Source: Geodermatophilus telluris
GTDB taxonomy: Bacteria > Actinomycetota > Actinomycetes > Mycobacteriales > Geodermatophilaceae
NCBI RefSeq assembly: GCF_900102745.1
Contig: NZ_FMZF01000003.1
Coordinates: 186,001-250,000 of the forward strand
Reading direction: 5' to 3'
Length of the DNA stretch: 64,000 bases
Positions 1 through 64,000 of the stretch are shown here, piece by piece. Below the pieces are notes generated by a model. It saw only the letters and a list, made by a program, of their open reading frames with translations. It made no database searches and was not told the origin of the DNA. The translations under genes and the position numbers were made by a program. The first letter of the stretch is position 1. Each line of letters starts with the position of its first letter.

Positions 1-18
1 CATGCCGACGGCGACCAT
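1..18 (-). CDS. Start of a gene that runs off the left edge (partial)
   Basis: On the minus strand an ATG at position 18 follows a purine-rich AGAGAAGAGG stretch that can serve as a ribosome binding site. Only six codons (MVAVGM) are inside the window. It begins 27 bases after the acyl-CoA dehydrogenase stop on the same strand, so it is probably the next gene of that operon. No function can be given. Confidence 0.35.
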
Positions 19-45
19 GGCGGGCCTCTTCTCTGGGGTCGGAGG

Positions 46-1176
46 TCAGCGGGCCGGACGGGTCAGCGTCTTGGCCAGCTGGCCGAGCAGCACCTCGTTG
101 CCGCCCTCGTAGATGCGCATCGGGCGCGCGTTGCGGTAGAGCCGCTCGATCGTGGAGCCGGTGACGACGCCGAAGCGGCCGGTCATCTGCACGCACCGGT
201 CGGCCACGCGCGAGGCGGTCTCGGTGGCCGCGACCTTGGCCATCGACGACCAGTGCAGCGCACCCTGCGGGTCGGCGGCGGCCTTGGTGGCCGCGGAGTA
301 GGTGAGCAGCCGGGCCTGCTCGACCTCCATCCAGCAGGTGCCCAGCATCTGCGGGATCGGGCCCAGGCGGGCCAGCGGCTGGCCGAACTGCTCCCGGCCG
401 GTGGTGTGCGCGACCGCCTCGTCGAGGGCGGCCTGCGCCAGGCCCACCGCGGAGCCGGCCACCGACACCCGGAAGGAGGCCAGCGTCTGCAGCACCAGGG
501 GGAAGGCCTGGCCGGGCTGCCCGACGCGGGAGTCCAGCGGCACCCGGACGCCGTCGAAGCGGACCTCGCCGATGACGTGCGGGGCGATGAGGTCGGGCCC
601 GGAGGTCACGGTGACGCCGGGGGTGTCGGCCGGCACGAAGACCAGCGAGAAGCCGGCCTCCTCCTTGGCGAGCACGGTGAAGAAGGCCGCCGCGGGGGCG
701 TTGGTGATGAACGACTTGTGCCCGTCGAGCACCAGCTCGCCGTCGCGCTCGGCGACGGTGGTGGTGATCGAGCGCAGGTCCGAGCCGACGTCGGGCTCGG
801 TCAGGCACAGCGCGGCGACGGCCTCGACGGAGAGCACCCGGGGCAGCCACTCCTCCTGCACCCGCGCGCTGCCGGCCACCGACAGCGCGTAGCTGCCGAT
901 CCCCTGCATCGCGAACAGCGAGTCCAGGTGCGCCGACACCCCGCCGAAGGCCTCCCGGACGACGGTGACCGCGAGCGGGTCGACGGTCTCGCTCGCCCCG
1001 CCGTGCGCGGCCGGCACGGTGACCGACACCAGCCCGCTGGCCTGCAGCGCCTCGCGCATGACCGGGTCGACGTCGGTGGCGGCGTCGGCGTCCCCGGCGT
1101 GCCAGCGCACCTTGTCGGCGGTCTGCCGGGCCCGCTCGAGGAGGTCCCGGTGGGCGGCCGGCAGCTCGAAGGACAT
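46..1176 (-). CDS. Acyl-CoA dehydrogenase
   Basis: A 376-residue FAD-dependent acyl-CoA dehydrogenase, which introduces the alpha,beta double bond into an acyl-CoA thioester, the first step of beta-oxidation. The length matches the family (about 380). Family landmarks are the CLTEPDVGSD block in the middle domain, the C-terminal TGREQFGQPL block and a closing IYEGGNEVLLGQLAKTL region, where E in YEGGNE is at the usual flavin/substrate position. The open frame extends upstream, but the ATG at 1176 has a GAGAGGAG site in front and begins at the conserved MSFELPAAHRDLLERAR start. It is divergent from the thiolase gene across a 130-base region with repeats. The substrate (straight, branched or aromatic acyl-CoA) cannot be read from the sequence. 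Confidence 0.9.
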   Translation of the reverse strand: MSFELPAAHRDLLERARQTADKVRWHAGDADAATDVDPVMREALQASGLVSVTVPAAHGGASETVDPLAVTVVREAFGGVSAHLDSLFAMQGIGSYALSVAGSARVQEEWLPRVLSVEAVAALCLTEPDVGSDLRSITTTVAERDGELVLDGHKSFITNAPAAAFFTVLAKEEAGFSLVFVPADTPGVTVTSGPDLIAPHVIGEVRFDGVRVPLDSRVGQPGQAFPLVLQTLASFRVSVAGSAVGLAQAALDEAVAHTTGREQFGQPLARLGPIPQMLGTCWMEVEQARLLTYSAATKAAADPQGALHWSSMAKVAATETASRVADRCVQMTGRFGVVTGSTIERLYRNARPMRIYEGGNEVLLGQLAKTLTRPAR

Positions 1177-1230
1177 CCTGGCTCCTCTCGGGTGCACCCC
1201 GCGGGGCGCGGCAGACGCGGCTCGGCGCCG

Positions 1231-1275
1231 ACGTCCGGACGTATCCATGTTATTGGTGTTCATGGTTATTGTGTC
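1231..1275. promoter_or_regulatory. Divergent promoter/operator region with a palindrome and a tandem 15-base repeat
   Basis: This lies between the divergent acyl-CoA dehydrogenase and thiolase genes. Positions 1231-1242 are a perfect 12-base palindrome, ACGTCCGGACGT. Positions 1246-1260 (CATGTTATTGGTGTT) and 1261-1275 (CATGGTTATTGTGTC) form an imperfect tandem repeat, unusually A+T rich for this genome. The arrangement suits the binding of a regulator, possibly the GntR-type protein encoded at 4126-4884. That link is inference. Confidence 0.45.
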
Positions 1276-1306
1276 AACGACCACACCGACCTGAGGAGGC
1301 GGTCCC

Positions 1307-2497
1307 GTGCCCGCTGCCGTCGTCGTCGACGCCGTCCGCAGTCCGATGGGCCGCGGCAAGCCCGGAGGGGCGCTGTCCGGCCTGCACCCGGTCGACCTGC
1401 TCGCCCAGGTGCTGCAGGCCCTGGCCGCGCGCACCGGCCTCGATCCCGCCACCGTCGACGACGTCCTCGTGGGCTGCGTCGGCCAGAACGGCGAGCAGTC
1501 GGCCACGCCGGGCCGGCAGGCGGTGCTCGCCGCGGGCTGGCCGGAGTCGGTGCCCTCGGTGACCATCGAGCGCAAGTGCGGCTCGGGCCAGCAGGCGCTG
1601 GACTTCGCCGTCCAGGGCGTCGTCGCCGGCGCCTACGACGTGGTCGTGGCCGCCGGCGTGGAGTCGATGAGCCGGGTGCCGATGGGCTCGGCGCGCGGCG
1701 ACGCCGACCCGCACGGGCCGCGGGTCACCGAGCGGTACTCCCCCGGCCTGGTGCCGCAGGGCATCTCCGCCGAGCTCGTCGCCGACAAGTGGGGCCTGAC
1801 CCGCGAGCAGCTCGACGCCTACGCCGCCCGCTCGCACGCGCGCGCCGCCGAGGCCGCCGCGGCCGGCGTGTTCGACCGCGAGCTCGTCCCGGTGACCACG
1901 CCCGACGGGGTCGTCGCCGTCGACGAGACGATCCGGCCGGGCACCACCCCGGAGAAGCTGGCCGGCCTGAAGCCCGCGTTCGCCGGTCACCCGCTGGCCG
2001 CCCGGTACCCGTCGGTGGACTGGAAGATCACCGCCGGGAACTCCTCGCAGCTCACCGACGGCGCGGCCGCGGTGCTGGTCATGAGCGAGGAGCGCGCCGC
2101 CGCGCTCGGGCTGACGCCGCGGGCGCGGGTGGTGGCCAGCGCGGTCACCGGCGACGACCCCCTGCTCATGCTCACCGGGCCGATCCCGGCCACCCACAAG
2201 CTGCTGGCCCGCTCCGGGCTGTCCCTCGACGACGTCGCCGCCGTCGAGGTCAACGAGGCCTTCGCCTCGGTGCCGCTGGCCTGGCAGGCCGAGTTCGGCG
2301 TCGACGACGACCGGCTCAACCCGCGCGGGGGCGCCATCGCCCTCGGGCACCCGCTGGGCGCCTCCGGCGTCCGGCTGGCCACCACGCTGCTCGGGTTCCT
2401 CGAGGACACCGGGCAGCGCTACGGCCTGCAGACCATGTGCGAGGCCGGCGGCATGGCCAACGCGATGGTGCTCGAGAACCTCTCCGCGAAGAGCTAG
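1307..2497 (+). CDS. Acetyl-CoA C-acyltransferase (thiolase)
   Basis: A 396-residue thiolase that cleaves 3-ketoacyl-CoA with CoA, or condenses acyl-CoAs in reverse. The nucleophilic cysteine is C91 in ERKCGSGQQA. The second catalytic pair is the histidine of GGAIALGHPLGASG and the cysteine of TMCEAGGMANAM near the C-terminus. The GTG start is preceded by GAGGAGG at seven bases. It begins a plus-strand operon with the SDR (16-base gap) and the enoyl-CoA hydratase. With the divergent acyl-CoA dehydrogenase these genes cover all four beta-oxidation steps. The substrate class is not determinable from the sequence. Confidence 0.92.
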   Translation: MPAAVVVDAVRSPMGRGKPGGALSGLHPVDLLAQVLQALAARTGLDPATVDDVLVGCVGQNGEQSATPGRQAVLAAGWPESVPSVTIERKCGSGQQALDFAVQGVVAGAYDVVVAAGVESMSRVPMGSARGDADPHGPRVTERYSPGLVPQGISAELVADKWGLTREQLDAYAARSHARAAEAAAAGVFDRELVPVTTPDGVVAVDETIRPGTTPEKLAGLKPAFAGHPLAARYPSVDWKITAGNSSQLTDGAAAVLVMSEERAAALGLTPRARVVASAVTGDDPLLMLTGPIPATHKLLARSGLSLDDVAAVEVNEAFASVPLAWQAEFGVDDDRLNPRGGAIALGHPLGASGVRLATTLLGFLEDTGQRYGLQTMCEAGGMANAMVLENLSAKS

Positions 2498-2513
2498 GGA
2501 AGGGCTGATCGGC

Positions 2514-3281
2514 ATGGACGTCACTGCAGGGTCCGCGGTCGTCACCGGCGGGGCCTCGGGCCTCGGCCTGGCCACCGCCCGCCGGCTGGTCGAGCGCGGC
2601 GTGCCCACGGTCCTCGTCGACCTGCCGACCTCGGCCGGCGCCGAGCGGGCCGAGGAGCTCGGCGGCAAGACCCGCTTCGCCGCCGCCGACGTGACCGATC
2701 CCGACGCGGTCGCCGCCGCGGTCGCGCAGGCCGACGAGCTGGCCCCGCTGCGCACGCTGGTGCACTGCGCCGGCCGCGGCGGCGCGATGCGCGTCGTCGA
2801 CAAGGAGGGCAGGCCCGGGTCGCTCGAGTTCTACGAGTCGGTCGTGCGGGTGAACCTGATCGGCACGTTCAACGTGCTCAGCCAGGCCGCGGCGCGGATG
2901 GCCGCGCACGAGCCGGTGGACGGCGAGGAGCGCGGCGTCTGCGTCCTGACCGCCTCGGTGGCCGCGTGGGAGGGCCAGATCGGGCAGCTGCCCTACGCCT
3001 CGGCCAAGGCGGGCATCGTCGGGCTGACCCTGGTGGCCGCCCGCGACCTGGCCAGCAAGCAGATCCGGGTGGTGACGATCGCCCCGGGCACGTTCGACAC
3101 CCCGATCCTCGCCCGGCTGCCGGAGAACGTCCGCGACTCCCTCGGCCAGATGACGCCGCACCCCCGGCGGCTCGGCGTGCCCGACGAGTTCGCCCGCCTC
3201 GCGCTGGCCATCGTGGACAACCCGATGCTCAACGGCGAGACCATCCGGCTGGACGGCGCGATCCGGATGCAGCCCAAGTGA
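2514..3281 (+). CDS. SDR family oxidoreductase, 3-hydroxyacyl-CoA dehydrogenase type 2-like
   Basis: A 255-residue classical short-chain dehydrogenase. The nucleotide-binding motif TGGASGLG is at residues 11-18, and the active site is YASAK with Tyr161 and Lys165; a Ser in the VLTASVAAW strand completes the triad. An Asp (VLVDLP) after the second strand favours NAD over NADP. The overall pattern resembles the HSD17B10 type, which oxidises 3-hydroxy- and 2-methyl-3-hydroxyacyl-CoA. In this operon that would supply the third beta-oxidation step. GGGAAGGG precedes the ATG. The function is inferred from family and context. Confidence 0.85.
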
Positions 3282-3283
3282 GG

Positions 3284-3345
3284 AAGCACCGCAGCGAGCG
3301 CCAGCGAGCGAGGAGCGGAGCGAACGTGCTGCGGAGCAGCCGGAT
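3284..3345. repeat. Intergenic hairpin-like repeat rich in GCGAGCG
   Basis: The 70-base gap between the SDR and enoyl-CoA hydratase genes is filled by short repeats of AGCGAGCG and AGGAGCGGAGCG, bracketed by CCGCAGC (3289-3295) and GCTGCGG (3328-3334), which can pair. It appears to be a dispersed extragenic palindrome. It sits inside an operon, so it may affect mRNA processing rather than end transcription. Confidence 0.5.
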
Positions 3346-3351
3346 GACACA

Positions 3352-4122
3352 GTGACCGGAGAGCCGGAGGTCCGGGTCGAGCGCGACGGCGCCGTCCTCG
3401 TCGTCACCATCGACCGGCCGCAGGCCAAGAACGCGATCAACACCGCGGCGGCCGAGGGCATCGGCGCGGCGATGGAGCAGCTGGACACCGACGACTCGCT
3501 GTTCGTCGGCGTGCTCACCGGCGCCGGCGGGGTGTTCAGCGCCGGCATGGACCTCAAGGCGTTCCTCGCCGGGGAGAAGCCGCACGTGCCCGGCCGCGGG
3601 TTCGCCGGGCTGGTCGAGCGGCCGCCGGCCAAGCCGCTGATCGCCGCCGTCGAGGGGCCGGCGCTGGCCGGGGGCTTCGAGATCGCGCTGGCGTGCGACC
3701 TCGTCGTGGCCGGCGAGGGCGCCTCCTTCGGCCTGCCCGAGGTCAGGCGCGGGCTGCTCGCCGGCGGCGGCGGGCTGCTGCGGCTGCCGCGCAAGGCCGG
3801 GCTGCCCAAGGCCACCGAGTGGGCGCTGACCGGGGACCGGGTGAGCGCGGCGGAGGCGCACGCCGCCGGGGTGGTCAACCGGCTGGTGCCCGACGGGCAG
3901 GCACTGACGGCGGCGCTGGAGCTCGCCCGGCAGATCGCCGGCAACGGCCCGCTGGCGGTGCAGGGCACCAAGCGGATCCTCGCCGAGGGTCCCTCGTGGC
4001 CGGCCGCGGAGGCCTTCGCCCGGCAGTGGGAGGTCTACGCGCCGATCCGCGCCTCCGAGGACGCGAAGGAGGGCGCGCGGGCCTTCACCGAGAAGCGCGC
4101 GCCGGTGTGGCGGGGCCGCTGA
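3352..4122 (+). CDS. Enoyl-CoA hydratase/isomerase (crotonase fold)
   Basis: A 256-residue crotonase-family protein. The oxyanion-hole blocks are FSAGMDLKAF and EGPALAGGFEIALACDLV. FGLPEVRRGLL carries an acidic residue (Glu130) at a usual catalytic position. Members hydrate 2-enoyl-CoA to 3-hydroxyacyl-CoA, though some isomerise double bonds. The GTG start lies just after the intergenic repeat and has no clear Shine-Dalgarno site, so coupling to the upstream SDR is likely. It ends three bases before the convergent regulator gene. The preferred substrate is unknown. Confidence 0.88.
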   Translation: MTGEPEVRVERDGAVLVVTIDRPQAKNAINTAAAEGIGAAMEQLDTDDSLFVGVLTGAGGVFSAGMDLKAFLAGEKPHVPGRGFAGLVERPPAKPLIAAVEGPALAGGFEIALACDLVVAGEGASFGLPEVRRGLLAGGGGLLRLPRKAGLPKATEWALTGDRVSAAEAHAAGVVNRLVPDGQALTAALELARQIAGNGPLAVQGTKRILAEGPSWPAAEAFARQWEVYAPIRASEDAKEGARAFTEKRAPVWRGR

Positions 4123-4125
4123 CCC

Positions 4126-4884
4126 TCACTGCCAGCTGATCACCTGGTCCATCAGCTGCGGGTGCCGCTGGGTGACCCAGTCGGCGTACTCCTGCATGTG
4201 CTCGCGCATCAGCGCCTCGGCGGCGTCGGCGTCGCCCTCGGCGATGGCCCGGGCGATCGCGGCGTGCACCTCGAGCACGTGCCGGCGCTCGTCCTCGGGC
4301 GAGAGCAGGCCGGTGACCTGGTCGCGGAACACGTCCTCCAGCGAGACGCTCACCAGGTTGAGCACCGGGTTGCCCGACATGGAGGCCACCCCGCGGTGGA
4401 AGTCGGTGGTGGCGGCGTAGTAGGCCGAGTCGTCCTCGACCGCGGTGGTGTCCGGGTCGGCCACCTGACCCACCAGCTCCTGCCCGCGGCGCTCGGCCGC
4501 CAGCCGCGCCATCATCGGCTCGAGGACCAGGCGGGCCTCGATCAGCTGCCCGAAGGTCATCCCGCCGAGGTGGAAGAACAGCGTCGACATCCGGCCGTAG
4601 TCGCGGGTGCCGACCTCGATGACCATCGGCCCGCCGTTGCGGCCGGGCTTCATGGTGATCAGCCCGTGCACCTCGAGGATGCGCAGTGCCTCCCGCAGCG
4701 AGCCGCGGCCGACCCCGTAGTCCTCGAGCATCTGGGCCTCGGAGGACAGCAGCGTGCCCGGCGGCAGCTTCCGGGACACGATCTCGTGCACGATCTCCTG
4801 CGCCAGGGCCTCCGCGACCTTGGCGCCACGCTTGATGGGGCGCGGGGCCGATCCGTCGGCTCGGGGTCGCGCACTCACTGTCAT
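4126..4884 (-). CDS. GntR family regulator, FadR/FCD type
   Basis: A 252-residue regulator. Residues about 20-90 form a winged helix (LSSEAQMLEDYGVGRGSLRE). Residues about 110-235 form an FCD ligand-binding domain with candidate metal ligands D161, H163, H207 and H229. FCD regulators usually repress catabolic genes and respond to acids or CoA esters. It is convergent with the enoyl-CoA hydratase gene and is the likely local regulator of the beta-oxidation-like cluster. A longer frame reaches 4983, but the ATG at 4884 begins where family homology should; GTG two codons downstream is an alternative. No strong ribosome binding site is visible. Confidence 0.85.
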   Translation of the reverse strand: MTVSARPRADGSAPRPIKRGAKVAEALAQEIVHEIVSRKLPPGTLLSSEAQMLEDYGVGRGSLREALRILEVHGLITMKPGRNGGPMVIEVGTRDYGRMSTLFFHLGGMTFGQLIEARLVLEPMMARLAAERRGQELVGQVADPDTTAVEDDSAYYAATTDFHRGVASMSGNPVLNLVSVSLEDVFRDQVTGLLSPEDERRHVLEVHAAIARAIAEGDADAAEALMREHMQEYADWVTQRHPQLMDQVISWQ

Positions 4885-4912
4885 GGAGCAAGCGTAGGCC
4901 GGTGAGCGCCAG

Positions 4913-4927
4913 AACCTGATACTGGTT
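4913..4927. promoter_or_regulatory. Candidate autoregulatory operator of the GntR-type regulator
   Basis: The sequence AACCTGATACTGGTT contains the inverted arms AACC and GGTT and lies 29 bases upstream of the regulator's ATG. Size and position suit a GntR-type operator. No matching copy was seen near 1246-1275, so the assignment is tentative. Confidence 0.3.
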
Positions 4928-5045
4928 CGGCCGGATGCCCCGTTGGGGTCGCCCCACCACCGGCCGGCGCCCCTGTCGCGCACGTCATGGCCGACCCGCC
5001 GTGCCTCGCGGCGGCCGGCCCGCCCGACCCACCTACCGTGGACGG

Positions 5046-6449
5046 GTGCCCACCTGGCCCTCCGGTCGTCCCGTGCCCCACGCGCGCATCCCGGACCGGG
5101 CCTGGCGGGCGATCGCCGGCACCGGCCCGCCGACCGCGCCGATCGGGCTGCGCGCCCAGGCCAGCCGGATGGACGAGCTCACCGTGCACGCCGCGCTGGG
5201 GCTGGCCCTGCGCATCGGGGCGTCGATGCTCGCCGTCGGGGCGTCCGCGGCCGACGCGACCGCGACGGTGCTGCGGGTCGCCGCGGCCTACGGGCTGGGC
5301 CACTGCGCGATCGACATCACCTTCACCTCGATCACGATCAGCTTCGACCGGGAGGACGCGGTGCCGCTCACCGCGATGCGGGTGGTGAACACCAGCCGGC
5401 TGGACTACACCCGCCTGCAGGGTGTCACCGACGTGGCCCGGGCGGTCGGCGCCGGGGACGTCGACGTCGAGGAGGCGCACCGCCGGCTGGACCGCGTGGT
5501 CTCCGCGCCCGCCACCTACCGCCGCAGCGTGAGCGCGCTCGGCTGGGCCGGCGTGGCCGGCTGCTTCGGGCTGGTCCTCGGCGGGGGCTGGCGGGAGGCG
5601 CTGCTCGCGGCGCTGACGACCGCCCTGGTCGAGCAGGTGATGCGCGTGCTCAACCGGCGGAGCCTGCCGCTGTTCTTCCAGCAGGTCGCCGGTGCCGCGC
5701 TGGCCACCGGGGTCGCCGTCCTCCTGCTCGTCTCGGACGTCGAGGTGCAGACCTCACTGGTCGTCGCGGCCGGCATCGTGGTGCTCCTCGCCGGGCTGTC
5801 GCTGGTCGGCGCGGCCGAGGACGCCATCAGCGGGTTCCCGGTGACCGCCGCGGCCCGGGCCTTCGAGGTGGTGACGCTGACCACCGGGATCGTCGTCGGC
5901 ATCGCCGGCGTGCTCGACCTGGCCCGGCGCGCGCAGCTGCCGCTGACCGTCGTCGACCCCTCGGCGTCGCCGGTCCCCGTCCCGGTCGCGCTGGCCGCGT
6001 CCGCCGGGATCGCCGGGTTCTGGGCCCTGGCCAGCCTCGCCCGACCGCGCGCCGTGGCCCTGGCGGCGCTGGCGGGGGCGCTGGCCTGGACGACGTCCTG
6101 GGCGGCCGGCCAGGTGGGGGCCGGGCCCGCGCTGGCCAGCGGGGTCGCCGCCGTCGTCCTCGGGTTCTGCGGGGAGGTGCTGACCGAGCGGCTCCGGGTC
6201 CCCCCGCTGCTCGTCGCCGTCTGCGGCATCGTGCCGCTGCTGCCCGGGCTGGCCGTCTACCACGGCCTGTTCACCATCGTCGTCGACGCACGGATCGACG
6301 AGGGGCTCGGCGCCCTCGTCGGGGCCGCCGCGGTCGGGCTCGCGCTCGCCGCGGGCGTCACGCTGGGCGAGTACCTCGGCCGGCCGTTCGGCGGCGAGCG
6401 GGACCGCTACGACGAGCGGGTCCGCCGGCGCGCCATGACCACCGACTGA
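5046..6449 (+). CDS. ThrE-like threonine/serine exporter family protein
   Basis: A 467-residue integral membrane protein. The N-terminal part (about residues 35-190) matches the ThrE/DUF1212 domain, with the conserved ALRIGASMLAVGASAADAT stretch and a soluble segment ending in two helices. The rest holds about ten hydrophobic helices and a second ThrE-type half starting near ALAASAGIAGFWAL. ThrE of Corynebacterium glutamicum exports threonine and serine; specificity here is inferred. The frame is open from 4935, but the GTG at 5046 lies six bases after TACCGT (5035-5040), the pattern of a leaderless actinobacterial transcript. Confidence 0.8.
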   Translation: MPTWPSGRPVPHARIPDRAWRAIAGTGPPTAPIGLRAQASRMDELTVHAALGLALRIGASMLAVGASAADATATVLRVAAAYGLGHCAIDITFTSITISFDREDAVPLTAMRVVNTSRLDYTRLQGVTDVARAVGAGDVDVEEAHRRLDRVVSAPATYRRSVSALGWAGVAGCFGLVLGGGWREALLAALTTALVEQVMRVLNRRSLPLFFQQVAGAALATGVAVLLLVSDVEVQTSLVVAAGIVVLLAGLSLVGAAEDAISGFPVTAAARAFEVVTLTTGIVVGIAGVLDLARRAQLPLTVVDPSASPVPVPVALAASAGIAGFWALASLARPRAVALAALAGALAWTTSWAAGQVGAGPALASGVAAVVLGFCGEVLTERLRVPPLLVAVCGIVPLLPGLAVYHGLFTIVVDARIDEGLGALVGAAAVGLALAAGVTLGEYLGRPFGGERDRYDERVRRRAMTTD

Positions 6450-6506
6450 GGCCCCCCTCCGGGGCCCGAGGGCCGTTGCCCCCCGCCTCCCGCGGGAGGA
6501 CGCTCG

Positions 6507-6543
6507 ACCGCGCGGCGGGGCCGCAGGGGCGTCGCCGCGCGGT
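6507..6543. terminator. GC-rich hairpin between the ThrE-like and ABM-like genes
   Basis: Arms ACCGCGCGGCG (6507-6517) and CGCCGCGCGGT (6533-6543) pair perfectly over 11 bases around a 15-base loop. The hairpin is 57 bases after the ThrE-like stop and just before the next gene's GAGAGGAG site. It may end the upstream transcript or shape the leader of the next one. Confidence 0.45.
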
Positions 6544-6559
6544 CCGAGAGGAGAACGGC

Positions 6560-7186
6560 ATGTACGCCCGATCCACCACCATCCGCGCCGGCTCCGGCTC
6601 GCTCGACGACGCGATCGCCTACATGCGCGACGAGGTCTGGCCGGCGATGCAGGACATGGCGGGCTGCGTGGGCCTGTCGATGATGTGCGACCGGGAGACC
6701 GGCCGGTGCATCGCGACGTCGGCCTGGGAGGACCAGCAGGCGATGTGGGCCAGCGCCGACCGCATCCACCCGATGCGGGAGCACCTGGTGCAGCACTTCG
6801 GGGCGAGCGACGACATGGAGGTGCAGGAGTGGGAGATCGCCGTCCTGCACCGTGAGCACGCCGCCGCGGAGGGGGCCTGCGCCCGGATCACCTGGACCCG
6901 CGGCGAGCCGGGCCGGGCCGACCAGCTGCTCGACATGTACCGGTCGAGCCTGATGCCGCGGATCCAGGAGATGCCCGGCTTCTGCAGCCTCAGCATGCTC
7001 GTCGACCGGGACAGCGCCCGCGCCGTCGGCACGGTCGTCCTCGACGGGCGCGAGCACCTCGAGCAGACGCGGGAGCAGGCCCGGATGCTGCGCGAGGAGG
7101 GCGTCCGCATCCTGGGCGTCGACGTCCTCGACGTCGCGGAGATGGACCTCGTCCTCGCCCACCTCCGGGTGCCCGAGACCGTCTGA
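6560..7186 (+). CDS. Two-domain antibiotic-biosynthesis-monooxygenase-like (ABM) protein
   Basis: A 208-residue soluble protein made of two similar halves of about 100 residues. Both run strand - helix (DDAIAYMRDEVWPAMQDM; ADQLLDMYRSSLMPRIQEM) - GC/F-x-x-LSM strand - DRE/DRD turn, as in dimeric alpha/beta-barrel ABM or stress-responsive folds. The internal repeat suggests the two halves form one barrel. Such proteins can be cofactor-free monooxygenases or haem-binding proteins, but no catalytic residue pattern identifies a reaction. The ATG has a good GAGAGGAG site. The function is unknown. Confidence 0.7.
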   Translation: MYARSTTIRAGSGSLDDAIAYMRDEVWPAMQDMAGCVGLSMMCDRETGRCIATSAWEDQQAMWASADRIHPMREHLVQHFGASDDMEVQEWEIAVLHREHAAAEGACARITWTRGEPGRADQLLDMYRSSLMPRIQEMPGFCSLSMLVDRDSARAVGTVVLDGREHLEQTREQARMLREEGVRILGVDVLDVAEMDLVLAHLRVPETV

Positions 7187-7205
7187 CCTCGAGGCACCCG
7201 GCCGC

Positions 7206-7232
7206 GGGAGGGGCCCGGTGCGGGCTCCTCCC
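7206..7232. terminator. Bidirectional terminator between convergent genes
   Basis: GGGAGGGGCCCG (7206-7217) pairs with CGGGCTCCTCCC (7221-7232) with a single G-T wobble and a 3-base loop. It fills the gap between the ABM-like gene stop and the DUF4383 gene stop and can serve both strands. Confidence 0.65.
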
Positions 7233-7235
7233 ACC

Positions 7236-7952
7236 TCAGCCGAGCCGGCGCGTGCGGTCCTCGTCGAAGGACGTCCACACCCGCCGGCGGTCGGCCCGGC
7301 TGGTCACCCGGGCCATCGCGGCCACCCGGCGGCGCTGGTCGAAGGAGGCCACGTGCTGGACGACGGCGACCTCGGCCTCGCGCATCGCCCGCTCGACGGC
7401 GAACTCCGCCGGGGTCGACGGGTACTCGTGGTCCTCGACGGGGTCCTCCTCGAACGCGTGCGGGTGCGCGTACGGGCTGTCCTCGGGCAGGTGGCCGCCG
7501 ATCCGGCCGTAGGCGCCGAGCATGAGCAGCAGCAGCCCGACGACGACCGAGAACACGACGTTGCGGAACTCGAAGGCGAGGAGGTTGAGGCCGGTCCGCA
7601 GGACGGCCAGGTTGACCAGCGCGGACAGCAGGAACAGCGAGCCGACGACGATCATCACGGTCGAGGCGACGCGGGGCCCCCTCGCCGCGGCGACGGCGAG
7701 CACCAGCGCGACGACCACCGACAGGAGCGAGAGCAGGCCGTTCGAGGACAGGCCGAGGATGCGCTGGCCCTGGGTGGAGAAGAAGTCGAGGCCGCCGGCG
7801 AAGCCGAGGACGCCGAAGACGAGGAGGAACAGCGCCACGAGGACGGCACCGGTGCGCTGCACGACGAACACGCGGGCGCCGAGGCTGCGCCGTTCCCGCG
7901 GCGGCGCGGAGCGCGCGGCGGGGCGGTGCGGGAGGTGGAGTCGCAGGGTCAT
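7236..7952 (-). CDS. DUF4383 domain membrane protein
   Basis: A 238-residue protein with four hydrophobic helices (about residues 32-165), including FVVQRTGAVLVALFLLVFGV and the FRNVVFSVVVGLLLLMLG segment. This matches the DUF4383 family of small actinobacterial membrane proteins of unknown function. An acidic, His-rich linker and a roughly 80-residue charged C-terminal tail follow. The ATG at 7952 is preceded by CGGGAGC. The frame extends further upstream without family homology. No function is known. Confidence 0.75.
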   Translation of the reverse strand: MTLRLHLPHRPAARSAPPRERRSLGARVFVVQRTGAVLVALFLLVFGVLGFAGGLDFFSTQGQRILGLSSNGLLSLLSVVVALVLAVAAARGPRVASTVMIVVGSLFLLSALVNLAVLRTGLNLLAFEFRNVVFSVVVGLLLLMLGAYGRIGGHLPEDSPYAHPHAFEEDPVEDHEYPSTPAEFAVERAMREAEVAVVQHVASFDQRRRVAAMARVTSRADRRRVWTSFDEDRTRRLG

Positions 7953-8201
7953 GGTCAGCTCCCGATGGCGGAGGTGCCCCCATTCTGCGCCCCTCCCCGG
8001 CGCCCGGCGGGAGTCCCGTCGTCCTTTCTCCGACCGCCCGCGGCGCCCCGGCCACAGCTCTCGGCCGGACCGCGACGGGGACGACCCGGGCGATCCGGTC
8101 GTGCACAACAGACCTGCGGCGGGGGGCCTCACTCGGGCGGGTGGAGCGCACCTCGCGGAGGACCGAGCAGCCCCGTCCCGCCACGGAGCCGTCGCGGCAG
8201 C

Positions 8202-8207
8202 TAGGGT
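8202..8207 (+). promoter_or_regulatory. Candidate -10 element of the cold-shock gene
   Basis: TAGGGT at 8202-8207 would start transcription near 8214 and give a leader of about 60 bases, common for csp genes. No good -35 is seen. The rest of the 322-base gap (7953-8274) shows no gene. It must also hold the promoter of the divergent DUF4383 gene. Confidence 0.35.
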
Positions 8208-8274
8208 CGTGTCCGTCGGGAAGGCCCTGCGCACTGGCAGGACCCCGATGCACCACCTCAGCTAGGAGCGAGCA

Positions 8275-8478
8275 ATGCCCGAAGGAACTGTCAAGTGGTT
8301 CAACGCGGAGAAGGGGTTCGGCTTCGCCACCCCTGACGGTGGCGGACCGGATGTGTTCGTCCACTACTCGGCCATCCAGACCAGCGGGTACCGCTCGCTC
8401 GACGAAGGCCAGCGGATCTCGTTCGACGTCGAGCAGGGTCAGAAGGGCCCGCAGGCGGCGAACGTCACCCCGCTCTGA
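8275..8478 (+). CDS. Cold-shock protein (CspA family)
   Basis: A 67-residue single cold-shock domain. RNP1 is KGFGFAT and RNP2 is VFVHYSAI, preceded by the canonical [13 protein letters not shown] start. These proteins bind single-stranded nucleic acid and act as RNA chaperones. Length and composition are typical of actinobacterial CspA. TAGGAGCGAG gives a ribosome binding site. A strong terminator follows 15 bases after the stop, so the gene is monocistronic. Whether it is cold-inducible cannot be judged. Confidence 0.95.
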
Positions 8479-8493
8479 TCTCCTGATCAGCTC

Positions 8494-8527
8494 AGCGCCC
8501 CCGTCCGGTCCGCCGGGCGGGGGCGCT
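8494..8527 (+). terminator. Rho-independent-like terminator of the cold-shock gene
   Basis: AGCGCCCCCG (8494-8503) pairs perfectly with CGGGGGCGCT (8518-8527) around a 14-base loop directly after the csp stop. No T-run follows, as is common in Actinobacteria. Confidence 0.7.
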
Positions 8528-8611
8528 GCCGCGTCCGGAGCCGGCCGGCGGGACGAGCGTGTGCGCCCCCGCCCCGCTCCCGGCCGTGGAACGGGGCGCC
8601 GGCGCACCCGC

Positions 8612-9070
8612 TCAGTGGGCCCGCGGGACGTAGCCGCCGATCAGCGCCTGCATGAACAGCGCCCCCGCGTCCGGCCCCACCGCCTGCGCGGCGTCGGCGA
8701 AGGCCCGCCAGCGCTGCCGCTCGACGTCGGTGGGCGCCCTCTCCGCCCGGGTGGTCGCCTGCTCGAGCAGCCGCTCCCACTCCCCCTGCGGCGTCGGCCA
8801 CAACCCCGCCAGCCGCCGCGCCTCGGCGGAGATGCCGGTGATCCGCACGATGTCGCCCGCGTGGTTGGTCAGCGGCTCGACGTAGCCGGCGGCGGCGAGC
8901 GCCTTGGCCGCGGCGACGACGTCGGCCTTCGGCAGCCCGCTGCCCGGCACCACGGAGCCCAGCAGGTACGGCGCGCCGCCGTGCTTCGGCTCGTCGACCA
9001 GCCGGGCGATGGTCCGCAGCACCGGCAGGTCGCGGGTGAACCAGACGTCGGGCAGCGGAGGAGGGCTCAC
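8612..9070 (-). CDS. Hypothetical protein with a possible winged-helix fold
   Basis: A 152-residue protein I do not recognise. The first 80 residues (FTRDLPVLRTIARLVDEP, then GLPKADVVAAAKALAAAGYV) resemble a small winged helix of the kind found in MarR-like or phage-type regulators. The C-terminal half is helical, with a charged stretch and a closing ALFMQALIGGYVPRAH. The frame is open further upstream with low-complexity sequence, so the GTG at 9070 was chosen. It could be a transcription factor; no neighbour suggests its target. Confidence 0.6.
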   Translation of the reverse strand: MSPPPLPDVWFTRDLPVLRTIARLVDEPKHGGAPYLLGSVVPGSGLPKADVVAAAKALAAAGYVEPLTNHAGDIVRITGISAEARRLAGLWPTPQGEWERLLEQATTRAERAPTDVERQRWRAFADAAQAVGPDAGALFMQALIGGYVPRAH

Positions 9071-9212
9071 CGGCCCAGTCTCCGCCGGGCGCGCCGGCGC
9101 CCCGCCACCCGGGTCACGGGGTGGCGGGGCCTGGTGAGCGGCGGGCCCGGGAGGCGGGCCTCGGGCGGTGCGCGCGGGGAATCCGCCCGCCGTCCGCGTC
9201 GTTCCCCCGGGC

Positions 9213-9632
9213 ATGACGACGTCCGCTTCGCAGCCGAAGGTGACCAGGACCGACGAGGAGTGGCGGGCGCAGCTCTCACCGCAGGAGTACGCCGTCCTCC
9301 GCCAGGCCGGCACCGAGCGCCCGTGGACCGGCGAGTACGTCGACACGAAGACCGTCGGCGTCTACACCTGCCGGGCCTGCGGCGCCGAGCTGTTCCGCTC
9401 CGAGACCAAGTTCGACTCGCACTGCGGCTGGCCGTCCTTCTACCAGCCGACGTCGGCCGACAATGTGGTGCTCCGCGAGGACCGCAGCCTCGGGATGCTG
9501 CGCACCGAGGTCCTCTGCGGCAGCTGCCACAGCCACCTCGGCCACGTCTTCGACGACGCCCCGCAGACCCCGACCGGCGACCGCTACTGCATCAACAGCG
9601 TCTCGATCCGGTTGGTCCCCGCGGAGGGCTGA
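9213..9632 (+). CDS. msrB: Peptide-methionine (R)-S-oxide reductase MsrB
   Basis: A 139-residue MsrB that reduces the R-epimer of methionine sulfoxide in proteins. Zinc is held by C53/C56 (CRAC) and C102/C105 (CGSC). The catalytic cysteine is C126 in [11 protein letters not shown], and the CGWPSF and HLGHVFDD blocks are intact. Cys71 (HCGWPS) may serve as the resolving residue. The ATG at 9213 was chosen because upstream codons add only non-conserved sequence; the ribosome binding site is weak. It is convergent with hemQ across a hairpin repeat. Confidence 0.95.
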
Positions 9633-9647
9633 GCTGCCGAGGTGCGC

Positions 9648-9733
9648 CGTCCTACCGCACCGCAGCGCGTCCTACCGCACGGTGCACGGTGCGGTAGGAC
9701 GCGCCACGATCAGGTCACCTGATCATCGCCGCC
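9648..9733. repeat. Convergent-gap hairpin repeat, copy A
   Basis: The region starts with a run shared with copy B at 22679. GCGTCCTACCGCAC (9667-9680) then pairs perfectly with GTGCGGTAGGACGC (9689-9702) around an 8-base loop, followed by the palindrome GATCAGGT-C-ACCTGATC (9708-9724). The first GTCCTACCGCAC copy can compete for the same right arm. It lies between the convergent msrB and hemQ genes and probably terminates both transcripts. Confidence 0.7.
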
Positions 9734-9743
9734 GCCCTCCGCG

Positions 9744-10460
9744 TCAGGGCAGGTCGGCGACGAGCTCCGCGACCGGCTTGCGGGTGCCGGTGTAGAAGGG
9801 CACCTCCTCGCGCACGTGCCGGCGGGCGCGGCTGGCCCGCAGGTCGCGCATCAGGTCGACGATGCGGTGCAGCTCGTCGGCCTCGAAGGCGAGCATCCAC
9901 TCGTAGTCGCCCAGACCGAACGACGCGACCGTGTTCGCTCGCACGTCGGGGTAGGGCCGGGCCTGCATCCCGTGCTCCTTGAGCATGTCCCGCCGCTCCT
10001 CGTCGGGCAGCAGGTACCACTCGTAGGACCGCACGAACGGGTAGACGCAGACGTAGCGGCGCGGCTCCTCGTCGGCCAGGAACGCCGGGATGTGGCTGCG
10101 GTTGAACTCCGCCGGCCGGTGCAGCGCCATCTGCGACCAGACCGGCTCCAGGTGCCGGCCGAGCGCGGTGCGGCGCAGCCGGGTGTAGGCCTCCTGCAGC
10201 GCCTCGGGCGTCTCGGCGTGCCACCACACCATGAGGTCGGCGTCGGCGCGCAGACCCGACACGTCGTAGGTCCCGCGGACGACGACGCCCTTGCCGGCCA
10301 GCTCCTCGACCAGCCCGGCCACCTCGTCGGCCACGGCGGTGCGCGGCTCGTCGCCCAGCGGCCGCGCCAGCCGGAAGACCGACCACATCGTGTAGCGGAT
10401 GAGGGCGTTGAGCTCGTTCGCCCGCTTGCCGGTGCTCTTGGTCCCGGTCTGCTCGGTCAT
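9744..10460 (-). CDS. hemQ: Coproheme decarboxylase HemQ (ChdC, chlorite dismutase family)
   Basis: A 238-residue member of the chlorite dismutase fold. It resembles the actinobacterial HemQ group that converts coproheme III to haem b with peroxide. Blocks seen are [14 protein letters not shown], the long [18 protein letters not shown] strand-helix, [13 protein letters not shown] with the reactive tyrosine region, and a [14 protein letters not shown] block. It is the downstream part of a minus-strand haem group after hemE and hemY, which supports the coproporphyrin-dependent pathway rather than the protoporphyrin one. ATG start at 10460. Confidence 0.93.
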
Positions 10461-10467
10461 GTCCCCA

Positions 10468-10929
10468 TCATCGCGCGCGGGGCGGGCGCCCTGCCGGGAC
10501 GCCGGGTGTGGCGCGGACCGCAGCGGCGGCGAGGGCCAGCACCAGGGCGTCCTCGGCCAGCGCCGCCGGCAGCGCGCCGAGCCGGGGCGCCGCCACCCGC
10601 CGCCAGCGCGCCCCGCCCAGCGTCCCGGCGGCAGCGCCGGCGACCCCGGCGAGCGCCGGCAGCAGCCACTCGCTCCCGTCGCGCCGGGCCAGCAGCCACC
10701 CGCCGGCCGCGCCGGAGGCCAGCCGGACGACGACGCTCGGCGGGACGGTCCGGTCCGGCGTCGCTGGCAGCTTGTCGGCGACCAGCTCCCCGGCGACGGC
10801 GGCGAGCGCGGCCGCCCGGGCCGGCCGGCGGGTCGGCGAGGTGAGCACGGGACCGGCGACGCCCAGGGCGCTGCGGCCCCCGGCGGCGGTCCCGAGCAGG
10901 GCGGCGCGCAGGACGGCGGAGGAGGTCAC
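10468..10929 (-). CDS. Small membrane protein, DUF4126-like
   Basis: A 153-residue protein rich in Ala, Gly and Leu with several amphipathic or membrane helices. It has a [10 protein letters not shown] motif near the start and a [19 protein letters not shown] segment, both reminiscent of DUF4126. It lies between hemY and hemQ on the same strand with gaps of 38 and 7 bases, so it is probably co-transcribed with the haem genes. The GTG start has no clear Shine-Dalgarno site. The family call is tentative and the function unknown. Confidence 0.6.
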
Positions 10930-10967
10930 GGGGGCAGCCTGGCAGGCCGTGGTCCGGGAGGCACTGC

Positions 10968-12335
10968 TCAGGCCAGCGCGTCGACGGCGCGGCGGGCACT
11001 GCGGATGCAGGCGGGCACGCCGACGCCGTCGTAGGCGGCACCGGCCACCGCCAGGCCCGGCACCGCGGCGACGGCGTCCCGGACCGCCACCACCCGCTGC
11101 GGGTGGCCGACCAGGTACTGCGGCAGCCCGCCGCCCCAGCGCACCAGGTGGGCCGCCAGCGGCTCGGGGCGCTCGAGGCCGAGCAGGTCGGCGACGTCGG
11201 CCACCACCGCGGCGGTGAGGTCGTCGTCGTCGCGCTGCAGCTGCGCCTCGTCGCCGTAGCGGCCCACCGACGCGCGCACCCGCAGCAGGCCGCCGGCGGA
11301 GAGGTGCGGCCACTTCGACGAGGAGACGGTCACGCCCTTGACCAGCCGCCCGGTCACCGGCGGCACGAGCAGGCCGGAGCCCGCGGCCACCTGCTGCGCG
11401 GGGAAGGCCATCGCCACCACGGCCATCGACGCGTACGGGATCCCGCGCAGCGGCTCGACGGCGTCCGGCGCCACCCCCGCCAGCAGCCGCGCCGCCTTGC
11501 CCGCCGGCGCGGCGACGACGACGGCGTCGGCCTCGAGCACCTCCGGCGCGGCCACCGGCCCGACGGCGACCTCGAGCCGCCCGCCGGCCCGGCGGATCGC
11601 GTGGGCCGGCGCGCGCAGCCGCACCTGCGCGCCGGAGGCGTCGACCAGCGCCTGCGGCAGCACGCCGATGCCGCCGTCGACGGTGACGAACACCGGCCCG
11701 TCGGCGTCGCCGCGGCTGCGGGCCCCCGCGTCGCGGGCGGCGACGGCGGCGGCCAGCACCGAGTCGGCGCGGGCGAGCTGGGCCGCCAGCGCCGGCATGG
11801 TGGCGGCCAGCGAGAGGTCGTCGGGCCGGCCGGCGTAGACGCCGCCCAGCAGCGGCTCGACCAGCCGGTCGACCACCTCGTCGCCGAGCCGCTCGCGCAG
11901 CAGCGCCCCGACCGACACGTCGCCGTCCAGCCGCAGCGGCGGCAGGGCTGCCTCCGCCCGCACCCGCTCGACGCCGCCCGGGGTGAGCACGCCCGCCAGC
12001 CCGTCGGCCGACGTCGGCACCCCCTGCACGGTGCCCGGCGGCAGCGGGTGCCGGCCGTCGGGCAGCACGATGGACGCCTGGGTGGTGGCGGGCGCCACCA
12101 GCCGCTCGCCCAGCCCCAGCGCCTCGACCAGCTCGACCGCCTCGGGCACCCGCGCCAGCACCGCCTCGGGCCCGGTGTCGTACCACTGGCCGGCGAGCTC
12201 CAGCCGGTCGACCTTGCCGCCGACGCGGCCACCGGCCTCCAGGACGACGACCTCGTCGCCGGGCCGGCGCCGGGACCACTCGAAGGCGGCGGTCAGCCCG
12301 GCGATGCCCGCGCCGACGACGACCAGCCGCCTCAT
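10968..12335 (-). CDS. hemY: Coproporphyrinogen III oxidase / protoporphyrinogen oxidase (HemY/CgoX)
   Basis: A 455-residue flavoprotein of the HemY family. The FAD dinucleotide-binding motif [13 protein letters not shown] is at the N-terminus, with E in [12 protein letters not shown] for the ribose. [14 protein letters not shown] segment and the C-terminal [19 protein letters not shown] block (second FAD contact) are present. In HemQ-containing Actinobacteria this enzyme oxidises coproporphyrinogen III to coproporphyrin III. Its ATG overlaps the hemE stop by four bases, showing translational coupling. The ferrochelatase CpfC is not in the window. Confidence 0.92.
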
Positions 12336-13387
12336 CGTGCCGAGAGCTCGTGCACCAGGTCGACGACGTGGGTGAGCACGCCCGGGTCGGTCTCGGGCAG
12401 CACGCCGTGGCCGAGGTTGAACACGTGGCCGCGGGCGGCCCGGCCCTCCTCGACCACCCGGCGCACCTCGCGGTCGACGCTCGCCCGGTCGGCCAGCAGG
12501 ACGGCGGGGTCGAGGTTGCCCTGCAGCGAGCGGGCCGGGCCCACCCGACGGGCCGCCTCGTCCAGGGGCACCCGCCAGTCGACGCCGACGACGTCGGCCC
12601 CGGCGTCGCCGATCAGCGCGAGCAGCTCGCCGGTGCCCACGCCGAAGTGGATGCGCGGCACGTCCCGGTCGCCGAGCCCGTCGAACACCGCGCGGGAGTG
12701 CGGCTGCACCCGCGTGCCGTAGTCGGCGGCGGAGAGGACGCCGGCCCAGGAGTCGAACAGCTGCACCGCCGCGGCGCCGTTGTCCACCTGCGCGCGCAGG
12801 AAGGTCGCCGCCGACACCGCCAGGCGGTCGAGCAGCCGTGACCACGCCTCCGGCTCGGCGTACATGAACGCCTTGGTGCGGGCGTGCTCCTTGGACGGGC
12901 CGCCCTCGATCAGGTAGGTGGCCAGGGTGAACGGCGCCCCGGCGAAGCCGATGAGCGGGGTGGGGCCGAGCTCGGCGACCAGCCGGCGCACCGCCGTCGC
13001 CAGGAAGTCCAGCCGGTCGGGCTCGAGGTCCGGCAGCGCGTCGACGTCGGCGACGGTGCGCACGGGGCTGGCCACGACCGGGCCGACGCCGGGCTTGATC
13101 TCGATGTCGACGCCGGCCACCACCAGCGGCAGCACGATGTCGGAGAACAGGATCGCCGCGTCCACCCCGTGCCGGCGCACCGGCTGCAGGGTGATCTCGG
13201 TGACCAGGTCGGGGTCCTGGCAGGCCTGGAGCATCGCCGTCCCCGCGCGGAGGGCGCGGTACTCCGGCAGCGACCGGCCGGCCTGGCGCATGAACCACAC
13301 CGGCGTGCGGTCGACCGGGAGGCCGCGCGCGGCCCGGACCAGGCCCGACTCGGCGGGGGACGGGGCGGCGGCGGCAGCGGCGGTCAC
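12332..13387 (-). CDS. hemE: Uroporphyrinogen decarboxylase HemE
   Basis: A 351-residue HemE that decarboxylates the four acetate side chains of uroporphyrinogen III to give coproporphyrinogen III. The hallmark [18 protein letters not shown] near the N-terminus, the LFSDIVLPL block, and the C-terminal [15 protein letters not shown] signature are all intact. The frame is open to 13501, but the GTG at 13387, with GGGAGG upstream, gives the family length of about 350. It is the first gene of the hemE-hemY operon and divergent from DUF3000. Confidence 0.95.
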
Positions 13388-13491
13388 GACGGTCCATCCT
13401 CCCAGACCGGCGGGTGCTCCCCCACCGCGCTGCCCGGTGCCCGCCGCGGCGCGTCCGAGACAGACGGGGCGCGGGGCCCTACCCTGCGGTC

Positions 13492-14130
13492 GTGGAGCCA
13501 CGCAGCCTGGCGGGTCGGAGGGACGACGCCGGCACCCGCGCGGGGTCCGGGGACACTCCCCCGCCCGCCGGGTTCGTGGCCGCCCTGGAGTCGCTGGCCT
13601 CCCTGCGGGTGCGCCCGGAGATCGTGCTGGAGCGCATCCCCGCCCCCCAGCGGCTGGCGCCCTTCGCGCACGCCCTCGGCGCCCGGGTCACCGAGCTCGA
13701 CGGCGACGAGGAGGTCGAGGTCGCCGCCGCCCGGTTCATCGTGCTGCACGACCCGGCCGGTCACGAGGCCTGGGCGGGCACCACCCGCTGCGTCGGCTAC
13801 GTCTCGGCCAGCACCGACGAGCACATGGTCGACGACGCGATGTTCTCCGAGGTCGCGTGGAGCTGGCTGACCGAGGCGCTGGCCGGCTGCGGTGCCGCCG
13901 CGCACGCGCTCGGCGGCACCGTCACCCGCACCGCCTCCACCCGCTTCGGCGACCTCGCCGGCCCCGAGCACTCGGTCGACGTGGAGATCCGCGCCTCCTG
14001 GACGGCGGAGGACACCGCGCTCGACCGGCACCTCGACGCCTGGCTGGAGGTGCTGGCCAACGCGGCCGGACTGCCCCCGCCGGGGGTGGCGATGCTGGGC
14101 CCCTCCGGCCCGGTGGCCGACGGCAACTAA
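13492..14130 (+). CDS. DUF3000 domain-containing protein
   Basis: A 212-residue actinobacterial protein of unknown function, recognised by [17 protein letters not shown], the [26 protein letters not shown] region (residues about 60-90) and [13 protein letters not shown]3000 typically lies between hemE and rnd in Actinobacteria, as here. The GTG at 13492 is six bases after TACCCT (13480-13485), indicating a leaderless mRNA; earlier in-frame starts add unrelated sequence. No biochemical role is established. Confidence 0.85.
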
Positions 14131-14244
14131 CATCGGCGGGGTGGGGGTTCGCCCCCGGGTCCGCGCCGGCCGGCTCGATCCGCCCGGAGGCCGGGGGACC
14201 GGCCGCGGACGCACGGACGACACGGCCGAGAAGGTGGACGGCAA

Positions 14245-15489
14245 CTGAGCACCGAGCCCCTGCCCGACGCTGCGGACGACGGCAGCGACGAGCCCGCCCC
14301 GACCCCCCTGCTCGCCCCGCGCGACGGCCTCCCCCCGGTGATCGAGACCCCGGCGGCGCTGGCCGCCTACGCCGACGCGCTGCGGGCCGGCAGCGGACCG
14401 GTCGCGGTCGACGCCGAGCGCGCCTCCGGCTACCGCTACGGGCAGCGCGCCTACCTCGTGCAGCTGCGCCGCGCCGGGACCGGCACCGGGCTGGTCGACC
14501 CCGTCCCGCTGGGCGACCTGTCCGCGGTGCAGGACGCGATCGGTGACGAGGAGTGGGTGCTGCACGCCGCCAGCCAGGACCTCCCCTGCCTGGCCGAGGT
14601 CGGCATGGTGCCCGCCCGCATCTTCGACACCGAGCTGGCCGCGCGCCTGGCCGGGCTGCCGCGGGTCGGGCTGGGCGCCGTCGTCGAGTCGCTGCTGGGG
14701 TACTCGCTGCAGAAGGGCCACTCGGCCGCCGACTGGAGCACCCGGCCGCTGCCCGAGGAGTGGCTGGTCTACGCCGCCCTCGACGTCGAGGTGCTGGTCG
14801 ACCTGCGCGACGCGCTGGCCGCCATCCTCGAGGAGCAGGGCAAGACCGAGTGGGCGCGGCAGGAGTTCGCCGCCGTGCTGGCGGCCGGTCCCCCGGCGCC
14901 GAAGCAGGACCCGTGGCGGCGGACGTCGGGGGTGCACGGGCTGCGCAACCGCCGCCAGCTGGGCATGCTGCGCTCGCTGTGGCAGGCCCGCGACGACCTG
15001 GCCCGCCGGCGCGACGTCGCCCCGGGGCGGGTGCTGCCGGACTCCGCGATGGTCTCCGCCGTCCAGGCCGACCCGCAGACGGAGGCCGCGCTGCTGGAGC
15101 TGCCGGTGTTCCGCGGCCGGGCCAACCGCAAGCTGGTGGGCACGTGGTTCGGGGCGCTGACCCGCGGCCGCGCGCTGTCCGACGACGAGCTGCCGCCGCA
15201 CAGCCGCCCGGGCGACGGGCCGCCGCCGGCCAACCGCTGGGCCGACCGCGACCCGGCCGCGGCCACCCGCCTGGCGGCGGCCCGCACCGCGCTGGCCGAG
15301 CTGTCGCAGAAGCACGCCGTGCCGGTGGAGAACGTCCTCTCCCCCGACCTCGTGCGCCGGCTGATGTGGGCCCCGCCGGAGCCGCGCGACCCCGGCACGA
15401 TCGCCGCGGCGCTGCGCGCCGGCGGTGCCCGCGAGTGGCAGGTCGAGCTCACCCGCGACCTGCTCACCGACGCCGCCACCCGCGCCTGA
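14245..15489 (+). CDS. rnd: Ribonuclease D
   Basis: A DEDD-family 3'-5' exoribonuclease with an HRDC domain, involved in RNA end trimming. Exo I is VAVDAERASGY, with Asp and Glu for metal binding. Exo II lies in the LHAASQDLPCLAEVG region, and exo III is ADWSTRPLPEEWLVYAALDV. The HRDC helix bundle is at about residues 240-320. GTG at 14338 is the first ordinary start, but the preceding frame (LLAPRDGLPPV) looks like the conserved N-terminus. I therefore extend it to a CTG at 14245 behind GGTGGA. From GTG the product is 383 residues, from CTG 414. Confidence 0.85.
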   Translation: MSTEPLPDAADDGSDEPAPTPLLAPRDGLPPVIETPAALAAYADALRAGSGPVAVDAERASGYRYGQRAYLVQLRRAGTGTGLVDPVPLGDLSAVQDAIGDEEWVLHAASQDLPCLAEVGMVPARIFDTELAARLAGLPRVGLGAVVESLLGYSLQKGHSAADWSTRPLPEEWLVYAALDVEVLVDLRDALAAILEEQGKTEWARQEFAAVLAAGPPAPKQDPWRRTSGVHGLRNRRQLGMLRSLWQARDDLARRRDVAPGRVLPDSAMVSAVQADPQTEAALLELPVFRGRANRKLVGTWFGALTRGRALSDDELPPHSRPGDGPPPANRWADRDPAAATRLAAARTALAELSQKHAVPVENVLSPDLVRRLMWAPPEPRDPGTIAAALRAGGAREWQVELTRDLLTDAATRA

Positions 15490-15497
15490 TCGCCGGA

Positions 15498-15529
15498 GGG
15501 CCCGCCGTCCGGAACCGGACGGCGGGCCC
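15498..15529. terminator. Strong hairpin after rnd
   Basis: GGGCCCGCCGTCCGG (15498-15512) pairs perfectly over 15 bases with CCGGACGGCGGGCCC (15515-15529) around an AA loop, eight bases after the rnd stop. Confidence 0.75.
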
Positions 15530-15545
15530 CGCGTGGTGACGTGTG

Positions 15546-15609
15546 GGAACGGCCCCCTCGCAGGGCCCCGCCGCGAGCGTGCGAGCGGTGGGGTGCGAGG
15601 GGGTCCTTC
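15546..15609 (-). repeat. Stop-adjacent hairpin repeat, copy 1 (after the sugar permease)
   Basis: On the minus strand this begins with GGAAGGACC one base after the permease stop and ends with GGCCGTTCC. The inner arms CCCCTCGC and GCGAGGGG pair, and a second arm pair (CCCC to GGGG, then CGCTCG to CGAGCG) lies inside. It is one of seven such elements in the window. Confidence 0.7.
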
Positions 15610-15610
15610 C

Positions 15611-16897
15611 TCAGTGGCCGGTGGCCGCCGCCCGCCGCCGGGCCAGCGCGTCGACGCTGGCGGCCAGCAGCAGCACGCCGCCGGTGATGATGAAGTTCAG
15701 GTACGCCTCGGTGCCCAGCAGGCCGAGTCCGTTGGCGATGATCGCCACCACCAGGCCGCCCAGGACGGCGTCTCGCACCCGTCCCCGGCCGCCGAAGAGG
15801 CTGGTGCCACCGATGACCGCGGCCCCCACGGCGTAGAGCAGCGTGTTGCCGCCGCCGGACCCCGGCGCCACCGAGCCGAGCCGGGCGGCCGCGACGATGC
15901 CGCTGATCGCCGCCAGGGTCGAGCCGATGACGAACACGGCCACCCGGATCCGGGTGACGTTGATGCCGGCGCGCCGGGCCGCCTCGGCGTTGCCGCCGAC
16001 CGCGTACACGTGCCGCCCGAAGCTGGTGCGGCCGAGCACGAAGGTGAGCAGCAGCAGCAGGAGGACGACCAGCGGGATCGCGTAGGGGATGCCGGCGAGG
16101 ACCACGCCGACGGCCGGCGCCCGGTCGACGCTCAGCACCGCCGTCACCAGGACGACGACGGCCGCGATGACGCCGATGCGCACCAGCACCACGGCGAGCG
16201 GGGCGTGGGCGAGGCCCCGCGCCTTCTGCACGCGGAACCGGTTGAGCTGCAGCGCGGCGTACACGGCGATGGTGAGCAGCGCGAGGACCCAGCCGAGGGC
16301 GACCGGCACGTTCTTGTCGCTGATCGCCGAGATCACCGGGTCGCGCACCGGCACGGTGCCGCCCTCGCCGATGAGCCGCAGCGTGAAGCCCTGCCAGCCC
16401 AGGAACAGCGCGAGGGTGACCACGAACGACGGGATGCCGACCATCCCGACCAGGCTGCCGGTGAACAACCCGATCACCACGCCGGTGACGATGGCGGCCA
16501 GCACCGAGACGTACCAGGGCGCGCCGGCGTCGGCGAGCAGCTTGGCCATGACCGCGGCGCAGACGCCGCTGACCACACCGGCGGACAGGTCGATCTCGCC
16601 CAGCAGCAGGATGAAGACCAGCCCCATCGCCAGGATGATGATCGGCGCCGCCTGGTCGGCCAGGTTGGCCATGTTGCGCGGGGTCAGGAAGGTCTCCGGC
16701 CGCAGCGCGAAGAACAGCAGGCCGAGGACGACGATGCCGAGGATGGCCGGCAGGGCGCCGAGGTCCCCGCCCCGGACCCGGTCGACGTAGGCCCGGACCG
16801 TCGCGCCGAAGGAGTCCGCGCTGCGGTCGGCCTCGAAGCCGGACGGGGCGCCGCCCGGCTCCTGCGCGCTGGTGGGGGTGGACAGCGTGCTCGACAT
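15611..16897 (-). CDS. Sugar ABC transporter permease (CUT2/XylH type)
   Basis: A 428-residue permease of the BPD_transp_2 family with about twelve hydrophobic helices after a 50-residue polar N-terminus. Family motifs are GEIDLSAG, a VGGNAEAARRAGI loop for coupling to the ATPase, and the GTSLFGGRGRV motif near the C-terminus. The length exceeds the usual 330 residues of RbsC and fits XylH-like proteins with extra helices. It starts two bases after the ATPase stop. The substrate is probably a pentose or similar monosaccharide; it is not shown by the sequence. Confidence 0.88.
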   Translation of the reverse strand: MSSTLSTPTSAQEPGGAPSGFEADRSADSFGATVRAYVDRVRGGDLGALPAILGIVVLGLLFFALRPETFLTPRNMANLADQAAPIIILAMGLVFILLLGEIDLSAGVVSGVCAAVMAKLLADAGAPWYVSVLAAIVTGVVIGLFTGSLVGMVGIPSFVVTLALFLGWQGFTLRLIGEGGTVPVRDPVISAISDKNVPVALGWVLALLTIAVYAALQLNRFRVQKARGLAHAPLAVVLVRIGVIAAVVVLVTAVLSVDRAPAVGVVLAGIPYAIPLVVLLLLLLTFVLGRTSFGRHVYAVGGNAEAARRAGINVTRIRVAVFVIGSTLAAISGIVAAARLGSVAPGSGGGNTLLYAVGAAVIGGTSLFGGRGRVRDAVLGGLVVAIIANGLGLLGTEAYLNFIITGGVLLLAASVDALARRRAAATGH

Positions 16898-16899
16898 GC

Positions 16900-17706
16900 T
16901 CAGACCTCCACCGCTGCGGCGTCGGCGGGTGCGATGCCCAGGTTGCCCGAGCGGCCCGCCGTGATGAGCTCGATGACCTGCGGACGGTCGACCTGGGAGA
17001 TCGGGACGTCGGCCGCCATCCGCCCCAGGTAGAGGGCCGCGATCCGGTCGGACACCTCGAAGACGTCGACCATGTTGTGGCTGATGAAGACCACCGCGTG
17101 CCCGGTGTCGGCGAGCCGCCGGACCAGGTCGAGGACCTGCCGGGTCTGCGCGACGCCGAGGGCCGCGGTCGGCTCGTCGAGGACGACCAGCTTGGACTCC
17201 CAGAGCACGGCCTTGGCGATGGCGACCGTCTGCCGCTGACCGCCGGAGAGGCTGGAGACGAGCTGGCGCACCGACTTCAGGGTCCGGACGGAGAGCTTGC
17301 TCAGGGTGTCCCGGGCCGCCTCCTCCATCGACGTCTCGTCGAGGAGGATGCCGTTCTTGCGCTCGCGGCCGAGGAACATGTTCTGGACGACGTCGAGGTT
17401 GTCGGCCAGGGCGAGGTCCTGGTAGACGATCTCGATGCCGAGCGCGGCGGCCTCGCGCGGGCCGCCGACGGTGACCGGCTTGCCCTCGAAGAGGAACTCG
17501 CCGGAGTCGATCGCGTGGATGCCGGCGATGGACTTGATGAGCGTGGACTTGCCCGCCCCGTTGTCACCGACCAGCGCGGTGACCTGGCCGGGGTAGACCT
17601 TCATGTGCACGTCGTGCAGGACCTGGATGGCGCCGAAGCTCTTGTTGACGCCGCGGAGCTCCAGGGTGGGGGTGCCGTCCTCGGGACGGTCGGTGGGTGC
17701 GGACAC
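16900..17706 (-). CDS. Sugar ABC transporter ATP-binding protein
   Basis: A 268-residue single ABC domain. Walker A is GDNGAGKST (about residues 47-55), the Q-loop is VYQDLALADNL, the signature is SSLSGGQRQ, Walker B is LVVLDEPTAALG and the switch histidine is in FISHNM. Classical CUT2 ATPases such as RbsA are duplicated and about 500 residues long; this half-size form is common with XylH-like permeases. The GTG at 17706 has GAGAGG at the right distance. It is the middle gene of the binding protein - ATPase - permease operon. Confidence 0.9.
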   Translation of the reverse strand: MSAPTDRPEDGTPTLELRGVNKSFGAIQVLHDVHMKVYPGQVTALVGDNGAGKSTLIKSIAGIHAIDSGEFLFEGKPVTVGGPREAAALGIEIVYQDLALADNLDVVQNMFLGRERKNGILLDETSMEEAARDTLSKLSVRTLKSVRQLVSSLSGGQRQTVAIAKAVLWESKLVVLDEPTAALGVAQTRQVLDLVRRLADTGHAVVFISHNMVDVFEVSDRIAALYLGRMAADVPISQVDRPQVIELITAGRSGNLGIAPADAAAVEV

Positions 17707-17808
17707 GCCGGGCCTCTCGGTCGAGCTGGGTGGGGCGGGGTGGAGCGGGAACAGGGCGGCGGCAGCCGCCGGGGCGCCCATCATCGGCGCCCCGGCGGCT
17801 GCTGACCA

Positions 17809-18918
17809 CTACTCGATCCCGAGCTCCGAGCACGCGGCGGCGAAGTCGCCGGTGCACAGCTCGTCGGCGGAGACGAACTCGTCGTCCACGACGTCCTTGA
17901 CGTTGTCGCGGAAGATCGCCTGCGGGGTGAGCAGGACCGACGGGACGTCCCGGCCGGCCTCGGTGTCCTCGACGGTGCCGGTGGTCTCGCCCTCCTCGCC
18001 GTTGAGCAGCGCGACGGCCAGCTCGGCCAGCGCGTTGGCCTCCTCGCGGACCGACTTGTAGACCGTCATGCACTGGTCGTTGTTGAGGATGTTCTGCAGG
18101 CCCTCGACCGTGGCGTCCTGACCGGTCACGTTGTTCGCGCCCGCGGCGTTGTTGCGCCCGAGGATCTGGATCACCGAGTTGGCCAGGCCGTCGTTCGCGG
18201 CCAGCACACCCTGGATGTTGCCGCCGTTCTGGGTGTACATCTGCTCGAAGATCGTCGCCGCCTCCTGGTTGTCCCACTCGGGGACGGCCTGCTCGGCGAC
18301 CTGGGTGTACTGGGTCAGCGGGTCGAGGATCTCGTGGGCGCCCGAGGAGAACAGCGTGGCGTTGTTGTCGTCCGGCGAGCCGTTGAGGAAGGCGATGTTG
18401 CCCTGGGTGACGCCGTTGGCCTCCAGGCACTGCTGCAGGCCCTGGCCCTGCAGCCGGCCGACCTCCGTGTTGTCGAAGGAGACGTAGTACTCCGCGGAGC
18501 CGCCGAGGGTCAGCCGGTCGTAGTCGATCGTCTGGACGCCCTCGTTGGCCGCCTGCTCCTGGATCTGCGCACCCGAGGCCGAGTCGAGGTTGACGATCGC
18601 CAGGACGGTGGCGCCCTCGGTGATCATCTGCTCGGCGATGGTGGCCTGCCGCTGGGCGTCGCCCTCGGCGTTCTGGATGTCGTACTCGACACCGGCCTCC
18701 TCGAAGGCCGCCTCGAGGTAGGGGCGGTCGAAGTTCTCCCACCGCACCGAGGACTCGGTGTCGGGGAGGATGACGCCGACCCGGCCGGCGGACTCGCCGC
18801 CACCGCCACCGCCGCCGCCGGAGCCGGAGTCGCCGCCGCCGCTGTCGCCGCCGCAGGCGGCCAGGCTGAAGACGAGGGAGGCCGCGAGGGCCGTCATGAG
18901 GGTGCGCCGTCGCGCCAT
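17809..18918 (-). CDS. Sugar ABC transporter substrate-binding lipoprotein (XylF/RbsB type)
   Basis: A 369-residue periplasmic-binding-protein-fold lipoprotein. The signal peptide ends in the lipobox SLAAC with Cys22 as the lipidation site, followed by a Gly/Ser linker (residues about 24-42). The Peripla_BP_4 fold spans the rest, with YDIQNAEGDAQRQ in the first lobe and VLAANDGLANSVIQIL in the second. It is the first gene of the import operon. The spacing of 102 bases to the ATPase exceeds that of the other gap, so the binding protein may be made in excess. The ligand is unknown. Confidence 0.88.
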   Translation of the reverse strand: MARRRTLMTALAASLVFSLAACGGDSGGGDSGSGGGGGGGGESAGRVGVILPDTESSVRWENFDRPYLEAAFEEAGVEYDIQNAEGDAQRQATIAEQMITEGATVLAIVNLDSASGAQIQEQAANEGVQTIDYDRLTLGGSAEYYVSFDNTEVGRLQGQGLQQCLEANGVTQGNIAFLNGSPDDNNATLFSSGAHEILDPLTQYTQVAEQAVPEWDNQEAATIFEQMYTQNGGNIQGVLAANDGLANSVIQILGRNNAAGANNVTGQDATVEGLQNILNNDQCMTVYKSVREEANALAELAVALLNGEEGETTGTVEDTEAGRDVPSVLLTPQAIFRDNVKDVVDDEFVSADELCTGDFAAACSELGIE

Positions 18919-18970
18919 GGGGGTCCACCGTTCTGTCGGGAATGCGCAGAAGTGCGGCGGTCAGGATGCG

Positions 18971-18985
18971 CGCTGTGTCACAGCG
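18971..18985. promoter_or_regulatory. Perfect 15-base inverted repeat upstream of the sugar importer
   Basis: CGCTGTG-T-CACAGCG lies 53 bases upstream of the binding-protein start, where the minus-strand promoter should be. It is a candidate repressor or activator site (LacI, ROK or GntR type). No regulator gene adjoins the operon. Confidence 0.5.
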
Positions 18986-19102
18986 GGTGCAAGAGGCCGC
19001 CGACGGCGTTGCCGGACCGTGACCTCGACGGGTGACCCGGGCGGGTGCCCCCCACGGCGGGTGACGCCTCCCTCCCCGGGCCGTGTCCCGCTCGACCCTG
19101 CG

Positions 19103-19149
19103 GTTACCGGCGGGTAACTTGACCGGTGCCGAGCCGTACCGGCCGGTAC
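19103..19149 (+). promoter_or_regulatory. Two palindromes flanking a possible -35 upstream of fadA
   Basis: GTTACC-GGCG-GGTAAC (19103-19118) and the perfect palindrome GTACCGGCCGGTAC (19136-19149) lie 20-66 bases before the fadA start, with TTGACC (19119-19124) between them. Shared GTNACC/GGTNAC half-sites suggest two operators for one regulator, perhaps of TetR type, controlling fadA-fadB. No good -10 is spaced 17 bases from TTGACC. Confidence 0.45.
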
Positions 19150-19168
19150 CGATCCCCGCGGAGGTCCT

Positions 19169-20386
19169 GTGTCATCTCGAGAGCGGCCACGCCCGCTGCG
19201 TGAGGTCGTCTTCGTCGACGGCGTGCGCACCCCGTTCGGCAAGGCCGGCCCGACGGGCGTCTACGCCGAGACGCGCGCCGACGACCTCGTCGTCCGCGTC
19301 ATCCGCGAGCTGCTGCGCCGCAACCCGGCCTTGCCGCCCGAGCGGGTCGACGAGGTCGCCATCGCCGCCACCACCCAGATCGGCGACCAGGGGCTGACCA
19401 TCGGCCGTACCGCCGCCCTGCTCGCCGGGCTGCCGAGGTCGGTGCCCGGCTACGCGATCGACCGGATGTGCGCCGGCGCGATGACCGCCGTCACCACCAC
19501 CGCCAGCGGCATCGCGTTCGGCGCCTACGACGTCGCCATCGCCGGCGGGGTGGAGCACATGGGCCGCCACCCGATGGGCGAGGGTGCCGACCCCAACCCG
19601 CGGTTCTTCAGCGAGAAGCTGGTCGACGAGTCCGCGCTCGTCATGGGCGCCACCGCCGAGAACCTGCACGACCGCTTCCCGCACCTGACCCGCGAGCGGG
19701 CCGACGCCTTCGCGCTGGCCAGCCAGCAGCGGTACGCCAAGGCCGTGGCCAACGGGCAGATCGGCCCGGAGCTGGTGCCCGTCGCGACCCGCTCGGCCGA
19801 GCACGGCTGGGGCCTGGCCACCGCCGACGAGCCGCCGCGGCCGGGCACCACGCTCGAGGGCCTGGCCGGGCTCAAGACGCCGTTCCGTCCCCACGGGCAC
19901 GTGACCGCCGGCAACGCTGCGGGCCTCAACGACGGCGCCACCGGCTGCATCCTGGCCGCGGAGGAGGTGGCCGCGGAGCTGGGCCTGACCGCCGGCATGC
20001 GGCTGGTCGGCTACGGGTTCGTCGGCGTCGAGCCCGAGGTGATGGGCGTGGGCCCGGTCCCCTCGACCGAGCGCGCGCTGGCCCGCACCGGCCTGACCAT
20101 CGACGACATCGGCCTGTTCGAGCTCAACGAGGCCTTCGCCGTCCAGGTGCTGGCCTTCCTCGACCACTTCGGCATCGCCGACGACGACCCGCGGGTCAAC
20201 CCGTGGGGCGGCGCCATCGCCGTCGGCCACCCGCTGGCCTCCTCCGGCGTGCGGCTGATGACGCAGCTGTCCCGCCAGTTCGCCGAGCGGCCCGACGTCC
20301 GCTACGGCCTGACCGCCATGTGCGTGGGCCTGGGCATGGGCGCCACCGTCATCTGGGAGAACCCGGCCTGGGAGGGCACCGAGTGA
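19169..20386 (+). CDS. fadA: Acetyl-CoA C-acyltransferase (FadA-type thiolase)
   Basis: A 405-residue thiolase, partner of the FadB-like protein that follows. The nucleophile is C101 in IDRMCAGAMTAV; the more usual motif is CSSG or CGSG, so the Cys-Ala-Gly context is a variant. The histidine GHPLASSG and cysteine TAMCVGLGMG are present. The GTG start has GGAGG seven bases before it. Its stop overlaps the fadB start in GTGA. The pair should form the thiolase-containing beta-oxidation complex. Two palindromes precede the gene. Confidence 0.93.
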   Translation: MSSRERPRPLREVVFVDGVRTPFGKAGPTGVYAETRADDLVVRVIRELLRRNPALPPERVDEVAIAATTQIGDQGLTIGRTAALLAGLPRSVPGYAIDRMCAGAMTAVTTTASGIAFGAYDVAIAGGVEHMGRHPMGEGADPNPRFFSEKLVDESALVMGATAENLHDRFPHLTRERADAFALASQQRYAKAVANGQIGPELVPVATRSAEHGWGLATADEPPRPGTTLEGLAGLKTPFRPHGHVTAGNAAGLNDGATGCILAAEEVAAELGLTAGMRLVGYGFVGVEPEVMGVGPVPSTERALARTGLTIDDIGLFELNEAFAVQVLAFLDHFGIADDDPRVNPWGGAIAVGHPLASSGVRLMTQLSRQFAERPDVRYGLTAMCVGLGMGATVIWENPAWEGTE

Positions 20387-22470
20387 GCACCGCCGTCTTC
20401 GCGGACGAGGTCGTGACCGAGGCGCGGGTCCGGTACCTGCGGGTGCCCGGCCTGGCCGGCGAGATCGCCCTGGTCACCCTGGACAACGGGCACGACCACA
20501 CCCGGCCGTCGACCTTCGGTCCCGGCGGGCTGGCGTCGCTGGACGCCGCGCTCGACGAGATCGCCGCGCACACCCCCGCGCCGGCGGCGATCGCCGTCAC
20601 CGGCAAGCCGTTCGTCTTCGCCGTCGGCGCCGACCTCTCCGGCGTCCCGGCGGTCACCTCGGCCGACCAGGCGCGGGAGATGGCCGAGACCGGGCACCGG
20701 GTCTTCCGCCGGCTGAAGGACTCGGCGATCCCGACGTTCGCCTTCGTCAACGGCGTCGCCCTCGGCGGCGGCCTGGAGCTGGCGCTGCACTGCTCGTACC
20801 GGACCATCGCCTCGACGGCCGTGGTCGCCTTCCCCGAGGTGTTCCTCGGGCTGGTGCCCGGCTGGGGCGGCACCCAGCTGCTGCCGGACCTGATCGGCAT
20901 CGACGCCGCCGTCACGGTGGTCGTCGAGAACGCGCTGGCGCAGAACACGATGACGCCCGCGCCGAAGGCCGCGAGGCTCGGCATCGCCGACGCGGTGTTC
21001 GAGCCGGCCGACTTCCTCGAGCGGTCGCTGGAGTGGGCGGCCGGCGTGCTCGCCGGCTCGGTCGCCGTGTCGCGTCCCGAGGTGGACCGCACCGCCTGGG
21101 ACGGCGCGATCGAGCGCGCCCGGGCGGTCGTGGCCGGGCGGACCCGCAACGCGTCCCCCGGCGCGGTCCGGGCCGTCGAGCTGCTGGACCTCGCCCGCCA
21201 CGGGGTCGACGGCGAGGCGTTCACCGCCGGCACCGCGGCCGAGGACGACGCCCTGACCGACCTGCTGACGAGCGACCCGCTGCGGGCCTCGCTCTACTCG
21301 TTCGACCTGGTCAACAAGCGGGCGAAGCGGCCGGCCGGCGCCCCGGACAAGGGCCTGGCGCGGAAGGTGACCAAGGTCGGCGTCGTCGGCGCCGGGCTCA
21401 TGGCCTCGCAGCTGGCGCTGCTGTTCGTGCGGCAGCTGAAGGTGCCGGTCGTGCTGACCGACGTCGACCAGGCCCGCGTGGACAGGGGCGTGGCCTGGGT
21501 GCACGGCGAGCTGGAGAAGCTCGCCGCGCGCGGGCGGCTCTCTGCCGACCGGCTCAACCAGCTCACCGGCCTGGTCACCGGCTCGCTGTCCAAGGACGCC
21601 TTCGCCGACGCCGACCTCGTCATCGAGGCCGTCTTCGAGGAGCTGTCGGTCAAGCAGCAGGTGTTCGCCGAGGTCGAGGCGATCGTCTCGCCCGAGTGCG
21701 TGCTGGCCACCAACACCTCCGCGCTGTCGGTGACCGAGATGGCCTCGGAGCTCGAGCACCCGGAGCGCGTGGTGGGCCTGCACTTCTTCAACCCGGTGGC
21801 GGTCCTGCCGCTGGTCGAGGTGGTGCGCGCCGAGCGGACCGACGACGCCACGCTCGCCACCGCCTTCGCCGTCGGCAGGGCGCTGAAGAAGTCCTGCGTG
21901 CTGGTCGCCGACGCCCCGGCGTTCGTCGTCAACCGGCTGCTCACCCGCTTCCTCGGCGAGGTCACCTCCGCCGTCGAGCAGGGCACGCCGGTGGCCGTCG
22001 CCGACCGCGCCCTGGACCCGCTGGGCCTGCCGATGTCGCCGTTCGAGCTGCTCACGTTGGTGGGCCCGCCCGTGGCGCTGCACGTCGCCGAGCGGATGCA
22101 CGAGGCCTTCCCCGACCGCTTCGCCGTCGGCGAGGGGCTGCGGCGGATGGTGGAGCTCGGCAAGACGTCGGTGTACTCCGAGCCGGGCGTCGTCGACCCC
22201 GACCTCGCCGGCATCGACGCGGGCGACTCCCCGCTCACCGGGGAGCAGGTGCGCGAGCGGGCGGTGGAGGCGCTGGCCCAGGAGATCGGGCTGATGCTCG
22301 ACGAGGGCGTCGTCCAGGCGGTGCAGGACGTCGACCTGTGCATGCTGCTGGGCGCCGGCTGGCCCTTCTGGCTGGGCGGGATCTCGGCGTACCTCGACCG
22401 CACCGGCGTCTCCGAGCGGGTGACCGGCGCGCGGTTCCTGCCCCGCGGGGTGGCGTCGCTGCCGGCCTGA
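20383..22470 (+). CDS. fadB: 3-hydroxyacyl-CoA dehydrogenase / enoyl-CoA hydratase, FadB type
   Basis: A 695-residue bifunctional beta-oxidation protein. Residues 1 to about 200 form a crotonase domain with GVALGGGLELALHC and a PEVFLGLVPGWGGTQLLP stretch bearing catalytic Glu. Residues about 325-500 form the NAD-binding 3-hydroxyacyl-CoA dehydrogenase domain (GVVGAGLMASQLA; catalytic His in LHFFNPVAVLPLVEVV). Two C-terminal helical domains follow. The GTG start overlaps the fadA stop in GTGA, so the two are coupled. A longer open frame reaches back into fadA and is not used. A strong hairpin follows 30 bases after the stop. Confidence 0.93.
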   Translation: MSTAVFADEVVTEARVRYLRVPGLAGEIALVTLDNGHDHTRPSTFGPGGLASLDAALDEIAAHTPAPAAIAVTGKPFVFAVGADLSGVPAVTSADQAREMAETGHRVFRRLKDSAIPTFAFVNGVALGGGLELALHCSYRTIASTAVVAFPEVFLGLVPGWGGTQLLPDLIGIDAAVTVVVENALAQNTMTPAPKAARLGIADAVFEPADFLERSLEWAAGVLAGSVAVSRPEVDRTAWDGAIERARAVVAGRTRNASPGAVRAVELLDLARHGVDGEAFTAGTAAEDDALTDLLTSDPLRASLYSFDLVNKRAKRPAGAPDKGLARKVTKVGVVGAGLMASQLALLFVRQLKVPVVLTDVDQARVDRGVAWVHGELEKLAARGRLSADRLNQLTGLVTGSLSKDAFADADLVIEAVFEELSVKQQVFAEVEAIVSPECVLATNTSALSVTEMASELEHPERVVGLHFFNPVAVLPLVEVVRAERTDDATLATAFAVGRALKKSCVLVADAPAFVVNRLLTRFLGEVTSAVEQGTPVAVADRALDPLGLPMSPFELLTLVGPPVALHVAERMHEAFPDRFAVGEGLRRMVELGKTSVYSEPGVVDPDLAGIDAGDSPLTGEQVRERAVEALAQEIGLMLDEGVVQAVQDVDLCMLLGAGWPFWLGGISAYLDRTGVSERVTGARFLPRGVASLPA

Positions 22471-22500
22471 GCGGCGCACTCCCCCGGAGGCGCACGGATG

Positions 22501-22533
22501 ACGGCCCGGGTCCCCCTGTGGGGCCCGGGCCGT
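22501..22533 (+). terminator. Terminator hairpin after fadB
   Basis: ACGGCCCGGGTCCCC (22501-22515) pairs with GGGGCCCGGGCCGT (22520-22533) with one bulged T and a 4-base loop, 30 bases after the fadB stop. The rest of the 318-base gap to dxs holds the hairpin at 22567 and repeat copy B; no gene is seen in it. Confidence 0.75.
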
Positions 22534-22566
22534 CCCGCGTACCCATCCGGCGGCCCGACCGCGCGC

Positions 22567-22610
22567 CGTGGTGCCCGACCTCGCGCTGCGCGGTGAGGTC
22601 GGGCACCACG
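22567..22610. repeat. Perfect 16-base-pair hairpin between fadB and dxs
   Basis: The arms 22567-22582 and 22595-22610 are perfect inverted copies (core GTGGTGCCCGACCTC / GAGGTCGGGCACCAC) around a 12-base loop. The loop read on the minus strand, ACCGCGCAGCGC, resembles ACCGCAGCGC in repeat copies A and B, so it may be a diverged, inverted relative of that family. Confidence 0.6.
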
Positions 22611-22678
22611 CGGCGAGGGCGGCACCCGGCGCGGCACGACGACACCCCCCCGGCCGGCCTCGGGCGCGGGCCGTCGCT

Positions 22679-22765
22679 CGTCCTACCGCACCGCAGCGCG
22701 TCCTACCCGACGTCCCACGGTCGGGTGGGACGCTCGATGATCAGGTCACCTGGTCATCGCCGCGC
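22679..22765. repeat. Convergent-gap hairpin repeat, copy B
   Basis: It shares with copy A (9648) the opening CGTCCTACCGCACCGCAGCG run and the closing ATCAGGTCACCT and GTCATCGCCGC-like parts. Its stem GCGTCCTACCCGAC (22698-22711) pairs with GTCGGGTGGGACGC (22720-22733) with one wobble pair. Relative to copy A, both arms changed together. It lies between the convergent fadB and dxs genes. Confidence 0.7.
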
Positions 22766-22788
22766 CCCAGCGGGACGGGAGGGTCCTC

Positions 22789-24705
22789 CTACGGCCGGGG
22801 GTCCTCGACCGGCTGGGCGGCCGCCTGCTCCTCGCGCTCGGCGAGCACCGCGGTCCACTCGGCGATCCGGCGGGCGACGTCCTGCTCGGTGAGCCCTACG
22901 TCCGCCAGCACCTGGCCGCGGCTGGCGTGCTCGAGGAACGCCTGCGGCAGGCCCATCGCGCGCACCGGGACGTCGTGGCCGGCGTCCTGCAGGGCCTGGG
23001 TCAGCGTGGTGCCCAGCCCGCCGGCCCGGCCGCCGTCCTCGACCGTGACCACCAGGCGGTGGCCCGCGGCGAGCTCGACGAGCTCCGCGGGGACCGGCAC
23101 CACCCAGCGCGGGTCGACGACGGTGACCTCGATGCCGTGGTCGGCGGCCCGCTGGGCGGCGGCCAGGCACAGCGGCACCATCGAGCCGACGGCGACCAGC
23201 AGCACCTCGTCGCGCTCGCCGCGGCGCAGCACGTCGACCGGCCCGCGCCGCTCCAGCGCCGGGATGTCGACCGGCGGCGGCCCCTTGGGGAAGCGCACGA
23301 CCGTCGGCCCGTCGGTCACCTCGACGGCCTCGCGCAGCGCCTCCCGCAGCGTCGGCTCGTCGCGCGGCGCGGCCAGCCGCAGCCCCGGCACCACCGGCAG
23401 GATCGACATGTCCCACATGCCGTTGTGCGAGGCGCCGTCGGTGCCGGTCACCCCGGCCCGGTCGAGCACCACGGTCACCGGCTGGCGGTGCAGCGCGACG
23501 TCCATGAGCAGCTGGTCGAAGGCGCGGTTGAGGAACGTCGAGTAGACGGCGACCACCGGGTGCAGCCCGCCCATCGCCATGCCCGCGGCGCTGGTGAGCG
23601 CGTGCTGCTCGGCGATGCCGACGTCGAAGGTGCGCTCGGGCCAGCGCTCGGCGAAGGCGGCCAGGCCGGTCGGGTGCAGCATCGCCGCGGTGACGGCCAC
23701 GACGTCGGCCCGCTCGGCGCCGATGCGCACCAGCTCGTCGGAGAAGGCCGCCGTCCAGTCGCGGGCCGCGCTCGGGCTGGCGCCGCTGTCGGGGTCGAAC
23801 ACACCCGTGGCGTGCCAGGCGTCGATCTGGTCGGTCTCGGCCGGCGGGTAGCCGAACCCCTTGGTGGTGACCGCGTGCACGATGACCGGGCCGCCGAAGG
23901 ACCGGGCGCGGCGCAGCGCCGACTCCATGGTCTCGACGTCGTGCCCGTCGACCGGGCCGATGTACTTCAGGCCGAGATCCTCGAACATGCCCTGCGGCGT
24001 CAGGACGTCCTTGAGGCCCTTCTTGATGGCGTGCAGCGCGTCGTAGAGCGCCGAGCCGACGACGGGGGCGCGGTGCAGCGCCTGGCGCACCTGCAGCAGC
24101 GCCTGCTCGTAGCCCGGCCGCAGTCGCAGCGTGCCGAGCGCGTCGGCGACGCCGCCGATGGTCGGCGAGTAGGAGCGGCCGTTGTCGTTGACGACGATGA
24201 CCACCGGCCGGTCCTGGGCGGCGGCGATGTTGTTCAGCGCCTCCCACGCCATGCCGCCGGTGAGCGCGCCGTCGCCGACGACGGCGACGACCGGCCGCGA
24301 GTCGCCCCGGACGGCGAAGGCCTTGGCCAGCCCGTCGGCGTAGGACAGCGCCGTCGACGCGTGGCTGTTCTCCACCCAGTCGTGCTCGCTCTCGCCGCGG
24401 CTCGGGTAGCCCGACAGCCCGCCGCGCTGGCGCAGCCGGTCGAAGCCCTCGACGCGGCCGGTGAGCATCTTGTGCACGTAGGCCTGGTGGCCGGTGTCGA
24501 AGACGATGGGCTCGCGCGGGGAGGAGAACACCCGGTGCAGCGCGATGGTCAGCTCGACCGTGCCCAGGTTGGGGCCGAGGTGGCCGCCGGTGCGCGCGAC
24601 GCTGGTGACGAGGGCGTCGCGGATCTCGGCGGCCAGCGCGGGCAGCCGGTCGGCGGGCAGCGCCCTCAGGTCGGCGGGGTCTCGGAGCGAGCGCAGGAGC
24701 GACAC
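22789..24705 (-). CDS. dxs: 1-deoxy-D-xylulose-5-phosphate synthase
   Basis: A 638-residue DXS that condenses pyruvate and glyceraldehyde 3-phosphate with thiamine diphosphate, the first step of the MEP isoprenoid pathway. The THPP site is [16 protein letters not shown], with the catalytic [11 protein letters not shown] region ahead of it. The transketolase-like pyrimidine domain includes the DVGIAEQHA stretch, with its essential Glu, and the last domain has the [18 protein letters not shown] loop. The GTG at 24705 gives the family's normal N-terminus ([15 protein letters not shown]), while the open frame to 24831 adds low-complexity sequence. It is monocistronic. Confidence 0.95.
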
Positions 24706-24858
24706 GGCGGCGCGGTGTCCTCTCTGTCGGCGGCAGGGGCACGGCACGGGAGGGCCGCCGACCCACTGTAGTCGCGCCGCGGCGGGTGCCTCCGGGCGAG
24801 CGCGGAGCGGGCGCTGCCCCGCCCGGGTCACGCCTCGGCGTCGGACTTCCGTCGAGCG

Positions 24859-24887
24859 TTGACAGAAGCGGGGCGGCCCCCGACCAT
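24859..24887 (+). promoter_or_regulatory. Sigma-A-like promoter of the ROK gene
   Basis: A perfect TTGACA (24859-24864) is followed after 17 bases by GACCAT (24882-24887). Transcription would begin at or near the ATG at 24894, so the mRNA is probably leaderless. Confidence 0.5.
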
Positions 24888-24893
24888 CCCCGC

Positions 24894-26078
24894 ATGGACC
24901 CCCGGCCGTGGCTGCCCGACCTCACCGGGCCGCCGCGCCGGCTGGTCGAGGCGCTGCGGCTGGGTGGCCCGGCCACCCGCGCCCAGCTGGTGGAGCAGAC
25001 CGGCCTGTCGCGGGCCACCGTGTCGGGGTACGTGAGCGACCTGGTGGGCCGCGGCCTGGTCTCGCCGTCCGACGCCGCCGACGCGCAGCCCACCGGCGGG
25101 CGCCCGGCCGGCCTGGTGCGGCTGACCCGCCGGGCCGGCGTGGTGGTCGGAGTGGACATCGGCCGCACGCACGTCCGCGTGGCCGTCGCCGACCTCTCCC
25201 ACGAGGTGGTGGGCGAGCACGTGGGCCCGCTGGCCGTCGCCGACCTCGAGGCCGGCGCCGTCCTCGACACCGTGGCCACCCGGGTGTGCGCCCAGGTGCA
25301 GGAAGCGGGTGCGACCCTCGCCGACGTCGCCGGGATGGTGGTCGGGCTGCCCACGCCCCTGGTGAGCGGCGCGGCGACCGTCGCGGCCACCGTGGCGCAG
25401 TCGAACATCCTGCCGACCTGGTCGGGCAGCGCCCCGGCCCTGGAGCTGCGGCGGCGGCTCGACGTCCCGGTCATCGCCGACAACGACGCCAACCTGGGCG
25501 CGCTGGCCGAGGTCCGCTGGGGCGCCGGCCGCGGCTCCCGCTTCACCGTCTACCTGAAGATGGCGACCGGCGTGGGCGGGGCGCTGGTCCTCGACGGCCA
25601 CCTGCTGCGCGGCGTCGGCGGCACCGCCGGGGAGATCGGGCACGTCAGCCTCGACCCCGCGGGCGCGCTGTGCCGCTGCGGCAACCGCGGCTGCCTGGAG
25701 CTCACCGCCGGCGGCGGCGCCCTGCTCGACGCCATCCGCACCGCCGCACCGCAGTACGGCGACCTGCCGGCCCTGGTGGCCGGCGCCGTCGACGGGGACC
25801 AGGCCTGCCGGCGGCTGGTGGCCGACGCGGGCACCTCCGTGGGCGTGGTGCTCGGCGGCCTGGTCAACACGCTCAACCCCGACCGCATCGTCGTCGGCGG
25901 CGAGCTGGGCGCCGCCGGCGACCTGCTGCTCGACCCGCTGCGGCGGGCGCTCGCCCAGTCCGCCATCCCCGCCGCGGCCGAGCGCCTCGACGTGGTCCCC
26001 GGTTCGCTCGGGGCCCGCGCCCAGGTGCTCGGCGCGCTGGTGGTCGCGCTCCGGGAGGCCGACCGGCTGACCGGCTAG
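24894..26078 (+). CDS. ROK family transcriptional regulator (NagC/XylR type)
   Basis: A 394-residue protein with an N-terminal helix-turn-helix (about residues 18-65, [20 protein letters not shown]) joined to a ROK sugar-kinase-like domain. The domain has [34 protein letters not shown], the EIGHVSL site and the zinc motif [13 protein letters not shown] regulators bind a sugar or sugar phosphate and usually repress sugar uptake or catabolic genes. It could govern the distant sugar importer at 15.6-18.9 kb; that is speculation. Downstream is a terminator hairpin, so it stands alone. Confidence 0.88.
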
Positions 26079-26081
26079 GGC

Positions 26082-26115
26082 CCCGGGGGCCCGTGCCCAC
26101 CACCGGGCCCCCGGG
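26082..26115. terminator. Bidirectional terminator after the ROK gene
   Basis: CCCGGGGGCCCG (26082-26093) and CGGGCCCCCGGG (26104-26115) pair perfectly over 12 bases with a 10-base loop, between the convergent ROK gene and the small gene at 26124. Confidence 0.75.
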
Positions 26116-26123
26116 TGCCGCCC

Positions 26124-26492
26124 TCAGAGCCGGGGCACCCAGACCTCCCCGCGCAGCGCCCCCGCCACCACCTCGACGCCACGCCGGGCCGCCACGAGGC
26201 GCGCGCCCTCCCGCTCGTAGGCGGCGACGGCGGCCTCGATCGCGTCGGGCGGCAGGTCGTCGGCCAGTTCCACCCGGACGGTGCGCCACCCCTCCCGCGC
26301 GGCCTCGAGCCCGGCGCGCACGTGGTCGGCGGCGAACCGGGCGAGCAGCACCGGGTAGCGGCGCAGCACCGCGTGCGCGCGGTAGTCCGGCGGGACCAGG
26401 TCGAACAGCCAGGCCACCGCCGTCGCCTCCCAGTCGGGGGCGCCCGGCGGGCGGACCTGCTCCGGCCAACCCGGAGGGACGTCGGCTCCCAC
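26124..26492 (-). CDS. Small hypothetical protein behind a LexA-type SOS box
   Basis: A 122-residue, mostly helical protein that I do not recognise by name. It has a WLFDLVPPDYRAHAVLRRYP stretch and a regular pattern of Ala/Arg/Glu helices (AFAADHVRAGLEAAREGW-like), without membrane segments or catalytic motifs. GTG start at 26492 with no clear ribosome binding site. A perfect actinobacterial SOS box lies 20 bases upstream, so it is a candidate DNA-damage-induced gene. No family can be assigned. Confidence 0.65.
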   Translation of the reverse strand: MGADVPPGWPEQVRPPGAPDWEATAVAWLFDLVPPDYRAHAVLRRYPVLLARFAADHVRAGLEAAREGWRTVRVELADDLPPDAIEAAVAAYEREGARLVAARRGVEVVAGALRGEVWVPRL

Positions 26493-26512
26493 GGCGGGGA
26501 GTCTGCCGCACG

Positions 26513-26528
26513 TCGAACAGGCGTTCGA
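26513..26528. promoter_or_regulatory. Perfect LexA/SOS box
   Basis: TCGAAC-AGGC-GTTCGA matches the actinobacterial LexA consensus TCGAAC-N4-GTTCGA exactly, and the palindrome extends one base each side (GTCGAAC...GTTCGAC). It is 20 bases upstream of the minus-strand gene at 26124-26492 and 30 bases beyond the end of the DUF4177 gene, so it most likely controls the former. Confidence 0.75.
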
Positions 26529-26558
26529 CCCGACGGGCGGGCCGTCACCCGATCGTGA

Positions 26559-26786
26559 TCACCCCGAGGGGCGCTTGAGCCAGAACTGCTCGAACCCCCA
26601 GGTGCCCGCCCCGCTGGAGTGGTAGCTGACCAGCTCCCAGCCCTCGCCCCCGAGCCGGTTGAGCACCGAGCTGGTGTCCCCCTGCTGCCGCTCGAGCCGG
26701 CCGCCGGGGAGCTTGACGCTCACCCCCGCCCGCTGCGACTCCGCGTCGTTGGCCGTGATGACCGAGGCGTACTCCCAGGTGGTCAC
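26559..26786 (-). CDS. DUF4177 domain-containing protein
   Basis: A 75-residue protein with the DUF4177 pattern: TTWEYASVITANDAES, an LNRLGGEGWELVSY core and a final WLKRPSG strand. DUF4177 proteins are small beta-rich domains of unknown function. GTG at 26786 was chosen over 26795 because TACGGT lies seven bases upstream, the leaderless pattern. It is followed, after the SOS box, by the small gene on the same strand, but the box suggests separate control. Confidence 0.8.
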   Translation of the reverse strand: MTTWEYASVITANDAESQRAGVSVKLPGGRLERQQGDTSSVLNRLGGEGWELVSYHSSGAGTWGFEQFWLKRPSG

Positions 26787-26822
26787 GCCGCCCACCGTAG
26801 CCGGGGCGGCCGCGGCGTCCGG

Positions 26823-27392
26823 TCAGCCGGGAGGGCCGACCCGCACCCACGGGCGGGTGATCCGCCGGGTGACCGGGTCGTAGGCGAACACGCTCCCGTG
26901 TCCCGGCTGGCCCAGCCGCCGGTCCGCGGGCACACCGAGCAGCGCGCACAGCAGCAGGGTGCCGACGCCGCCGTGGCAGACCAGCGCGACGTCGCCGTCG
27001 GCCCCGGCCACCGCCCGGCCGGCCGCGGCCACCACCCGCCGCTGCGCGTCGACGGCCCGCTCCCAGCCCCGGGCGCTCTCCTCCGGCCGGGCGAAGAAGG
27101 CCTCGGCGGCGGCGTCGAACTCCTCGGACGGCAGGAAGCCGGTGGCCGACCGGTCGGTGCCCCCGAGGCCCGCGTCCACGGCCACCGGCAGGCCCACGGT
27201 GGCCGCCAGCGCCGCCGCGGTCTGCACCGCCGTGCGCTCGGTGCCGGTCACCACCCGCCCCAGCCGCGGGACCCACGGCTGGGCGAGCAGGTGGCGCAAC
27301 CGCTCGCGGCCGGCCTCGGACAGGCCCCACTCCGGGACCGGCACCTGCGGCTCGACCCGGACCTCGGGGTGGGTGACGACGTGGACCAGCAC
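26823..27392 (-). CDS. Histidine phosphatase family protein
   Basis: A 189-residue phosphoglycerate-mutase-fold protein. The first catalytic segment reads VTHPEV where most members have RHGE, so the usual Arg is replaced by Thr and the Gly by Pro. The WGLSEAGRERL segment, the second-Arg strand VVTGTERTAVQTAAAL and the second histidine motif VALVCHGGVGTLL are present. The variant seems to be a subfamily trait, because the histidine and second half are conserved. GTG start with TAGGAG upstream. The substrate is unknown. Confidence 0.78.
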   Translation of the reverse strand: MLVHVVTHPEVRVEPQVPVPEWGLSEAGRERLRHLLAQPWVPRLGRVVTGTERTAVQTAAALAATVGLPVAVDAGLGGTDRSATGFLPSEEFDAAAEAFFARPEESARGWERAVDAQRRVVAAAGRAVAGADGDVALVCHGGVGTLLLCALLGVPADRRLGQPGHGSVFAYDPVTRRITRPWVRVGPPG

Positions 27393-27444
27393 GCCGCACT
27401 CCTACCGTGCCGGACCCCGCCGCGGCCTCACCCGCGGGAGGAGG

Positions 27445-28737
27445 TCAGCCGGAAGGGGTGAACAGCGCCACGCACTCGACGTGCGCGGTCATCGGGAAGG
27501 CGTCGAACCCGCGCAGCTGCGCCAGGCGGTACCCGGCGGCGGCGAACGCAGCGGTGTCGCGGCCGAGCGAGGCCGGGTCGCAGGCCACGTAGACCACCGC
27601 GCGCGCCCCGGTGCCGGCCAGCACCCGGCTCACCGCGGGCCCGGCACCGGCCCGCGGCGGGTCCAGGACGACGACGTCGGGCGCGCCCCCCAGCTCCTCG
27701 AGCAGCCCGGTGAGGCCCTCGGCGTCCACCTCGCCCTGCCAGACCTCGGCCTGCGGAAGGCCGGCGAGGTTGGCCTCGGCCGCCGCGCACGCCTCGGCGT
27801 CGGCCTCCACGCAGACCACCCGGCCGGCCTCCCCCACCGTGGGCGCCAGCGCCCCGCCGAACAGGCCGGCGCCGGCGTACAGGTCGAGCACGGTCTCCCC
27901 GGTGCGCACGCCGGCCGCCCGGGTCACCGCGGCCACCAGCGCGTCGGCCGCCGACTCGTGCACCTGCCAGAAGCCGGTGCCCTCGACCTCCCAGTCCCGG
28001 CCGCCGGCGCGCCGCCCGGCCCGCCCGGCCGGCGCGGCCGGCCCGTCCGCGCCCGGCCGCAGCACCCGGGTCGACGTCGGCACGCCGCGGCGGTCGAGCC
28101 GGGTGGTGGTGACCGCGCCGGCCGAGTCGACGGAGACGTCGACCGCCCCGGCGCCCGGCCACCGCCGGGCGAGCACCGCCCGCGCGGCGGGCTCCACGGT
28201 GATCGGGCAGTCCTCCAGCGGGACGACGTCGTGCGAGCGGTGCCGCCGCAGCCCCGGCACGCCGTCGCGGCCGACGGCGAAGCGGGCCCGCGACCGCCAG
28301 CGCAGCGGCCCGCCGGGCAGCGGCTCGACGGCGAGGTCGCGCAGCACCGGGTCGGCGGCGTCGAGCCCGCCGAGCCGGGTCAGCTGCTCCCGGACGACGT
28401 CGGCCTTGAGCCGCAGCTGCCCCTCGGGCGCGACGTGCTGCCAGTCGCAGCCGCCGCAGCGCCCGGGCCCGCTGTAGGGGCAGGGCCGCTCGACCCGGTC
28501 GGGCGCGGCCTCGAGCACCTCGACGGCGTCGGCGCGGCAGTAGCCGGGCTGGCGGTCCTCGGTGACCCGGGCGACGACCCGCTCCCCCGGCAGCGCGTGC
28601 CGGACGAACACCACCCGGCCCTCGGCGCGGGCCACGCAGTGCCCGCCGTGCGCCACCGGACCCACGGTCACGGTGAACTCCCGGCCCACCCAGCCCAGGC
28701 CCCGGTCCGGGGCCCCGCCGCGGCGCCGCTCAGCCAT
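27445..28737 (-). CDS. TRAM-domain RNA (uracil-5-)-methyltransferase (RumA/TrmA family)
   Basis: A 430-residue SAM-dependent methyltransferase of the TrmA/RumA group, which methylates C5 of uridine in rRNA or tRNA. The N-terminal TRAM domain is about residues 20-75. The Fe-S-like cysteine set is CPYSGPGRCGGCDW, the SAM motif is LDLYAGAGLFG, and DPPRAG is also present. The catalytic cysteine sits in YVACDPASLGRD. Its ATG overlaps the end of the permease gene at 28730, so the two are co-translated. The exact position modified cannot be inferred. Confidence 0.9.
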   Translation of the reverse strand: MAERRRGGAPDRGLGWVGREFTVTVGPVAHGGHCVARAEGRVVFVRHALPGERVVARVTEDRQPGYCRADAVEVLEAAPDRVERPCPYSGPGRCGGCDWQHVAPEGQLRLKADVVREQLTRLGGLDAADPVLRDLAVEPLPGGPLRWRSRARFAVGRDGVPGLRRHRSHDVVPLEDCPITVEPAARAVLARRWPGAGAVDVSVDSAGAVTTTRLDRRGVPTSTRVLRPGADGPAAPAGRAGRRAGGRDWEVEGTGFWQVHESAADALVAAVTRAAGVRTGETVLDLYAGAGLFGGALAPTVGEAGRVVCVEADAEACAAAEANLAGLPQAEVWQGEVDAEGLTGLLEELGGAPDVVVLDPPRAGAGPAVSRVLAGTGARAVVYVACDPASLGRDTAAFAAAGYRLAQLRGFDAFPMTAHVECVALFTPSG

Positions 28738-30772
28738 AGGGCGTCGCGTCGACGTGGTCGTCGGTCAGGCCGCGGCGCAGGTCGCCGGGCATCGGGCCCA
28801 GCCGCCGGTCGTCGTCGCCCCGGCCGACCGAGCTCTCCAGCTGCCACGGCACGGTGGTGATCATGACGCCGGGCTGGAACTGCAGCCGGGCGCGCAGCCG
28901 CAGCGCGCTCTGGTTGTGCAGCACGTTCTCCCACCAGTGGCCGACCACGTACTGCGGCACGAACACGATGACCAGCTCGCGCGGGCTCTGCCGGCGGATC
29001 GCCTTGACGTAGTCGACCACCGGGCGGGTGATCTCGCGGTAGGGCGACTCGAGCACGGTGAGCGGCACCGGGATGTCGTAGCGCTCCCAGTCCGACTGCA
29101 GCCCGCGGGTGTCGGCGTCGTCGACGTTGACCGTCAGCGCGGTGAGCACGTCCGGCCGGGTCGCCCGGGCGAAGGCCAGCGCCCGCAGCGTCGGCTTGTG
29201 CACCTTGGAGACCAGCACGATGGCGTGCACCTTGCTGGGCAGCAGGCGGGCGTCGCTGTCGGGCACCAGCTGCTCGGCGACGTGCGAGTAGTGCCGGTTG
29301 ATCGCCTTCATCAGCAGGAACAGGACCGGCATCACGAGGATCACCAGGTAGGCGCCGCGGGTGAACTTGGTGATCACGATGATCACCAGCACGACGGTGG
29401 TCAGCGTGCCGCCGATGGTGTTGATGACCTGGGAGCGGCGCATCCGCCGCTTCTCGGCGTCGTCGGTGGACAGCCGGATCTCCCGGTTCCAGTGCCGCAC
29501 CATGCCCCACTGGCCGATCGAGAAGCTGGTGAAGACCCCGACGATGTACATCTGGATCAGCCGGTTGGGGTCGGCCTGGAACGCGACGAGCAGCAGCGCG
29601 GCGAACCCGGCCAGCAGCAGGATGCCGTTGCTGTAGACGAGCTTGTCGCCGCGGGTGTGCAGCTGGCGGGGCAGGAAGCGGTCCTGCGCGAGCACCGAGC
29701 CCAGCAGCGGGAAGCCGTTGAAGGCGGTGTTGGCGGCCAGCACGAGCACCAGCGCGGTGACCGCCTGGATGTAGAAGAACCCGACCGACTGGGCCCCGCC
29801 GAAGGTGGCCGCGGCCAGCTGGGCGATGACGGTGCGCTGCGGGTCGGTCTGGCAGTCGCCGGGGAAGCCGACGAGGTCGCAGGTGTTCTCCGCGTACCGC
29901 ACCTCGCCGAGCAGGGCCAGCGCGGTGACGCCGGCGAACATCGTCGCGGCGATGCAGCCCATGAGCGCCAGCGTGGTGGCGGCGTTCCGCGACTTGGGCG
30001 GCTTGAAGGCGGGCACGCCGTTGGCGATCGCCTCGACCCCGGTGAGCGCGGTGCAGCCGGAGGCGAAGGCGCGCAGCGCGAAGAAGACCAGGGCCACCCC
30101 GCCCAGGCCGTCGTAGCCCGGCTCGGGGGCGATGGACCACCCGGCGCTCTCGGCGACGACGGGCGAGTCGGTGAGGAAGTCGCGGACCAGCCCGGTGACG
30201 ATCATGACCATGATCCCGGCGACGAACAGGTAGGTCGGGACGGCGAAGGTCTTGCCCGACTCCCGGACGCCGCGCAGGTTGGTGGCCGCGAGCAGCGCGA
30301 CGAGCCCGACGGCGATGAGCACGCGGTGCTGGTTGAGCACGGGGAACGCGGAGATGATGTTGTCGGTGCCGGCCGAGACCGAGACGGCGACGGTGAGCAC
30401 GTAGTCGACCAGCAGCGCGCTGGCCACCGTGAGCCCGGCGAACTGCCCGTGGTTCTTCATCGCGACCTCGTAGTCGCCGCCGCCCGAGGGGTAGGCGTGC
30501 ACCACCTGCCGGTAGGACAGCACCACCGTGGCCAGCAGCAGCACGACCACGACGGCCAGCCACGGCGCGAGGAAGAGGAACGCGGTGCCGGCGAGGGTCA
30601 GCACGATGAGGATCTCCTGGGTGGCGTAGGCCACCGAGGAGAGCGGGTCGCTGGCGAAGATGGGCAGCGCCAGCGACTTGGGCAGCAGCGACTCACCGGC
30701 CCGGTCGCTGCGGACCGGGCGGCCCAGGACGAGGCGCTTGGGGAGTTGTCCGAGGTCGGACAGGCGGGGCAC
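28730..30772 (-). CDS. APC superfamily permease, KimA-like (probable potassium importer)
   Basis: A 680-residue membrane protein with about twelve helices (residues about 35-460) and a cytoplasmic domain of about 210 residues. The start LGRPVRSDRAGESLLPKSLA, then FASDPLSSVAYATQEIL, resembles Bacillus KimA (YdaO), a potassium importer with a USP-like cytoplasmic domain. Divergence from two TrkA-type potassium regulators supports this; amino-acid transport is the conservative alternative. The GTG at 30772 is seven bases after TACCAT, the leaderless pattern. No ydaO-type riboswitch is visible. Confidence 0.78.
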   Translation of the reverse strand: MPRLSDLGQLPKRLVLGRPVRSDRAGESLLPKSLALPIFASDPLSSVAYATQEILIVLTLAGTAFLFLAPWLAVVVVLLLATVVLSYRQVVHAYPSGGGDYEVAMKNHGQFAGLTVASALLVDYVLTVAVSVSAGTDNIISAFPVLNQHRVLIAVGLVALLAATNLRGVRESGKTFAVPTYLFVAGIMVMIVTGLVRDFLTDSPVVAESAGWSIAPEPGYDGLGGVALVFFALRAFASGCTALTGVEAIANGVPAFKPPKSRNAATTLALMGCIAATMFAGVTALALLGEVRYAENTCDLVGFPGDCQTDPQRTVIAQLAAATFGGAQSVGFFYIQAVTALVLVLAANTAFNGFPLLGSVLAQDRFLPRQLHTRGDKLVYSNGILLLAGFAALLLVAFQADPNRLIQMYIVGVFTSFSIGQWGMVRHWNREIRLSTDDAEKRRMRRSQVINTIGGTLTTVVLVIIVITKFTRGAYLVILVMPVLFLLMKAINRHYSHVAEQLVPDSDARLLPSKVHAIVLVSKVHKPTLRALAFARATRPDVLTALTVNVDDADTRGLQSDWERYDIPVPLTVLESPYREITRPVVDYVKAIRRQSPRELVIVFVPQYVVGHWWENVLHNQSALRLRARLQFQPGVMITTVPWQLESSVGRGDDDRRLGPMPGDLRRGLTDDHVDATPYG

Positions 30773-30937
30773 GGCGGCGATGGTACGGACGCCGGGGACC
30801 CGTCGCCGCCTCCTGCGAGCGGGTCCTCCCCCCGGGTGTGGCGTCCGGCACGCGCCCCGGACCCGGGCCGCGCGGGTGTAGCTTCGCGCCCGGTACGCGG
30901 GCCGCCGGCGCCCGCGCGGACGACTCGGGAGGGGCAC

Positions 30938-31603
30938 GTGCACGTGGTCGTCATGGGCTGCGGCCGTGTCGGCTCGGAGATCGCCCGGCGGCTGGAGCGG
31001 ATCGGCCACAGCGTCGCGGTCATCGACCAGGACCCCGAGGCCTTCCGCCGGCTGGGCCCGGAGTTCACCGGCCGCCAGGTCACCGGCCTGGGCTTCGACC
31101 GGCAGACGCTGCTCGACGCCGGCATCGACTCCGCGGGCGCCTTCGCCGCGGTGAGCAGCGGCGACAACTCCAACATCATCAGCGCCCGGGTGGCGCGGGA
31201 GACCTTCGGCGTCCAGCACGTCGTGGCGCGGATCTACGACTCCAAGCGCGCCGAGGTCTTCGAGCGGATGGGCATCCCCAGCGTGGCCACCGTGCCCTGG
31301 ACGGTGAACCGGCTGCTGCGGGAGCTGCTGTCGGTCAAGGTCAGCGAGCTCTGGCGCGAGCCCACCGGCCGGGTGCTGCTGATGCGGGTGACCGTCACCG
31401 ACGGCTGGGTGGGCCGCAAGCTCGCCGAGCTCGAGGCCGCCTCCGGCGCCCGGGCGGCCTGGCTGGTCCGCTTCGGTGAGGCCCAGCTGCCGTCGGCCTC
31501 CACCGTGCTGCAGGACGGCGACCAGCTCGTCGTCGCGGCCACCGACGAGATCTCCGACCGGGTGCACGCCACGGTCGAGCACCCCGAGGGGAGGCGCGCC
31601 TGA
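30938..31603 (+). CDS. TrkA family potassium uptake protein (first copy)
   Basis: A 221-residue TrkA/KTN protein. The NAD-binding Rossmann motif MGCGRVGSEIARRL is at the N-terminus, with VIDQDPEAF after the second strand, and an RCK_C domain lies at about residues 135-215. Such proteins bind NAD(H) and gate or regulate K+ transporters. GTG start with GGGAGGGG. Its stop shares a base with the next start (TGATG), so the two TrkA copies are coupled. They sit divergent from the KimA-like permease, an arrangement resembling ceoB-ceoC. Confidence 0.87.
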   Translation: MHVVVMGCGRVGSEIARRLERIGHSVAVIDQDPEAFRRLGPEFTGRQVTGLGFDRQTLLDAGIDSAGAFAAVSSGDNSNIISARVARETFGVQHVVARIYDSKRAEVFERMGIPSVATVPWTVNRLLRELLSVKVSELWREPTGRVLLMRVTVTDGWVGRKLAELEAASGARAAWLVRFGEAQLPSASTVLQDGDQLVVAATDEISDRVHATVEHPEGRRA

Positions 31604-32271
31604 TGCGCGTGGCCATCGTCGGCGCCGGCGCGGTCGGCCGCTCGATCGCCGGTGAGCTGCTCAACAACGGGCACACCGTGATGCTCATCGAGAAGGACGG
31701 CCGCAAGGTGCGCACCCGCGCGGTGCCCGGCGCCGAGTGGGTGCAGGCCGACGCGTGCGAGGTGTCCTCCCTCGAGGAGGCGCAGCTGGCCACCTGCGAC
31801 GTCGTGGTGGCCGCCACCGGCGACGACAAGGCCAACCTGGTCGTCTCGCTGCTGGCCAAGACCGAGTTCGCGGTCAACCGCGTCGTCGCCCGGGTCAAGG
31901 ACCCGCGCAACGAGTGGCTCTACACCGAGGCCTGGGGCGTCGACGTCGCCGTCTCCACCCCGCGGGTGCTCGCCGCGCTGGTCGAGGAGGCGGTGACCGT
32001 GGGCGACGTCGTCCGGCTGATGAGCTTCCGCAAGGGCGCGGCGAACCTGGTCGAGATCACCCTCGCCGAGGACACCCCGTGGGCCGGCCGGCCGCTGCGC
32101 GACGTGCCGCTGCCGCGGGAGACCGTGCTGACGGCGCTGCTGCGCGGCGACCGGGTGATCACGCCCTCGCCCGACGAGCCGCTCGAGGTCGGCGACGAGC
32201 TGCTGTTCGTCACCCACGCCGACGTCGAGGAGCAGCTGCAGCAGGTGCTCTCCCCCGCCGGCGTCCTCTGA
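31603..32271 (+). CDS. TrkA family potassium uptake protein (second copy)
   Basis: A 222-residue paralogue of the preceding protein. The N-terminal Rossmann motif is VGAGAVGRSIAGEL with VMLIEKDGRKV, and the RCK_C domain is C-terminal (DTPWAGRPLRDVPLP to GDELLFVTHADVEEQL). Two TrkA proteins may form a heteromeric ring on the transporter. It overlaps the first copy by one base and ends three bases before the convergent DUF3159 gene. Confidence 0.87.
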   Translation: MRVAIVGAGAVGRSIAGELLNNGHTVMLIEKDGRKVRTRAVPGAEWVQADACEVSSLEEAQLATCDVVVAATGDDKANLVVSLLAKTEFAVNRVVARVKDPRNEWLYTEAWGVDVAVSTPRVLAALVEEAVTVGDVVRLMSFRKGAANLVEITLAEDTPWAGRPLRDVPLPRETVLTALLRGDRVITPSPDEPLEVGDELLFVTHADVEEQLQQVLSPAGVL

Positions 32272-32274
32272 ACG

Positions 32275-33114
32275 TCAGTCCGGCGGCGTGGCCGGGTCGG
32301 CCTCGACCCGGTGCCGGTGCAGCCGGGCGACCACCCACAGCGTGACCGCCAGCGCGGCCGCGGTCACCGGCAGCCCGAGCACCAGCGAGGCGACCCCGAG
32401 CAGGCCCTCCTCGTTGGCCAGGTACAGCGGCGTCTGCACCGCCACGCGCAGCAGGAACGTGACCGCCCACATCACCGTGAGCCAGCCGTAGGCGCGCACC
32501 ACGCGCGGGTCGTCGCGCCAGTGCCGCTCGGGCTCCGGGTCCACCCGGCGGCCGTCCGGGGCGGGCTCCGGCGGCGGCCGGTGGTGCAGCCGGGCGCGGG
32601 CGGTGTCCACCCGCCGCCGCAGCCCGGGCAGCGAGTGCGCGGCCATGGACCCCAGGTGGCTGGGTGCCAGGAACTCGGCGAGGACGCCGACCAGCGGCCA
32701 GCGCAGCGGCACCGACCCGAGCAGCACCACGCCGATGACGGCGTTGCGGATGATCCCCGGGACGAAGTAGTTGCGCGCCTGCCCGGACGCCGCGGCGATG
32801 GCCACCGCGACGGCGACGCCGAACAGGCCGCTGAACGCCTGCTGCAGGCTCTCCCGCCGGGCCAGCCGGAACACCACGACGAGCACGGCGACGCCCAGGG
32901 CGCTCCAGATGCCGGTGCGCAGGCCGCCGACGGCGTTGGCGACGATGAACGCGATCGTCGGCAGGGAGGCGTCGACCATCCCGCGCCAGCCGCCGAGCTG
33001 GTCGAGGACCATGTGCCGGTCGAAGGTGAGCGGCCGGGCGTCGGCCTCGGGCGCGCCGTGCGGTGCTGCTCCCCCCGGGTCGTGCCGGCCGTCGTCGTCG
33101 GCCGCCGGCGTCAC
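32275..33114 (-). CDS. DUF3159 domain membrane protein
   Basis: A 279-residue protein with five or six hydrophobic helices and a polar loop in the middle (residues about 165-205). The conserved start of the domain, HMVLDQLGGWRGMVDASLPT, and the FVPGIIRNAVIGVVLLGSV block identify the actinobacterial DUF3159 family, of unknown function. The GTG at 33114 overlaps the stop of the OB-fold gene in GTGA, so it is the last gene of the dut operon. Confidence 0.85.
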   Translation of the reverse strand: MTPAADDDGRHDPGGAAPHGAPEADARPLTFDRHMVLDQLGGWRGMVDASLPTIAFIVANAVGGLRTGIWSALGVAVLVVVFRLARRESLQQAFSGLFGVAVAVAIAAASGQARNYFVPGIIRNAVIGVVLLGSVPLRWPLVGVLAEFLAPSHLGSMAAHSLPGLRRRVDTARARLHHRPPPEPAPDGRRVDPEPERHWRDDPRVVRAYGWLTVMWAVTFLLRVAVQTPLYLANEEGLLGVASLVLGLPVTAAALAVTLWVVARLHRHRVEADPATPPD

Positions 33115-33488
33115 CCCGCGCTCAGCTCGTACCAGGGGTTGTAGATGACCTTGCGGCCCTCGAAGTTGCCGAACCGGCCGCGCGCGGTGAGCGTGCGCCC
33201 CGGCTCGATGCCGGGGATGCGGCGGCGGCCGAGCCACACCAGGGTGACCGAGCCAGAGCCGTCGAACAGCTCGGCCTCGAGGGTCGGCACCGTCTCGCGC
33301 GGGGTGTAGACCACCGACCTCAGCCGCCCGGTGACCGTGACCACCTCGCCCCTGCGGCACGCGCTCACCGGCTCGCAGCCGGCGCGGTCGGCCTCGGCGC
33401 GCAGCTCCTGCGCGTCGATGGTGGAGTCGTCGGCGGTCAGCCGCTGCAGGGTGCGCGAGAGCCAGCCGCCGGGACGCGTCTGTGTCAC
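33111..33488 (-). CDS. OB-fold nucleic acid binding domain protein
   Basis: A 125-residue protein. After a helical lead (SRTLQRLTADDSTIDAQEL) it carries an OB-fold: EVVTVTGRLRSVVYTP, LEAELFDGSGSVTLVWLG and RTLTARGRFGNFEGRKVIYN, close to RecG-like wedge domains. It may bind single-stranded DNA or RNA. The GTG at 33488 overlaps the hydrolase stop in GTGA and also lies six bases after TACCCT, so it may have its own leaderless transcript. Its role in the operon is not known. Confidence 0.83.
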   Translation of the reverse strand: MTQTRPGGWLSRTLQRLTADDSTIDAQELRAEADRAGCEPVSACRRGEVVTVTGRLRSVVYTPRETVPTLEAELFDGSGSVTLVWLGRRRIPGIEPGRTLTARGRFGNFEGRKVIYNPWYELSAG

Positions 33489-34282
33489 GCCCCCAGGGTA
33501 GTGCTGCCCCCGCGGCCGGTGCGGCGCCGCCCGAGCCACTCCCTCGCCCGGGCCCACTGCTCACCCGAGGGGTCGATCGGCTCCATGTGCCCGCCGGGGA
33601 CGGGCAGCACCGTGACCCGGTCCCCGGCCGCGCCCGCGGCCGCGGCGTACCGCTGCGACTGCTCGAGCGGGACGACGTCGTCCGCGGTGCCGTGCACGCA
33701 GAGCACGTCCGCGCCGGTGGGCAGCAGCCGCACCGGGTCGGCGGCGGCGTAGCGGGCGGGCACCTCGCCCGGCTCGCCGCCGAGGAACTCCTGCGTCGCC
33801 CCGCTGCCCAGTCCCTGTTCGGCGGCGCGGACCAGGTCCAGGACGCCGGCCTGCAGCACCACTGCGGTCACCCGCACCCGCGGGCCGGCGCCCGGGGCGC
33901 CCGCGGGCAGCCGGGCCCGCCCGGCGGCCCACGCGGCGAGGTGGCCGCCCGCGGAGTGCCCGACGACGGCGACCTCGGTCAGGTCGAGGCGGGCCGCGTC
34001 CTCCAGGTCCGGCAGCGCTTCGAGCGCCGCGGCGACGTCCTCGAGGGTGGCCGGCCAGCCGCCGCCGGCACCGACCCGGCGGTACTCGACCGCCACGGCC
34101 GCCCAGCCGGCGGCGGCGAGGTCGGCGGCGAGGGGACGGGCCAGCTCGACGCCGCGGGCGGCGCGCCAGAAGCCGCCGTGCAGCACGACCGCCACGGGTG
34201 CGGGACCGTCGCCCGCCGGGAGGGTGAGCTCGAGGAACTGGTCGGGGTGCCCGCCGTACGCGGCGGGGACGGGGATGCTCAC
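33485..34282 (-). CDS. Alpha/beta hydrolase (BD-FAE/esterase-like)
   Basis: A 265-residue hydrolase. The oxyanion motif is VVLHGGFWRAARG, the nucleophile serine is in VGHSAGGHLAAW, the acid lies in LCVHGTADDVVP and the histidine in PVPGGHMEPID. Size and HGGxW pattern suggest a carboxylesterase or kynurenine-formamidase-like enzyme. It is joined by GTGA overlaps both to DUF3710 upstream and to the OB-fold gene downstream. The substrate is unknown. Confidence 0.85.
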   Translation of the reverse strand: MSIPVPAAYGGHPDQFLELTLPAGDGPAPVAVVLHGGFWRAARGVELARPLAADLAAAGWAAVAVEYRRVGAGGGWPATLEDVAAALEALPDLEDAARLDLTEVAVVGHSAGGHLAAWAAGRARLPAGAPGAGPRVRVTAVVLQAGVLDLVRAAEQGLGSGATQEFLGGEPGEVPARYAAADPVRLLPTGADVLCVHGTADDVVPLEQSQRYAAAAGAAGDRVTVLPVPGGHMEPIDPSGEQWARAREWLGRRRTGRGGSTTLGA

Positions 34283-35037
34283 CCGGCCGGCTCGGGCGGG
34301 GCGGCGTGCCGGCCCCCGGGCCGCTGCGGCGCGGCGGCCGGCGGCGGGGCGGCGCCGGGCCGGCCGGCCTGCTGCTGGCGGGCGAGCTGGGCGGCGGCCT
34401 GCGGGGGCAGGGACAGCGGCAGCTGCTCGCGCACCGGCATGGGCTCGGTGCCGCGGACGACGACGACCTTGCGGAACACGTCCTCGAGGACCGCCGCGGC
34501 CTCCGGGCTCTCGGCGGCCGGGCCGCTGATCATCCCGCGGAGGAACCAGCGCGGGCCGTCGACGCCGACGAAGCGGGCGGCGCGGCGGACCGGCTGGGGC
34601 GGCGGTCCCCCGGGCTGCGCCGGCGGGGTGACCACGATGCTGCCGGCGAGCTCGGTGCCGAAGGGGCCGTCGACCTCCTGCAGCCGGGCACCCTGGCCGG
34701 ACGCGCCGCGGGCGAGGTCGGCGCGGACGTCGTCCCAGATGCCGGCGGCCCGCGGCGCGGCGAAGGCCGAGACCTGCAGCAGCGAGTCGCCGTAGCGCAG
34801 CGTCGCGCCGATGACCTTCTGCTGCTGGTTGACGTCGACCCGCAGCTCCGTGCCGGGGACGGCGGGCAGCCGCAGCGAGCCGAGGTCGACACGGGCGGTG
34901 CCGTCCTCGGGGGCGTCGGCGGCGTCGTAGGGGCCGGTGGTCTCGGCGACCTCGCGCTCGCGGTGCTGCGGCTCGGGCGGGACGCCGCGCTCGCGCAGGC
35001 TGCGGTCGATCCGGTTGCGCCGTCGTCCGAAGGGCAT
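34279..35037 (-). CDS. DUF3710 domain-containing protein
   Basis: A 252-residue soluble protein of the actinobacterial DUF3710 family, usually next to dut. The domain has RVDLGSLRLPAVPGTELRV, SLLQVSAFAAPRAAGIWDDV and a GPRWFLRGMISGPAA block. The C-terminal tail is rich in Pro, Gln and Ala. The ATG has AGGAGG at eight bases, one of the best ribosome binding sites in the region. It begins one base after the dut stop. The function is unknown. Confidence 0.87.
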   Translation of the reverse strand: MPFGRRRNRIDRSLRERGVPPEPQHREREVAETTGPYDAADAPEDGTARVDLGSLRLPAVPGTELRVDVNQQQKVIGATLRYGDSLLQVSAFAAPRAAGIWDDVRADLARGASGQGARLQEVDGPFGTELAGSIVVTPPAQPGGPPPQPVRRAARFVGVDGPRWFLRGMISGPAAESPEAAAVLEDVFRKVVVVRGTEPMPVREQLPLSLPPQAAAQLARQQQAGRPGAAPPPAAAPQRPGGRHAAPPEPAG

Positions 35038-35038
35038 C

Positions 35039-35494
35039 TCAGGCCTCCTGTCCCGCACCGGTGGACCCGTGCCCGGCCTCGCCGCGGGCGCTCTCCGGCA
35101 GTTCCTCGACGGGGACGAAGCGGGCCCGCACCACCGGCTGCACCACGAGCTGGGCGACCCGGTCGCCGCGGCGCAGCGTGACCGGGGTGGCCGGGTCGAG
35201 GTTCACCAGGTTGACCTTGATCTCCCCGCGGTAGCCGGCGTCGATGGTGCCGGGCGCGTTGACCACGCTGACCCCGTGCCGGGCGGCCAGACCCGAGCGC
35301 GGGTGCACGAACCCGGCGTAGCCCTCGGGGATGGCCACCGCCACGCCGGTGCCCACCAGCGCGCGCTGCAGCGGGGCGAGCTCGACGTCCTCGGTGACGG
35401 TCAGGTCGGCGCCGGCGTCGCCCGGCAGCGCGTAGCGCGGGGGCGCCGCCCCCGCCGCGGTGAGCCGGACGGGGACGTCGAGGGGGTCGACCAC
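35039..35494 (-). CDS. dut: dUTP diphosphatase (dUTPase)
   Basis: A 151-residue trimeric dUTPase that hydrolyses dUTP to dUMP, keeping uracil out of DNA. The five motifs are [31 protein letters not shown] (uracil and sugar binding), [10 protein letters not shown] and [10 protein letters not shown] near the C-terminus. The GTG at 35494 is seven bases after TAGGGT, indicating a leaderless transcript. It starts the dut - DUF3710 - hydrolase - OB-fold - DUF3159 operon, in which the later genes overlap by four bases. Confidence 0.95.
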
Positions 35495-35544
35495 GACGGC
35501 GACCCTAACGGCGCCGACGGGGGTCCGGCCGACCGGCCGCGGGC

Positions 35545-36438
35545 TCAGGAGCCGGCGCGGCGCAGGTCGGCGCGGACCCTCCGGGCGAGGGTCTCGGTGG
35601 CCTTGAGGTTGCCCCGCCCGCCGAGCGCGGCACCGACGAGCAGCGGTGCCGCCGACCCGACGTTGCGCAGCATCCGGCGGGACAGCCGGCGCCGCAGCGC
35701 CCGGAAGCCCGCCGTCCCCAGCACCGCGCCGACGCCCTGCTGCGTGGTGCCCTCCACGGAGCGCTGCTGGGTCCAGCTGGACAGGTAGGCCAGGGCCCGG
35801 TCGCGGGGGTCGCCGGGCGCCGGGCGGCCGGCCAGCTCGTGCAGCTCGCCGAGGAGCACCACCTCGACCGCGGCCACGAGCAGCGTCTCGGCACCGAGCT
35901 CCAGCGGCAGGGCGACCAGCGACGGCGGGGCGAACCAGTGGGCGGCCGACAGGCCGCCGGTGGCCGCGCCGACGGCGGCCGTGACCCGGGAGGCCCGGGT
36001 GACGAGGGCGTCGGCGATCTCCTCGTCGCTGCGCCCGGGGTGCGCGGCCCGCAGCCGCGCGGCGTCGCGGATGGGCAGCCGGGGGGCCGCGGCGGCGAGC
36101 AGGTCGCCGAGGACGGTGCCCGGCGAGCGGCTCTCGTCGTCGGCCGCGGCGGGCGCGTCACCGCGGCGGGTGGCCGCCGAGGCGACCGCGCCGAGGACGT
36201 CGCGCAGCGTGCCGGCGGCCGAGCGCCGCTCGCCGTCGGGCGCGGCGTCGTCCGGCGCGCTGCCGAGCAGGCCGGCCACGGCGTCGGCGACGGCGCGGGC
36301 CGCCCGGCCCAGGCCGGAGTCCTCGGCCAGCCAGGCCGGCCCGCCCGCCGCGGCGTCCCCCGCCGTGACGGCGGGCTGCACCGGCCGCGGCGGCGGGACG
36401 TCCCGCGGTGCGGCCCTGCGGTCCCCGTGCTCGCTCAT
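35545..36438 (-). CDS. Hypothetical protein with hydrophobic segments
   Basis: A 297-residue protein that I cannot assign to a named family. Two moderately hydrophobic segments ([38 protein letters not shown]) lie in the middle and the ends are Ala/Arg-rich and acidic. It may associate with the membrane. Genes of this type occur upstream of dut in related Actinobacteria as far as I can recall. The ATG at 36438 has AGGAGG before it. No function is proposed. Confidence 0.65.
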
Positions 36439-36462
36439 CGCCTGTCCTCCTGGTGGGTCACT

Positions 36463-36621
36463 GGAGCGGCCCCGCTGCAGGGGCCCGCGCCGAGCGTGGT
36501 GACGTGCTGGAACGGCCCCCTCGCAGGGCCCCGCCACCGAGCCTGGTGACGTGCTGGAACGGCCCCGCTGCAGGGGCCCGCGCCGAGCGTCAGCGAGGCG
36601 TGGGGGGCAGCGGGGTCCTTC
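36463..36621 (-). repeat. Stop-adjacent hairpin repeat, copy 2, with a triplicated arm
   Basis: The minus-strand reading starts AGAAGGACCCC just after the DUF4193 stop. The outer arm unit, starting GGAGCGGCC or GGAACGGCC, is repeated three times at 36463, 36509 and 36556 (46-47-base period) with only one right arm at 36601-36621. The GCCCCGCTGC and GCAGCGGGG parts pair. This looks like a copy expanded by tandem duplication. Confidence 0.7.
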
Positions 36622-36622
36622 T

Positions 36623-36925
36623 TCAGGCGGCGCAGTCGCGGCAGTAGAGCTGGTCGCCCTTGGTCGCGGCCAGCCGGCTGCGGTGCTGGACCAGGAAGCA
36701 GCGCGAGCAGGTGAACTCGTCCTCCTGCTTGGGCAGCACGCGGACGGTCAGCTCCTCGTTGGACAGGTCCGCACCGGGCAGCTCGAGGCTCTCGTTGAAG
36801 TCGGTCTCGTCGACGTCGACCGAGGCGGACTGCGCCTCGGCGCGCCGCGCCTTGAGCTCCTCGAGGGAGTCCTCGCCGAGCTCGTCGGCCTCGTTGCGGC
36901 GCGGGGCGTCGTAGTCGGTGGCCAT
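36623..36925 (-). CDS. DUF4193 domain-containing protein (zinc-ribbon-like)
   Basis: A 100-residue protein of the actinobacterial DUF4193 family, found near ppgK and sigA. It starts MATDYDAPRR, has acidic helices, and ends with a likely zinc site (FTCSRCFLV ... LYCRDCAA). The ATG has GGAGGAGGGG upstream. The homologues are of unknown function. The 297 bases upstream to the next gene show nothing coding. Confidence 0.87.
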   Translation of the reverse strand: MATDYDAPRRNEADELGEDSLEELKARRAEAQSASVDVDETDFNESLELPGADLSNEELTVRVLPKQEDEFTCSRCFLVQHRSRLAATKGDQLYCRDCAA

Positions 36926-37222
36926 GGGGTGTGCCCCTCCTCCGGGGTTCTCGCGGGCGGAACGCGCCCGCATCGTGCGACGGCGGCGAGGAGCGCCACC
37001 GTCCGGTCCGGCCGCCGGGGCGGCCGTGGGTTCCGGGACCGGCGTCCGCTCCCGGCGACCCCCCGTGGTCGGCCGGGTGCGGGACCGGCAGCCCCCCAAC
37101 GCCGTGCGGCCCCGGTTTGTGCCCGCCCGCGCGCGGGCGACACGCGGAGTCGCGGTGGGCTCCGCGACGGGGTCCGGACGGGCCGGTGGGGAGGCGGAGT
37201 GCCGGAGGTTACCCTGCGCCCC

Positions 37223-38269
37223 GTGTCGAGTCCCGTGGGTGCCGATCCCGCCGTCGTCGGCCCGTACCTCGCCTCCGTCCTGGGCGACGACCGCTGGCGG
37301 GAGGTGACCGTCGAGCTCATCGCCGCCGGCATGTCCAACCTCACCTACGTGGTGACGCCGGCCGGGGGGACGCCGGAGGAGTCGGTGATCCTGCGCCGCC
37401 CGCCGACGGGCGCGGTGCTCGCCACGGCGCACGACATGGCACGGGAGCACCGCGTGATCAGCGCGCTCGGCGGGACCCCCGTCCCGGTGCCGCGGACGCT
37501 GCACATGTGCACCGACACCGCCGTCCTCGGCGCTCCCTTCTACGTCATGGAGCGGGTGTTCGGCCTGCACGTCGTCGACCGCATCCCGGCGGGGTACGCC
37601 GACGAGCCGGCCCAGCGCCGCGCGATCGGCGAGGGGCTCATCGACGTGCTGGCCGACCTGCACGCCGTCGACCCCGGGGCCGTGGGCCTGGGCGACTTCG
37701 GCCGGCCGGAGGGCTTCATGGCCCGCCAGGTGCGCCGGTGGACGCAGCAGTGGGAGGCCACCCGCGACCGCGACCGCCCCGGTCTCGACGCCCTCGCCGC
37801 CCGGCTGGCCGAGACCGTCCCGGCGAGCCAGCGGACCGGGATCGTGCACGGCGACTTCCGGCTGGACAACTGCCTGCTCGACCCCGACCGGCCCGGCGGC
37901 GTCCGCGCGGTCCTGGACTGGGAGATGTCGACGCTCGGCGACCCGCTGGCCGACCTCGGGATGCTGCACGTCTACTGGCCCGAGGCCGGCGAGCCGAGCG
38001 TCGCCGGGCAGAGCACGGTCACCGCCCTCGAGGGCTTCCCCAGCCGCGCCGAGGTCGCGGCGCGCTACGCCGAGCGCAGCGGCCTCGACCTGGCCGACCT
38101 GCACTGGTACGTCGGGTTCGCCTACTTCAAGTTCGCCGCGATCGTGGCCGGCATCGTCGCCCGCTCGGCCGCCGGCGCGATGGCCGGCAAGGACACCGCC
38201 GGGTACGCCGACCGGATCGACCCGTGCGTCGAGCGGGGACGCGCCGCACTCGACGACGGTGTCCTCTGA
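37223..38269 (+). CDS. Phosphotransferase family protein (ACAD10/11 N-terminal-like)
   Basis: A 348-residue aminoglycoside-phosphotransferase-fold kinase. The catalytic loop is GIVHGDFRLDNCLLD and the metal loop VLDWEMSTLGDPLADLG. A nucleotide-binding part with ESVILRRPPTG is N-terminal. It resembles the kinase domain of ACAD10/11, which phosphorylates 4-hydroxyacyl-CoA; that function is inferred. The GTG at 37223 is seven bases after TACCCT (37210-37215), the leaderless pattern. The frame is open further upstream. Confidence 0.82.
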   Translation: MSSPVGADPAVVGPYLASVLGDDRWREVTVELIAAGMSNLTYVVTPAGGTPEESVILRRPPTGAVLATAHDMAREHRVISALGGTPVPVPRTLHMCTDTAVLGAPFYVMERVFGLHVVDRIPAGYADEPAQRRAIGEGLIDVLADLHAVDPGAVGLGDFGRPEGFMARQVRRWTQQWEATRDRDRPGLDALAARLAETVPASQRTGIVHGDFRLDNCLLDPDRPGGVRAVLDWEMSTLGDPLADLGMLHVYWPEAGEPSVAGQSTVTALEGFPSRAEVAARYAERSGLDLADLHWYVGFAYFKFAAIVAGIVARSAAGAMAGKDTAGYADRIDPCVERGRAALDDGVL

Positions 38270-38339
38270 GGCCCGCGGCCGACCGTAGGATCCGCGCGAC
38301 CCGGCGAGACCTGCCGGGCCGCCGGCGAGGAGGACGACC

Positions 38340-38876
38340 GTGAGCGTGGCAAGCGAGACGCCCCCGGTGCGCCCCCGGAAGGACCGCCGGCTGATCCCGC
38401 CGCTGGTCTTCCTGCTCGTGCTCGCGCTCGCCGCGCTCGGCGTGTGGTGGAAGGTGCTCTCCGACGCCAGCGCCCGGGAGGAGGCCACCGACGCCGCCTG
38501 CGCGACCGCCGAGGCCGCCCCGCCGTCGCTGGACCCCTCGACGCTGTCGGTGCGCGTCTTCAACGCCACCGACACCGCGGGCCTGGCCCAGACCGTGGCC
38601 GGGGAGCTGCAGCAGCGCGGGTTCGTCGTCGACGAGGTCGCCAACGACCCGAGCGGCCGCGAGGTCACCGGCCCCGGTGAGGTGCGCTTCGGCCCGGCCG
38701 GCCGCGACGCGGCCGCCTACCTGGCCCTGTTCCTCCCGGGCTCGGGCAGCTACCAGGACACCCGGGCCGACGCGCGCGTCGACCTGGTGATCGGCCCGGA
38801 CTTCCAGCGGCTGGCCTCGCCCGAGGAGGTCGCGGCCACCCTCACCCCCATCGCCAGCGCCGAGGCCGCCTGCTGA
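38340..38876 (+). CDS. LytR C-terminal domain membrane protein
   Basis: A 178-residue protein with a basic cytoplasmic lead, a single membrane helix (IPPLVFLLVLALAALGVWW, about residues 19-37) and an extracytoplasmic LytR_C domain (LSVRVFNATDTAGLAQTVAG, residues about 65-165). LytR_C domains lie on or near cell-wall polymer transferases; here the transferase part is absent. GTG start with GAGGAGGA. It ends in front of a hairpin repeat and is convergent with suhB. Confidence 0.8.
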   Translation: MSVASETPPVRPRKDRRLIPPLVFLLVLALAALGVWWKVLSDASAREEATDAACATAEAAPPSLDPSTLSVRVFNATDTAGLAQTVAGELQQRGFVVDEVANDPSGREVTGPGEVRFGPAGRDAAAYLALFLPGSGSYQDTRADARVDLVIGPDFQRLASPEEVAATLTPIASAEAAC

Positions 38877-38934
38877 CGGCCCCCTCGCAGGGGCCCGCCG
38901 CGAGCGTGCGAGCGGTGGGGGCGAGGGGGTCCTC
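38877..38934 (-). repeat. Stop-adjacent hairpin repeat, copy 3 (after suhB)
   Basis: Read on the minus strand, GAGGACCCCCTCGCC follows the suhB stop and pairs with GGCGAGGGGG-like sequence near 38880. An inner CGCTCG/CGAGCG part is shared with copies 1 and 5. It directly touches the LytR_C gene stop on the other strand. Confidence 0.65.
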
Positions 38935-39744
38935 TCAGTGGAGGCGGTCGAGGAGGGCGAGGAACGGCTCCGCCACCGTCTCCGGGACGGCGACGGCCAT
39001 CGGCTCGGCGAACGGCCGGCCGGGCAGGCCGGTGACGACCAGTCCCGCCTCGGCGGCCACCAGCGCACCGGCCGCGTGGTCCCACGGCTTGAGGTCGAGC
39101 TCGTAGTAGGCGTCCACCCGCCCGGCGGCCACCGAGCACAGGTCGAGGGAGGCGCAGCCCTGGCGGCGGATGTCGCGCACCTCCGTCAGCAGCTGCGCCA
39201 CGACCGCGCCCTGCGCCCGCCGCTGCTCCACCCGGTAGCCGAAGCCGGTGGCCACCAGCGTCTGGCCGAGGGAACCCGGCCGGTTCCCCGTGAGCCGCCG
39301 CGGTCCGGGGTCGGCCGGCGTGGACAGGAAGGCCCCGCCGCCGGCGGTCGCGGTGAACAGCTCGCCGGTGGGCACGTCGAGCACCGCCCCGGCCACCGTG
39401 GCGCCGTCCACCTGGGCGGCGATGGAGACCGCGTAGCCGCGCAGGCCGTAGAGGAAGTTCACCGTCCCGTCGATCGGGTCGACCACCCACCGCACGCCGC
39501 TGGTGCCCTGCCGGTCGGCGCCCTCCTCGCCGAGCAGCCCGTCGTCGGGCCGCGCGGTGAGCAGCCGCTCGGTGATCAGCCGCTCGGTGGCGGTGTCGAC
39601 GGCGGTGACGACGTCGGTGGGGCTGGACTTGACGTCGACGGCGGCCGCGGCCGACCCGCGCTCGCGGGCGACCAGGGCGGCCGCCTCCCGGGCGGTGGCG
39701 ACCGCGAGGTCGAGCAGGGCGGCGGACGGGGGCAGGGCACTCAC
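38935..39744 (-). CDS. suhB: Inositol monophosphatase family protein
   Basis: A 269-residue metal-dependent phosphatase of the SuhB/IMPase family. Metal ligands are in the GEEGA and DPIDGTVNFLYG motifs and the C-terminal LKPWDHAAGALVAAEAG. It dephosphorylates inositol 1-phosphate, a step toward phosphatidylinositol and mycothiol in Actinobacteria, or related sugar phosphates. The position next to ppgK and sigA matches M. tuberculosis suhB-ppgK-sigA. GTG at 39744; the longer frame gives no extra homology. Confidence 0.88.
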   Translation of the reverse strand: MSALPPSAALLDLAVATAREAAALVARERGSAAAAVDVKSSPTDVVTAVDTATERLITERLLTARPDDGLLGEEGADRQGTSGVRWVVDPIDGTVNFLYGLRGYAVSIAAQVDGATVAGAVLDVPTGELFTATAGGGAFLSTPADPGPRRLTGNRPGSLGQTLVATGFGYRVEQRRAQGAVVAQLLTEVRDIRRQGCASLDLCSVAAGRVDAYYELDLKPWDHAAGALVAAEAGLVVTGLPGRPFAEPMAVAVPETVAEPFLALLDRLH

Positions 39745-39805
39745 CCGGGCGATCCTGCCCGAGCGGCCGCCCCACCGTGCGGCGCCGGTCACTAGGGTGA
39801 CCGCC

Positions 39806-40552
<747 letters not shown>

Positions 40553-40619
40553 AGGAGGACCCTCCTGCCCCCCGGGCCGGCAAACGCTCGGCGCGGGCCC
40601 CTGCAGGAGGGCCGTTCCC
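40553..40619 (+). repeat. Stop-adjacent hairpin repeat, copy 4 (after ppgK)
   Basis: AGGAGGACCCTCCTGCCCC directly follows the ppgK stop, and GCAGGAGGGCCGTTCCC closes the stem near 40602-40619, with the CTCCTGC/GCAGGAG arms perfectly paired. It probably ends the ppgK transcript before the sigA promoter. Confidence 0.7.
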
Positions 40620-40694
40620 GGCGCGACGACGCGTCGGTCACCCTGCGGAGGGACCGGCTGACCTGGGGTGGTGTGGCAGCCCGTCCGGGCGAGC

Positions 40695-40738
40695 ACCACC
40701 GCGATGGCGGTGGTCACACTCCGTTCCGCCGCTACAAT
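40695..40738 (+). promoter_or_regulatory. Probable sigA promoter with an inverted repeat over the -35
   Basis: TACAAT (40733-40738) is a good -10 element. The -35 is weak (TGGTCA, 40711-40716, 16-base spacing) and overlaps a perfect 8-base inverted repeat ACCACCGC-GATG-GCGGTGGT (40695-40714), which could be an operator. The sigA leader would be about 165 bases. The 355-base gap also contains repeat copy 4; no gene is seen. Confidence 0.55.
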
Positions 40739-40907
40739 GGAGGAGCCCCAGCACGTCGCCACCCAGCCGGGAGTCATCCCCCGCCCGCGCCGCGGTCAAA
40801 CCCCGCGCCGGACCGGCGGCACTCCCCGCTCCGTGGTCACCGACCGGGGCCGCTGCCCGGAGCTCCACCCGCTCCCGGGGACGCACCCAGCACGGGAAGG
40901 AACCTGA

Positions 40908-42269
<1,362 letters not shown>

Positions 42270-42270
42270 C

Positions 42271-42334
42271 AGAAGGACCTCGCTGCCCCACACCGCTCGC
42301 ACGCTCGCGGCGGGCCCCTGCAGCGAGGCCGGCC
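42271..42334 (+). repeat. Stop-adjacent hairpin repeat, copy 5 (after sigA)
   Basis: AGAAGGACCTCGCTGCCCC begins one base after the sigA stop, and GCAGCGAGGCCGGCC closes it (42320-42334). The arms TCGCTGC/GCAGCGA pair, as do the inner CGCTCG/CGAGCG-type parts. Together with the hairpin at 42347 it makes a double terminator for sigA. Confidence 0.7.
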
Positions 42335-42346
42335 TCTCAGCTCGCT

Positions 42347-42378
42347 GACGGCCCCCGACCTGCGGGTCGGGGGCCGTC
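42347..42378 (+). terminator. Strong hairpin downstream of sigA
   Basis: GACGGCCCCCGACC (42347-42360) pairs perfectly over 14 bases with GGTCGGGGGCCGTC (42365-42378) around a TGCG loop, 78 bases after the sigA stop. Confidence 0.75.
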
Positions 42379-42768
42379 CGCCGTCCGGGTGACCCCCGGG
42401 TGCCCGTCGTGTCGCGGCCAGGTGTCGTCCCGGTCGCGCTGAGGTCACGATCTCACCCGCCCGGGCGGGCGGCGCGGTGTACGACGGCAGCGGCCGGGTA
42501 GACGGCGTAGCGTGGAGGACGTCGAGACAGCAGCGGACCCACGAGCCGGAGACCTGCCGGCGCACGGAACGACCAGCACCACCCAGACACACCGTTACCA
42601 CCCAGTGACGTCCCTGCTGACCCCCACCCACCCGCCCCACCGGTCACCCGCCCCCCATCCCGGGCGAGTCGGCCGACGGATCGGGAGGAACGGGAACACC
42701 GGGGCTCATCCTGGCGCTGTGCAGGAGGCCGATCCGCAGCCGCGGGTCCGTGCGGTAGAGAGCGAGTG
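42379..42768. other. 390-base gap without a gene upstream of DUF7455
   Basis: After the sigA terminator this stretch has no gene I can support; the frames in it are low-complexity. TAGCGT at 42508-42513 could be a -10 element for a long leader of the DUF7455 gene. A C-rich section (about 42580-42665) contains CCCACCCGCCCCACC-type runs. No riboswitch motif was recognised. Confidence 0.4.
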
Positions 42769-42993
42769 ATGACCCAGATGACCCAGACGCTGACGACGAC
42801 CCCCGCCGCCGACGACCTGGTCGTGCCCTTCCACTGCGACCGGTGCGGCGCGCTGGCCAAGGTGCGTGTCGTGCTCGCCAGCGGCAGCGACCTCGTCTTC
42901 TGCGGGCACCACGCTCGCGAGTACGAGTCCAAGCTCCGTGACATCGCCGTCGACATCATCGAGACGGACGGCGAGCAGCACCTCGCACGCTGA
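42769..42993 (+). CDS. Small zinc-ribbon-like protein (DUF7455 type)
   Basis: A 74-residue protein found near sigA in many Actinobacteria. Two cysteine pairs or Cys/His groups, FHCDRCGALAKV and LVFCGHHAREY, form a probable zinc site with a short helix following. The ATG at 42769 was chosen; a GTG one codon earlier is equally possible, and GAGAGCGAG precedes both. The function is unknown. Confidence 0.8.
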   Translation: MTQMTQTLTTTPAADDLVVPFHCDRCGALAKVRVVLASGSDLVFCGHHAREYESKLRDIAVDIIETDGEQHLAR

Positions 42994-43019
42994 GAGAGGC
43001 GCTATCGTCGCTCCCTGCG

Positions 43020-45440
43020 ATGAAGCCCTCACCCGACGACGCCGCCGGCGTCCCCGTTCCGCCTGACGCGGACGGGGAGCCGGCGGCTCCGTCGTTGTCG
43101 GGGACCCCCGGTCGACACGAGGACCCCGAGATGCCGCAGCACCCCGCCCCGCCCGCGCCCGCCCCGGACACCGCCGTTCCCGGCGAGCTCTCCGACGACA
43201 CCCGCCCGGTCCCCCGGGACCGCGGTCCCGTCGGTCCCGACGCGCCGCCTCCGCCGGCGGTGCCGGCCGTCCCGTCCACGGCGCCGGAGGCCCCGGGCAC
43301 CGCCGCCGAGGCGCCGCGGGTCGCGCCCACGGCCGGCGACACGCCCGGACCGGACGGCAGCCCGTCACCGGCCCCGGCACCCGACCCGGCACACGGCACC
43401 GTGGCGCTCCCCGACGGCCCGGTGGACGCGCACCCCACCGAGCCCGTCCCCACCGAGGCCGTCCCCGCGGACGCGACGGCGCGCCTCGACCCGGCCGCCA
43501 CGCCGCCCGCGGCGCCCGGCGCCCCCGCGGTCCCGCCGTCCCCCCGCACGGACGGTCCGGGAGACACCGCCGGCCCGGGAGACACCGCCGGCCCGGGAGA
43601 CACCGCCGGCCCGGCAGGTGGCGACGGCCCCCGGCGCCGCGGCTGGCGGCGGCCGGCCGTCCTCGCGCCCGTGGCGGTGCTCGCCGCGCTCGGCGTCGCC
43701 TACGGGGTCGACCTGCTGGTCGCCGGCGACCACGTCCCGCGCAACACCGTGGTGGCCGGGGTCGACATCGGTGGCCTCTCGCCCGCGGCGGCCGCCGAGC
43801 GGCTCGAGGAGGACCTGGCGCCCCGGGTGACCGCCGACCACGTGGTCGTGGCCGACGACGTCGAGACCACCCTCTCCCCCGCCACCGCCGGCCTCACCCT
43901 GGACGTCGAGGGCACCGTCGACGCCGCCGACGACCAGCCGCTCAACCCCTGGACGCGCCTGGTGTCGCTGGTCAGCGAGCGCCGGGTCACGCCGGTCATC
44001 ACCGGCGAGGAGACCTCGCTGACCGCGCAGGTCGACACCATCGCGACCCAGGTCGACCGCGTGCCGGTGGACGCCTCCATCGCCGTCGAGGGGACCACCC
44101 CGACGCTGGTCGAGCCGGTCGACGGCCGCACCCTCGACCGGGAGGGCGCCGCCGAGGCGATCACCGCCGCCCTGGCCGCCGGCGGGGACCCCGCCACCCC
44201 GATCGAGCTGCCGGTGGAGGTCCTCCCGGTGCGGGTCGGCACCGAGGAGGCCGAGCGGGTCCTCGAGGAGACCGTCACCCCCGCCCTCGCCGCGCCGGTG
44301 ACCGTGCGCAGCCAGGACGGCGCGGCCTCCGTCGACGTCCCGGTGGAGGCGATCGCCGCCTCGCTGACGTTCACCCCCGAGGACAGCGGCGAGCTCACCG
44401 TCGGCGTCGACCCCGCGGCACTGCAGACGGCGATGGGTGAGGACTTCACCGCGTTCGGCACCCCCGCGCAGGACGCCCGCTTCGAGATCGCCGGCGGCAG
44501 CGTCCGGGTCGTGCCCTCGGTGGACGGGACCGGTGTGGACCCGGCCGTGCTCTCCACCGAGCTGCTGGCGGTGCTGCCCGACCCCGCGCCGCGCACGGTG
44601 ACCGCCGAGCTCGGCCCGGTGCCCGCCGAGCTGACCACGCAGGAGGCCGAGGCCCTCGGGATCCGCGAGGAGGTCAGCTCGTTCACGACCACCACGGGCA
44701 ACAGCGCCAGCGGCACCAACATCCGCGTGGTGGCCGAGGAGGTCGACGGCGCGCTCGTGCTGCCCGGTGAGACCTTCAGCCTGAACACCTTCACCGGCCC
44801 CCGCGGGACCGCGCAGGGCTACGTGCCCGCCAACGTGATCAGCGGCGGCGCCCTGTCCACCGCGGTCGGCGGCGGCATCAGCCAGTTCGCCACGACGATG
44901 TTCAACGCGGTGTTCTTCGCCGGGCTCGAGGACGTTTACCACAAGCCGCACAGCTTCTACATCAGCCGCTACCCGGCCGGGCGCGAGGCCACGGTGTACG
45001 AGGGCCAGATCGACCTGCAGTGGCGCAACGACACCGAGACCGGCATCTACGTCGACACCCAGTGGACGCCGGGCGCCTCCGGCGGGTCGGTCACCGTGAC
45101 CTTCTACGGCACGCGCTACTACGAGGTGGAGGCCGTCGAGGGGCCGCGGCGCAACGTCCGCGAGCCCGCCGTGCAGGACAAGGTGGACGACGGCACCTGC
45201 ATCTCCCAGGGCGGCGCCCAGGGCTTCGACATCACGGTGACCCGCGTCTTCCGCGACCTGCAGACCGGCGCCGAGGTGCGGCGGGAGTCCTTCGACACCC
45301 GTTACGCCGCCGAGGCGGTCATCCGCTGCGTCCCGCCGCAGCCGGACCCGGCCGCACCGGTGCCCGCCCCGGAGGGCGCCCCGCCGCCGGCCGCGCCGTC
45401 GGCTCCCGGCCGCCGGCCGGGGCACCGCCGGACCCGCTGA
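43020..45440 (+). CDS. VanW family protein with peptidoglycan-binding-like repeats
   Basis: An 806-residue protein. Residues 1 to about 205 are low-complexity Pro/Ala/Asp-rich, including a three-fold GPGDTA repeat. A membrane anchor follows (VLAPVAVLAALGVAYGVDLL, about 219-238). The external part has PG_binding_4-type repeats (AGVDIGGLSPAAAAERLEED and later), then a VanW domain around TTTTGNSASGTNIRV, VLPGETFSLNTFTG and ISQFATTMFNAVFFAGL. VanW proteins occur in glycopeptide-resistance loci, but most actinobacterial copies are chromosomal cell-wall-linked proteins of unknown role; no van genes are nearby. Confidence 0.88.
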   Translation: MKPSPDDAAGVPVPPDADGEPAAPSLSGTPGRHEDPEMPQHPAPPAPAPDTAVPGELSDDTRPVPRDRGPVGPDAPPPPAVPAVPSTAPEAPGTAAEAPRVAPTAGDTPGPDGSPSPAPAPDPAHGTVALPDGPVDAHPTEPVPTEAVPADATARLDPAATPPAAPGAPAVPPSPRTDGPGDTAGPGDTAGPGDTAGPAGGDGPRRRGWRRPAVLAPVAVLAALGVAYGVDLLVAGDHVPRNTVVAGVDIGGLSPAAAAERLEEDLAPRVTADHVVVADDVETTLSPATAGLTLDVEGTVDAADDQPLNPWTRLVSLVSERRVTPVITGEETSLTAQVDTIATQVDRVPVDASIAVEGTTPTLVEPVDGRTLDREGAAEAITAALAAGGDPATPIELPVEVLPVRVGTEEAERVLEETVTPALAAPVTVRSQDGAASVDVPVEAIAASLTFTPEDSGELTVGVDPAALQTAMGEDFTAFGTPAQDARFEIAGGSVRVVPSVDGTGVDPAVLSTELLAVLPDPAPRTVTAELGPVPAELTTQEAEALGIREEVSSFTTTTGNSASGTNIRVVAEEVDGALVLPGETFSLNTFTGPRGTAQGYVPANVISGGALSTAVGGGISQFATTMFNAVFFAGLEDVYHKPHSFYISRYPAGREATVYEGQIDLQWRNDTETGIYVDTQWTPGASGGSVTVTFYGTRYYEVEAVEGPRRNVREPAVQDKVDDGTCISQGGAQGFDITVTRVFRDLQTGAEVRRESFDTRYAAEAVIRCVPPQPDPAAPVPAPEGAPPPAAPSAPGRRPGHRRTR
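43554..43607 (+). repeat. Three tandem 18-base units in the VanW gene
   Basis: Three units of GGNCCGGGAGACACCGCC (43554, 43572, 43590) encode GPGDTA three times in the disordered N-terminal segment. They are in frame and near-identical, as expected of a recent slippage-prone microsatellite-like tract. Confidence 0.85.
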
Positions 45441-45523
45441 GCACCTCGCCCGACCGGGCGACGACGGGCGTCCCCGGCCGCGCGGCCCGGCGGGCGCCCG
45501 CGTCGGGCGTGCACACTGGGCCG

Positions 45524-46600
45524 GTGAGCACCGTGCGGGCCGGCGGGCCGCCCCGCGCGGACGGGGCGGCCGGTCAGCCCACCGACGGCCCGCCGGCCCC
45601 GGTCGTGACCGCCTCGGGGGCGAGCCGCGCCGACGTCCCGCCGCCCGGACGCCTCGACCACTGGCCGGCCGTGGTCCGCGTGCCGCTGCAGGTGCTCGGC
45701 CGCACGGTGGCCAAGGCGTGGCAGGACCGCATCCTGGGGCTGTCCGGCGAGGCGGCGTTCTGGCAGATCCTGTCGGTGCCGCCGCTGCTGATCGCCCTGC
45801 TGGGCTCGCTGGGCTTCCTCGGCGACTGGATCGGCGCGGCGGCGGTGCAGACCGTCGAGGACACCCTGGTCGACGCCTCCAGCCAGGTGGTGACCGCCGA
45901 CGTCGTCGACTCGCTGGTCCGGCCCACCCTCAACGACATCCTGACCTCGGGCCGGCTGGACGTGGTCAGCCTGGGCTTCCTGCTCACCCTGTGGGCCGGG
46001 TCGTCGGCGACCGCGACGTTCATGAACACGATCGTCATCGCCTACGACCAGCGCGACGTCCGCGGCCCGATCCGCACCCGGCTGATGGCGCTGGGACTGT
46101 TCGTCGTGGGCCTGGTGCTCGCGGTGCTCATGCTGCCGCTGCTGGTGCTCGGGCCCGGCCTGCTCGTCGCGGTGCTGCCGCAGGACTGGCAGGGCACCGC
46201 CACGGTGCTGATCAACGCGGTGTACGTGCCGCTCGTCGTCGTCGGCCTGGTGCTGGCGCTCACGAGCTTCTACCACGTGATCCTGCCCCGGCGGCTGCCC
46301 TGGCACCGGCACCTGCTGGGCACGGTGCTGGCCGTCGGGTTCTTCGTCGTGGCGGCGACCGTGCTGCGGCTCTACGTCTCCGACATCCTGGTCGCCGCGC
46401 TGCCCTACGGGGCGCTGGCCACCCCCATAGCGGCGCTGCTGTTCCTGTTCTTCTTCGGCATGGCGGTGCTGCTGGGCGCCGAGCTCAACGCCGCCGTGCA
46501 GGAGCGCTGGCCCGCGCCGCTGCGCCGGCACACCCGGCGGGCCCAGCGCCGCCGGGCCGCTGAGCTGCAGGCCGAGGCGAAGCGCCTCGGCCTCGGGTGA
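45524..46600 (+). CDS. YihY/virulence factor BrkB family membrane protein
   Basis: A 358-residue membrane protein of the YihY/BrkB family, with six hydrophobic helices from about residue 85 to 335. Family marks are the ILGLSGEAAFWQILSVPPLLIALLG start, a LLTLWAGSSATATFMNTI stretch and the FFGMAVLLGAELNAAVQER end. A 50-residue Pro/Ala-rich leader precedes. Members are often misannotated as RNase BN; the role here is unknown, possibly envelope related. GTG start at 45524, 83 bases after VanW. Confidence 0.87.
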   Translation: MSTVRAGGPPRADGAAGQPTDGPPAPVVTASGASRADVPPPGRLDHWPAVVRVPLQVLGRTVAKAWQDRILGLSGEAAFWQILSVPPLLIALLGSLGFLGDWIGAAAVQTVEDTLVDASSQVVTADVVDSLVRPTLNDILTSGRLDVVSLGFLLTLWAGSSATATFMNTIVIAYDQRDVRGPIRTRLMALGLFVVGLVLAVLMLPLLVLGPGLLVAVLPQDWQGTATVLINAVYVPLVVVGLVLALTSFYHVILPRRLPWHRHLLGTVLAVGFFVVAATVLRLYVSDILVAALPYGALATPIAALLFLFFFGMAVLLGAELNAAVQERWPAPLRRHTRRAQRRRAAELQAEAKRLGLG

Positions 46601-46614
46601 GGCGGTGAGGCGCT

Positions 46615-46678
46615 GGAACGGCCTCCCTGCAGGGCCCCGCTGCGAGCGGAGCGAGTGGTGGGGGGCAGGGAGGTCCTT
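46615..46678 (-). repeat. Stop-adjacent hairpin repeat, copy 6 (after DUF3039)
   Basis: Minus-strand reading: AAGGACCTCCCTGCCCC follows the DUF3039 stop, and GCAGGGAGGCCGTTCC closes the stem. The arms TCCCTGC/GCAGGGA are perfectly paired. It separates the convergent YihY and DUF3039 genes. Confidence 0.7.
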
Positions 46679-46906
46679 CTACTCGCGGAGCTGCTCGTAG
46701 ACCTCCTTGCAGGCCGGGCAGACCGGGCTGCCGGGCTTGGGGCTCTTGGTCACCGGGAACACCTCGCCGCACAGCGCCTCGACCAGCGTGCCCATGACCG
46801 CGCTCTCGGCGATCTTGTCCTTCTTGACGTAGTGGAAGACCTCGTTGGCGTTGCCGGTGTCGCTGTCGCGGACGTCGGGCTTCTCGAGGAGGTCGGAACT
46901 GCTCAC
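46679..46906 (-). CDS. DUF3039 domain-containing protein
   Basis: A 75-residue actinobacterial protein. The conserved core is FHYVKKDKIAESAVMGTLVE, then a small Cys site (EALCGEVF, SPVCPACKEVYEQL) that may bind metal. The GTG at 46906 has GGGAGAG upstream. DUF3039 genes are frequently near the psuG/PfkB or helicase genes in Actinobacteria; the function is unknown. Confidence 0.85.
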   Translation of the reverse strand: MSSSDLLEKPDVRDSDTGNANEVFHYVKKDKIAESAVMGTLVEALCGEVFPVTKSPKPGSPVCPACKEVYEQLRE

Positions 46907-46997
46907 GGGCTCTCCCAGGGTCGGGTCCAGGTGGCGGCGGGGGCGCGGCGCCGAGGGAGGAGCCGGACGCTCCCCGCCCACCGACCATGATGGCAGG

Positions 46998-47948
46998 GTG
47001 TCCGTCGAACCCACCTCCACCGGCCGCCACGCCGTCGGCTCCCCGCTGCGCCTCTCCCCCGAGGTCGACGAGGCGCTGACCGCCGGTGCCCCCGTCGTCG
47101 CGCTCGAGAGCACGCTGCTGGCCCACGGCCTCCCCCGGCCGGACAACCGCGCGGCCGCCGACGACGTCGAGGCCGCGGTGCGGGCCGGTGGTGCCGTGCC
47201 GGCGACCGTCGCGGTGCTCGACGGCGTCCCGCACGTGGGCCTGACCGCCGAGCAGGTCGACCGGGTGTGCCGCGACCCGGACCTGGCCAAGCTCGGCGTC
47301 CGCGACCTGCCGGTGGCCGCCGCGCTGGGCCTGTCGGGCGCCACCACCGTCTCCAGCACCGCGCTGCTGGCCGCCGCCGCCGGGATCGGCGTGTTCGCCA
47401 CCGGCGGGCTGGGCGGGGTGCACCGCCAGTCGGCCGAGACCTTCGACGAGTCGGCCGACCTCACCGCGCTCTCGCGGACCTCGCTGGCCGTCGTCTGCGC
47501 GGGCGTGAAGTCCATCCTCGACGTCCCGGCGACGCTGGAGCGGATGGAGAGCCTGTCGGTGACCGTCGTCGGCTACCGCACCCGCACCTTCCCCGGCTTC
47601 TACGTGGCCGACTCGGGCTCACCGGTCGAGTGGTCGGTCGACTCGCCCGAGCAGGCCGCCGCGGTGCTCGCCGCCCGGCGCGAGCTGGCACCCGGCGCCG
47701 TCGTCGTGGCCAACCCCCTGCCGGCCGACGAGCAGCTCGACCCGGCGCTGCACGACCGGGTCATCGCCGATGCGCTGGCCGCCGCCGAGGCCGCCGGGGT
47801 GCGCGGCAAGGCGGTGACGCCGTTCGTGCTCGACCACCTGCACCGGGCCAGCGAGGGCGCCACGCTCGCGGTCAACGTGCGCCTCGTGCTGCGCAACGCC
47901 GAGCTCGCGGGGCGGATCGCCGCCGCGCTCGCCGGGCAGGCGCGCTGA
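46998..47948 (+). CDS. psuG: Pseudouridine-5'-phosphate glycosidase
   Basis: A 316-residue PsuG that splits pseudouridine 5'-phosphate into uracil and ribose 5-phosphate. Motifs are VVALESTLLAHGLPRPDN, AVLDGVPHVGLT, the VFATGGLGGVHR block, VVCAGVKSILDVPATLE and the C-terminal AVTPFVLDHLH. The GTG at 46998 gives the usual length, with CATGAT six bases before it as a possible leaderless -10. It is coupled to the PfkB kinase gene, as expected for pseudouridine breakdown, where PsuK first phosphorylates the nucleoside. Confidence 0.93.
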   Translation: MSVEPTSTGRHAVGSPLRLSPEVDEALTAGAPVVALESTLLAHGLPRPDNRAAADDVEAAVRAGGAVPATVAVLDGVPHVGLTAEQVDRVCRDPDLAKLGVRDLPVAAALGLSGATTVSSTALLAAAAGIGVFATGGLGGVHRQSAETFDESADLTALSRTSLAVVCAGVKSILDVPATLERMESLSVTVVGYRTRTFPGFYVADSGSPVEWSVDSPEQAAAVLAARRELAPGAVVVANPLPADEQLDPALHDRVIADALAAAEAAGVRGKAVTPFVLDHLHRASEGATLAVNVRLVLRNAELAGRIAAALAGQAR

Positions 47949-48823
47949 GCACCGCGCGGCCGGTGGTCGTCGTCGGCGACGTCGCCACCGACGTCGTCGC
48001 CGTCCTCGCCGGGGAGCCGGCACCGGGGTCGGACCGGCCGGCCACCATCCGCACGCGGGGCGGCGGGGCCGGCGCCAACGTGGCCGCCCACCTCGCCGCG
48101 CTCGGCGTGCCGGTGCAGCTGGCCGGCTGCGTGGGCGACGACGCCGCCGGGACGGCACTGGCCGGCGAGCTGGCCGCGGCCGGCGTCCGGACGGCGCTGC
48201 GCCGGGTGGCCGGGGCCGCCACCGGCACGATCGTCAGCCTGGTCGAGCCCGGCGGGCAGCGCAGCATGCTGGCCGACCGCGGCGCCAACCTGGCGCTGCA
48301 CGCGGGCGACGTCCCGGCGCCCGCCCCGGGCGGGCACCTGCACCTGTCGGGCTACACGCTGCTCGACGAGCGGCCGCGGGCCGCCGGGCTCGCCGCGCTG
48401 GCCGCGGCGCGCGCCGCCGGGTGCACCGTCTCGGTGGACCCGGCCTCGACCGGCCCGCTGGCCGCCTCCGGGGTGGACCGCTGGCTGGCCGACACCGCCG
48501 GCGTCGACCTGCTGCTGCCCAACGCCGACGAGGCGCGACTGCTCACCGGCTGCGCGGACGCCGTGGAGGCCGCACGGGCACTGGCCGCCCGGCACGCCGC
48601 GGTGGCGGTGACCCTGGGCGCCGAGGGCGCGCTGTGGGCCTCGGGCGACGAGCTGGTGCACCGCCCGGCGCACCCGGCCGCGGTGGTGGACACCACCGGT
48701 GCCGGCGACGCGTTCACGGCCGGCCTGCTGGCGGTGTGGCTCGCCGGCGGCGACCCGGTGACCGCGCTCGACGCCGGGCTGGCCCGGGCCGCCGCGGTGG
48801 TCGGGCGGCCCGGCGCGCGCTGA
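47945..48823 (+). CDS. PfkB family carbohydrate kinase (probable pseudouridine kinase)
   Basis: A PfkB-family kinase of about 290 residues. The N-terminal motif is RTRGGGAGANVAAHLAALG and the C-terminal catalytic motif is VDTTGAGDAFTAGLL with the Asp base; VVVVGDVATDVV is the first strand. Its position after psuG suggests pseudouridine kinase (PsuK); a ribokinase is the alternative. The start is a CTG that overlaps the psuG stop in CTGA; the next ordinary start is GTG at 47963. GGGCAGG lies before the CTG. Confidence 0.85.
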   Translation: MSTARPVVVVGDVATDVVAVLAGEPAPGSDRPATIRTRGGGAGANVAAHLAALGVPVQLAGCVGDDAAGTALAGELAAAGVRTALRRVAGAATGTIVSLVEPGGQRSMLADRGANLALHAGDVPAPAPGGHLHLSGYTLLDERPRAAGLAALAAARAAGCTVSVDPASTGPLAASGVDRWLADTAGVDLLLPNADEARLLTGCADAVEAARALAARHAAVAVTLGAEGALWASGDELVHRPAHPAAVVDTTGAGDAFTAGLLAVWLAGGDPVTALDAGLARAAAVVGRPGAR

Positions 48824-48826
48824 GGC

Positions 48827-49186
48827 TCAGCCGTCGATGACCCGGCCGCCCTCGATCACCCGGCGCTCCCGCGGCGGGGCCTCCAGGATCCGGTCGGGCC
48901 GCGGCGCGACGTAGCGGTGGGCGTCGAGCTTCTTCTTCGGCGGCCGGTCGTTGGCCATGACGACGGCGATCCAGGGCAGCACCGTGCCGAGCACGGCAAA
49001 GATGATCATCAGCCAGACGGTCTGGTAGAACACCGCGGCCAGCACCAGGCTGATGCCGCGGACGGCCATGGTCAGCACGTACCGCCGCTTCCGGGCCGCG
49101 TGCTGCTCGACCAGGCTCGGTTCGGCCTGGGTGATGAGCACCGGCTCGGCCTTGCGGGGTCGCGCGGACTGCTGGCTCGAGGCCAC
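48827..49186 (-). CDS. DUF3099 domain membrane protein
   Basis: A 119-residue actinobacterial protein with two hydrophobic helices (MAVRGISLVLAAVFYQTVW; LMIIFAVLGTVLPWIAVV) preceded by a polar PVLITQAEPSLVEQHAARKR stretch and followed by a basic tail. DUF3099 members are small membrane proteins of unknown function. The GTG at 49186 (or 49192) has GGAGGGAAGGG upstream. The 179 bases to the next gene show no other feature. Confidence 0.82.
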   Translation of the reverse strand: MASSQQSARPRKAEPVLITQAEPSLVEQHAARKRRYVLTMAVRGISLVLAAVFYQTVWLMIIFAVLGTVLPWIAVVMANDRPPKKKLDAHRYVAPRPDRILEAPPRERRVIEGGRVIDG

Positions 49187-49365
49187 GAGCACCCTTCCCT
49201 CCGCGGGCCGGGGCGGAGACGGCACGGTGTCGCCTGCGAGGAACCAGTTGCCCGTCATCCGGTGGCGGGCAATCCGGCGTCTCCCGGTCCGCCCTCCATC
49301 GTGCCACTCGCACCGGGTCCGTGCAGGGCCCTCCGCGGACGATCCGGTGCTGGTCGAGGGCGCGG

Positions 49366-49965
49366 TCAGCGGGCGGCGGCGGCGGCCTTCGCGGCCTTCT
49401 TGGCCTCCTGCTTGGCGGCCCGCACCTCGGCCAGCGACTCGGGCCCGGTGATGTCGGCGACCGAGCGCCGGGAGCCCTCCTCGCCGTAGGAGCCGGCCGC
49501 CTCCCGCCACCCGGGCGGGGTCACGCCGTACTGCTTGCCGAGCAGCGCGACGAGGATCTTCGCCTTCTGCGCGCCGAAGCCGGGCAGCTCGCCGATCCGG
49601 CGCAGCAGGGTGGCGCCGTCGGGGACGCCGTCCCACAGCCCCTCGGCGCGGCCGTCGTAGCGGTCGACCAACAGCCGGCACAGCGCCCGCGCCCGGGCCG
49701 CCATCGACCCGGGGTAGCGGTGCACCGCGGGCGGCCCGGCGAACCAGGCGGCCAGCGCGTCGGGGTCGGCGTCGGCGACGGCGGCGGCCGACAGCCTGTC
49801 CGTCGCGGGGTCGAGGCCCATCCGCTCGGCGAGCAGCCGGGGCCCGGCGAAGGCCCGCTCCATGGGGAACTGCTGGTCGAAGAGCATCCCGAGCACGAGG
49901 GCGAGGGGGTCGCGGCCGAGCAGGTCGTCGGCGGCGTCGTCCTGGGTGATGCGGAGAGTCGGCAC
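49366..49965 (-). CDS. HhH-GPD-type base excision DNA repair protein
   Basis: A 199-residue HhH-GPD protein. The FDQQFPMERAFAGPRLLAERM segment starts the domain, and the helix-hairpin-helix lies in LRRIGELPGFGAQKAKILVALLG with its GPD-type loop. A Lys-rich tail follows. It may be a glycosylase for damaged bases; the substrate is unknown. The GTG at 49965 begins MPTLRITQDDAADDL. A truncated, diverged copy of its first 32 codons lies at 53939-54033. Confidence 0.85.
   Translation of the reverse strand: MPTLRITQDDAADDLLGRDPLALVLGMLFDQQFPMERAFAGPRLLAERMGLDPATDRLSAAAVADADPDALAAWFAGPPAVHRYPGSMAARARALCRLLVDRYDGRAEGLWDGVPDGATLLRRIGELPGFGAQKAKILVALLGKQYGVTPPGWREAAGSYGEEGSRRSVADITGPESLAEVRAAKQEAKKAAKAAAAAR
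49871..49965. repeat. Direct repeat: 5' end of the HhH-GPD gene (intact copy)
   Basis: These 95 bases match 53939-54033 without gaps at 87 of 95 positions by hand alignment, in the same orientation. The two copies flank the sensor-kinase, response-regulator and GAF-ANTAR genes. Confidence 0.75.
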
Positions 49966-50000
49966 GCCGCAGATGGTGCCGCAGGGCGAACCGGGCGCAC

Positions 50001-51740
50001 TCACCCCGCGTCCCCACCGTGTTCCTCGTCGACCGGCTCCGCAGCGCTCAACCGGGCTCCGCGCTCCGCCGCGTCTCCGGCCAGCGAGCGGAGGAGCTGG
50101 TCGAGGTCGTCCATCCCGAGCGGCTTCGTCAGGTGGCGGTCGAACCCTGCCTCACGGGCCCGCACCCGGTCCTCCTCCCGGCCGAACCCGGAGACGGCGA
50201 CCAGGCCGGTCGAGCGGTGGGCCCGCGAACCGCGGAGCCGCCGGGCCACCTCGTACCCGTCGATGCCCGCACCGAGCGCGATGTCGCAGAGCACGACGTC
50301 GAAGGGTTCCTGCGCGGCGGCCACTCCGCCCTCCCCGCTGGAGGCGAGCGTCACCTCGTGCCCGAGTTCCCGCAGGAGGGACGCGTAGAAGCGGGCCAGG
50401 TCCTCGTTGTCGTCGATCACCAGGACCCGCAACGACGCCGTCGGCGCAGCGGTTGAGGGCGCGGCCCCCTGGTCGGCGCCCTCCTCCGAAGACGTGAGGA
50501 CCGGGAGTCGGACGCTGAACACGGCTCCTCCGACGGCCGGGTCGCTGCGCGCGGTCACCGTGCCTCCGTGCGCCTCGACGATGCCGCGGACCACGGCCAG
50601 CCCCAGGCCGAGGCCCTCGGGGGCGCCCCGACCGGGATCAGCCGCCCGGGTGAACGGCTCGAAGAGCGAACCGGCCAGGTCGGGGGGCAGCCCCGGCCCG
50701 GTGTCGCGGACGCGCAGTTCGGCGACCTCTGCGTGGGCGGCGAGCTCGACGGTGATCGCGGCCCCGGCGGGGGTGTACTTGTAGGCGTTGTCGAGCAGGT
50801 TGGCGATGGCCTGGGCGAGTCGCACGGGATCGCCGCTGACGATCACCGGCGTGCTCGGAAGGTGCAGTCCGACCGGTCTGCCCGCGGTCCCTCGGGTGGA
50901 CCCGGTGTCGTGGACGGCTTGCTCCACCACTGCGCGCAGGTCGATCCGCTGTCGCCGCACGGCCAGGCGTCCGGTGAGACCGCGGGCCGCGTCGAGCAGG
51001 TCGTCGCTCATCCGGGTCAGCGCCCCGCTTTGTCGGTCGAGCACGTCCAGAGCCGGGTGCCCGGACAGATCCAGCGCCAGCACGTCGAGGGCCGCCCGGA
51101 CCGCTGCGAGCGGATTGCGCAGCTCGTGCGACAGGGTGGCCAGGAACTGGTCCTTCGCGCGGGTCTGCGCTCGGAGGGCCGCCGTGGTCATCTCGAGCTG
51201 GTCGTTGAGCTCGCGCAGGCGCTGGTTGGCGTCCTGGACCTCTCGGGCCCGGGTGAAGAGGTCGGCCTCCATCTGCTCGAGCCGGGTCAACAGCGCGACC
51301 TCCCACCGCTGCCGCTCCTGGCCGGCCTCGCGGAGCCGCACCAGGTCGGTGACGTCCTGGACCCGGTGGATGACCACCGCCACCCGGCCGTCGTCGTCGA
51401 GCACCGGGGTGTTCACCGGACTCCAGTACCTCGTGACGAAGGTGCCGTCCGGCGCGCGGACGTCGTAGCGCTGCAGCGCGAGCGCGTCCGGGGAGCCGGT
51501 GCGCACGACCGTCTCCAGCGACCGGCGCAGGTTCACCACCCCGTCTGCCAGCGGGTCGTCGGGGTTGTCGGGGAACACGTCGAACATCGGCCGGCCGACC
51601 ACGGCGTCGGGGTCGACGAACGTGGCCTCGGCGTAGGCCCGGTTGACCGCCAGGATCACGAAGTCCGCCGTCATGACCAGGTAGGGCGATGGCGACGCCT
51701 GGAACAGCGCCCGGAAGTCCAGCTCGTGCGCCGACGTCAT
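50001..51740 (-). CDS. Hybrid PAS-sensor histidine kinase with receiver domain
   Basis: A 579-residue cytoplasmic sensor. A PAS domain (residues about 10-130, with SPSPYLVMTADFVILAVN and VIHRVQDVT) is followed by a coiled coil (about 135-195), HisKA with the phosphorylated His205 in LSHELRNPL, an HATPase (NLLDNAYKYTP, DTGPGLPPDL, GLGLGLAVV), and a C-terminal receiver (about 438-560, phospho-Asp486 in VLCDIALG). It lacks membrane helices, so it senses something inside the cell. It overlaps no gene; the response regulator ends seven bases upstream, so the two form a pair. Confidence 0.93.
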   Translation of the reverse strand: MTSAHELDFRALFQASPSPYLVMTADFVILAVNRAYAEATFVDPDAVVGRPMFDVFPDNPDDPLADGVVNLRRSLETVVRTGSPDALALQRYDVRAPDGTFVTRYWSPVNTPVLDDDGRVAVVIHRVQDVTDLVRLREAGQERQRWEVALLTRLEQMEADLFTRAREVQDANQRLRELNDQLEMTTAALRAQTRAKDQFLATLSHELRNPLAAVRAALDVLALDLSGHPALDVLDRQSGALTRMSDDLLDAARGLTGRLAVRRQRIDLRAVVEQAVHDTGSTRGTAGRPVGLHLPSTPVIVSGDPVRLAQAIANLLDNAYKYTPAGAAITVELAAHAEVAELRVRDTGPGLPPDLAGSLFEPFTRAADPGRGAPEGLGLGLAVVRGIVEAHGGTVTARSDPAVGGAVFSVRLPVLTSSEEGADQGAAPSTAAPTASLRVLVIDDNEDLARFYASLLRELGHEVTLASSGEGGVAAAQEPFDVVLCDIALGAGIDGYEVARRLRGSRAHRSTGLVAVSGFGREEDRVRAREAGFDRHLTKPLGMDDLDQLLRSLAGDAAERGARLSAAEPVDEEHGGDAG

Positions 51741-51747
51741 CGCCGAC

Positions 51748-52443
51748 TCACGGGTCCAGCCGGTAGCCGACGCCGCGCACGGTCACGATCCGCGGCGTCG
51801 TCACCTCGGCACGCTGCAGCTTCTGCCGCAGCCGGTAGACGTGCTCGGCCACCGTGGACGCGCTCTGCCGGTCCGCGCCTCCACCCCACACCCGCTCCAG
51901 CAACTGCTCCGGTGAGAACACCTGCCGCGGGGAGGCGGCCAGAAAGGCCAGCAGATCGTGTTCCAGGGGTCGCAACGGCAGGAGCTCGCCCTTGACGGTC
52001 GCCTCGTGGGCCGCGGTGTCGATCACCAGGTCCCCCACCTCCACCGACGCGGTGGGGCGGGCGTCCGACGACCGGCGCAGCACGGCGCGCAGGCGAGCCG
52101 CCAGCTCCGGGAGCGAGAAGGGCTTGACCACGTAGTCGTCGGCGCCCAGCTCCAACCCCAGGACCCGGTCGCTCTCCCGGCCGCGGCCGGTCAGCACCAC
52201 CACGGGCACCGCCCGCCCGGACCGCCGCAAGCTGCGCAGCAGGTCCAGACCGTTGCCGTCGGGCAGCCCCAGATCGAGGACGACCGCGTCCACCGCACGG
52301 TCGTCGAGCCGCTGCATCCCGGTCCGGCCATCGCCGGCGAGCACGACGTCGAACCCCTCGCGGCGCAGGAACTCCTCCGCCATCACCGCGAGATCCCGCT
52401 CGTCCTCGACCAGGACGACCACCGGCCGGACGAGCGGCCCCAC
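51748..52443 (-). CDS. OmpR-family DNA-binding response regulator
   Basis: A 231-residue response regulator. The receiver (residues about 7-120) has the acidic pocket EDERD and phospho-Asp57 (VVLDLGLP), with conserved Lys in VVKPFS. The C-terminal winged helix (about 133-230) has the usual LRPLEHDLLAFLAASP and STVAEHVYRLRQKL motifs. The GTG at 52443 follows GGAGGGGGGAGC. It is the first gene of the two-gene unit, divergent from GAF-ANTAR. Its target genes are unknown; control of the neighbouring ANTAR gene is plausible. Confidence 0.93.
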   Translation of the reverse strand: MGPLVRPVVVLVEDERDLAVMAEEFLRREGFDVVLAGDGRTGMQRLDDRAVDAVVLDLGLPDGNGLDLLRSLRRSGRAVPVVVLTGRGRESDRVLGLELGADDYVVKPFSLPELAARLRAVLRRSSDARPTASVEVGDLVIDTAAHEATVKGELLPLRPLEHDLLAFLAASPRQVFSPEQLLERVWGGGADRQSASTVAEHVYRLRQKLQRAEVTTPRIVTVRGVGYRLDP

Positions 52444-52651
52444 CGTGCTCCCCCCTCCGCCGGATCCGTTGATCCGACGTTGACCCGACGACCGGACTCA
52501 ACCCATCCGGGGACCGTACAACCGCCCTGGTGGGCCGGATGCCGCTCCGCACCTGACGAGGCAGGTCCGGCACCGACCCGCCGGCCCGGATCCCCGGACC
52601 CGCCACCGCGCCGAGTACCCGCTCGCGCTTCGTCCACCCGAGCGGATCACG

Positions 52652-53776
52652 ATGACCCATCCCGACCTTCCCGACGATGCCGCAGCTGCTCGTGCCCCGA
52701 GCCGTCTGCACGACGGCGGGTCGACCCAGCCTGCGGTCGAGCGCGCGCTCGGCGGGGCCGGCCAGCCGGTCGACGCGCACGTCGCTGAGGCGAGGGAGGC
52801 GCGCCGTCGCGCCGACGAGATGCTGCAGGCCGCTCAGGAGGCCACGCGCAAGGCGCAGCTGGCACGGGAGAGGGCGGACGCGTTGGACGAGCGGGCCGCA
52901 CTGCTCGAGGCCAGGTCCCTGGCCCGGTTGACGCAGAGGACGCGCGCCTCGGTGCCGATCAGACCCGGCCGTGCCGTGGCCCGTCATCCGAACCCGGCGC
53001 CTGCGAACCCCGCCGAGGCGTTGGAACGACTGGGACGGCTGTCCCCGCGCGAGCTGTCGATGGACAGCTTGCTGCAGACGGTGGCCGAGCTCACCAAAGC
53101 CGTGATGCCCGGTGACCCCGAGGCCTCGGTGTCCTTCCTGGTCCGCGACCGCCCCACCACGCTGGTGAGCACCGGCCGGCTCGCCGACGACCTCGACGAG
53201 CGCCAGTACGAACGTGACCACGGACCCTGCCTGCACGCCGCCCGCACCGGTCACATGATCCTGATCACCGACACCCGCACCGAGACCCGGTGGCGGGACT
53301 ACCTGCCACGCGCGGTCGAGCGCGGCTGCCTCAGCTCCCTGTCGGTCCCGCTGCCCATCGACCAGGAAGACCGGGTCACCGCGACGTTGAACATCTACGC
53401 CCGCCAGGCCGACGCGTTCGACGAGGACAGCCGTGCCCTGGCCAGCCGCATCGCGCCCTACGTCGCCGTCGCCGCCGGCAACCTGCACCTCTACCAGCGC
53501 GCCCGGGACAAGGCCGACAACCTGCAGATGGCGCTCGACTCCCGCGCCGTCATCGAGCAGGGCAAGGGAGTGCTCATCGAGCGCTACAAGCTGACACCCG
53601 ACCAGGCCTTCCAGCTGCTGGCCCGGGCGTCGATGAACGGCAACCGGAAGCTGCGCGACGTCGCCGACCACCTCATCCGCACCGGCGAGCTCCTCGGGAC
53701 GGCGCCGCACGGCGACGACGGCCGCCTCGGCCCTCGCCGCGGGCACCGCGGCCGAGAAGCCCCGGAGCACCCCTGA
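52652..53776 (+). CDS. GAF and ANTAR domain-containing protein
   Basis: A 374-residue protein. A coiled coil (about residues 45-90, AREARRRADEMLQAAQEATR) is followed by a GAF domain (about 125-285, with HAARTGHMILITDTRTETRW and SLSVPLPIDQEDRVTATLN) and a C-terminal ANTAR RNA-binding domain (about 293-350, SRAVIEQGKGVLIERYKLTP and AFQLLARASMNGNRKLRDVA). ANTAR proteins bind two-hairpin RNA leaders and prevent termination. Its targets are not visible. It is divergent from the two-component genes, with a 208-base gap. Confidence 0.9.
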   Translation: MTHPDLPDDAAAARAPSRLHDGGSTQPAVERALGGAGQPVDAHVAEAREARRRADEMLQAAQEATRKAQLARERADALDERAALLEARSLARLTQRTRASVPIRPGRAVARHPNPAPANPAEALERLGRLSPRELSMDSLLQTVAELTKAVMPGDPEASVSFLVRDRPTTLVSTGRLADDLDERQYERDHGPCLHAARTGHMILITDTRTETRWRDYLPRAVERGCLSSLSVPLPIDQEDRVTATLNIYARQADAFDEDSRALASRIAPYVAVAAGNLHLYQRARDKADNLQMALDSRAVIEQGKGVLIERYKLTPDQAFQLLARASMNGNRKLRDVADHLIRTGELLGTAPHGDDGRLGPRRGHRGREAPEHP

Positions 53777-53938
53777 TCAGCCGCTGGTCGGGAGGAAGGC
53801 AGGCGATGACACAGGACCAGGTCGTCGCTGCCACACTCGCCGCCGGCCGACCATCCGGTGGCGCGGCACCCGCCGATCGCGGCGAGCGGAGATCGGGCGG
53901 AGCGGTGGCGTCACGCTCCACTGCTTCGTCGACGCACG

Positions 53939-54033
53939 TGCTGGTCGAAGAGCATCCCGAGCACGAGGGCGGGCGGGTCGCGGCCCAGCAGGTCGTCGGC
54001 GGCGCCGTCCCGGGTGGTGCGCAGGGTCGGCAC
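53939..54033 (-). pseudogene. Truncated duplicate of the HhH-GPD gene's 5' end
   Basis: Read on the minus strand from GTG at 54033, this gives MPTLRTTRDGAADDLLGRD, then PPALVLGMLFDQH, against MPTLRITQDDAADDLLGRD, then PLALVLGMLFDQQ of the intact gene at 49965. After FDQ the homology stops and the frame ends after a few more codons. Even the sequence before the start keeps a CACNAT-type -10. The 362-base stretch between GAF-ANTAR and the amidohydrolase holds no other gene that I can support. Confidence 0.75.
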
Positions 54034-54138
54034 GCCCGCATCGTGCCCCACCGCTTCCCCGGGAGGCGCCGCCCGGCCGCGGGTGCTCCGGGGCTTCCGG
54101 CACTGGCGTCCCGGCGTCGGCCTGCCACGGTGCTCGGC

Positions 54139-55296
54139 ATGATCGCGCTGCGCGCCGACCGGGTGTACCGCGGACCCGGCGCCTGGGGTCCCGGTGCCGT
54201 GCTCGTCGAGGGCGGCGTCGTCGCCGACGTGTGCACCGACGGGGGCGGCCTGCCGCCCGACGTCACGGACCTCGGCGACGTCACCGTGCTCCCGGGTCTG
54301 GTCGACTGCCACGTGCACCTGGGGTTCGACTGCTCGGCCGACGTGGTCACCCCGCTGCTCCACGACGGGAACGACGTCCTGCTGCGGCGGATGGCGGACC
54401 ACGCGCGCACCGCCCTGGCCGCCGGCGTCACGACGGTGCGCGACCTCGGGGACCGCCGGTTCCTGTCCCTGGCGCTCCGCGACGCGCTGCGGGCGGAGCC
54501 GTCCTCGGGTCCGGAGCTGCTGGTGTCGGGACCGCCGCTGACCAGGACCCGCGGGCACTGCTGGTTCCTGGGCGGTGAGGCCGACACGACCGAGCAGCTG
54601 CGCGCCGCCGTCCGCGACCGGGCCGAGCGCGGCTGCGACGTCGTGAAGGTCATGGCGACCGGCGGGGCCCTCACCCCGGGCTTCGGCCTCCACGAGTCCC
54701 AGTACGACGTCGAGCACCTCGCTGCCGTGGTGGCGGAGGCCCGTGCCGTCGGGCTGCCGGTCGCGGCCCACGCGCACGGTCCGGCGGGCATCCGGGACAG
54801 CGTGGCGGCCGGCGTGGACAGCGTCGAGCACTGCTCGTGGTTCACCGCCGACGGCGTCGACGTCGACTGGGGCGTCGCCCGGCGGATGGCCGACGACGGC
54901 GTCGTCGTGGGCGCCACGCTCGGCCGGCGGCCCGGTGCCGCGCCCCTGCCCGCGGTCGCCCAGCGCCTGGAGGGCTACCTCGCCACGGTCGCCGACCTCG
55001 TCGGTCTGGGGGTGACGGTGGTGGCCGGCACGGACGGCGGCGTGAGCCCGGGCAAGCCCCACGACGTCCTGCCCCTCGGCATCGTCGCGCTGACCGACCG
55101 CGGGGTCGCCCTCGACGACGCGCTGGCCACCGCGACCACCTCGGCCGCCGCGGCGTGCGGCGTCGGCGGGCGCAAGGGCCGCCTCGCGCGGGGGTACGAC
55201 GCGGACCTCCTAGTCGTGCGGGGCGACCCCCGCCGCGACCCGGCGGCGCTGCTCGAGGTCGACCGCGTCTACCGCGCCGGAGTCCGCGTCCGCTGA
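54139..55296 (+). CDS. Amidohydrolase family protein
   Basis: A 385-residue metal-dependent amidohydrolase. Metal ligands are the HxH of VDCHVHLGFD, the lysine of VVKVMATGGALT, the histidines in VAAHAHGPAGI and VEHCSWF, and the aspartate of VAGTDGGVSPG. The pattern matches imidazolonepropionase-like and prolidase-type hydrolases of the ATZ/TRZ group. The ATG at 54139 follows CACGGT by seven bases, a weak leaderless pattern; the open frame upstream has no homology. It overlaps the convergent MFS gene by 28 bases. The substrate is unknown. Confidence 0.87.
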   Translation: MIALRADRVYRGPGAWGPGAVLVEGGVVADVCTDGGGLPPDVTDLGDVTVLPGLVDCHVHLGFDCSADVVTPLLHDGNDVLLRRMADHARTALAAGVTTVRDLGDRRFLSLALRDALRAEPSSGPELLVSGPPLTRTRGHCWFLGGEADTTEQLRAAVRDRAERGCDVVKVMATGGALTPGFGLHESQYDVEHLAAVVAEARAVGLPVAAHAHGPAGIRDSVAAGVDSVEHCSWFTADGVDVDWGVARRMADDGVVVGATLGRRPGAAPLPAVAQRLEGYLATVADLVGLGVTVVAGTDGGVSPGKPHDVLPLGIVALTDRGVALDDALATATTSAAAACGVGGRKGRLARGYDADLLVVRGDPRRDPAALLEVDRVYRAGVRVR

Positions 55297-56435
55297 GGAG
55301 GTCTGCGGGGGTCGGGCAGCGTGCGGAACAGCAGCCAGGTCAGCGCCTGCACCGCGACGAGCGGCGCCAGGGCGGTCTGCAGGGAGGTGGCGTCGGCGAT
55401 GCTGCCGAGCAGGGGGCTGGCCAGGCCGCCGATGCTGACGGTCAGGCCGAGGGTGATCCCGCTGGCGGTGCCGATCCGCGAGGGTAGGTAGTCCTGGGCG
55501 AGGGTGACCTGCAGCGAGAAGGGGACGTAGAGGCCGGCCGAGGTGAGCGCCACGAAGGGGTAGAGCGCGGGTCCCGGCACGAACACCACGCCGGCGACCG
55601 CGCCGATCGCGAGCAGGTACGACCAGCGGCAGACCGCGACCCGGCCGAAGCGGTCGGCCAGCGCGCCGCCGAGCACGGCGCCGACCGCGCCGCCGGCGTA
55701 GAGCACGAACAGCGCCGCGGTGCCCGCCGCGGTGCCGCCGCCCGTGCGCTCGGCGGCGTGCAGCGAGAGGAACGTGCTCAGCCCGACGAAGACGACCGAG
55801 CGGCAGACCACGGCCAGCGACAGCCGCACGAAGGACGCCCGGTCGTCCTCCCGGACGGCGGCCGCCGCAGCGTCCCCGGCGGCCCGCCACCGGTGCAGCG
55901 CGGACAGCACCGGCAGGAACACCGCGATGCCGGCCAGGGCCGGCAGCACCAGCAGCGGGGTCAGCCGCAGCCCGCCGGTGCCCACGACGGCGGCGACCAG
56001 CAGCGGGGACGTCGCGAAGCCCAGGTTGCCGCCGACGGAGAACCAGGCCATCGCGCTGTGGCTGTTCCCGCTGGCCAGCCGGGCCACCCGGGCGGACTCG
56101 GGGTGGTAGGCGGCCACCCCCACGCCGGAGACCGCGACGCACGCCAGCGTGAGCGCGTAGGAGCCGCCCAGCCCGCTCAGCGCGATGCCGAGGCCGCCCA
56201 GCAGCGTGGCGACCGGCAGCAGCCAGGGCATCGCCCGGCGGTCGGTGAGGAGACCGAACGCAGGCTGGGCGACCGACGACAGCACCGAGGCGGCGAGCAC
56301 CAGGCCTGCGGCGGCGGCGTAGTCGTAGTCCCGCTCGGCGACGAAGTACGGGACCAGGGCCGCCACGGCGCCCTGGTAGACGTCGACGCAGGCGTGGCCG
56401 ACGGACAGCAGCGCGATCGACGTCCTCCGGTGCAC
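55269..56435 (-). CDS. MFS transporter (Fsr/fosmidomycin-resistance-like)
   Basis: A 388-residue major facilitator protein with twelve hydrophobic helices. It begins SIALLSVGHACVDVYQGAVA, a pattern shared with Fsr-type efflux proteins, and has the QPAFGLLTDRRAMPWLLP loop and the GGALADRFGRVAVC loop of the second half. Export of a drug or metabolite is likely; the substrate is unknown. The GTG at 56435 was chosen because upstream sequence is arginine-rich and unlike the family. It overlaps the end of the amidohydrolase gene. Confidence 0.88.
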   Translation of the reverse strand: MHRRTSIALLSVGHACVDVYQGAVAALVPYFVAERDYDYAAAAGLVLAASVLSSVAQPAFGLLTDRRAMPWLLPVATLLGGLGIALSGLGGSYALTLACVAVSGVGVAAYHPESARVARLASGNSHSAMAWFSVGGNLGFATSPLLVAAVVGTGGLRLTPLLVLPALAGIAVFLPVLSALHRWRAAGDAAAAAVREDDRASFVRLSLAVVCRSVVFVGLSTFLSLHAAERTGGGTAAGTAALFVLYAGGAVGAVLGGALADRFGRVAVCRWSYLLAIGAVAGVVFVPGPALYPFVALTSAGLYVPFSLQVTLAQDYLPSRIGTASGITLGLTVSIGGLASPLLGSIADATSLQTALAPLVAVQALTWLLFRTLPDPRRPPQRTRTPAR

Positions 56436-56533
56436 CCCGCCATGCTCGGGGCGCGGCCGCCTGTCGGCCCGGCGCGCTCGCGCGCGGGCCCGGCGCGGTG
56501 GCGCGCCGCGCCCGCCCGGGTGAGGCTCCACCG

Positions 56534-57475
56534 GTGAGGATCCTGGTGACGGGGGCGTCGGGCTTCGTCGGCAGCCGGCTGGCCACCGCGCTGGACGCGG
56601 AGGGCCACGACGTCCGGGCGATGACCCGGCACCCGGAGCGCTACCGCGGGGCGGGCACCCCGGTCGCCGGCGACGTCGGCGACGAGGAGTCGCTGCGCGC
56701 GGCCCTGGACGGCTGCGAGGCGGCGTACTACCTGGTGCACTCGCTCGCCGACCCGGACTTCGAGCGCACGGACGCCGCGGCCGCCCGGGCCTTCGCGCGG
56801 GCGGCGGCCGCGACGGGCACCGGGCGCATCGTCTACCTGGGCGGCCTGGGCCGCGACGCGGACACCCTCTCCCCGCACCTGCGCAGCCGCCGCCAGGTCG
56901 AGCGGCTGCTGGGCGAGACCGGCGTGCCGGTCACCGTGCTGCGCGCCGGCATCGTCGTCGGCCACGGCGGCGTCTCGTGGGAGCTGACCCGCCAGCTGGT
57001 GGCCCACCTGCCGGCGATGGTCACCCCCCGCTGGGTGCGCACCCGGACCCAGCCGATCGCGGTCGCCGACGTCATCCGCTACCTCGTGGGCGTGCTCGGG
57101 GTGCCGGGGACCGCGGGCCGGGTGTACGAGGTGGGCGGCCCCGAGGTGCTGTCCTACCTCGAGATGCTCACCCGGGTGGCCCTCGTCCAGAACCGGCACC
57201 TCTTCGTCGTCCCGGTGCCGCTGCTCAGCCCGCGGCTGTCCTCCCGCTGGCTGGCGCTGGTCACCGACGTCGACGTCGCGACCGGCCGGTCGCTCATCGA
57301 CTCGATGACCAACGAGGTCGTCGTCACCGACGACTCCATCCGCTCGGTGGTGCCCTTCGAGCCGATGGACTACGACCGGATGGTCCTCGAGGCGCTCGTC
57401 GAACGGGCCCACGAGCACCGGCGGCAGGGCCGCGGGCAGCGGGCCGGGTGGCTCAGCCGCGGAGCCCGCCGGTGA
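56534..57475 (+). CDS. NAD(P)-binding epimerase-like protein (atypical SDR)
   Basis: A 313-residue protein of the NAD(P)H-binding SDR group. The dinucleotide motif ILVTGASGFVGSRLATAL is at the N-terminus. The GRIVYLGGLGRD, VTVLRAGIVVGHGGVSW and RTRTQPIAVADVIRYLVGVL blocks resemble the YbjT/NmrA-like and DUF2867-linked epimerases. The classical Tyr-x-x-x-Lys pair is not evident, so it may be a sensor or reductase. The GTG at 56534 starts at the first strand. It overlaps the CPBP gene in GTGA. Confidence 0.82.
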   Translation: MRILVTGASGFVGSRLATALDAEGHDVRAMTRHPERYRGAGTPVAGDVGDEESLRAALDGCEAAYYLVHSLADPDFERTDAAAARAFARAAAATGTGRIVYLGGLGRDADTLSPHLRSRRQVERLLGETGVPVTVLRAGIVVGHGGVSWELTRQLVAHLPAMVTPRWVRTRTQPIAVADVIRYLVGVLGVPGTAGRVYEVGGPEVLSYLEMLTRVALVQNRHLFVVPVPLLSPRLSSRWLALVTDVDVATGRSLIDSMTNEVVVTDDSIRSVVPFEPMDYDRMVLEALVERAHEHRRQGRGQRAGWLSRGARR

Positions 57476-58242
57476 CCGCGGCGCGGCGCGGGCTGCACGG
57501 CCCGGTCGTCCGGTGGCTGCGACGGACGCTCGTCGACCGGGTGCCCCGCGACCACCGCGAGTCCGACGCCGCCTTCCGCCGCCGGCGGCGGATCACCGCC
57601 GGCACCGCGGTGACCGGCGCCACCCTGCTCGGGGTGTCGCTGTCCCAGCCGCCGGACTCGCCGCGGTTCTACGGACTGACGCTCGCCGTCGCCGGCACCT
57701 GGGTGGCCGGCGGGCTGGCCTCCGGGCCGCTGCACCTGGGCTGGACCTTCGGCCGGGACACCGCGCTCCGGCGTCCGCTGGCCACGCCGCTGCTCACCGG
57801 CGTGGCCGCCTTCGGCGCGTTCTACGGCGCCGCGCTGGTCGCCCGGCGGATCCCGGTCCTCGACCGGGCCCTCACGTCGGTGCTCCGCTACGCCCACCAG
57901 GGGTCCTTCCCGCTGGTGCTGACGACGACGCTGGCCAACGGCGTGGCCGAGGAGGTCTTCTTCCGCGGGGCGCTGTACGCCGCGGTCGGCGTCGACCGGC
58001 CGGTGCTCACGTCGACGGCCGTCTACGGGCTGGCCACCACCGCCACGCGCAACCCGGCGCTCGTGCTGGCCAGCATCGTCATGGGCCTGCTCTTCGGGCT
58101 GCAGCGGCAGGCCACCGGCGGCATCCAGGCACCGGTCCTGACCCACCTGGCCTGGTCGGTGCTCATGCTGCGCCACCTCCCCCCGCTGTTCGCCGACCGG
58201 CCCGCGCTCGACGACCCCCGGCCGGGCCCGGGGCCCGGCTGA
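57472..58242 (+). CDS. CPBP family intramembrane metalloprotease
   Basis: A 256-residue membrane protein with about six or seven hydrophobic helices. The CPBP/Rce1 signature is complete: EEVFFRG in the middle (AEEVFFRGALYAAVG), a phenylalanine/glycine helix and HLAWS near the C-terminus, whose His is a likely metal ligand. Such proteases process small secreted peptides or lipoproteins. It starts by a GTGA overlap with the epimerase-like gene. It is convergent with a small hypothetical gene. Confidence 0.88.
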   Translation: MTAARRGLHGPVVRWLRRTLVDRVPRDHRESDAAFRRRRRITAGTAVTGATLLGVSLSQPPDSPRFYGLTLAVAGTWVAGGLASGPLHLGWTFGRDTALRRPLATPLLTGVAAFGAFYGAALVARRIPVLDRALTSVLRYAHQGSFPLVLTTTLANGVAEEVFFRGALYAAVGVDRPVLTSTAVYGLATTATRNPALVLASIVMGLLFGLQRQATGGIQAPVLTHLAWSVLMLRHLPPLFADRPALDDPRPGPGPG

Positions 58243-58262
58243 GCGGCGGGCCCGCCCGCCGC
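58243..58262. terminator. Short palindromic hairpin between convergent genes
   Basis: GCGGCGGGC-CC-GCCCGCCGC directly follows the CPBP stop and precedes the end of the convergent small gene. It is a likely bidirectional terminator, without a T-tract. Confidence 0.45.
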
Positions 58263-58272
58263 GCCGGAGGCC

Positions 58273-58605
58273 TCAGAGCTGCAGGACCGCCGCGGCGGTG
58301 AGGTAGGCCGCGGACACCCCTCGGGGGTCGTGCAGGTCCCCGGGGTCGGCCACGGCCGCCCGGGCCCGGGCCCGCAGAGCGGTCCCGGGGTCCTCGGCGA
58401 CCAGGTCGGCGCAGAGCCCCTCGACGGCGACCCGGGTGTCGTGCCCGTCCAGGTCGTCGAGGACGAGGCCGTCGTGCAGCAGCTGCGCCACCTCGCGGAA
58501 CACCTCACGGGCCGCCTCGGGGTCCACGCCGGGGCGCGACCGGGCGACCTCCTCCGCGGCCGCCAGGAAACGGTCGAGGTACGGGCCCGCCGAGCGCGCC
58601 GACAC
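58273..58605 (-). CDS. Small helical hypothetical protein
   Basis: A 110-residue protein that I do not recognise. It is mostly helical ([20 protein letters not shown], then [20 protein letters not shown]), acidic and without cysteine-rich or membrane segments. GTG at 58605 is taken as start; 58626 is also possible. It is convergent with the CPBP protease and divergent from dtd. No function is proposed. Confidence 0.6.
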
Positions 58606-58702
58606 GCCGGGAGCATCCCAGCGCACCCCACGGGCGGGCAACGCGATCGCGCCCCCGGCCACCGCGGGGGTGGTCCCGCAGGGGATCGCGGAGGATGGGC
58701 CG

Positions 58703-59134
58703 GTGCGGGCGGTGCTGAGCAGGGTGTCGTCGGCGTCGGTGACCGTCGACGGTGCCGTCGTCGGGGAGGTCGGCCGGGGGCTGCTGGCGCTGGTCGGCGT
58801 CGGCCGGGACGACGACGCCGGCCGCGCGCGGGCGCTGGCCCGCAAGGTGCACGAGCTGCGGGTGTTCCCCACCGACGACGGCGCCCGGTCGGCCGCGGAC
58901 CTCGGCCTGCCGGTGCTGGTGGTGAGCCAGTTCACCCTCTACGCCGACACGCGCAAGGGCCGGCGCCCCTCCTGGGACGGCGCCGCACCCGGCGAGCTCG
59001 CCGAACCGCTGGTCGCGGAGGTCGTCGCGGAGCTGCGGCGACGCGGCGGCACGGTCGAGACCGGGGTGTTCGGAGCACGCATGGCGGTCGCTTCCGTCAA
59101 CGACGGACCGATGACCTTGCTGCTGGAGGTCTGA
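58703..59134 (+). CDS. dtd: D-aminoacyl-tRNA deacylase
   Basis: A 143-residue DTD that hydrolyses D-aminoacyl-tRNA, protecting translation from D-amino acids. The N-terminus [17 protein letters not shown], the SQFTL motif (residues 75-79) and the C-terminal NDGPMT motif (133-138), which holds the Gly-cisPro selectivity element, are intact. The GTG at 58703 is six bases after GAGGAT, a leaderless-type pattern. Length is normal. It is followed, after a regulatory stretch, by sigB, the same order as in some other Actinobacteria. Confidence 0.94.
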
Positions 59135-59206
59135 CCCCGCGACCGGGTGGGTACCGATGGTGACCGAACACACCACCTGTGGTCCCGCTGTGAATCCCGG
59201 GGGTGT

Positions 59207-59232
59207 GGAACACGGTCCCCGTCGTGACCGTT
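59207..59232 (+). promoter_or_regulatory. Sigma-H/sigma-R-type promoter upstream of sigB
   Basis: GGAAC (59207-59211) is followed after exactly 18 bases by GTT (59230-59232), within CGTT. This matches the oxidative/thiol stress sigma consensus GGAAT/C-N18-GTT of actinobacterial SigR/SigH. It lies about 160 bases before the sigB start, which fits known sigB control by SigH and SigE in mycobacteria. The rest of the 236-base gap shows no gene. Confidence 0.6.
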
Positions 59233-59370
59233 GGACGGGGCGTAACACAACGGACCACAACGCACCACCCAGCGAGGTGCTCCGCCGGACACGGAGCCCC
59301 ACCCGTCCGGATGCCACCGCCCACCACACCGGCGGTGCATCCGGACCAGACGCAAGGACGAAGACAGACC

Positions 59371-60354
59371 GTGACGCTCCTCCAGTCTTCCCCCAGTGAC
59401 GCCCTCGAGGTCCGCGCGCCGCGCCGCGAGCCGGACACCAGTGGACTGGTGTCGACCGACCTGGTGCGCGTGTACCTCAACACCATCGGCAAGACCGCCC
59501 TGCTGACCGCCGAGCAGGAGGTCGAGCTCGCCAAGCGCATCGAGGCGGGCCTCTACGCCGAGCGGCTGCTCGGCGAGCGGCAGCTCACCCCGGCCGTCGC
59601 GCGCGACTACAAGGCCCTCGCGGCCGACGGCAAGGCGGCCAAGCGCCACCTGCTGGAGGCCAACCTCCGGCTGGTCGTGTCGGTGGCCAAGCGCTACACC
59701 GGCCACGGCATGACGTTCCTGGACCTCATCCAGGAGGGCAACGTCGGCCTCATCCGCGCCGTCGAGAAGTTCGACTACACCAAGGGCTTCAAGTTCTCGA
59801 CCTACGCGACGTGGTGGATCCGCCAGGCGATCACCCGCGCGATGGCCGACTCCGGCCGCACCATCCGGCTGCCCGTGCACCTGGCCGAGCAGGTCAACAA
59901 GGTCGTGCGGACCCGCCGCCGGGTGCACCAGGAGCTCGAGCGGGAGCCCACCGCCGAGGAGCTCGGCCTCGAGCTCGACATGACGCCCGAGCGGGTCACC
60001 GAGCTGCTCGAGTACTCCCGCGACCTGGTGTCGCTCGACCAGACCGTCGGCACCGACGAGGAGTCCCGCCTCGGTGACTTCATCGAGGACGCCGACGCCG
60101 CGGTGGCCGAGGACGCCGTCGCCTTCCAGATGATGAAGGGCGACGTGCGCACCGTCCTGTCCACGCTGGAGGACCGCGAGCGCGACGTGGTCGTGCTGCG
60201 GTTCGGTCTCGACGGCGGCCAGCCCCGCACGCTCGAGCAGATCGGCAAGCAGTTCGGTCTCTCCCGTGAGCGGGTCCGGCAGATCGAGCGCGAGACGATG
60301 GCGAAGCTGCGCGACCCGCAGCGCGCCGACGCCCTGCGCGACTACCTGGCCTGA
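59371..60354 (+). CDS. sigB: RNA polymerase sigma factor SigB (primary-like group 2)
   Basis: A 327-residue group 2 sigma factor, non-essential-type paralogue of SigA. It lacks SigA's long N-terminal extension but has regions 1.2-4.2: [38 protein letters not shown] and the 4.2 helix-turn-helix [20 protein letters not shown] ending LRDYLA. In related organisms it handles general stress and stationary phase. The GTG at 59371 was chosen; AAGGA is a weak ribosome binding site. A stop-adjacent hairpin repeat and a further terminator follow. Confidence 0.93.
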
Positions 60355-60355
60355 G

Positions 60356-60421
60356 CAAGGACCTCCTCGCCCCCCCGACCCCCGCTCCGCTCGGGTCGGG
60401 CCCCTGCGAGGAGGCCGTTCC
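60356..60421 (+). repeat. Stop-adjacent hairpin repeat, copy 7 (after sigB)
   Basis: CAAGGACCTCCTCGCCCC follows the sigB stop by one base, and GCGAGGAGGCCGTTCC closes the stem. The arms TCCTCGC/GCGAGGA pair perfectly; an inner CCGACCC/GGGTCGG pair also forms. Confidence 0.7.
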
Positions 60422-60430
60422 AGCCACCTC

Positions 60431-60465
60431 CGAGAGCCGGCTCCCCCTGGGGGAGCCGGCTCTCG
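60431..60465 (+). terminator. Strong terminator hairpin after sigB
   Basis: CGAGAGCCGGCTCCCC (60431-60446) pairs perfectly over 16 bases with GGGGAGCCGGCTCTCG (60450-60465) around a 3-base loop. Its end touches the next gene's TTGACA. Confidence 0.75.
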
Positions 60466-60468
60466 GCG

Positions 60469-60518
60469 TTGACAGGGGTCCTCCACCGGGCCAGAGTCAT
60501 CGTCAACCGATCGGTTGA
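60469..60518 (+). promoter_or_regulatory. Promoter with a 16-base palindromic operator
   Basis: TTGACA (60469-60474), a 17-base spacer and CAGAGT (60492-60497) make a good sigma-A-type promoter. The perfect palindrome TCAACCGATCGGTTGA (60503-60518) overlaps the expected start point, the classic place for a TetR-type repressor. It controls the DinB-like gene and probably the DHFR-like gene. No regulator gene is adjacent. Confidence 0.65.
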
Positions 60519-60529
60519 GGAGGCAGGTC

Positions 60530-61081
60530 ATGGCGACGACGGCGGACCGGTGGCGGCGGCTGGCCGACGACCTCACCCGGCGGGTCGACGGCGTCCCGCC
60601 CGGCCGCTGGGACGACCCCGCGCCCTGCGAGGGCTGGGTGGCCCGCGACGTCGTCCGGCACCTCGTCGAGTGGATGCCGGCGCTCTACCTCCCGGCGGTG
60701 GACCTGCCGGTGCCCGACCTCCCCTCCGTCGACGAGGACCCGGCCGCGGCCTGGCGGGCCGCCGACGCCGCGATCCGGGCCCTGCTCGCCGACCCGGACC
60801 TCGCCCGCCGGCCCACCAGCACCCGCGCCGGGGAGATGCCGCTGGAGGACCTGGTCGCCATGACCGGCCTCATGGACCTGCTGGTGCACACCTGGGACCT
60901 CGCCCGCGCCACCGGCCAGGACGAGACGATCGACGCGGACGAGGCGTCGGCCTTCCTCGCGGGCATCGAGCCGTGGGACGCCGCGCTGCGCAGCAGCGGC
61001 TACTACGGCCCGCGGGTGACGGTGCCCGACGACGCCGACGACCGGGCGAAGCTGCTCGCGTTCACCGGCCGCCGTCCCTGA
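60530..61081 (+). CDS. DinB-like TIGR03086/maleylpyruvate isomerase-type protein
   Basis: A 183-residue protein of the actinobacterial DinB/MDMPI_N fold. The PCEGWVARDVVRHLVEWMP start contains the first metal-type His, and MDLLVHTWDLARATGQD contains the second, with the conserved HTWDLA block. These proteins are often mycothiol-dependent transferases or isomerases. The ATG has AGGAGG at six bases. It lies behind a palindrome-controlled promoter, suggesting induced detoxification. The exact reaction is unknown. Confidence 0.82.
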   Translation: MATTADRWRRLADDLTRRVDGVPPGRWDDPAPCEGWVARDVVRHLVEWMPALYLPAVDLPVPDLPSVDEDPAAAWRAADAAIRALLADPDLARRPTSTRAGEMPLEDLVAMTGLMDLLVHTWDLARATGQDETIDADEASAFLAGIEPWDAALRSSGYYGPRVTVPDDADDRAKLLAFTGRRP

Positions 61082-61143
61082 GCCGTGGCGATGAGTTCCG
61101 GCGGCGCCGGCGGTCAGCCCGTCGTCGACACCGGGGAGGAACC

Positions 61144-61788
61144 GTGGGCCAGCTGCTGAGGGTGCAGAACTTCACCGTCTCGAGCGACGGGTACGGCGCG
61201 GGCGAGGGACAGAGCCTGCAGCGACCGTTCGGGCACGCCGACCCGCGGGAGCTGATGGCGTGGGCCCTCGCCACCGCGAGCTTCCCCGGGCGCAGCGGGC
61301 CGGGCGGCAGCCGCGGCCTCGACGACTACTTCACCCGCGACTTCGCGCACGGCATCGGCGCCGAGATCATGGGCCGGAACAAGTTCTCGCCCCAGCGCGG
61401 TCCCTGGCCGGACCTCGAGTGGCAGGGCTGGTGGGGCGACGAGCCGCCGTTCCACACGCCGGTCTTCGTGATGACCCACCACGTGCGGCCCTCGTTCACC
61501 CTGTCGGACACGACGTTCCACTTCGTCGACGGCGACCCGGCCACGGTGCTGCAGCAGGCCCGCGCGGCGGCCGGCGGCGCCGACGTCCGCCTCGGGGGTG
61601 GTGCCTCGGTGATCCGCCAGTTCCTCGACGCCGACCTCGTCGACACGCTGCACGTCGCCGTCGCACCCCTCGAGCTCGGCGCCGGTACGCGGCTGTGGAC
61701 CTCACCCGACGAGCTGCTCGACCGCTTCCACCGCGAGGTCGTCCCCAGCCCGAGCGGGGTCACCCACCACCTGTTCTGGCGCCGGTGA
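61144..61788 (+). CDS. Dihydrofolate reductase family protein (RibD C-terminal-like)
   Basis: A 214-residue reductase-fold protein. The nucleotide-binding LGGGASVIRQFLDADLVDTL and PLELGAGTRLW stretches, with VQNFTVSSDGYGAG at the start, match the DHFR/RibD_C superfamily. Most actinobacterial members are uncharacterised NAD(P)H-dependent reductases rather than true DHFR. The GTG has GGGGAGGAACC upstream, so it is likely co-transcribed with the DinB-like gene after a 62-base gap. The substrate is unknown. Confidence 0.82.
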   Translation: MGQLLRVQNFTVSSDGYGAGEGQSLQRPFGHADPRELMAWALATASFPGRSGPGGSRGLDDYFTRDFAHGIGAEIMGRNKFSPQRGPWPDLEWQGWWGDEPPFHTPVFVMTHHVRPSFTLSDTTFHFVDGDPATVLQQARAAAGGADVRLGGGASVIRQFLDADLVDTLHVAVAPLELGAGTRLWTSPDELLDRFHREVVPSPSGVTHHLFWRR

Positions 61789-61825
61789 GCCGCGGGACCG
61801 GGTGGCGGGGCTCCTCGACGGCGGC

Positions 61826-64000
61826 TCAGTACAGGTCGCGCATCCGGCGGGCGCCGGGCTCGACGCGCGCGGTGGGCGGGCCGACCCGCGCGGTGCCCCC
61901 GGCGACGACCAGCGAGCGGCCGCCGTGCCAGGGGTTCGCCGGGCCGACGATCACCGGTGACAGGCTCAGGCCGAGCACCTCGGGCAGGTCGTCGGCCAGC
62001 CGCGCCACCCGCAGCAGCAGGTCCTCGAGCGCGGCGACGTCGACCGGCTCGGCCCCCCGCCAGCCGTCCAGCAGCGGCCAGGCGCGCGGGGCGCGCACCA
62101 GCTCGGCGGCGTCGAGGTCGGTCAGCGGCAGGGTGCGGTAGGCGCGGTCGCCGAGCAGTTCGGTGGCCACCCCGCCGACGCCGAAGCTGACCAGCGCGCC
62201 GAACGACGGGTCGTCGAGCACCTCCACCACGGTGGCCACGCCCGGCGCCGCCATCTCCTGCACGATCACCGGGTCGCCGGCCGGGATGGCGGCGTAGGCG
62301 GCCCGGACGGCGGCGGCGTCGGCCAGGTCCAGCCGCACCCCGCCGAGGTCGGTGCGGTGCCGCAGCCAGGGCGCGGTGGACTTGAGCACCACCGGGTAGC
62401 CGACGGCGTCCGCGGCGGCGACCGCCTGCTCGGCGTCGGTGACCACCCGCGTCCCCAGCAGCGGGATGCCGTAGGCGCCCAGCAGGGCCAGCGTCTCGTC
62501 GTCGGTGAGCGGCCGGCCGCCCGCGCTGTCGGCCAGGGCGCCCTGGACCACCGAGCGGGCGCGCTCCTCGTCGACGTCGGGCAGCTCGGGCACCGTGCCG
62601 ACCGGCCGCTGCCGCCAGCGCGCGTACTCGGTGACCCGGGCCAGCGCGATGACCGCGCGCTCCGGCGTCGCGTAGGAGGGCACCGAGCCGCGGGCGGGCA
62701 TGCCGGCGGCGTCGGGCAGGGTCAGCTCGGGCAGGAAGCCCTCGGCGGAGAGGAACGTCGCCACGACCGGCTTGGCCGAGCCGACCGAGACCTCGCGCAG
62801 CGCCCGGCCGTACTCCTCGGGCGGCGTGCGCACCAGCGGCGGCAGGAAGACGGCCACCACGGCGTCGACCCCGTCGTCGTCCACGGCCGCCTGCAGCGCG
62901 GCGCGGAACTCCTCCGGGCTGCCGCCGGTGCCGATGTCGACCGGCGCCTCGTGCGCCAGGGTCAGCCCCTGGTCGAGGACGGCGTCGGCGACCAGCACGC
63001 CCAGCGCCGTCGAGTTGCCCACGACGGCCACCCGGTCGCCGGCCGGCAGCGGCTGGTGGGCGGCGAGCATGCCGACCTCGAACAGCTGCGCCACGGTGTC
63101 CACCCGGATGACGCCGGCCGAGGTGAACAACGCGGCCACCGACTGCTCGGGGACGGTCACCGAGGTGCCGGCCAGGCCCGGCGCGAGGCCGCCGTGCCGG
63201 CCGCTCTTCACCGCCACGACCGGCTTGGTGCGGGCCACCGAGCGGGCCAGGCGGGCGAACTTGCGCGGGTTGCCGAAGCTCTCCAGGTGCAGCAGCACGA
63301 CCTCGGTGCCGGGGTCGGTGGCCCAGTACTGCAGTAGGTCGTTGCCGCTCACGTCGGCGCGGTTGCCCGCCGAGACGAAGCTGGACAGGCCGATGTTGCG
63401 GCTGCGCGCCCGCTCCAGCAGCGCCACGCCCAGGGCCCCGGACTGGGCGAAGAAGCCGACCCGCCCGCGGCCGGGCACCTGCGGCGCGAGGCTGGCGTCG
63501 AGCCGCACCGCCGGGTCGGTGTTGACGATGCCCAGGCAGTTGGGGCCGACGACGCGCATGCCGGAGGCGCGGGCGGCGGCGACCAGCCGGCGCTCGGTGT
63601 CCCGGCCGGCCGGGCCGGTCTCGCCGAAGCCGCCGGAGATGACCACCAGGCCGCGGACCCGCTTGCGCCGGCAGCTCTCGACCACCCCGGCCACCTCGTC
63701 GGCCGGCACGGAGACGACGGCGAGGTCGACGTCGTCGGGGATGGCCTCGATCGAGGCGAAGGCCGGCACCCCGCGCACGTGCCGCACCTTCGGGTTGACC
63801 GGGTAGATGGGGCCGTCGAAGCCGTACTCCAGCAGGTTGCGCAGGACGGCGTTGCCCACCTTGCCCTCGTCGTTGCTGGCGCCGACCACGGCTACCGACG
63901 ACGGGGTGAGCAGCCGGGCGATGGAGCGCGACTCGCTGCGCTGTTCGCGCTCGTGGGTGACCGCCAGCGAGTCCTCGGTGAGCGCGATGGGGAAGGTCAG
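61826..64000 (-). CDS. GNAT / NDP-forming acyl-CoA synthetase fusion (partial, N-terminus missing)
   Basis: At least 724 residues, open through the right edge. The CoA-binding domain (VAVVGASNDEGKVGNAV) and the second acyl-CoA synthetase domain (GPNCLGIVN, ATFLSAEGF) are followed by an ATP-grasp domain (VVLKSTAPWLRHRTDLGGVR, VIVQEMA). At the right edge LTFPIALTEDSLAVTHEREQ looks like the linker after an N-terminal GNAT domain that lies outside. Such fusions acetylate proteins such as acetyl-CoA synthetase in Actinobacteria. Whether this one has ligase activity cannot be told. Confidence 0.85.
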   Translation of the reverse strand: MTFPIALTEDSLAVTHEREQRSESRSIARLLTPSSVAVVGASNDEGKVGNAVLRNLLEYGFDGPIYPVNPKVRHVRGVPAFASIEAIPDDVDLAVVSVPADEVAGVVESCRRKRVRGLVVISGGFGETGPAGRDTERRLVAAARASGMRVVGPNCLGIVNTDPAVRLDASLAPQVPGRGRVGFFAQSGALGVALLERARSRNIGLSSFVSAGNRADVSGNDLLQYWATDPGTEVVLLHLESFGNPRKFARLARSVARTKPVVAVKSGRHGGLAPGLAGTSVTVPEQSVAALFTSAGVIRVDTVAQLFEVGMLAAHQPLPAGDRVAVVGNSTALGVLVADAVLDQGLTLAHEAPVDIGTGGSPEEFRAALQAAVDDDGVDAVVAVFLPPLVRTPPEEYGRALREVSVGSAKPVVATFLSAEGFLPELTLPDAAGMPARGSVPSYATPERAVIALARVTEYARWRQRPVGTVPELPDVDEERARSVVQGALADSAGGRPLTDDETLALLGAYGIPLLGTRVVTDAEQAVAAADAVGYPVVLKSTAPWLRHRTDLGGVRLDLADAAAVRAAYAAIPAGDPVIVQEMAAPGVATVVEVLDDPSFGALVSFGVGGVATELLGDRAYRTLPLTDLDAAELVRAPRAWPLLDGWRGAEPVDVAALEDLLLRVARLADDLPEVLGLSLSPVIVGPANPWHGGRSLVVAGGTARVGPPTARVEPGARRMRDLY

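What the first reader, a model, noticed from the sequence alone, without database searches (positions are those of the whole stretch)
15546..60421. Seven-copy hairpin repeat attached to stop codons
At 15546, 36463, 38877, 40553, 42271, 46615 and 60356 the same element occurs. In the direction of the preceding gene it reads (G)AAGGACC - variable stem - GCCCC - inner stem-loop - GGGGCCC - variable stem - GGCCGTTCC. The variable stem is CCCTCGC/GCGAGGG, CCGCTGC/GCAGCGG, CTCCTGC/GCAGGAG, TCGCTGC/GCAGCGA, TCCCTGC/GCAGGGA or TCCTCGC/GCGAGGA. The arms differ between copies but always match within a copy, so pairing is kept by selection or gene conversion. Every copy begins within a few bases of a stop codon (sugar permease, DUF4193, suhB, ppgK, sigA, DUF3039, sigB) with the same polarity. 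This suggests a dispersed terminator or 3'-end processing element.
Basis: partly seen in the sequence, partly recalled or inferred. Interest (0 to 1): 0.75.

Follow-up and report, generated by a model that had tools for sequence, protein, structure and literature searches.

The report
Mobile hairpin repeat behind stop codons
A hairpin-forming DNA repeat of about 58 letters has spread through genomes of one family of soil bacteria and mostly lies directly behind the stop signals of genes; it looks like a mobile element of unknown means of movement rather than the transcription terminator it was taken for.

Summary
The seven copies are real; all start 0-3 nt behind a same-strand stop codon. They belong to a dispersed family: 142 model matches in this Geodermatophilus genome (150 candidates scored), 48 of 57 genomes of the family, and one weak match in 295 other class genomes drawn (18 candidates scored each). 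Of the 142, 94 begin -2 to +3 nt from a same-strand stop (window null: 0.3% of all positions, 2.8% of intergenic starts); so do 39 of 47 assessable copies in named species. Arms take 21 perfect sequences; 98 of 118 copies pair perfectly over 5 nt (9.4 if shuffled).

The terminator reading is weakened: at sigA, sigB and the permease gene another hairpin lies downstream, and congeners examined without the element keep one. Orthologous sites are filled in some species, empty in others; copies nest and form arrays; the ppgK copy has different, self-matching arms in three species. I read it as a REP/MIRU-like miniature mobile element, but not a canonical REP: no Y1 transposase match in 57 of 57 genomes, GTAG in front of 4 of 142 copies. 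What moves it, why it sits at stop codons and any host function remain unknown.

The parts
15551..15608 (-). element copy 1 (core), behind the permease gene; arms CCCTCGC/GCGAGGG; tail GTTCCCACACGTCACC continues to 15535
   Evidence: stop of gene 15611-16897(-) 2 nt upstream
15498..15529 (-). separate downstream hairpin (terminator-like by shape), also in G355, which lacks the element
   Evidence: C5:201551 against G355
36561..36620 (-). element copy 2 (complete), behind DUF4193; arms CCGCTGC/GCAGCGG
36463..36560 (-). two further tandem right-half units with tail (right arms at 36468-36486 and 36514-36532)
38878..38934 (-). element copy 3, filling the gap between two convergent predicted stop codons (38876 and 38935)
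40555..40613 (+). element copy 4, behind polyphosphate glucokinase; the orthologous copy has other arms in G355 and G046 and holds a nested copy there
42273..42330 (+). element copy 5, behind sigA
42347..42378 (+). separate hairpin downstream of the element behind sigA (terminator-like by shape)
   Evidence: sequence; a hairpin here also in G004, G023, G055, G353, G362, which show no element
46620..46678 (-). element copy 6, behind DUF3039; with its tail (46602-46619) it fills the gap to the convergent predicted stop at 46600
   Evidence: element-free sites in G023 and G353
60357..60416 (+). element copy 7, behind sigB; GTTCC to 60421
   Evidence: no intact element in 7 of 7 congeners, two of which (G037, G354) have doubtful remnants
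60430..60466 (+). separate hairpin downstream of the element behind sigB (terminator-like by shape)
   Evidence: sequence; a hairpin also in the 7 congeners without an intact element

Best explanation
The repeat is a miniature, non-coding mobile palindrome, found in this search only in Geodermatophilaceae apart from one weak match. Its unit is about 58 nt, (G)AAGGACC - variable arm - CCCC - inner stem-loop - GGGCCCC - matching arm - GGCC, with an optional 16-nt tail GTTCCAGCACGTCACC. It is gained and lost between species and mostly sits immediately behind stop codons in sense orientation, between the stop and the gene's own hairpin where there is one. INFERRED: that it moves as DNA by an unidentified enzyme supplied in trans; that the stop-codon placement reflects a target preference plus removal of damaging insertions; that arms are rewritten by conversion between copies followed by correction of one arm on the other inside the hairpin. 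A host effect, such as slowing ribosomes at the stop or shielding mRNA 3' ends, is possible but not needed to explain the pattern.
For: Copy number: 142 matches at E <= 0.01 in the own genome, 150 candidates scored; 48 of 57 family genomes, 97 candidates scored each; 2 of 296 class genomes, one the own genome, the other a single 45.8-bit match (18 candidates scored each); 61 of 61 pattern stretches in named genomes are Geodermatophilaceae. Anchoring: 94 of 142 within -2 to +3 nt of a same-strand stop and 1 at +4 to +20; null 0.3% and 2.8%; 39 of 47 in named species. Mobility: 33 of 58 elements given have at least one orthologous site at least 45 nt shorter, e.g. sigB GCCTGAGC^GACACC in G356 and DUF3039 GAGTGAGTCA in G023 and G353; composite copies L004 and L020, four-unit array in L006. 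Arms: 98 of 118 perfect over 5 nt, 21 types, shuffled mean 9.4, maximum 21; the orthologous ppgK copy has arms CTCCTGC (window), CCTCCGC (G355) and CGTCC (G046, 9 of 10 outer positions pairing). Separate hairpins at sigA, sigB and 15.5 kb occur without the element.
Against: No transposase or autonomous relative was found, and no dedicated search for one was possible. No clean target-site duplication was seen; most element-free sites also differ by a few nt, so exact ends are uncertain. One-sided arm changes exist as well (G355 against G046). Of 57 right-arm contexts 11 have no matching left arm, and one isolated right arm (C8:82078) has none within 10 kb. The stop-codon anchoring is strict and could reflect selection for a 3'-end function.
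Confidence: 0.8

Rival explanations
1. The element is a dispersed transcription terminator or 3'-end processing signal kept by selection.
For: A strong hairpin (-33.1 to -40.5 kcal/mol, z -1.9 to -4.6) right behind stop codons; 51 of 142 copies lie between an upstream sense gene and a convergent gene, and 40 of 93 classified anchored copies face a convergent gene, more than the 152 of 507 gene ends; convergent gene ends with an element carry fewer other hairpins, 2 of 18 against 24 of 62.
Against: Separate downstream hairpins at sigA, sigB and 15.5 kb, present in congeners without the element; 19 of 70 examined copies are followed by a perfect stem of at least 9 bp against 1.3 expected; DUF4193 sites without element in G023, G037, G360; in the three contigs anchored copies split 21 codirectional to 9 convergent, like gene ends there (355 to 152). 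No U-tract follows the window copies and the scan of 36300-47000 calls no terminator at them, but it also misses the sigA hairpin, so this weighs little.
Confidence: 0.12
2. The element is kept because a strong hairpin within 15 nt of the stop codon slows ribosomes or shields mRNA, tuning expression of the upstream gene, as reported for E. coli REPs.
For: 94 of 142 copies start -2 to +3 nt from the stop. [quoted passage not shown]
Against: Sites are filled in some congeners and element-free in others, also behind sigA and sigB; arm mismatches show no clear excess of sense-strand wobbles.
Confidence: 0.2
3. It is a canonical REP moved by a RAYT or another Y1 transposase.
For: Palindromic, high copy, next to gene 3' ends; PMC3733652 (section 15 read) reports that GTAG-REP termini often provide the TAG stop and that in two species most REPs between convergent ORFs lie within 20 bp of both ORF ends.
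Against: PF01797 in 0 of 57 family genomes, although 5 of 14 control genomes ring; GTAG in front of 4 of 142 copies and CGTC of 0, their complements behind 0; about 58 nt rather than 20-40.
Confidence: 0.05
4. It spreads by reverse transcription of mRNA 3' ends or by an IS110-type transposase.
For: Sense polarity behind stop codons would suit an RNA intermediate; the own genome has 2 RVT_1 and 1 IS110 matches.
Against: Of the 28 genomes with at least 90 element matches, 15 have no RVT_1 match and 10 no IS110 match; G046 has neither, nor Y1.
Confidence: 0.05

Closest known systems
REP / BIME / REPIN palindromes (GTAG and CGTC superfamilies)
   Same: High-copy dispersed palindromes near gene 3' ends, also between convergent genes; termini can supply the stop codon; some copies inside ORFs (PMC3733652 section 15).
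   Different: Longer (about 58 nt, 76 with tail), two stems with a variable outer stem, other foot sequence, no PF01797 match in 57 of 57 family genomes, -2 to +3 nt spacing in 94 of 142.
MIRU (mycobacterial interspersed repetitive units)
   Same: Short dispersed repeats of an actinobacterium, apparently mobile, placed so that insertion does little harm (PMC12548453, one passage seen). Tandem copies and polarity are recalled.
   Different: MIRUs insert at start codons and carry a coupled ORF (same passage); this element sits behind stop codons and is a strong palindrome.
Bacterial MITEs (RUP, Correia/NEMIS, YPAL/RU-2; ERIC recalled)
   Same: Small non-autonomous repeats; for YPAL recent mobility is inferred from empty and filled sites (PMC2229807 passages).
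   Different: No TA dinucleotide at the ends, no clear target duplication, no related IS seen (not searched for), polarity relative to stop codons.
Intrinsic transcription terminators
   Same: GC-rich hairpin behind a stop codon.
   Different: No U-tract (as with the other hairpins here), copies share sequence, sites come and go, other hairpins lie alongside.

Membership tests
REP (GTAG/CGTC, RAYT-associated) | more than 100 dispersed, mostly intergenic palindromic copies | tested here: met
   142 matches in the own genome; 11 of 142 inside predicted genes
REP (GTAG/CGTC, RAYT-associated) | GTAG or CGTC tag at one end | tested here: not met
   GTAG directly in front of 4 of 142 copies, CGTC of 0; CTAC/GACG directly behind 0 of 142
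REP (GTAG/CGTC, RAYT-associated) | Y1 (RAYT) transposase in the genome | tested here: not met
   PF01797: 0 of 57 family genomes, controls 5 of 14
REP (GTAG/CGTC, RAYT-associated) | 20-40 bp size | tested here: not met
   58-position model; 75-80 nt with tail region
MIRU | insertion at start codons with a coupled internal ORF | tested here: not met
   94 of 142 copies anchored to the stop of the upstream gene; internal ORFs were not examined
MITE | filled and empty orthologous sites | tested here: met
   33 of 58 elements given have a shorter orthologous site; a few of those hold a smaller element, and loci recur
MITE | terminal inverted repeats shared with an autonomous IS, target-site duplication | tested here: inconclusive
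   Arms are inverted repeats but vary between copies; no duplication seen in the sigB pair; no dedicated IS search
Intrinsic terminator | GC-rich hairpin | tested here: met
Intrinsic terminator | U-rich tract behind the stem | tested here: not met
   none behind the seven window copies; no call at the elements in 36300-47000. The sigA hairpin downstream is not called either
Intrinsic terminator | RNA 3' ends at the element | not testable with these tools
   no RNA data
Known RNA family (Rfam) | match above gathering score | tested here: not met
   0 matches in the window

The most novel reading that the evidence does not exclude
Geodermatophilaceae carry an undescribed mobilisation system, needing no Y1 transposase, RVT_1 reverse transcriptase or IS110 enzyme, that places palindromes directly behind stop codons in sense orientation, perhaps coupled to translation or transcription ending, and that rewrites both hairpin arms together at a fixed locus.
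Probability: 0.25. Interest if true: 0.8.

Novelty: new variant of a known kind. Interest (0 to 1): 0.55.

Why it matters
REP palindromes are commonly tied to RAYT transposases. Here is an abundant family with filled and empty sites between congeners but no Y1 transposase match in 57 genomes, so something else should move it. Its tight spacing and polarity behind stop codons give an unusually sharp insertion rule that can be tested. Orthologous copies whose two arms change together offer a natural system for studying hairpin-arm correction. In annotation, the element should not be taken for the terminator of sigA, sigB and other genes without RNA evidence.

Tried and rejected
Terminator as main role: set aside for the reasons above, left open for convergent gene ends. 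Rfam: no match in the window. RAYT/IS200 (PF01797): 0 of 57. Reverse transcriptase and IS110: present in 29 and 36 of 57 genomes but missing from many element-rich ones. Sense-RNA selection through wobble asymmetry: 6 sense against 10 antisense in the first nine pairs; pair 11 adds 5 sense wobbles. Built-in stop codon as the only cause of anchoring: not enough, since at sigB the element-free site of G356 already has TGAGC. For 39 non-anchored, non-tandem copies (one of four near-identical contexts kept) TAG/TGA at offsets -6, -5 and -3 occurs 8 times in 6 copies against about 1.2 expected; at the seven other offsets looked at 5 times against about 2.7: a weak hint of a DNA target motif. Autonomous transposon: 6 of 59 right-arm hits lie outside every model match; 3 belong to composite and 2 to tandem copies, and C8:82078 is an isolated right arm without a fitting left arm in 10 kb; no dedicated transposon search was made. 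In-frame coding insertion in an HNH-like gene: as I read L049 the flanks lie in different frames. Literature: (listings) showed no paper on such a repeat in Geodermatophilaceae; PMC9686282, opened for passages, mentions only CRISPR repeats; some searches were broader. Only this open-licence library was searched.

Rows dropped: A1 leaves out 8 right-arm contexts without a fitting left arm. One search was given 58 elements; 7 weak and 2 weak matches were left out, the same 2. One search used 118 of 142 copies (24 without GG.CC/GGCC ends). The 142 were found with a pairing model, which favours matched arms; the right-arm-only check gave a perfect left arm in 41, one mismatch in 5 and none in 11 of 57 contexts. 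Gene ends rest on my own codon-usage gene finder trained on the window.
Full report
WHAT IS THERE. The seven hairpins exist as described. Aligned with 23 further own-genome copies they give a 58-position unit with an outer stem of 11 pairs and an inner stem of 7; 96.3% of cells pair, 8 of 18 pairs show changes on both sides, and 56 cells carry double changes against 15.7 in shuffles, while the number of further pair types is not above shuffles. The 30 copies had been chosen for a left arm with at most one mismatch, with 8 contexts left out, so the share paired is inflated. Folding energies of the seven copies, four of them folded with tail letters, are -33.1 to -40.5 kcal/mol with z from -1.9 to -4.6. 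A covariance model finds 142 matches at E <= 0.01 in the own genome among 150 candidates scored, so the true number may be higher. In the 374-kb stretch of the relative G355, 20 matches at E <= 0.001 were found, of which 18 were used. The window, with 7 copies in 64 kb, is richer than that.

WHO HAS IT. 48 of 57 genomes of the family and 9 of 12 genera have matches (97 candidates scored per genome); among 296 genomes drawn from the class, only the own genome and one genome with a single 45.8-bit match (18 candidates scored per genome). A pattern scan of named genomes gave 61 stretches, all titled as Geodermatophilaceae: Geodermatophilus, Blastococcus, Modestobacter, Klenkia, Goekera and unclassified members. 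The window's genus is inferred to be Geodermatophilus because contigs of two congeners have the same lengths as named Geodermatophilus contigs.

WHERE IT SITS. With a codon-usage gene finder (64 genes in the window), 94 of 142 copies start -2 to +3 nt from the end of a same-strand gene: 49 at +2 (46 with TGA), 16 at 0 (13 with TAG), 15 at +3 (10 with TAG), 8 at -1, 5 at -2, 1 at +1; from +4 to +20 there is one. The other 47 include tandem and composite copies, copies inside predicted genes and copies near opposite-strand genes. Random positions in the window give 0.3%, intergenic starts 2.8%. In 47 assessable copies from named species, chosen by sequence alone, 39 are anchored: Geodermatophilus 22 of 28, Blastococcus 11 of 12, Modestobacter 4 of 4, Klenkia 1 of 1, unclassified 1 of 1, Goekera 0 of 1; 18 further matches were without a left arm and 4 lay too near a locus end. 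The mirror case, the 3' end at an opposite-strand stop, occurs 7 times in 142, 5 of them with the 5' end anchored too.

WHY NOT SIMPLY A TERMINATOR. At sigA (42347-42378), sigB (60430-60466) and the permease gene (15498-15529) a separate strong hairpin follows the element. At sigB none of the seven congeners seen has an intact element (G037 and G354 have doubtful remnants) and a hairpin follows in each; at sigA, G004, G023, G055, G353 and G362 show no element and have a hairpin, in some with another stem sequence; at the permease gene G355 lacks the element and has the hairpin, while G046 has another element there. Of 70 anchored copies with at least 40 nt of 3' region, 19 have a further perfect stem of 9 bp or more against 1.3 expected. 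Against this: these hairpins lack U-tracts too and are called terminator-like by shape; gene ends with an element have such hairpins less often than those without (6 of 40 against 57 of 210; convergent ends 2 of 18 against 24 of 62), although the groups differ in gap length; in the own genome 40 of 93 classified anchored copies face a convergent gene, more than the 152 of 507 gene ends in the three contigs, where anchored copies themselves split 21 to 9. A role between convergent genes is not excluded.

WHY MOBILE. Orthologous sites differ in state: 33 of 58 elements given have at least one congener whose site is at least 45 nt shorter. Several rows repeat the same locus (DUF3039 above all) and a few shorter sites hold a smaller element, so independent element-free sites are fewer. 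Clear cases: sigB, GCCTGAGC^GACACC in G356 against GCCTGAGC-element in the window; DUF3039, GAGTGAGTCA in G023 against an element in G037 with 97% identical flanks. Elements sit inside other elements (L004, L020, G355 ppgK) and in tandem (four 63-nt units in L006, three right halves in the window, five in Modestobacter lapidis L193).

THE ARMS. In 118 copies with standard ends the five variable positions are perfectly complementary in 98, with 21 different sequences; shuffling gives 9.4, at most 21. As the model favours pairing, I checked contexts found by the right arm alone: 41 of 57 perfect, 5 with one mismatch, 11 without a fitting left arm. At ppgK the orthologous outer element has three different self-matching arms in the window, G355 and G046 (in G046 at 9 of 10 positions), while the inner GGCAAACGCTCGGCGCGGG is identical between the window and G355. 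At C5:21016 one pair differs on both sides between the window's genome and G355. One-sided changes also occur (G355 against G046). Unpaired cells in the first nine pairs split into 6 sense wobbles, 10 antisense wobbles and 13 others; pair 11 adds 5 sense wobbles. This gives no clear sign that the sense RNA is what is selected. I infer arm correction at the DNA level; I did not test the mechanism.

WHAT MOVES IT. No PF01797 match in 57 of 57 genomes, while 5 of 14 control genomes ring. RVT_1 and IS110 matches are missing from 15 and 10 of the 28 genomes with at least 90 element matches. An isolated right arm at C8:82078 has no partner within 10 kb. The mover is unknown.

COMPARISON. By position and abundance this resembles a REP: PMC3733652 (section 15 read) reports REPs close to gene 3' ends, with GTAG termini often supplying the TAG stop, and PMC12306157 (passages seen) reports that REPs within 15 nt of a stop codon stall ribosomes. 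It fails the tag and transposase of the described REP superfamilies. MIRUs (PMC12548453, one passage seen) are the nearest actinobacterial analogue but go to start codons. I therefore file it as a new variant of the miniature mobile palindrome kind, with function open.

Noticed in passing
L019, L035, L055 and others; one match in the window: A second palindromic repeat, about GCGTCCCACCCGAC...GTCGGGTGGGACGC, seen in 10 distinct contexts of the fetched own-genome loci, several beside copies of the element.
   Followed up: partly
L047, L048, L049, L093 (C3:814885, C8:149558, C8:186198, C3:723854): Four copies share flanks; in L049 the antisense strand reads LVHWLDGGETNL, recalled as resembling HNH/DUF222 proteins (not tested by HMM), apparently a broken multicopy gene carrying the element.
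   Followed up: partly
G019, G039, G003: These genomes have only 1, 4 and 5 matches although other members of their genera have up to 97, 95 and 70; natural contrasts for finding the mobilising gene.
   Followed up: no
L006 around 1312-1560; L193 3807-4021: Tandem arrays: four right arms 63 bp apart in the own genome and five 45 bp apart in Modestobacter lapidis.
   Followed up: no
L004, L020, L042, L059 (C2:354900, C3:320758, C6:358971, C9:62168): Composite copies: an element inside the loop of another, with differing but matched outer arms; either repeated insertion at one spot or a copied composite.
   Followed up: partly
G000:C8:82078-82096 (L268): An isolated right arm without a fitting left arm in the 10-kb stretch.
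   Followed up: partly
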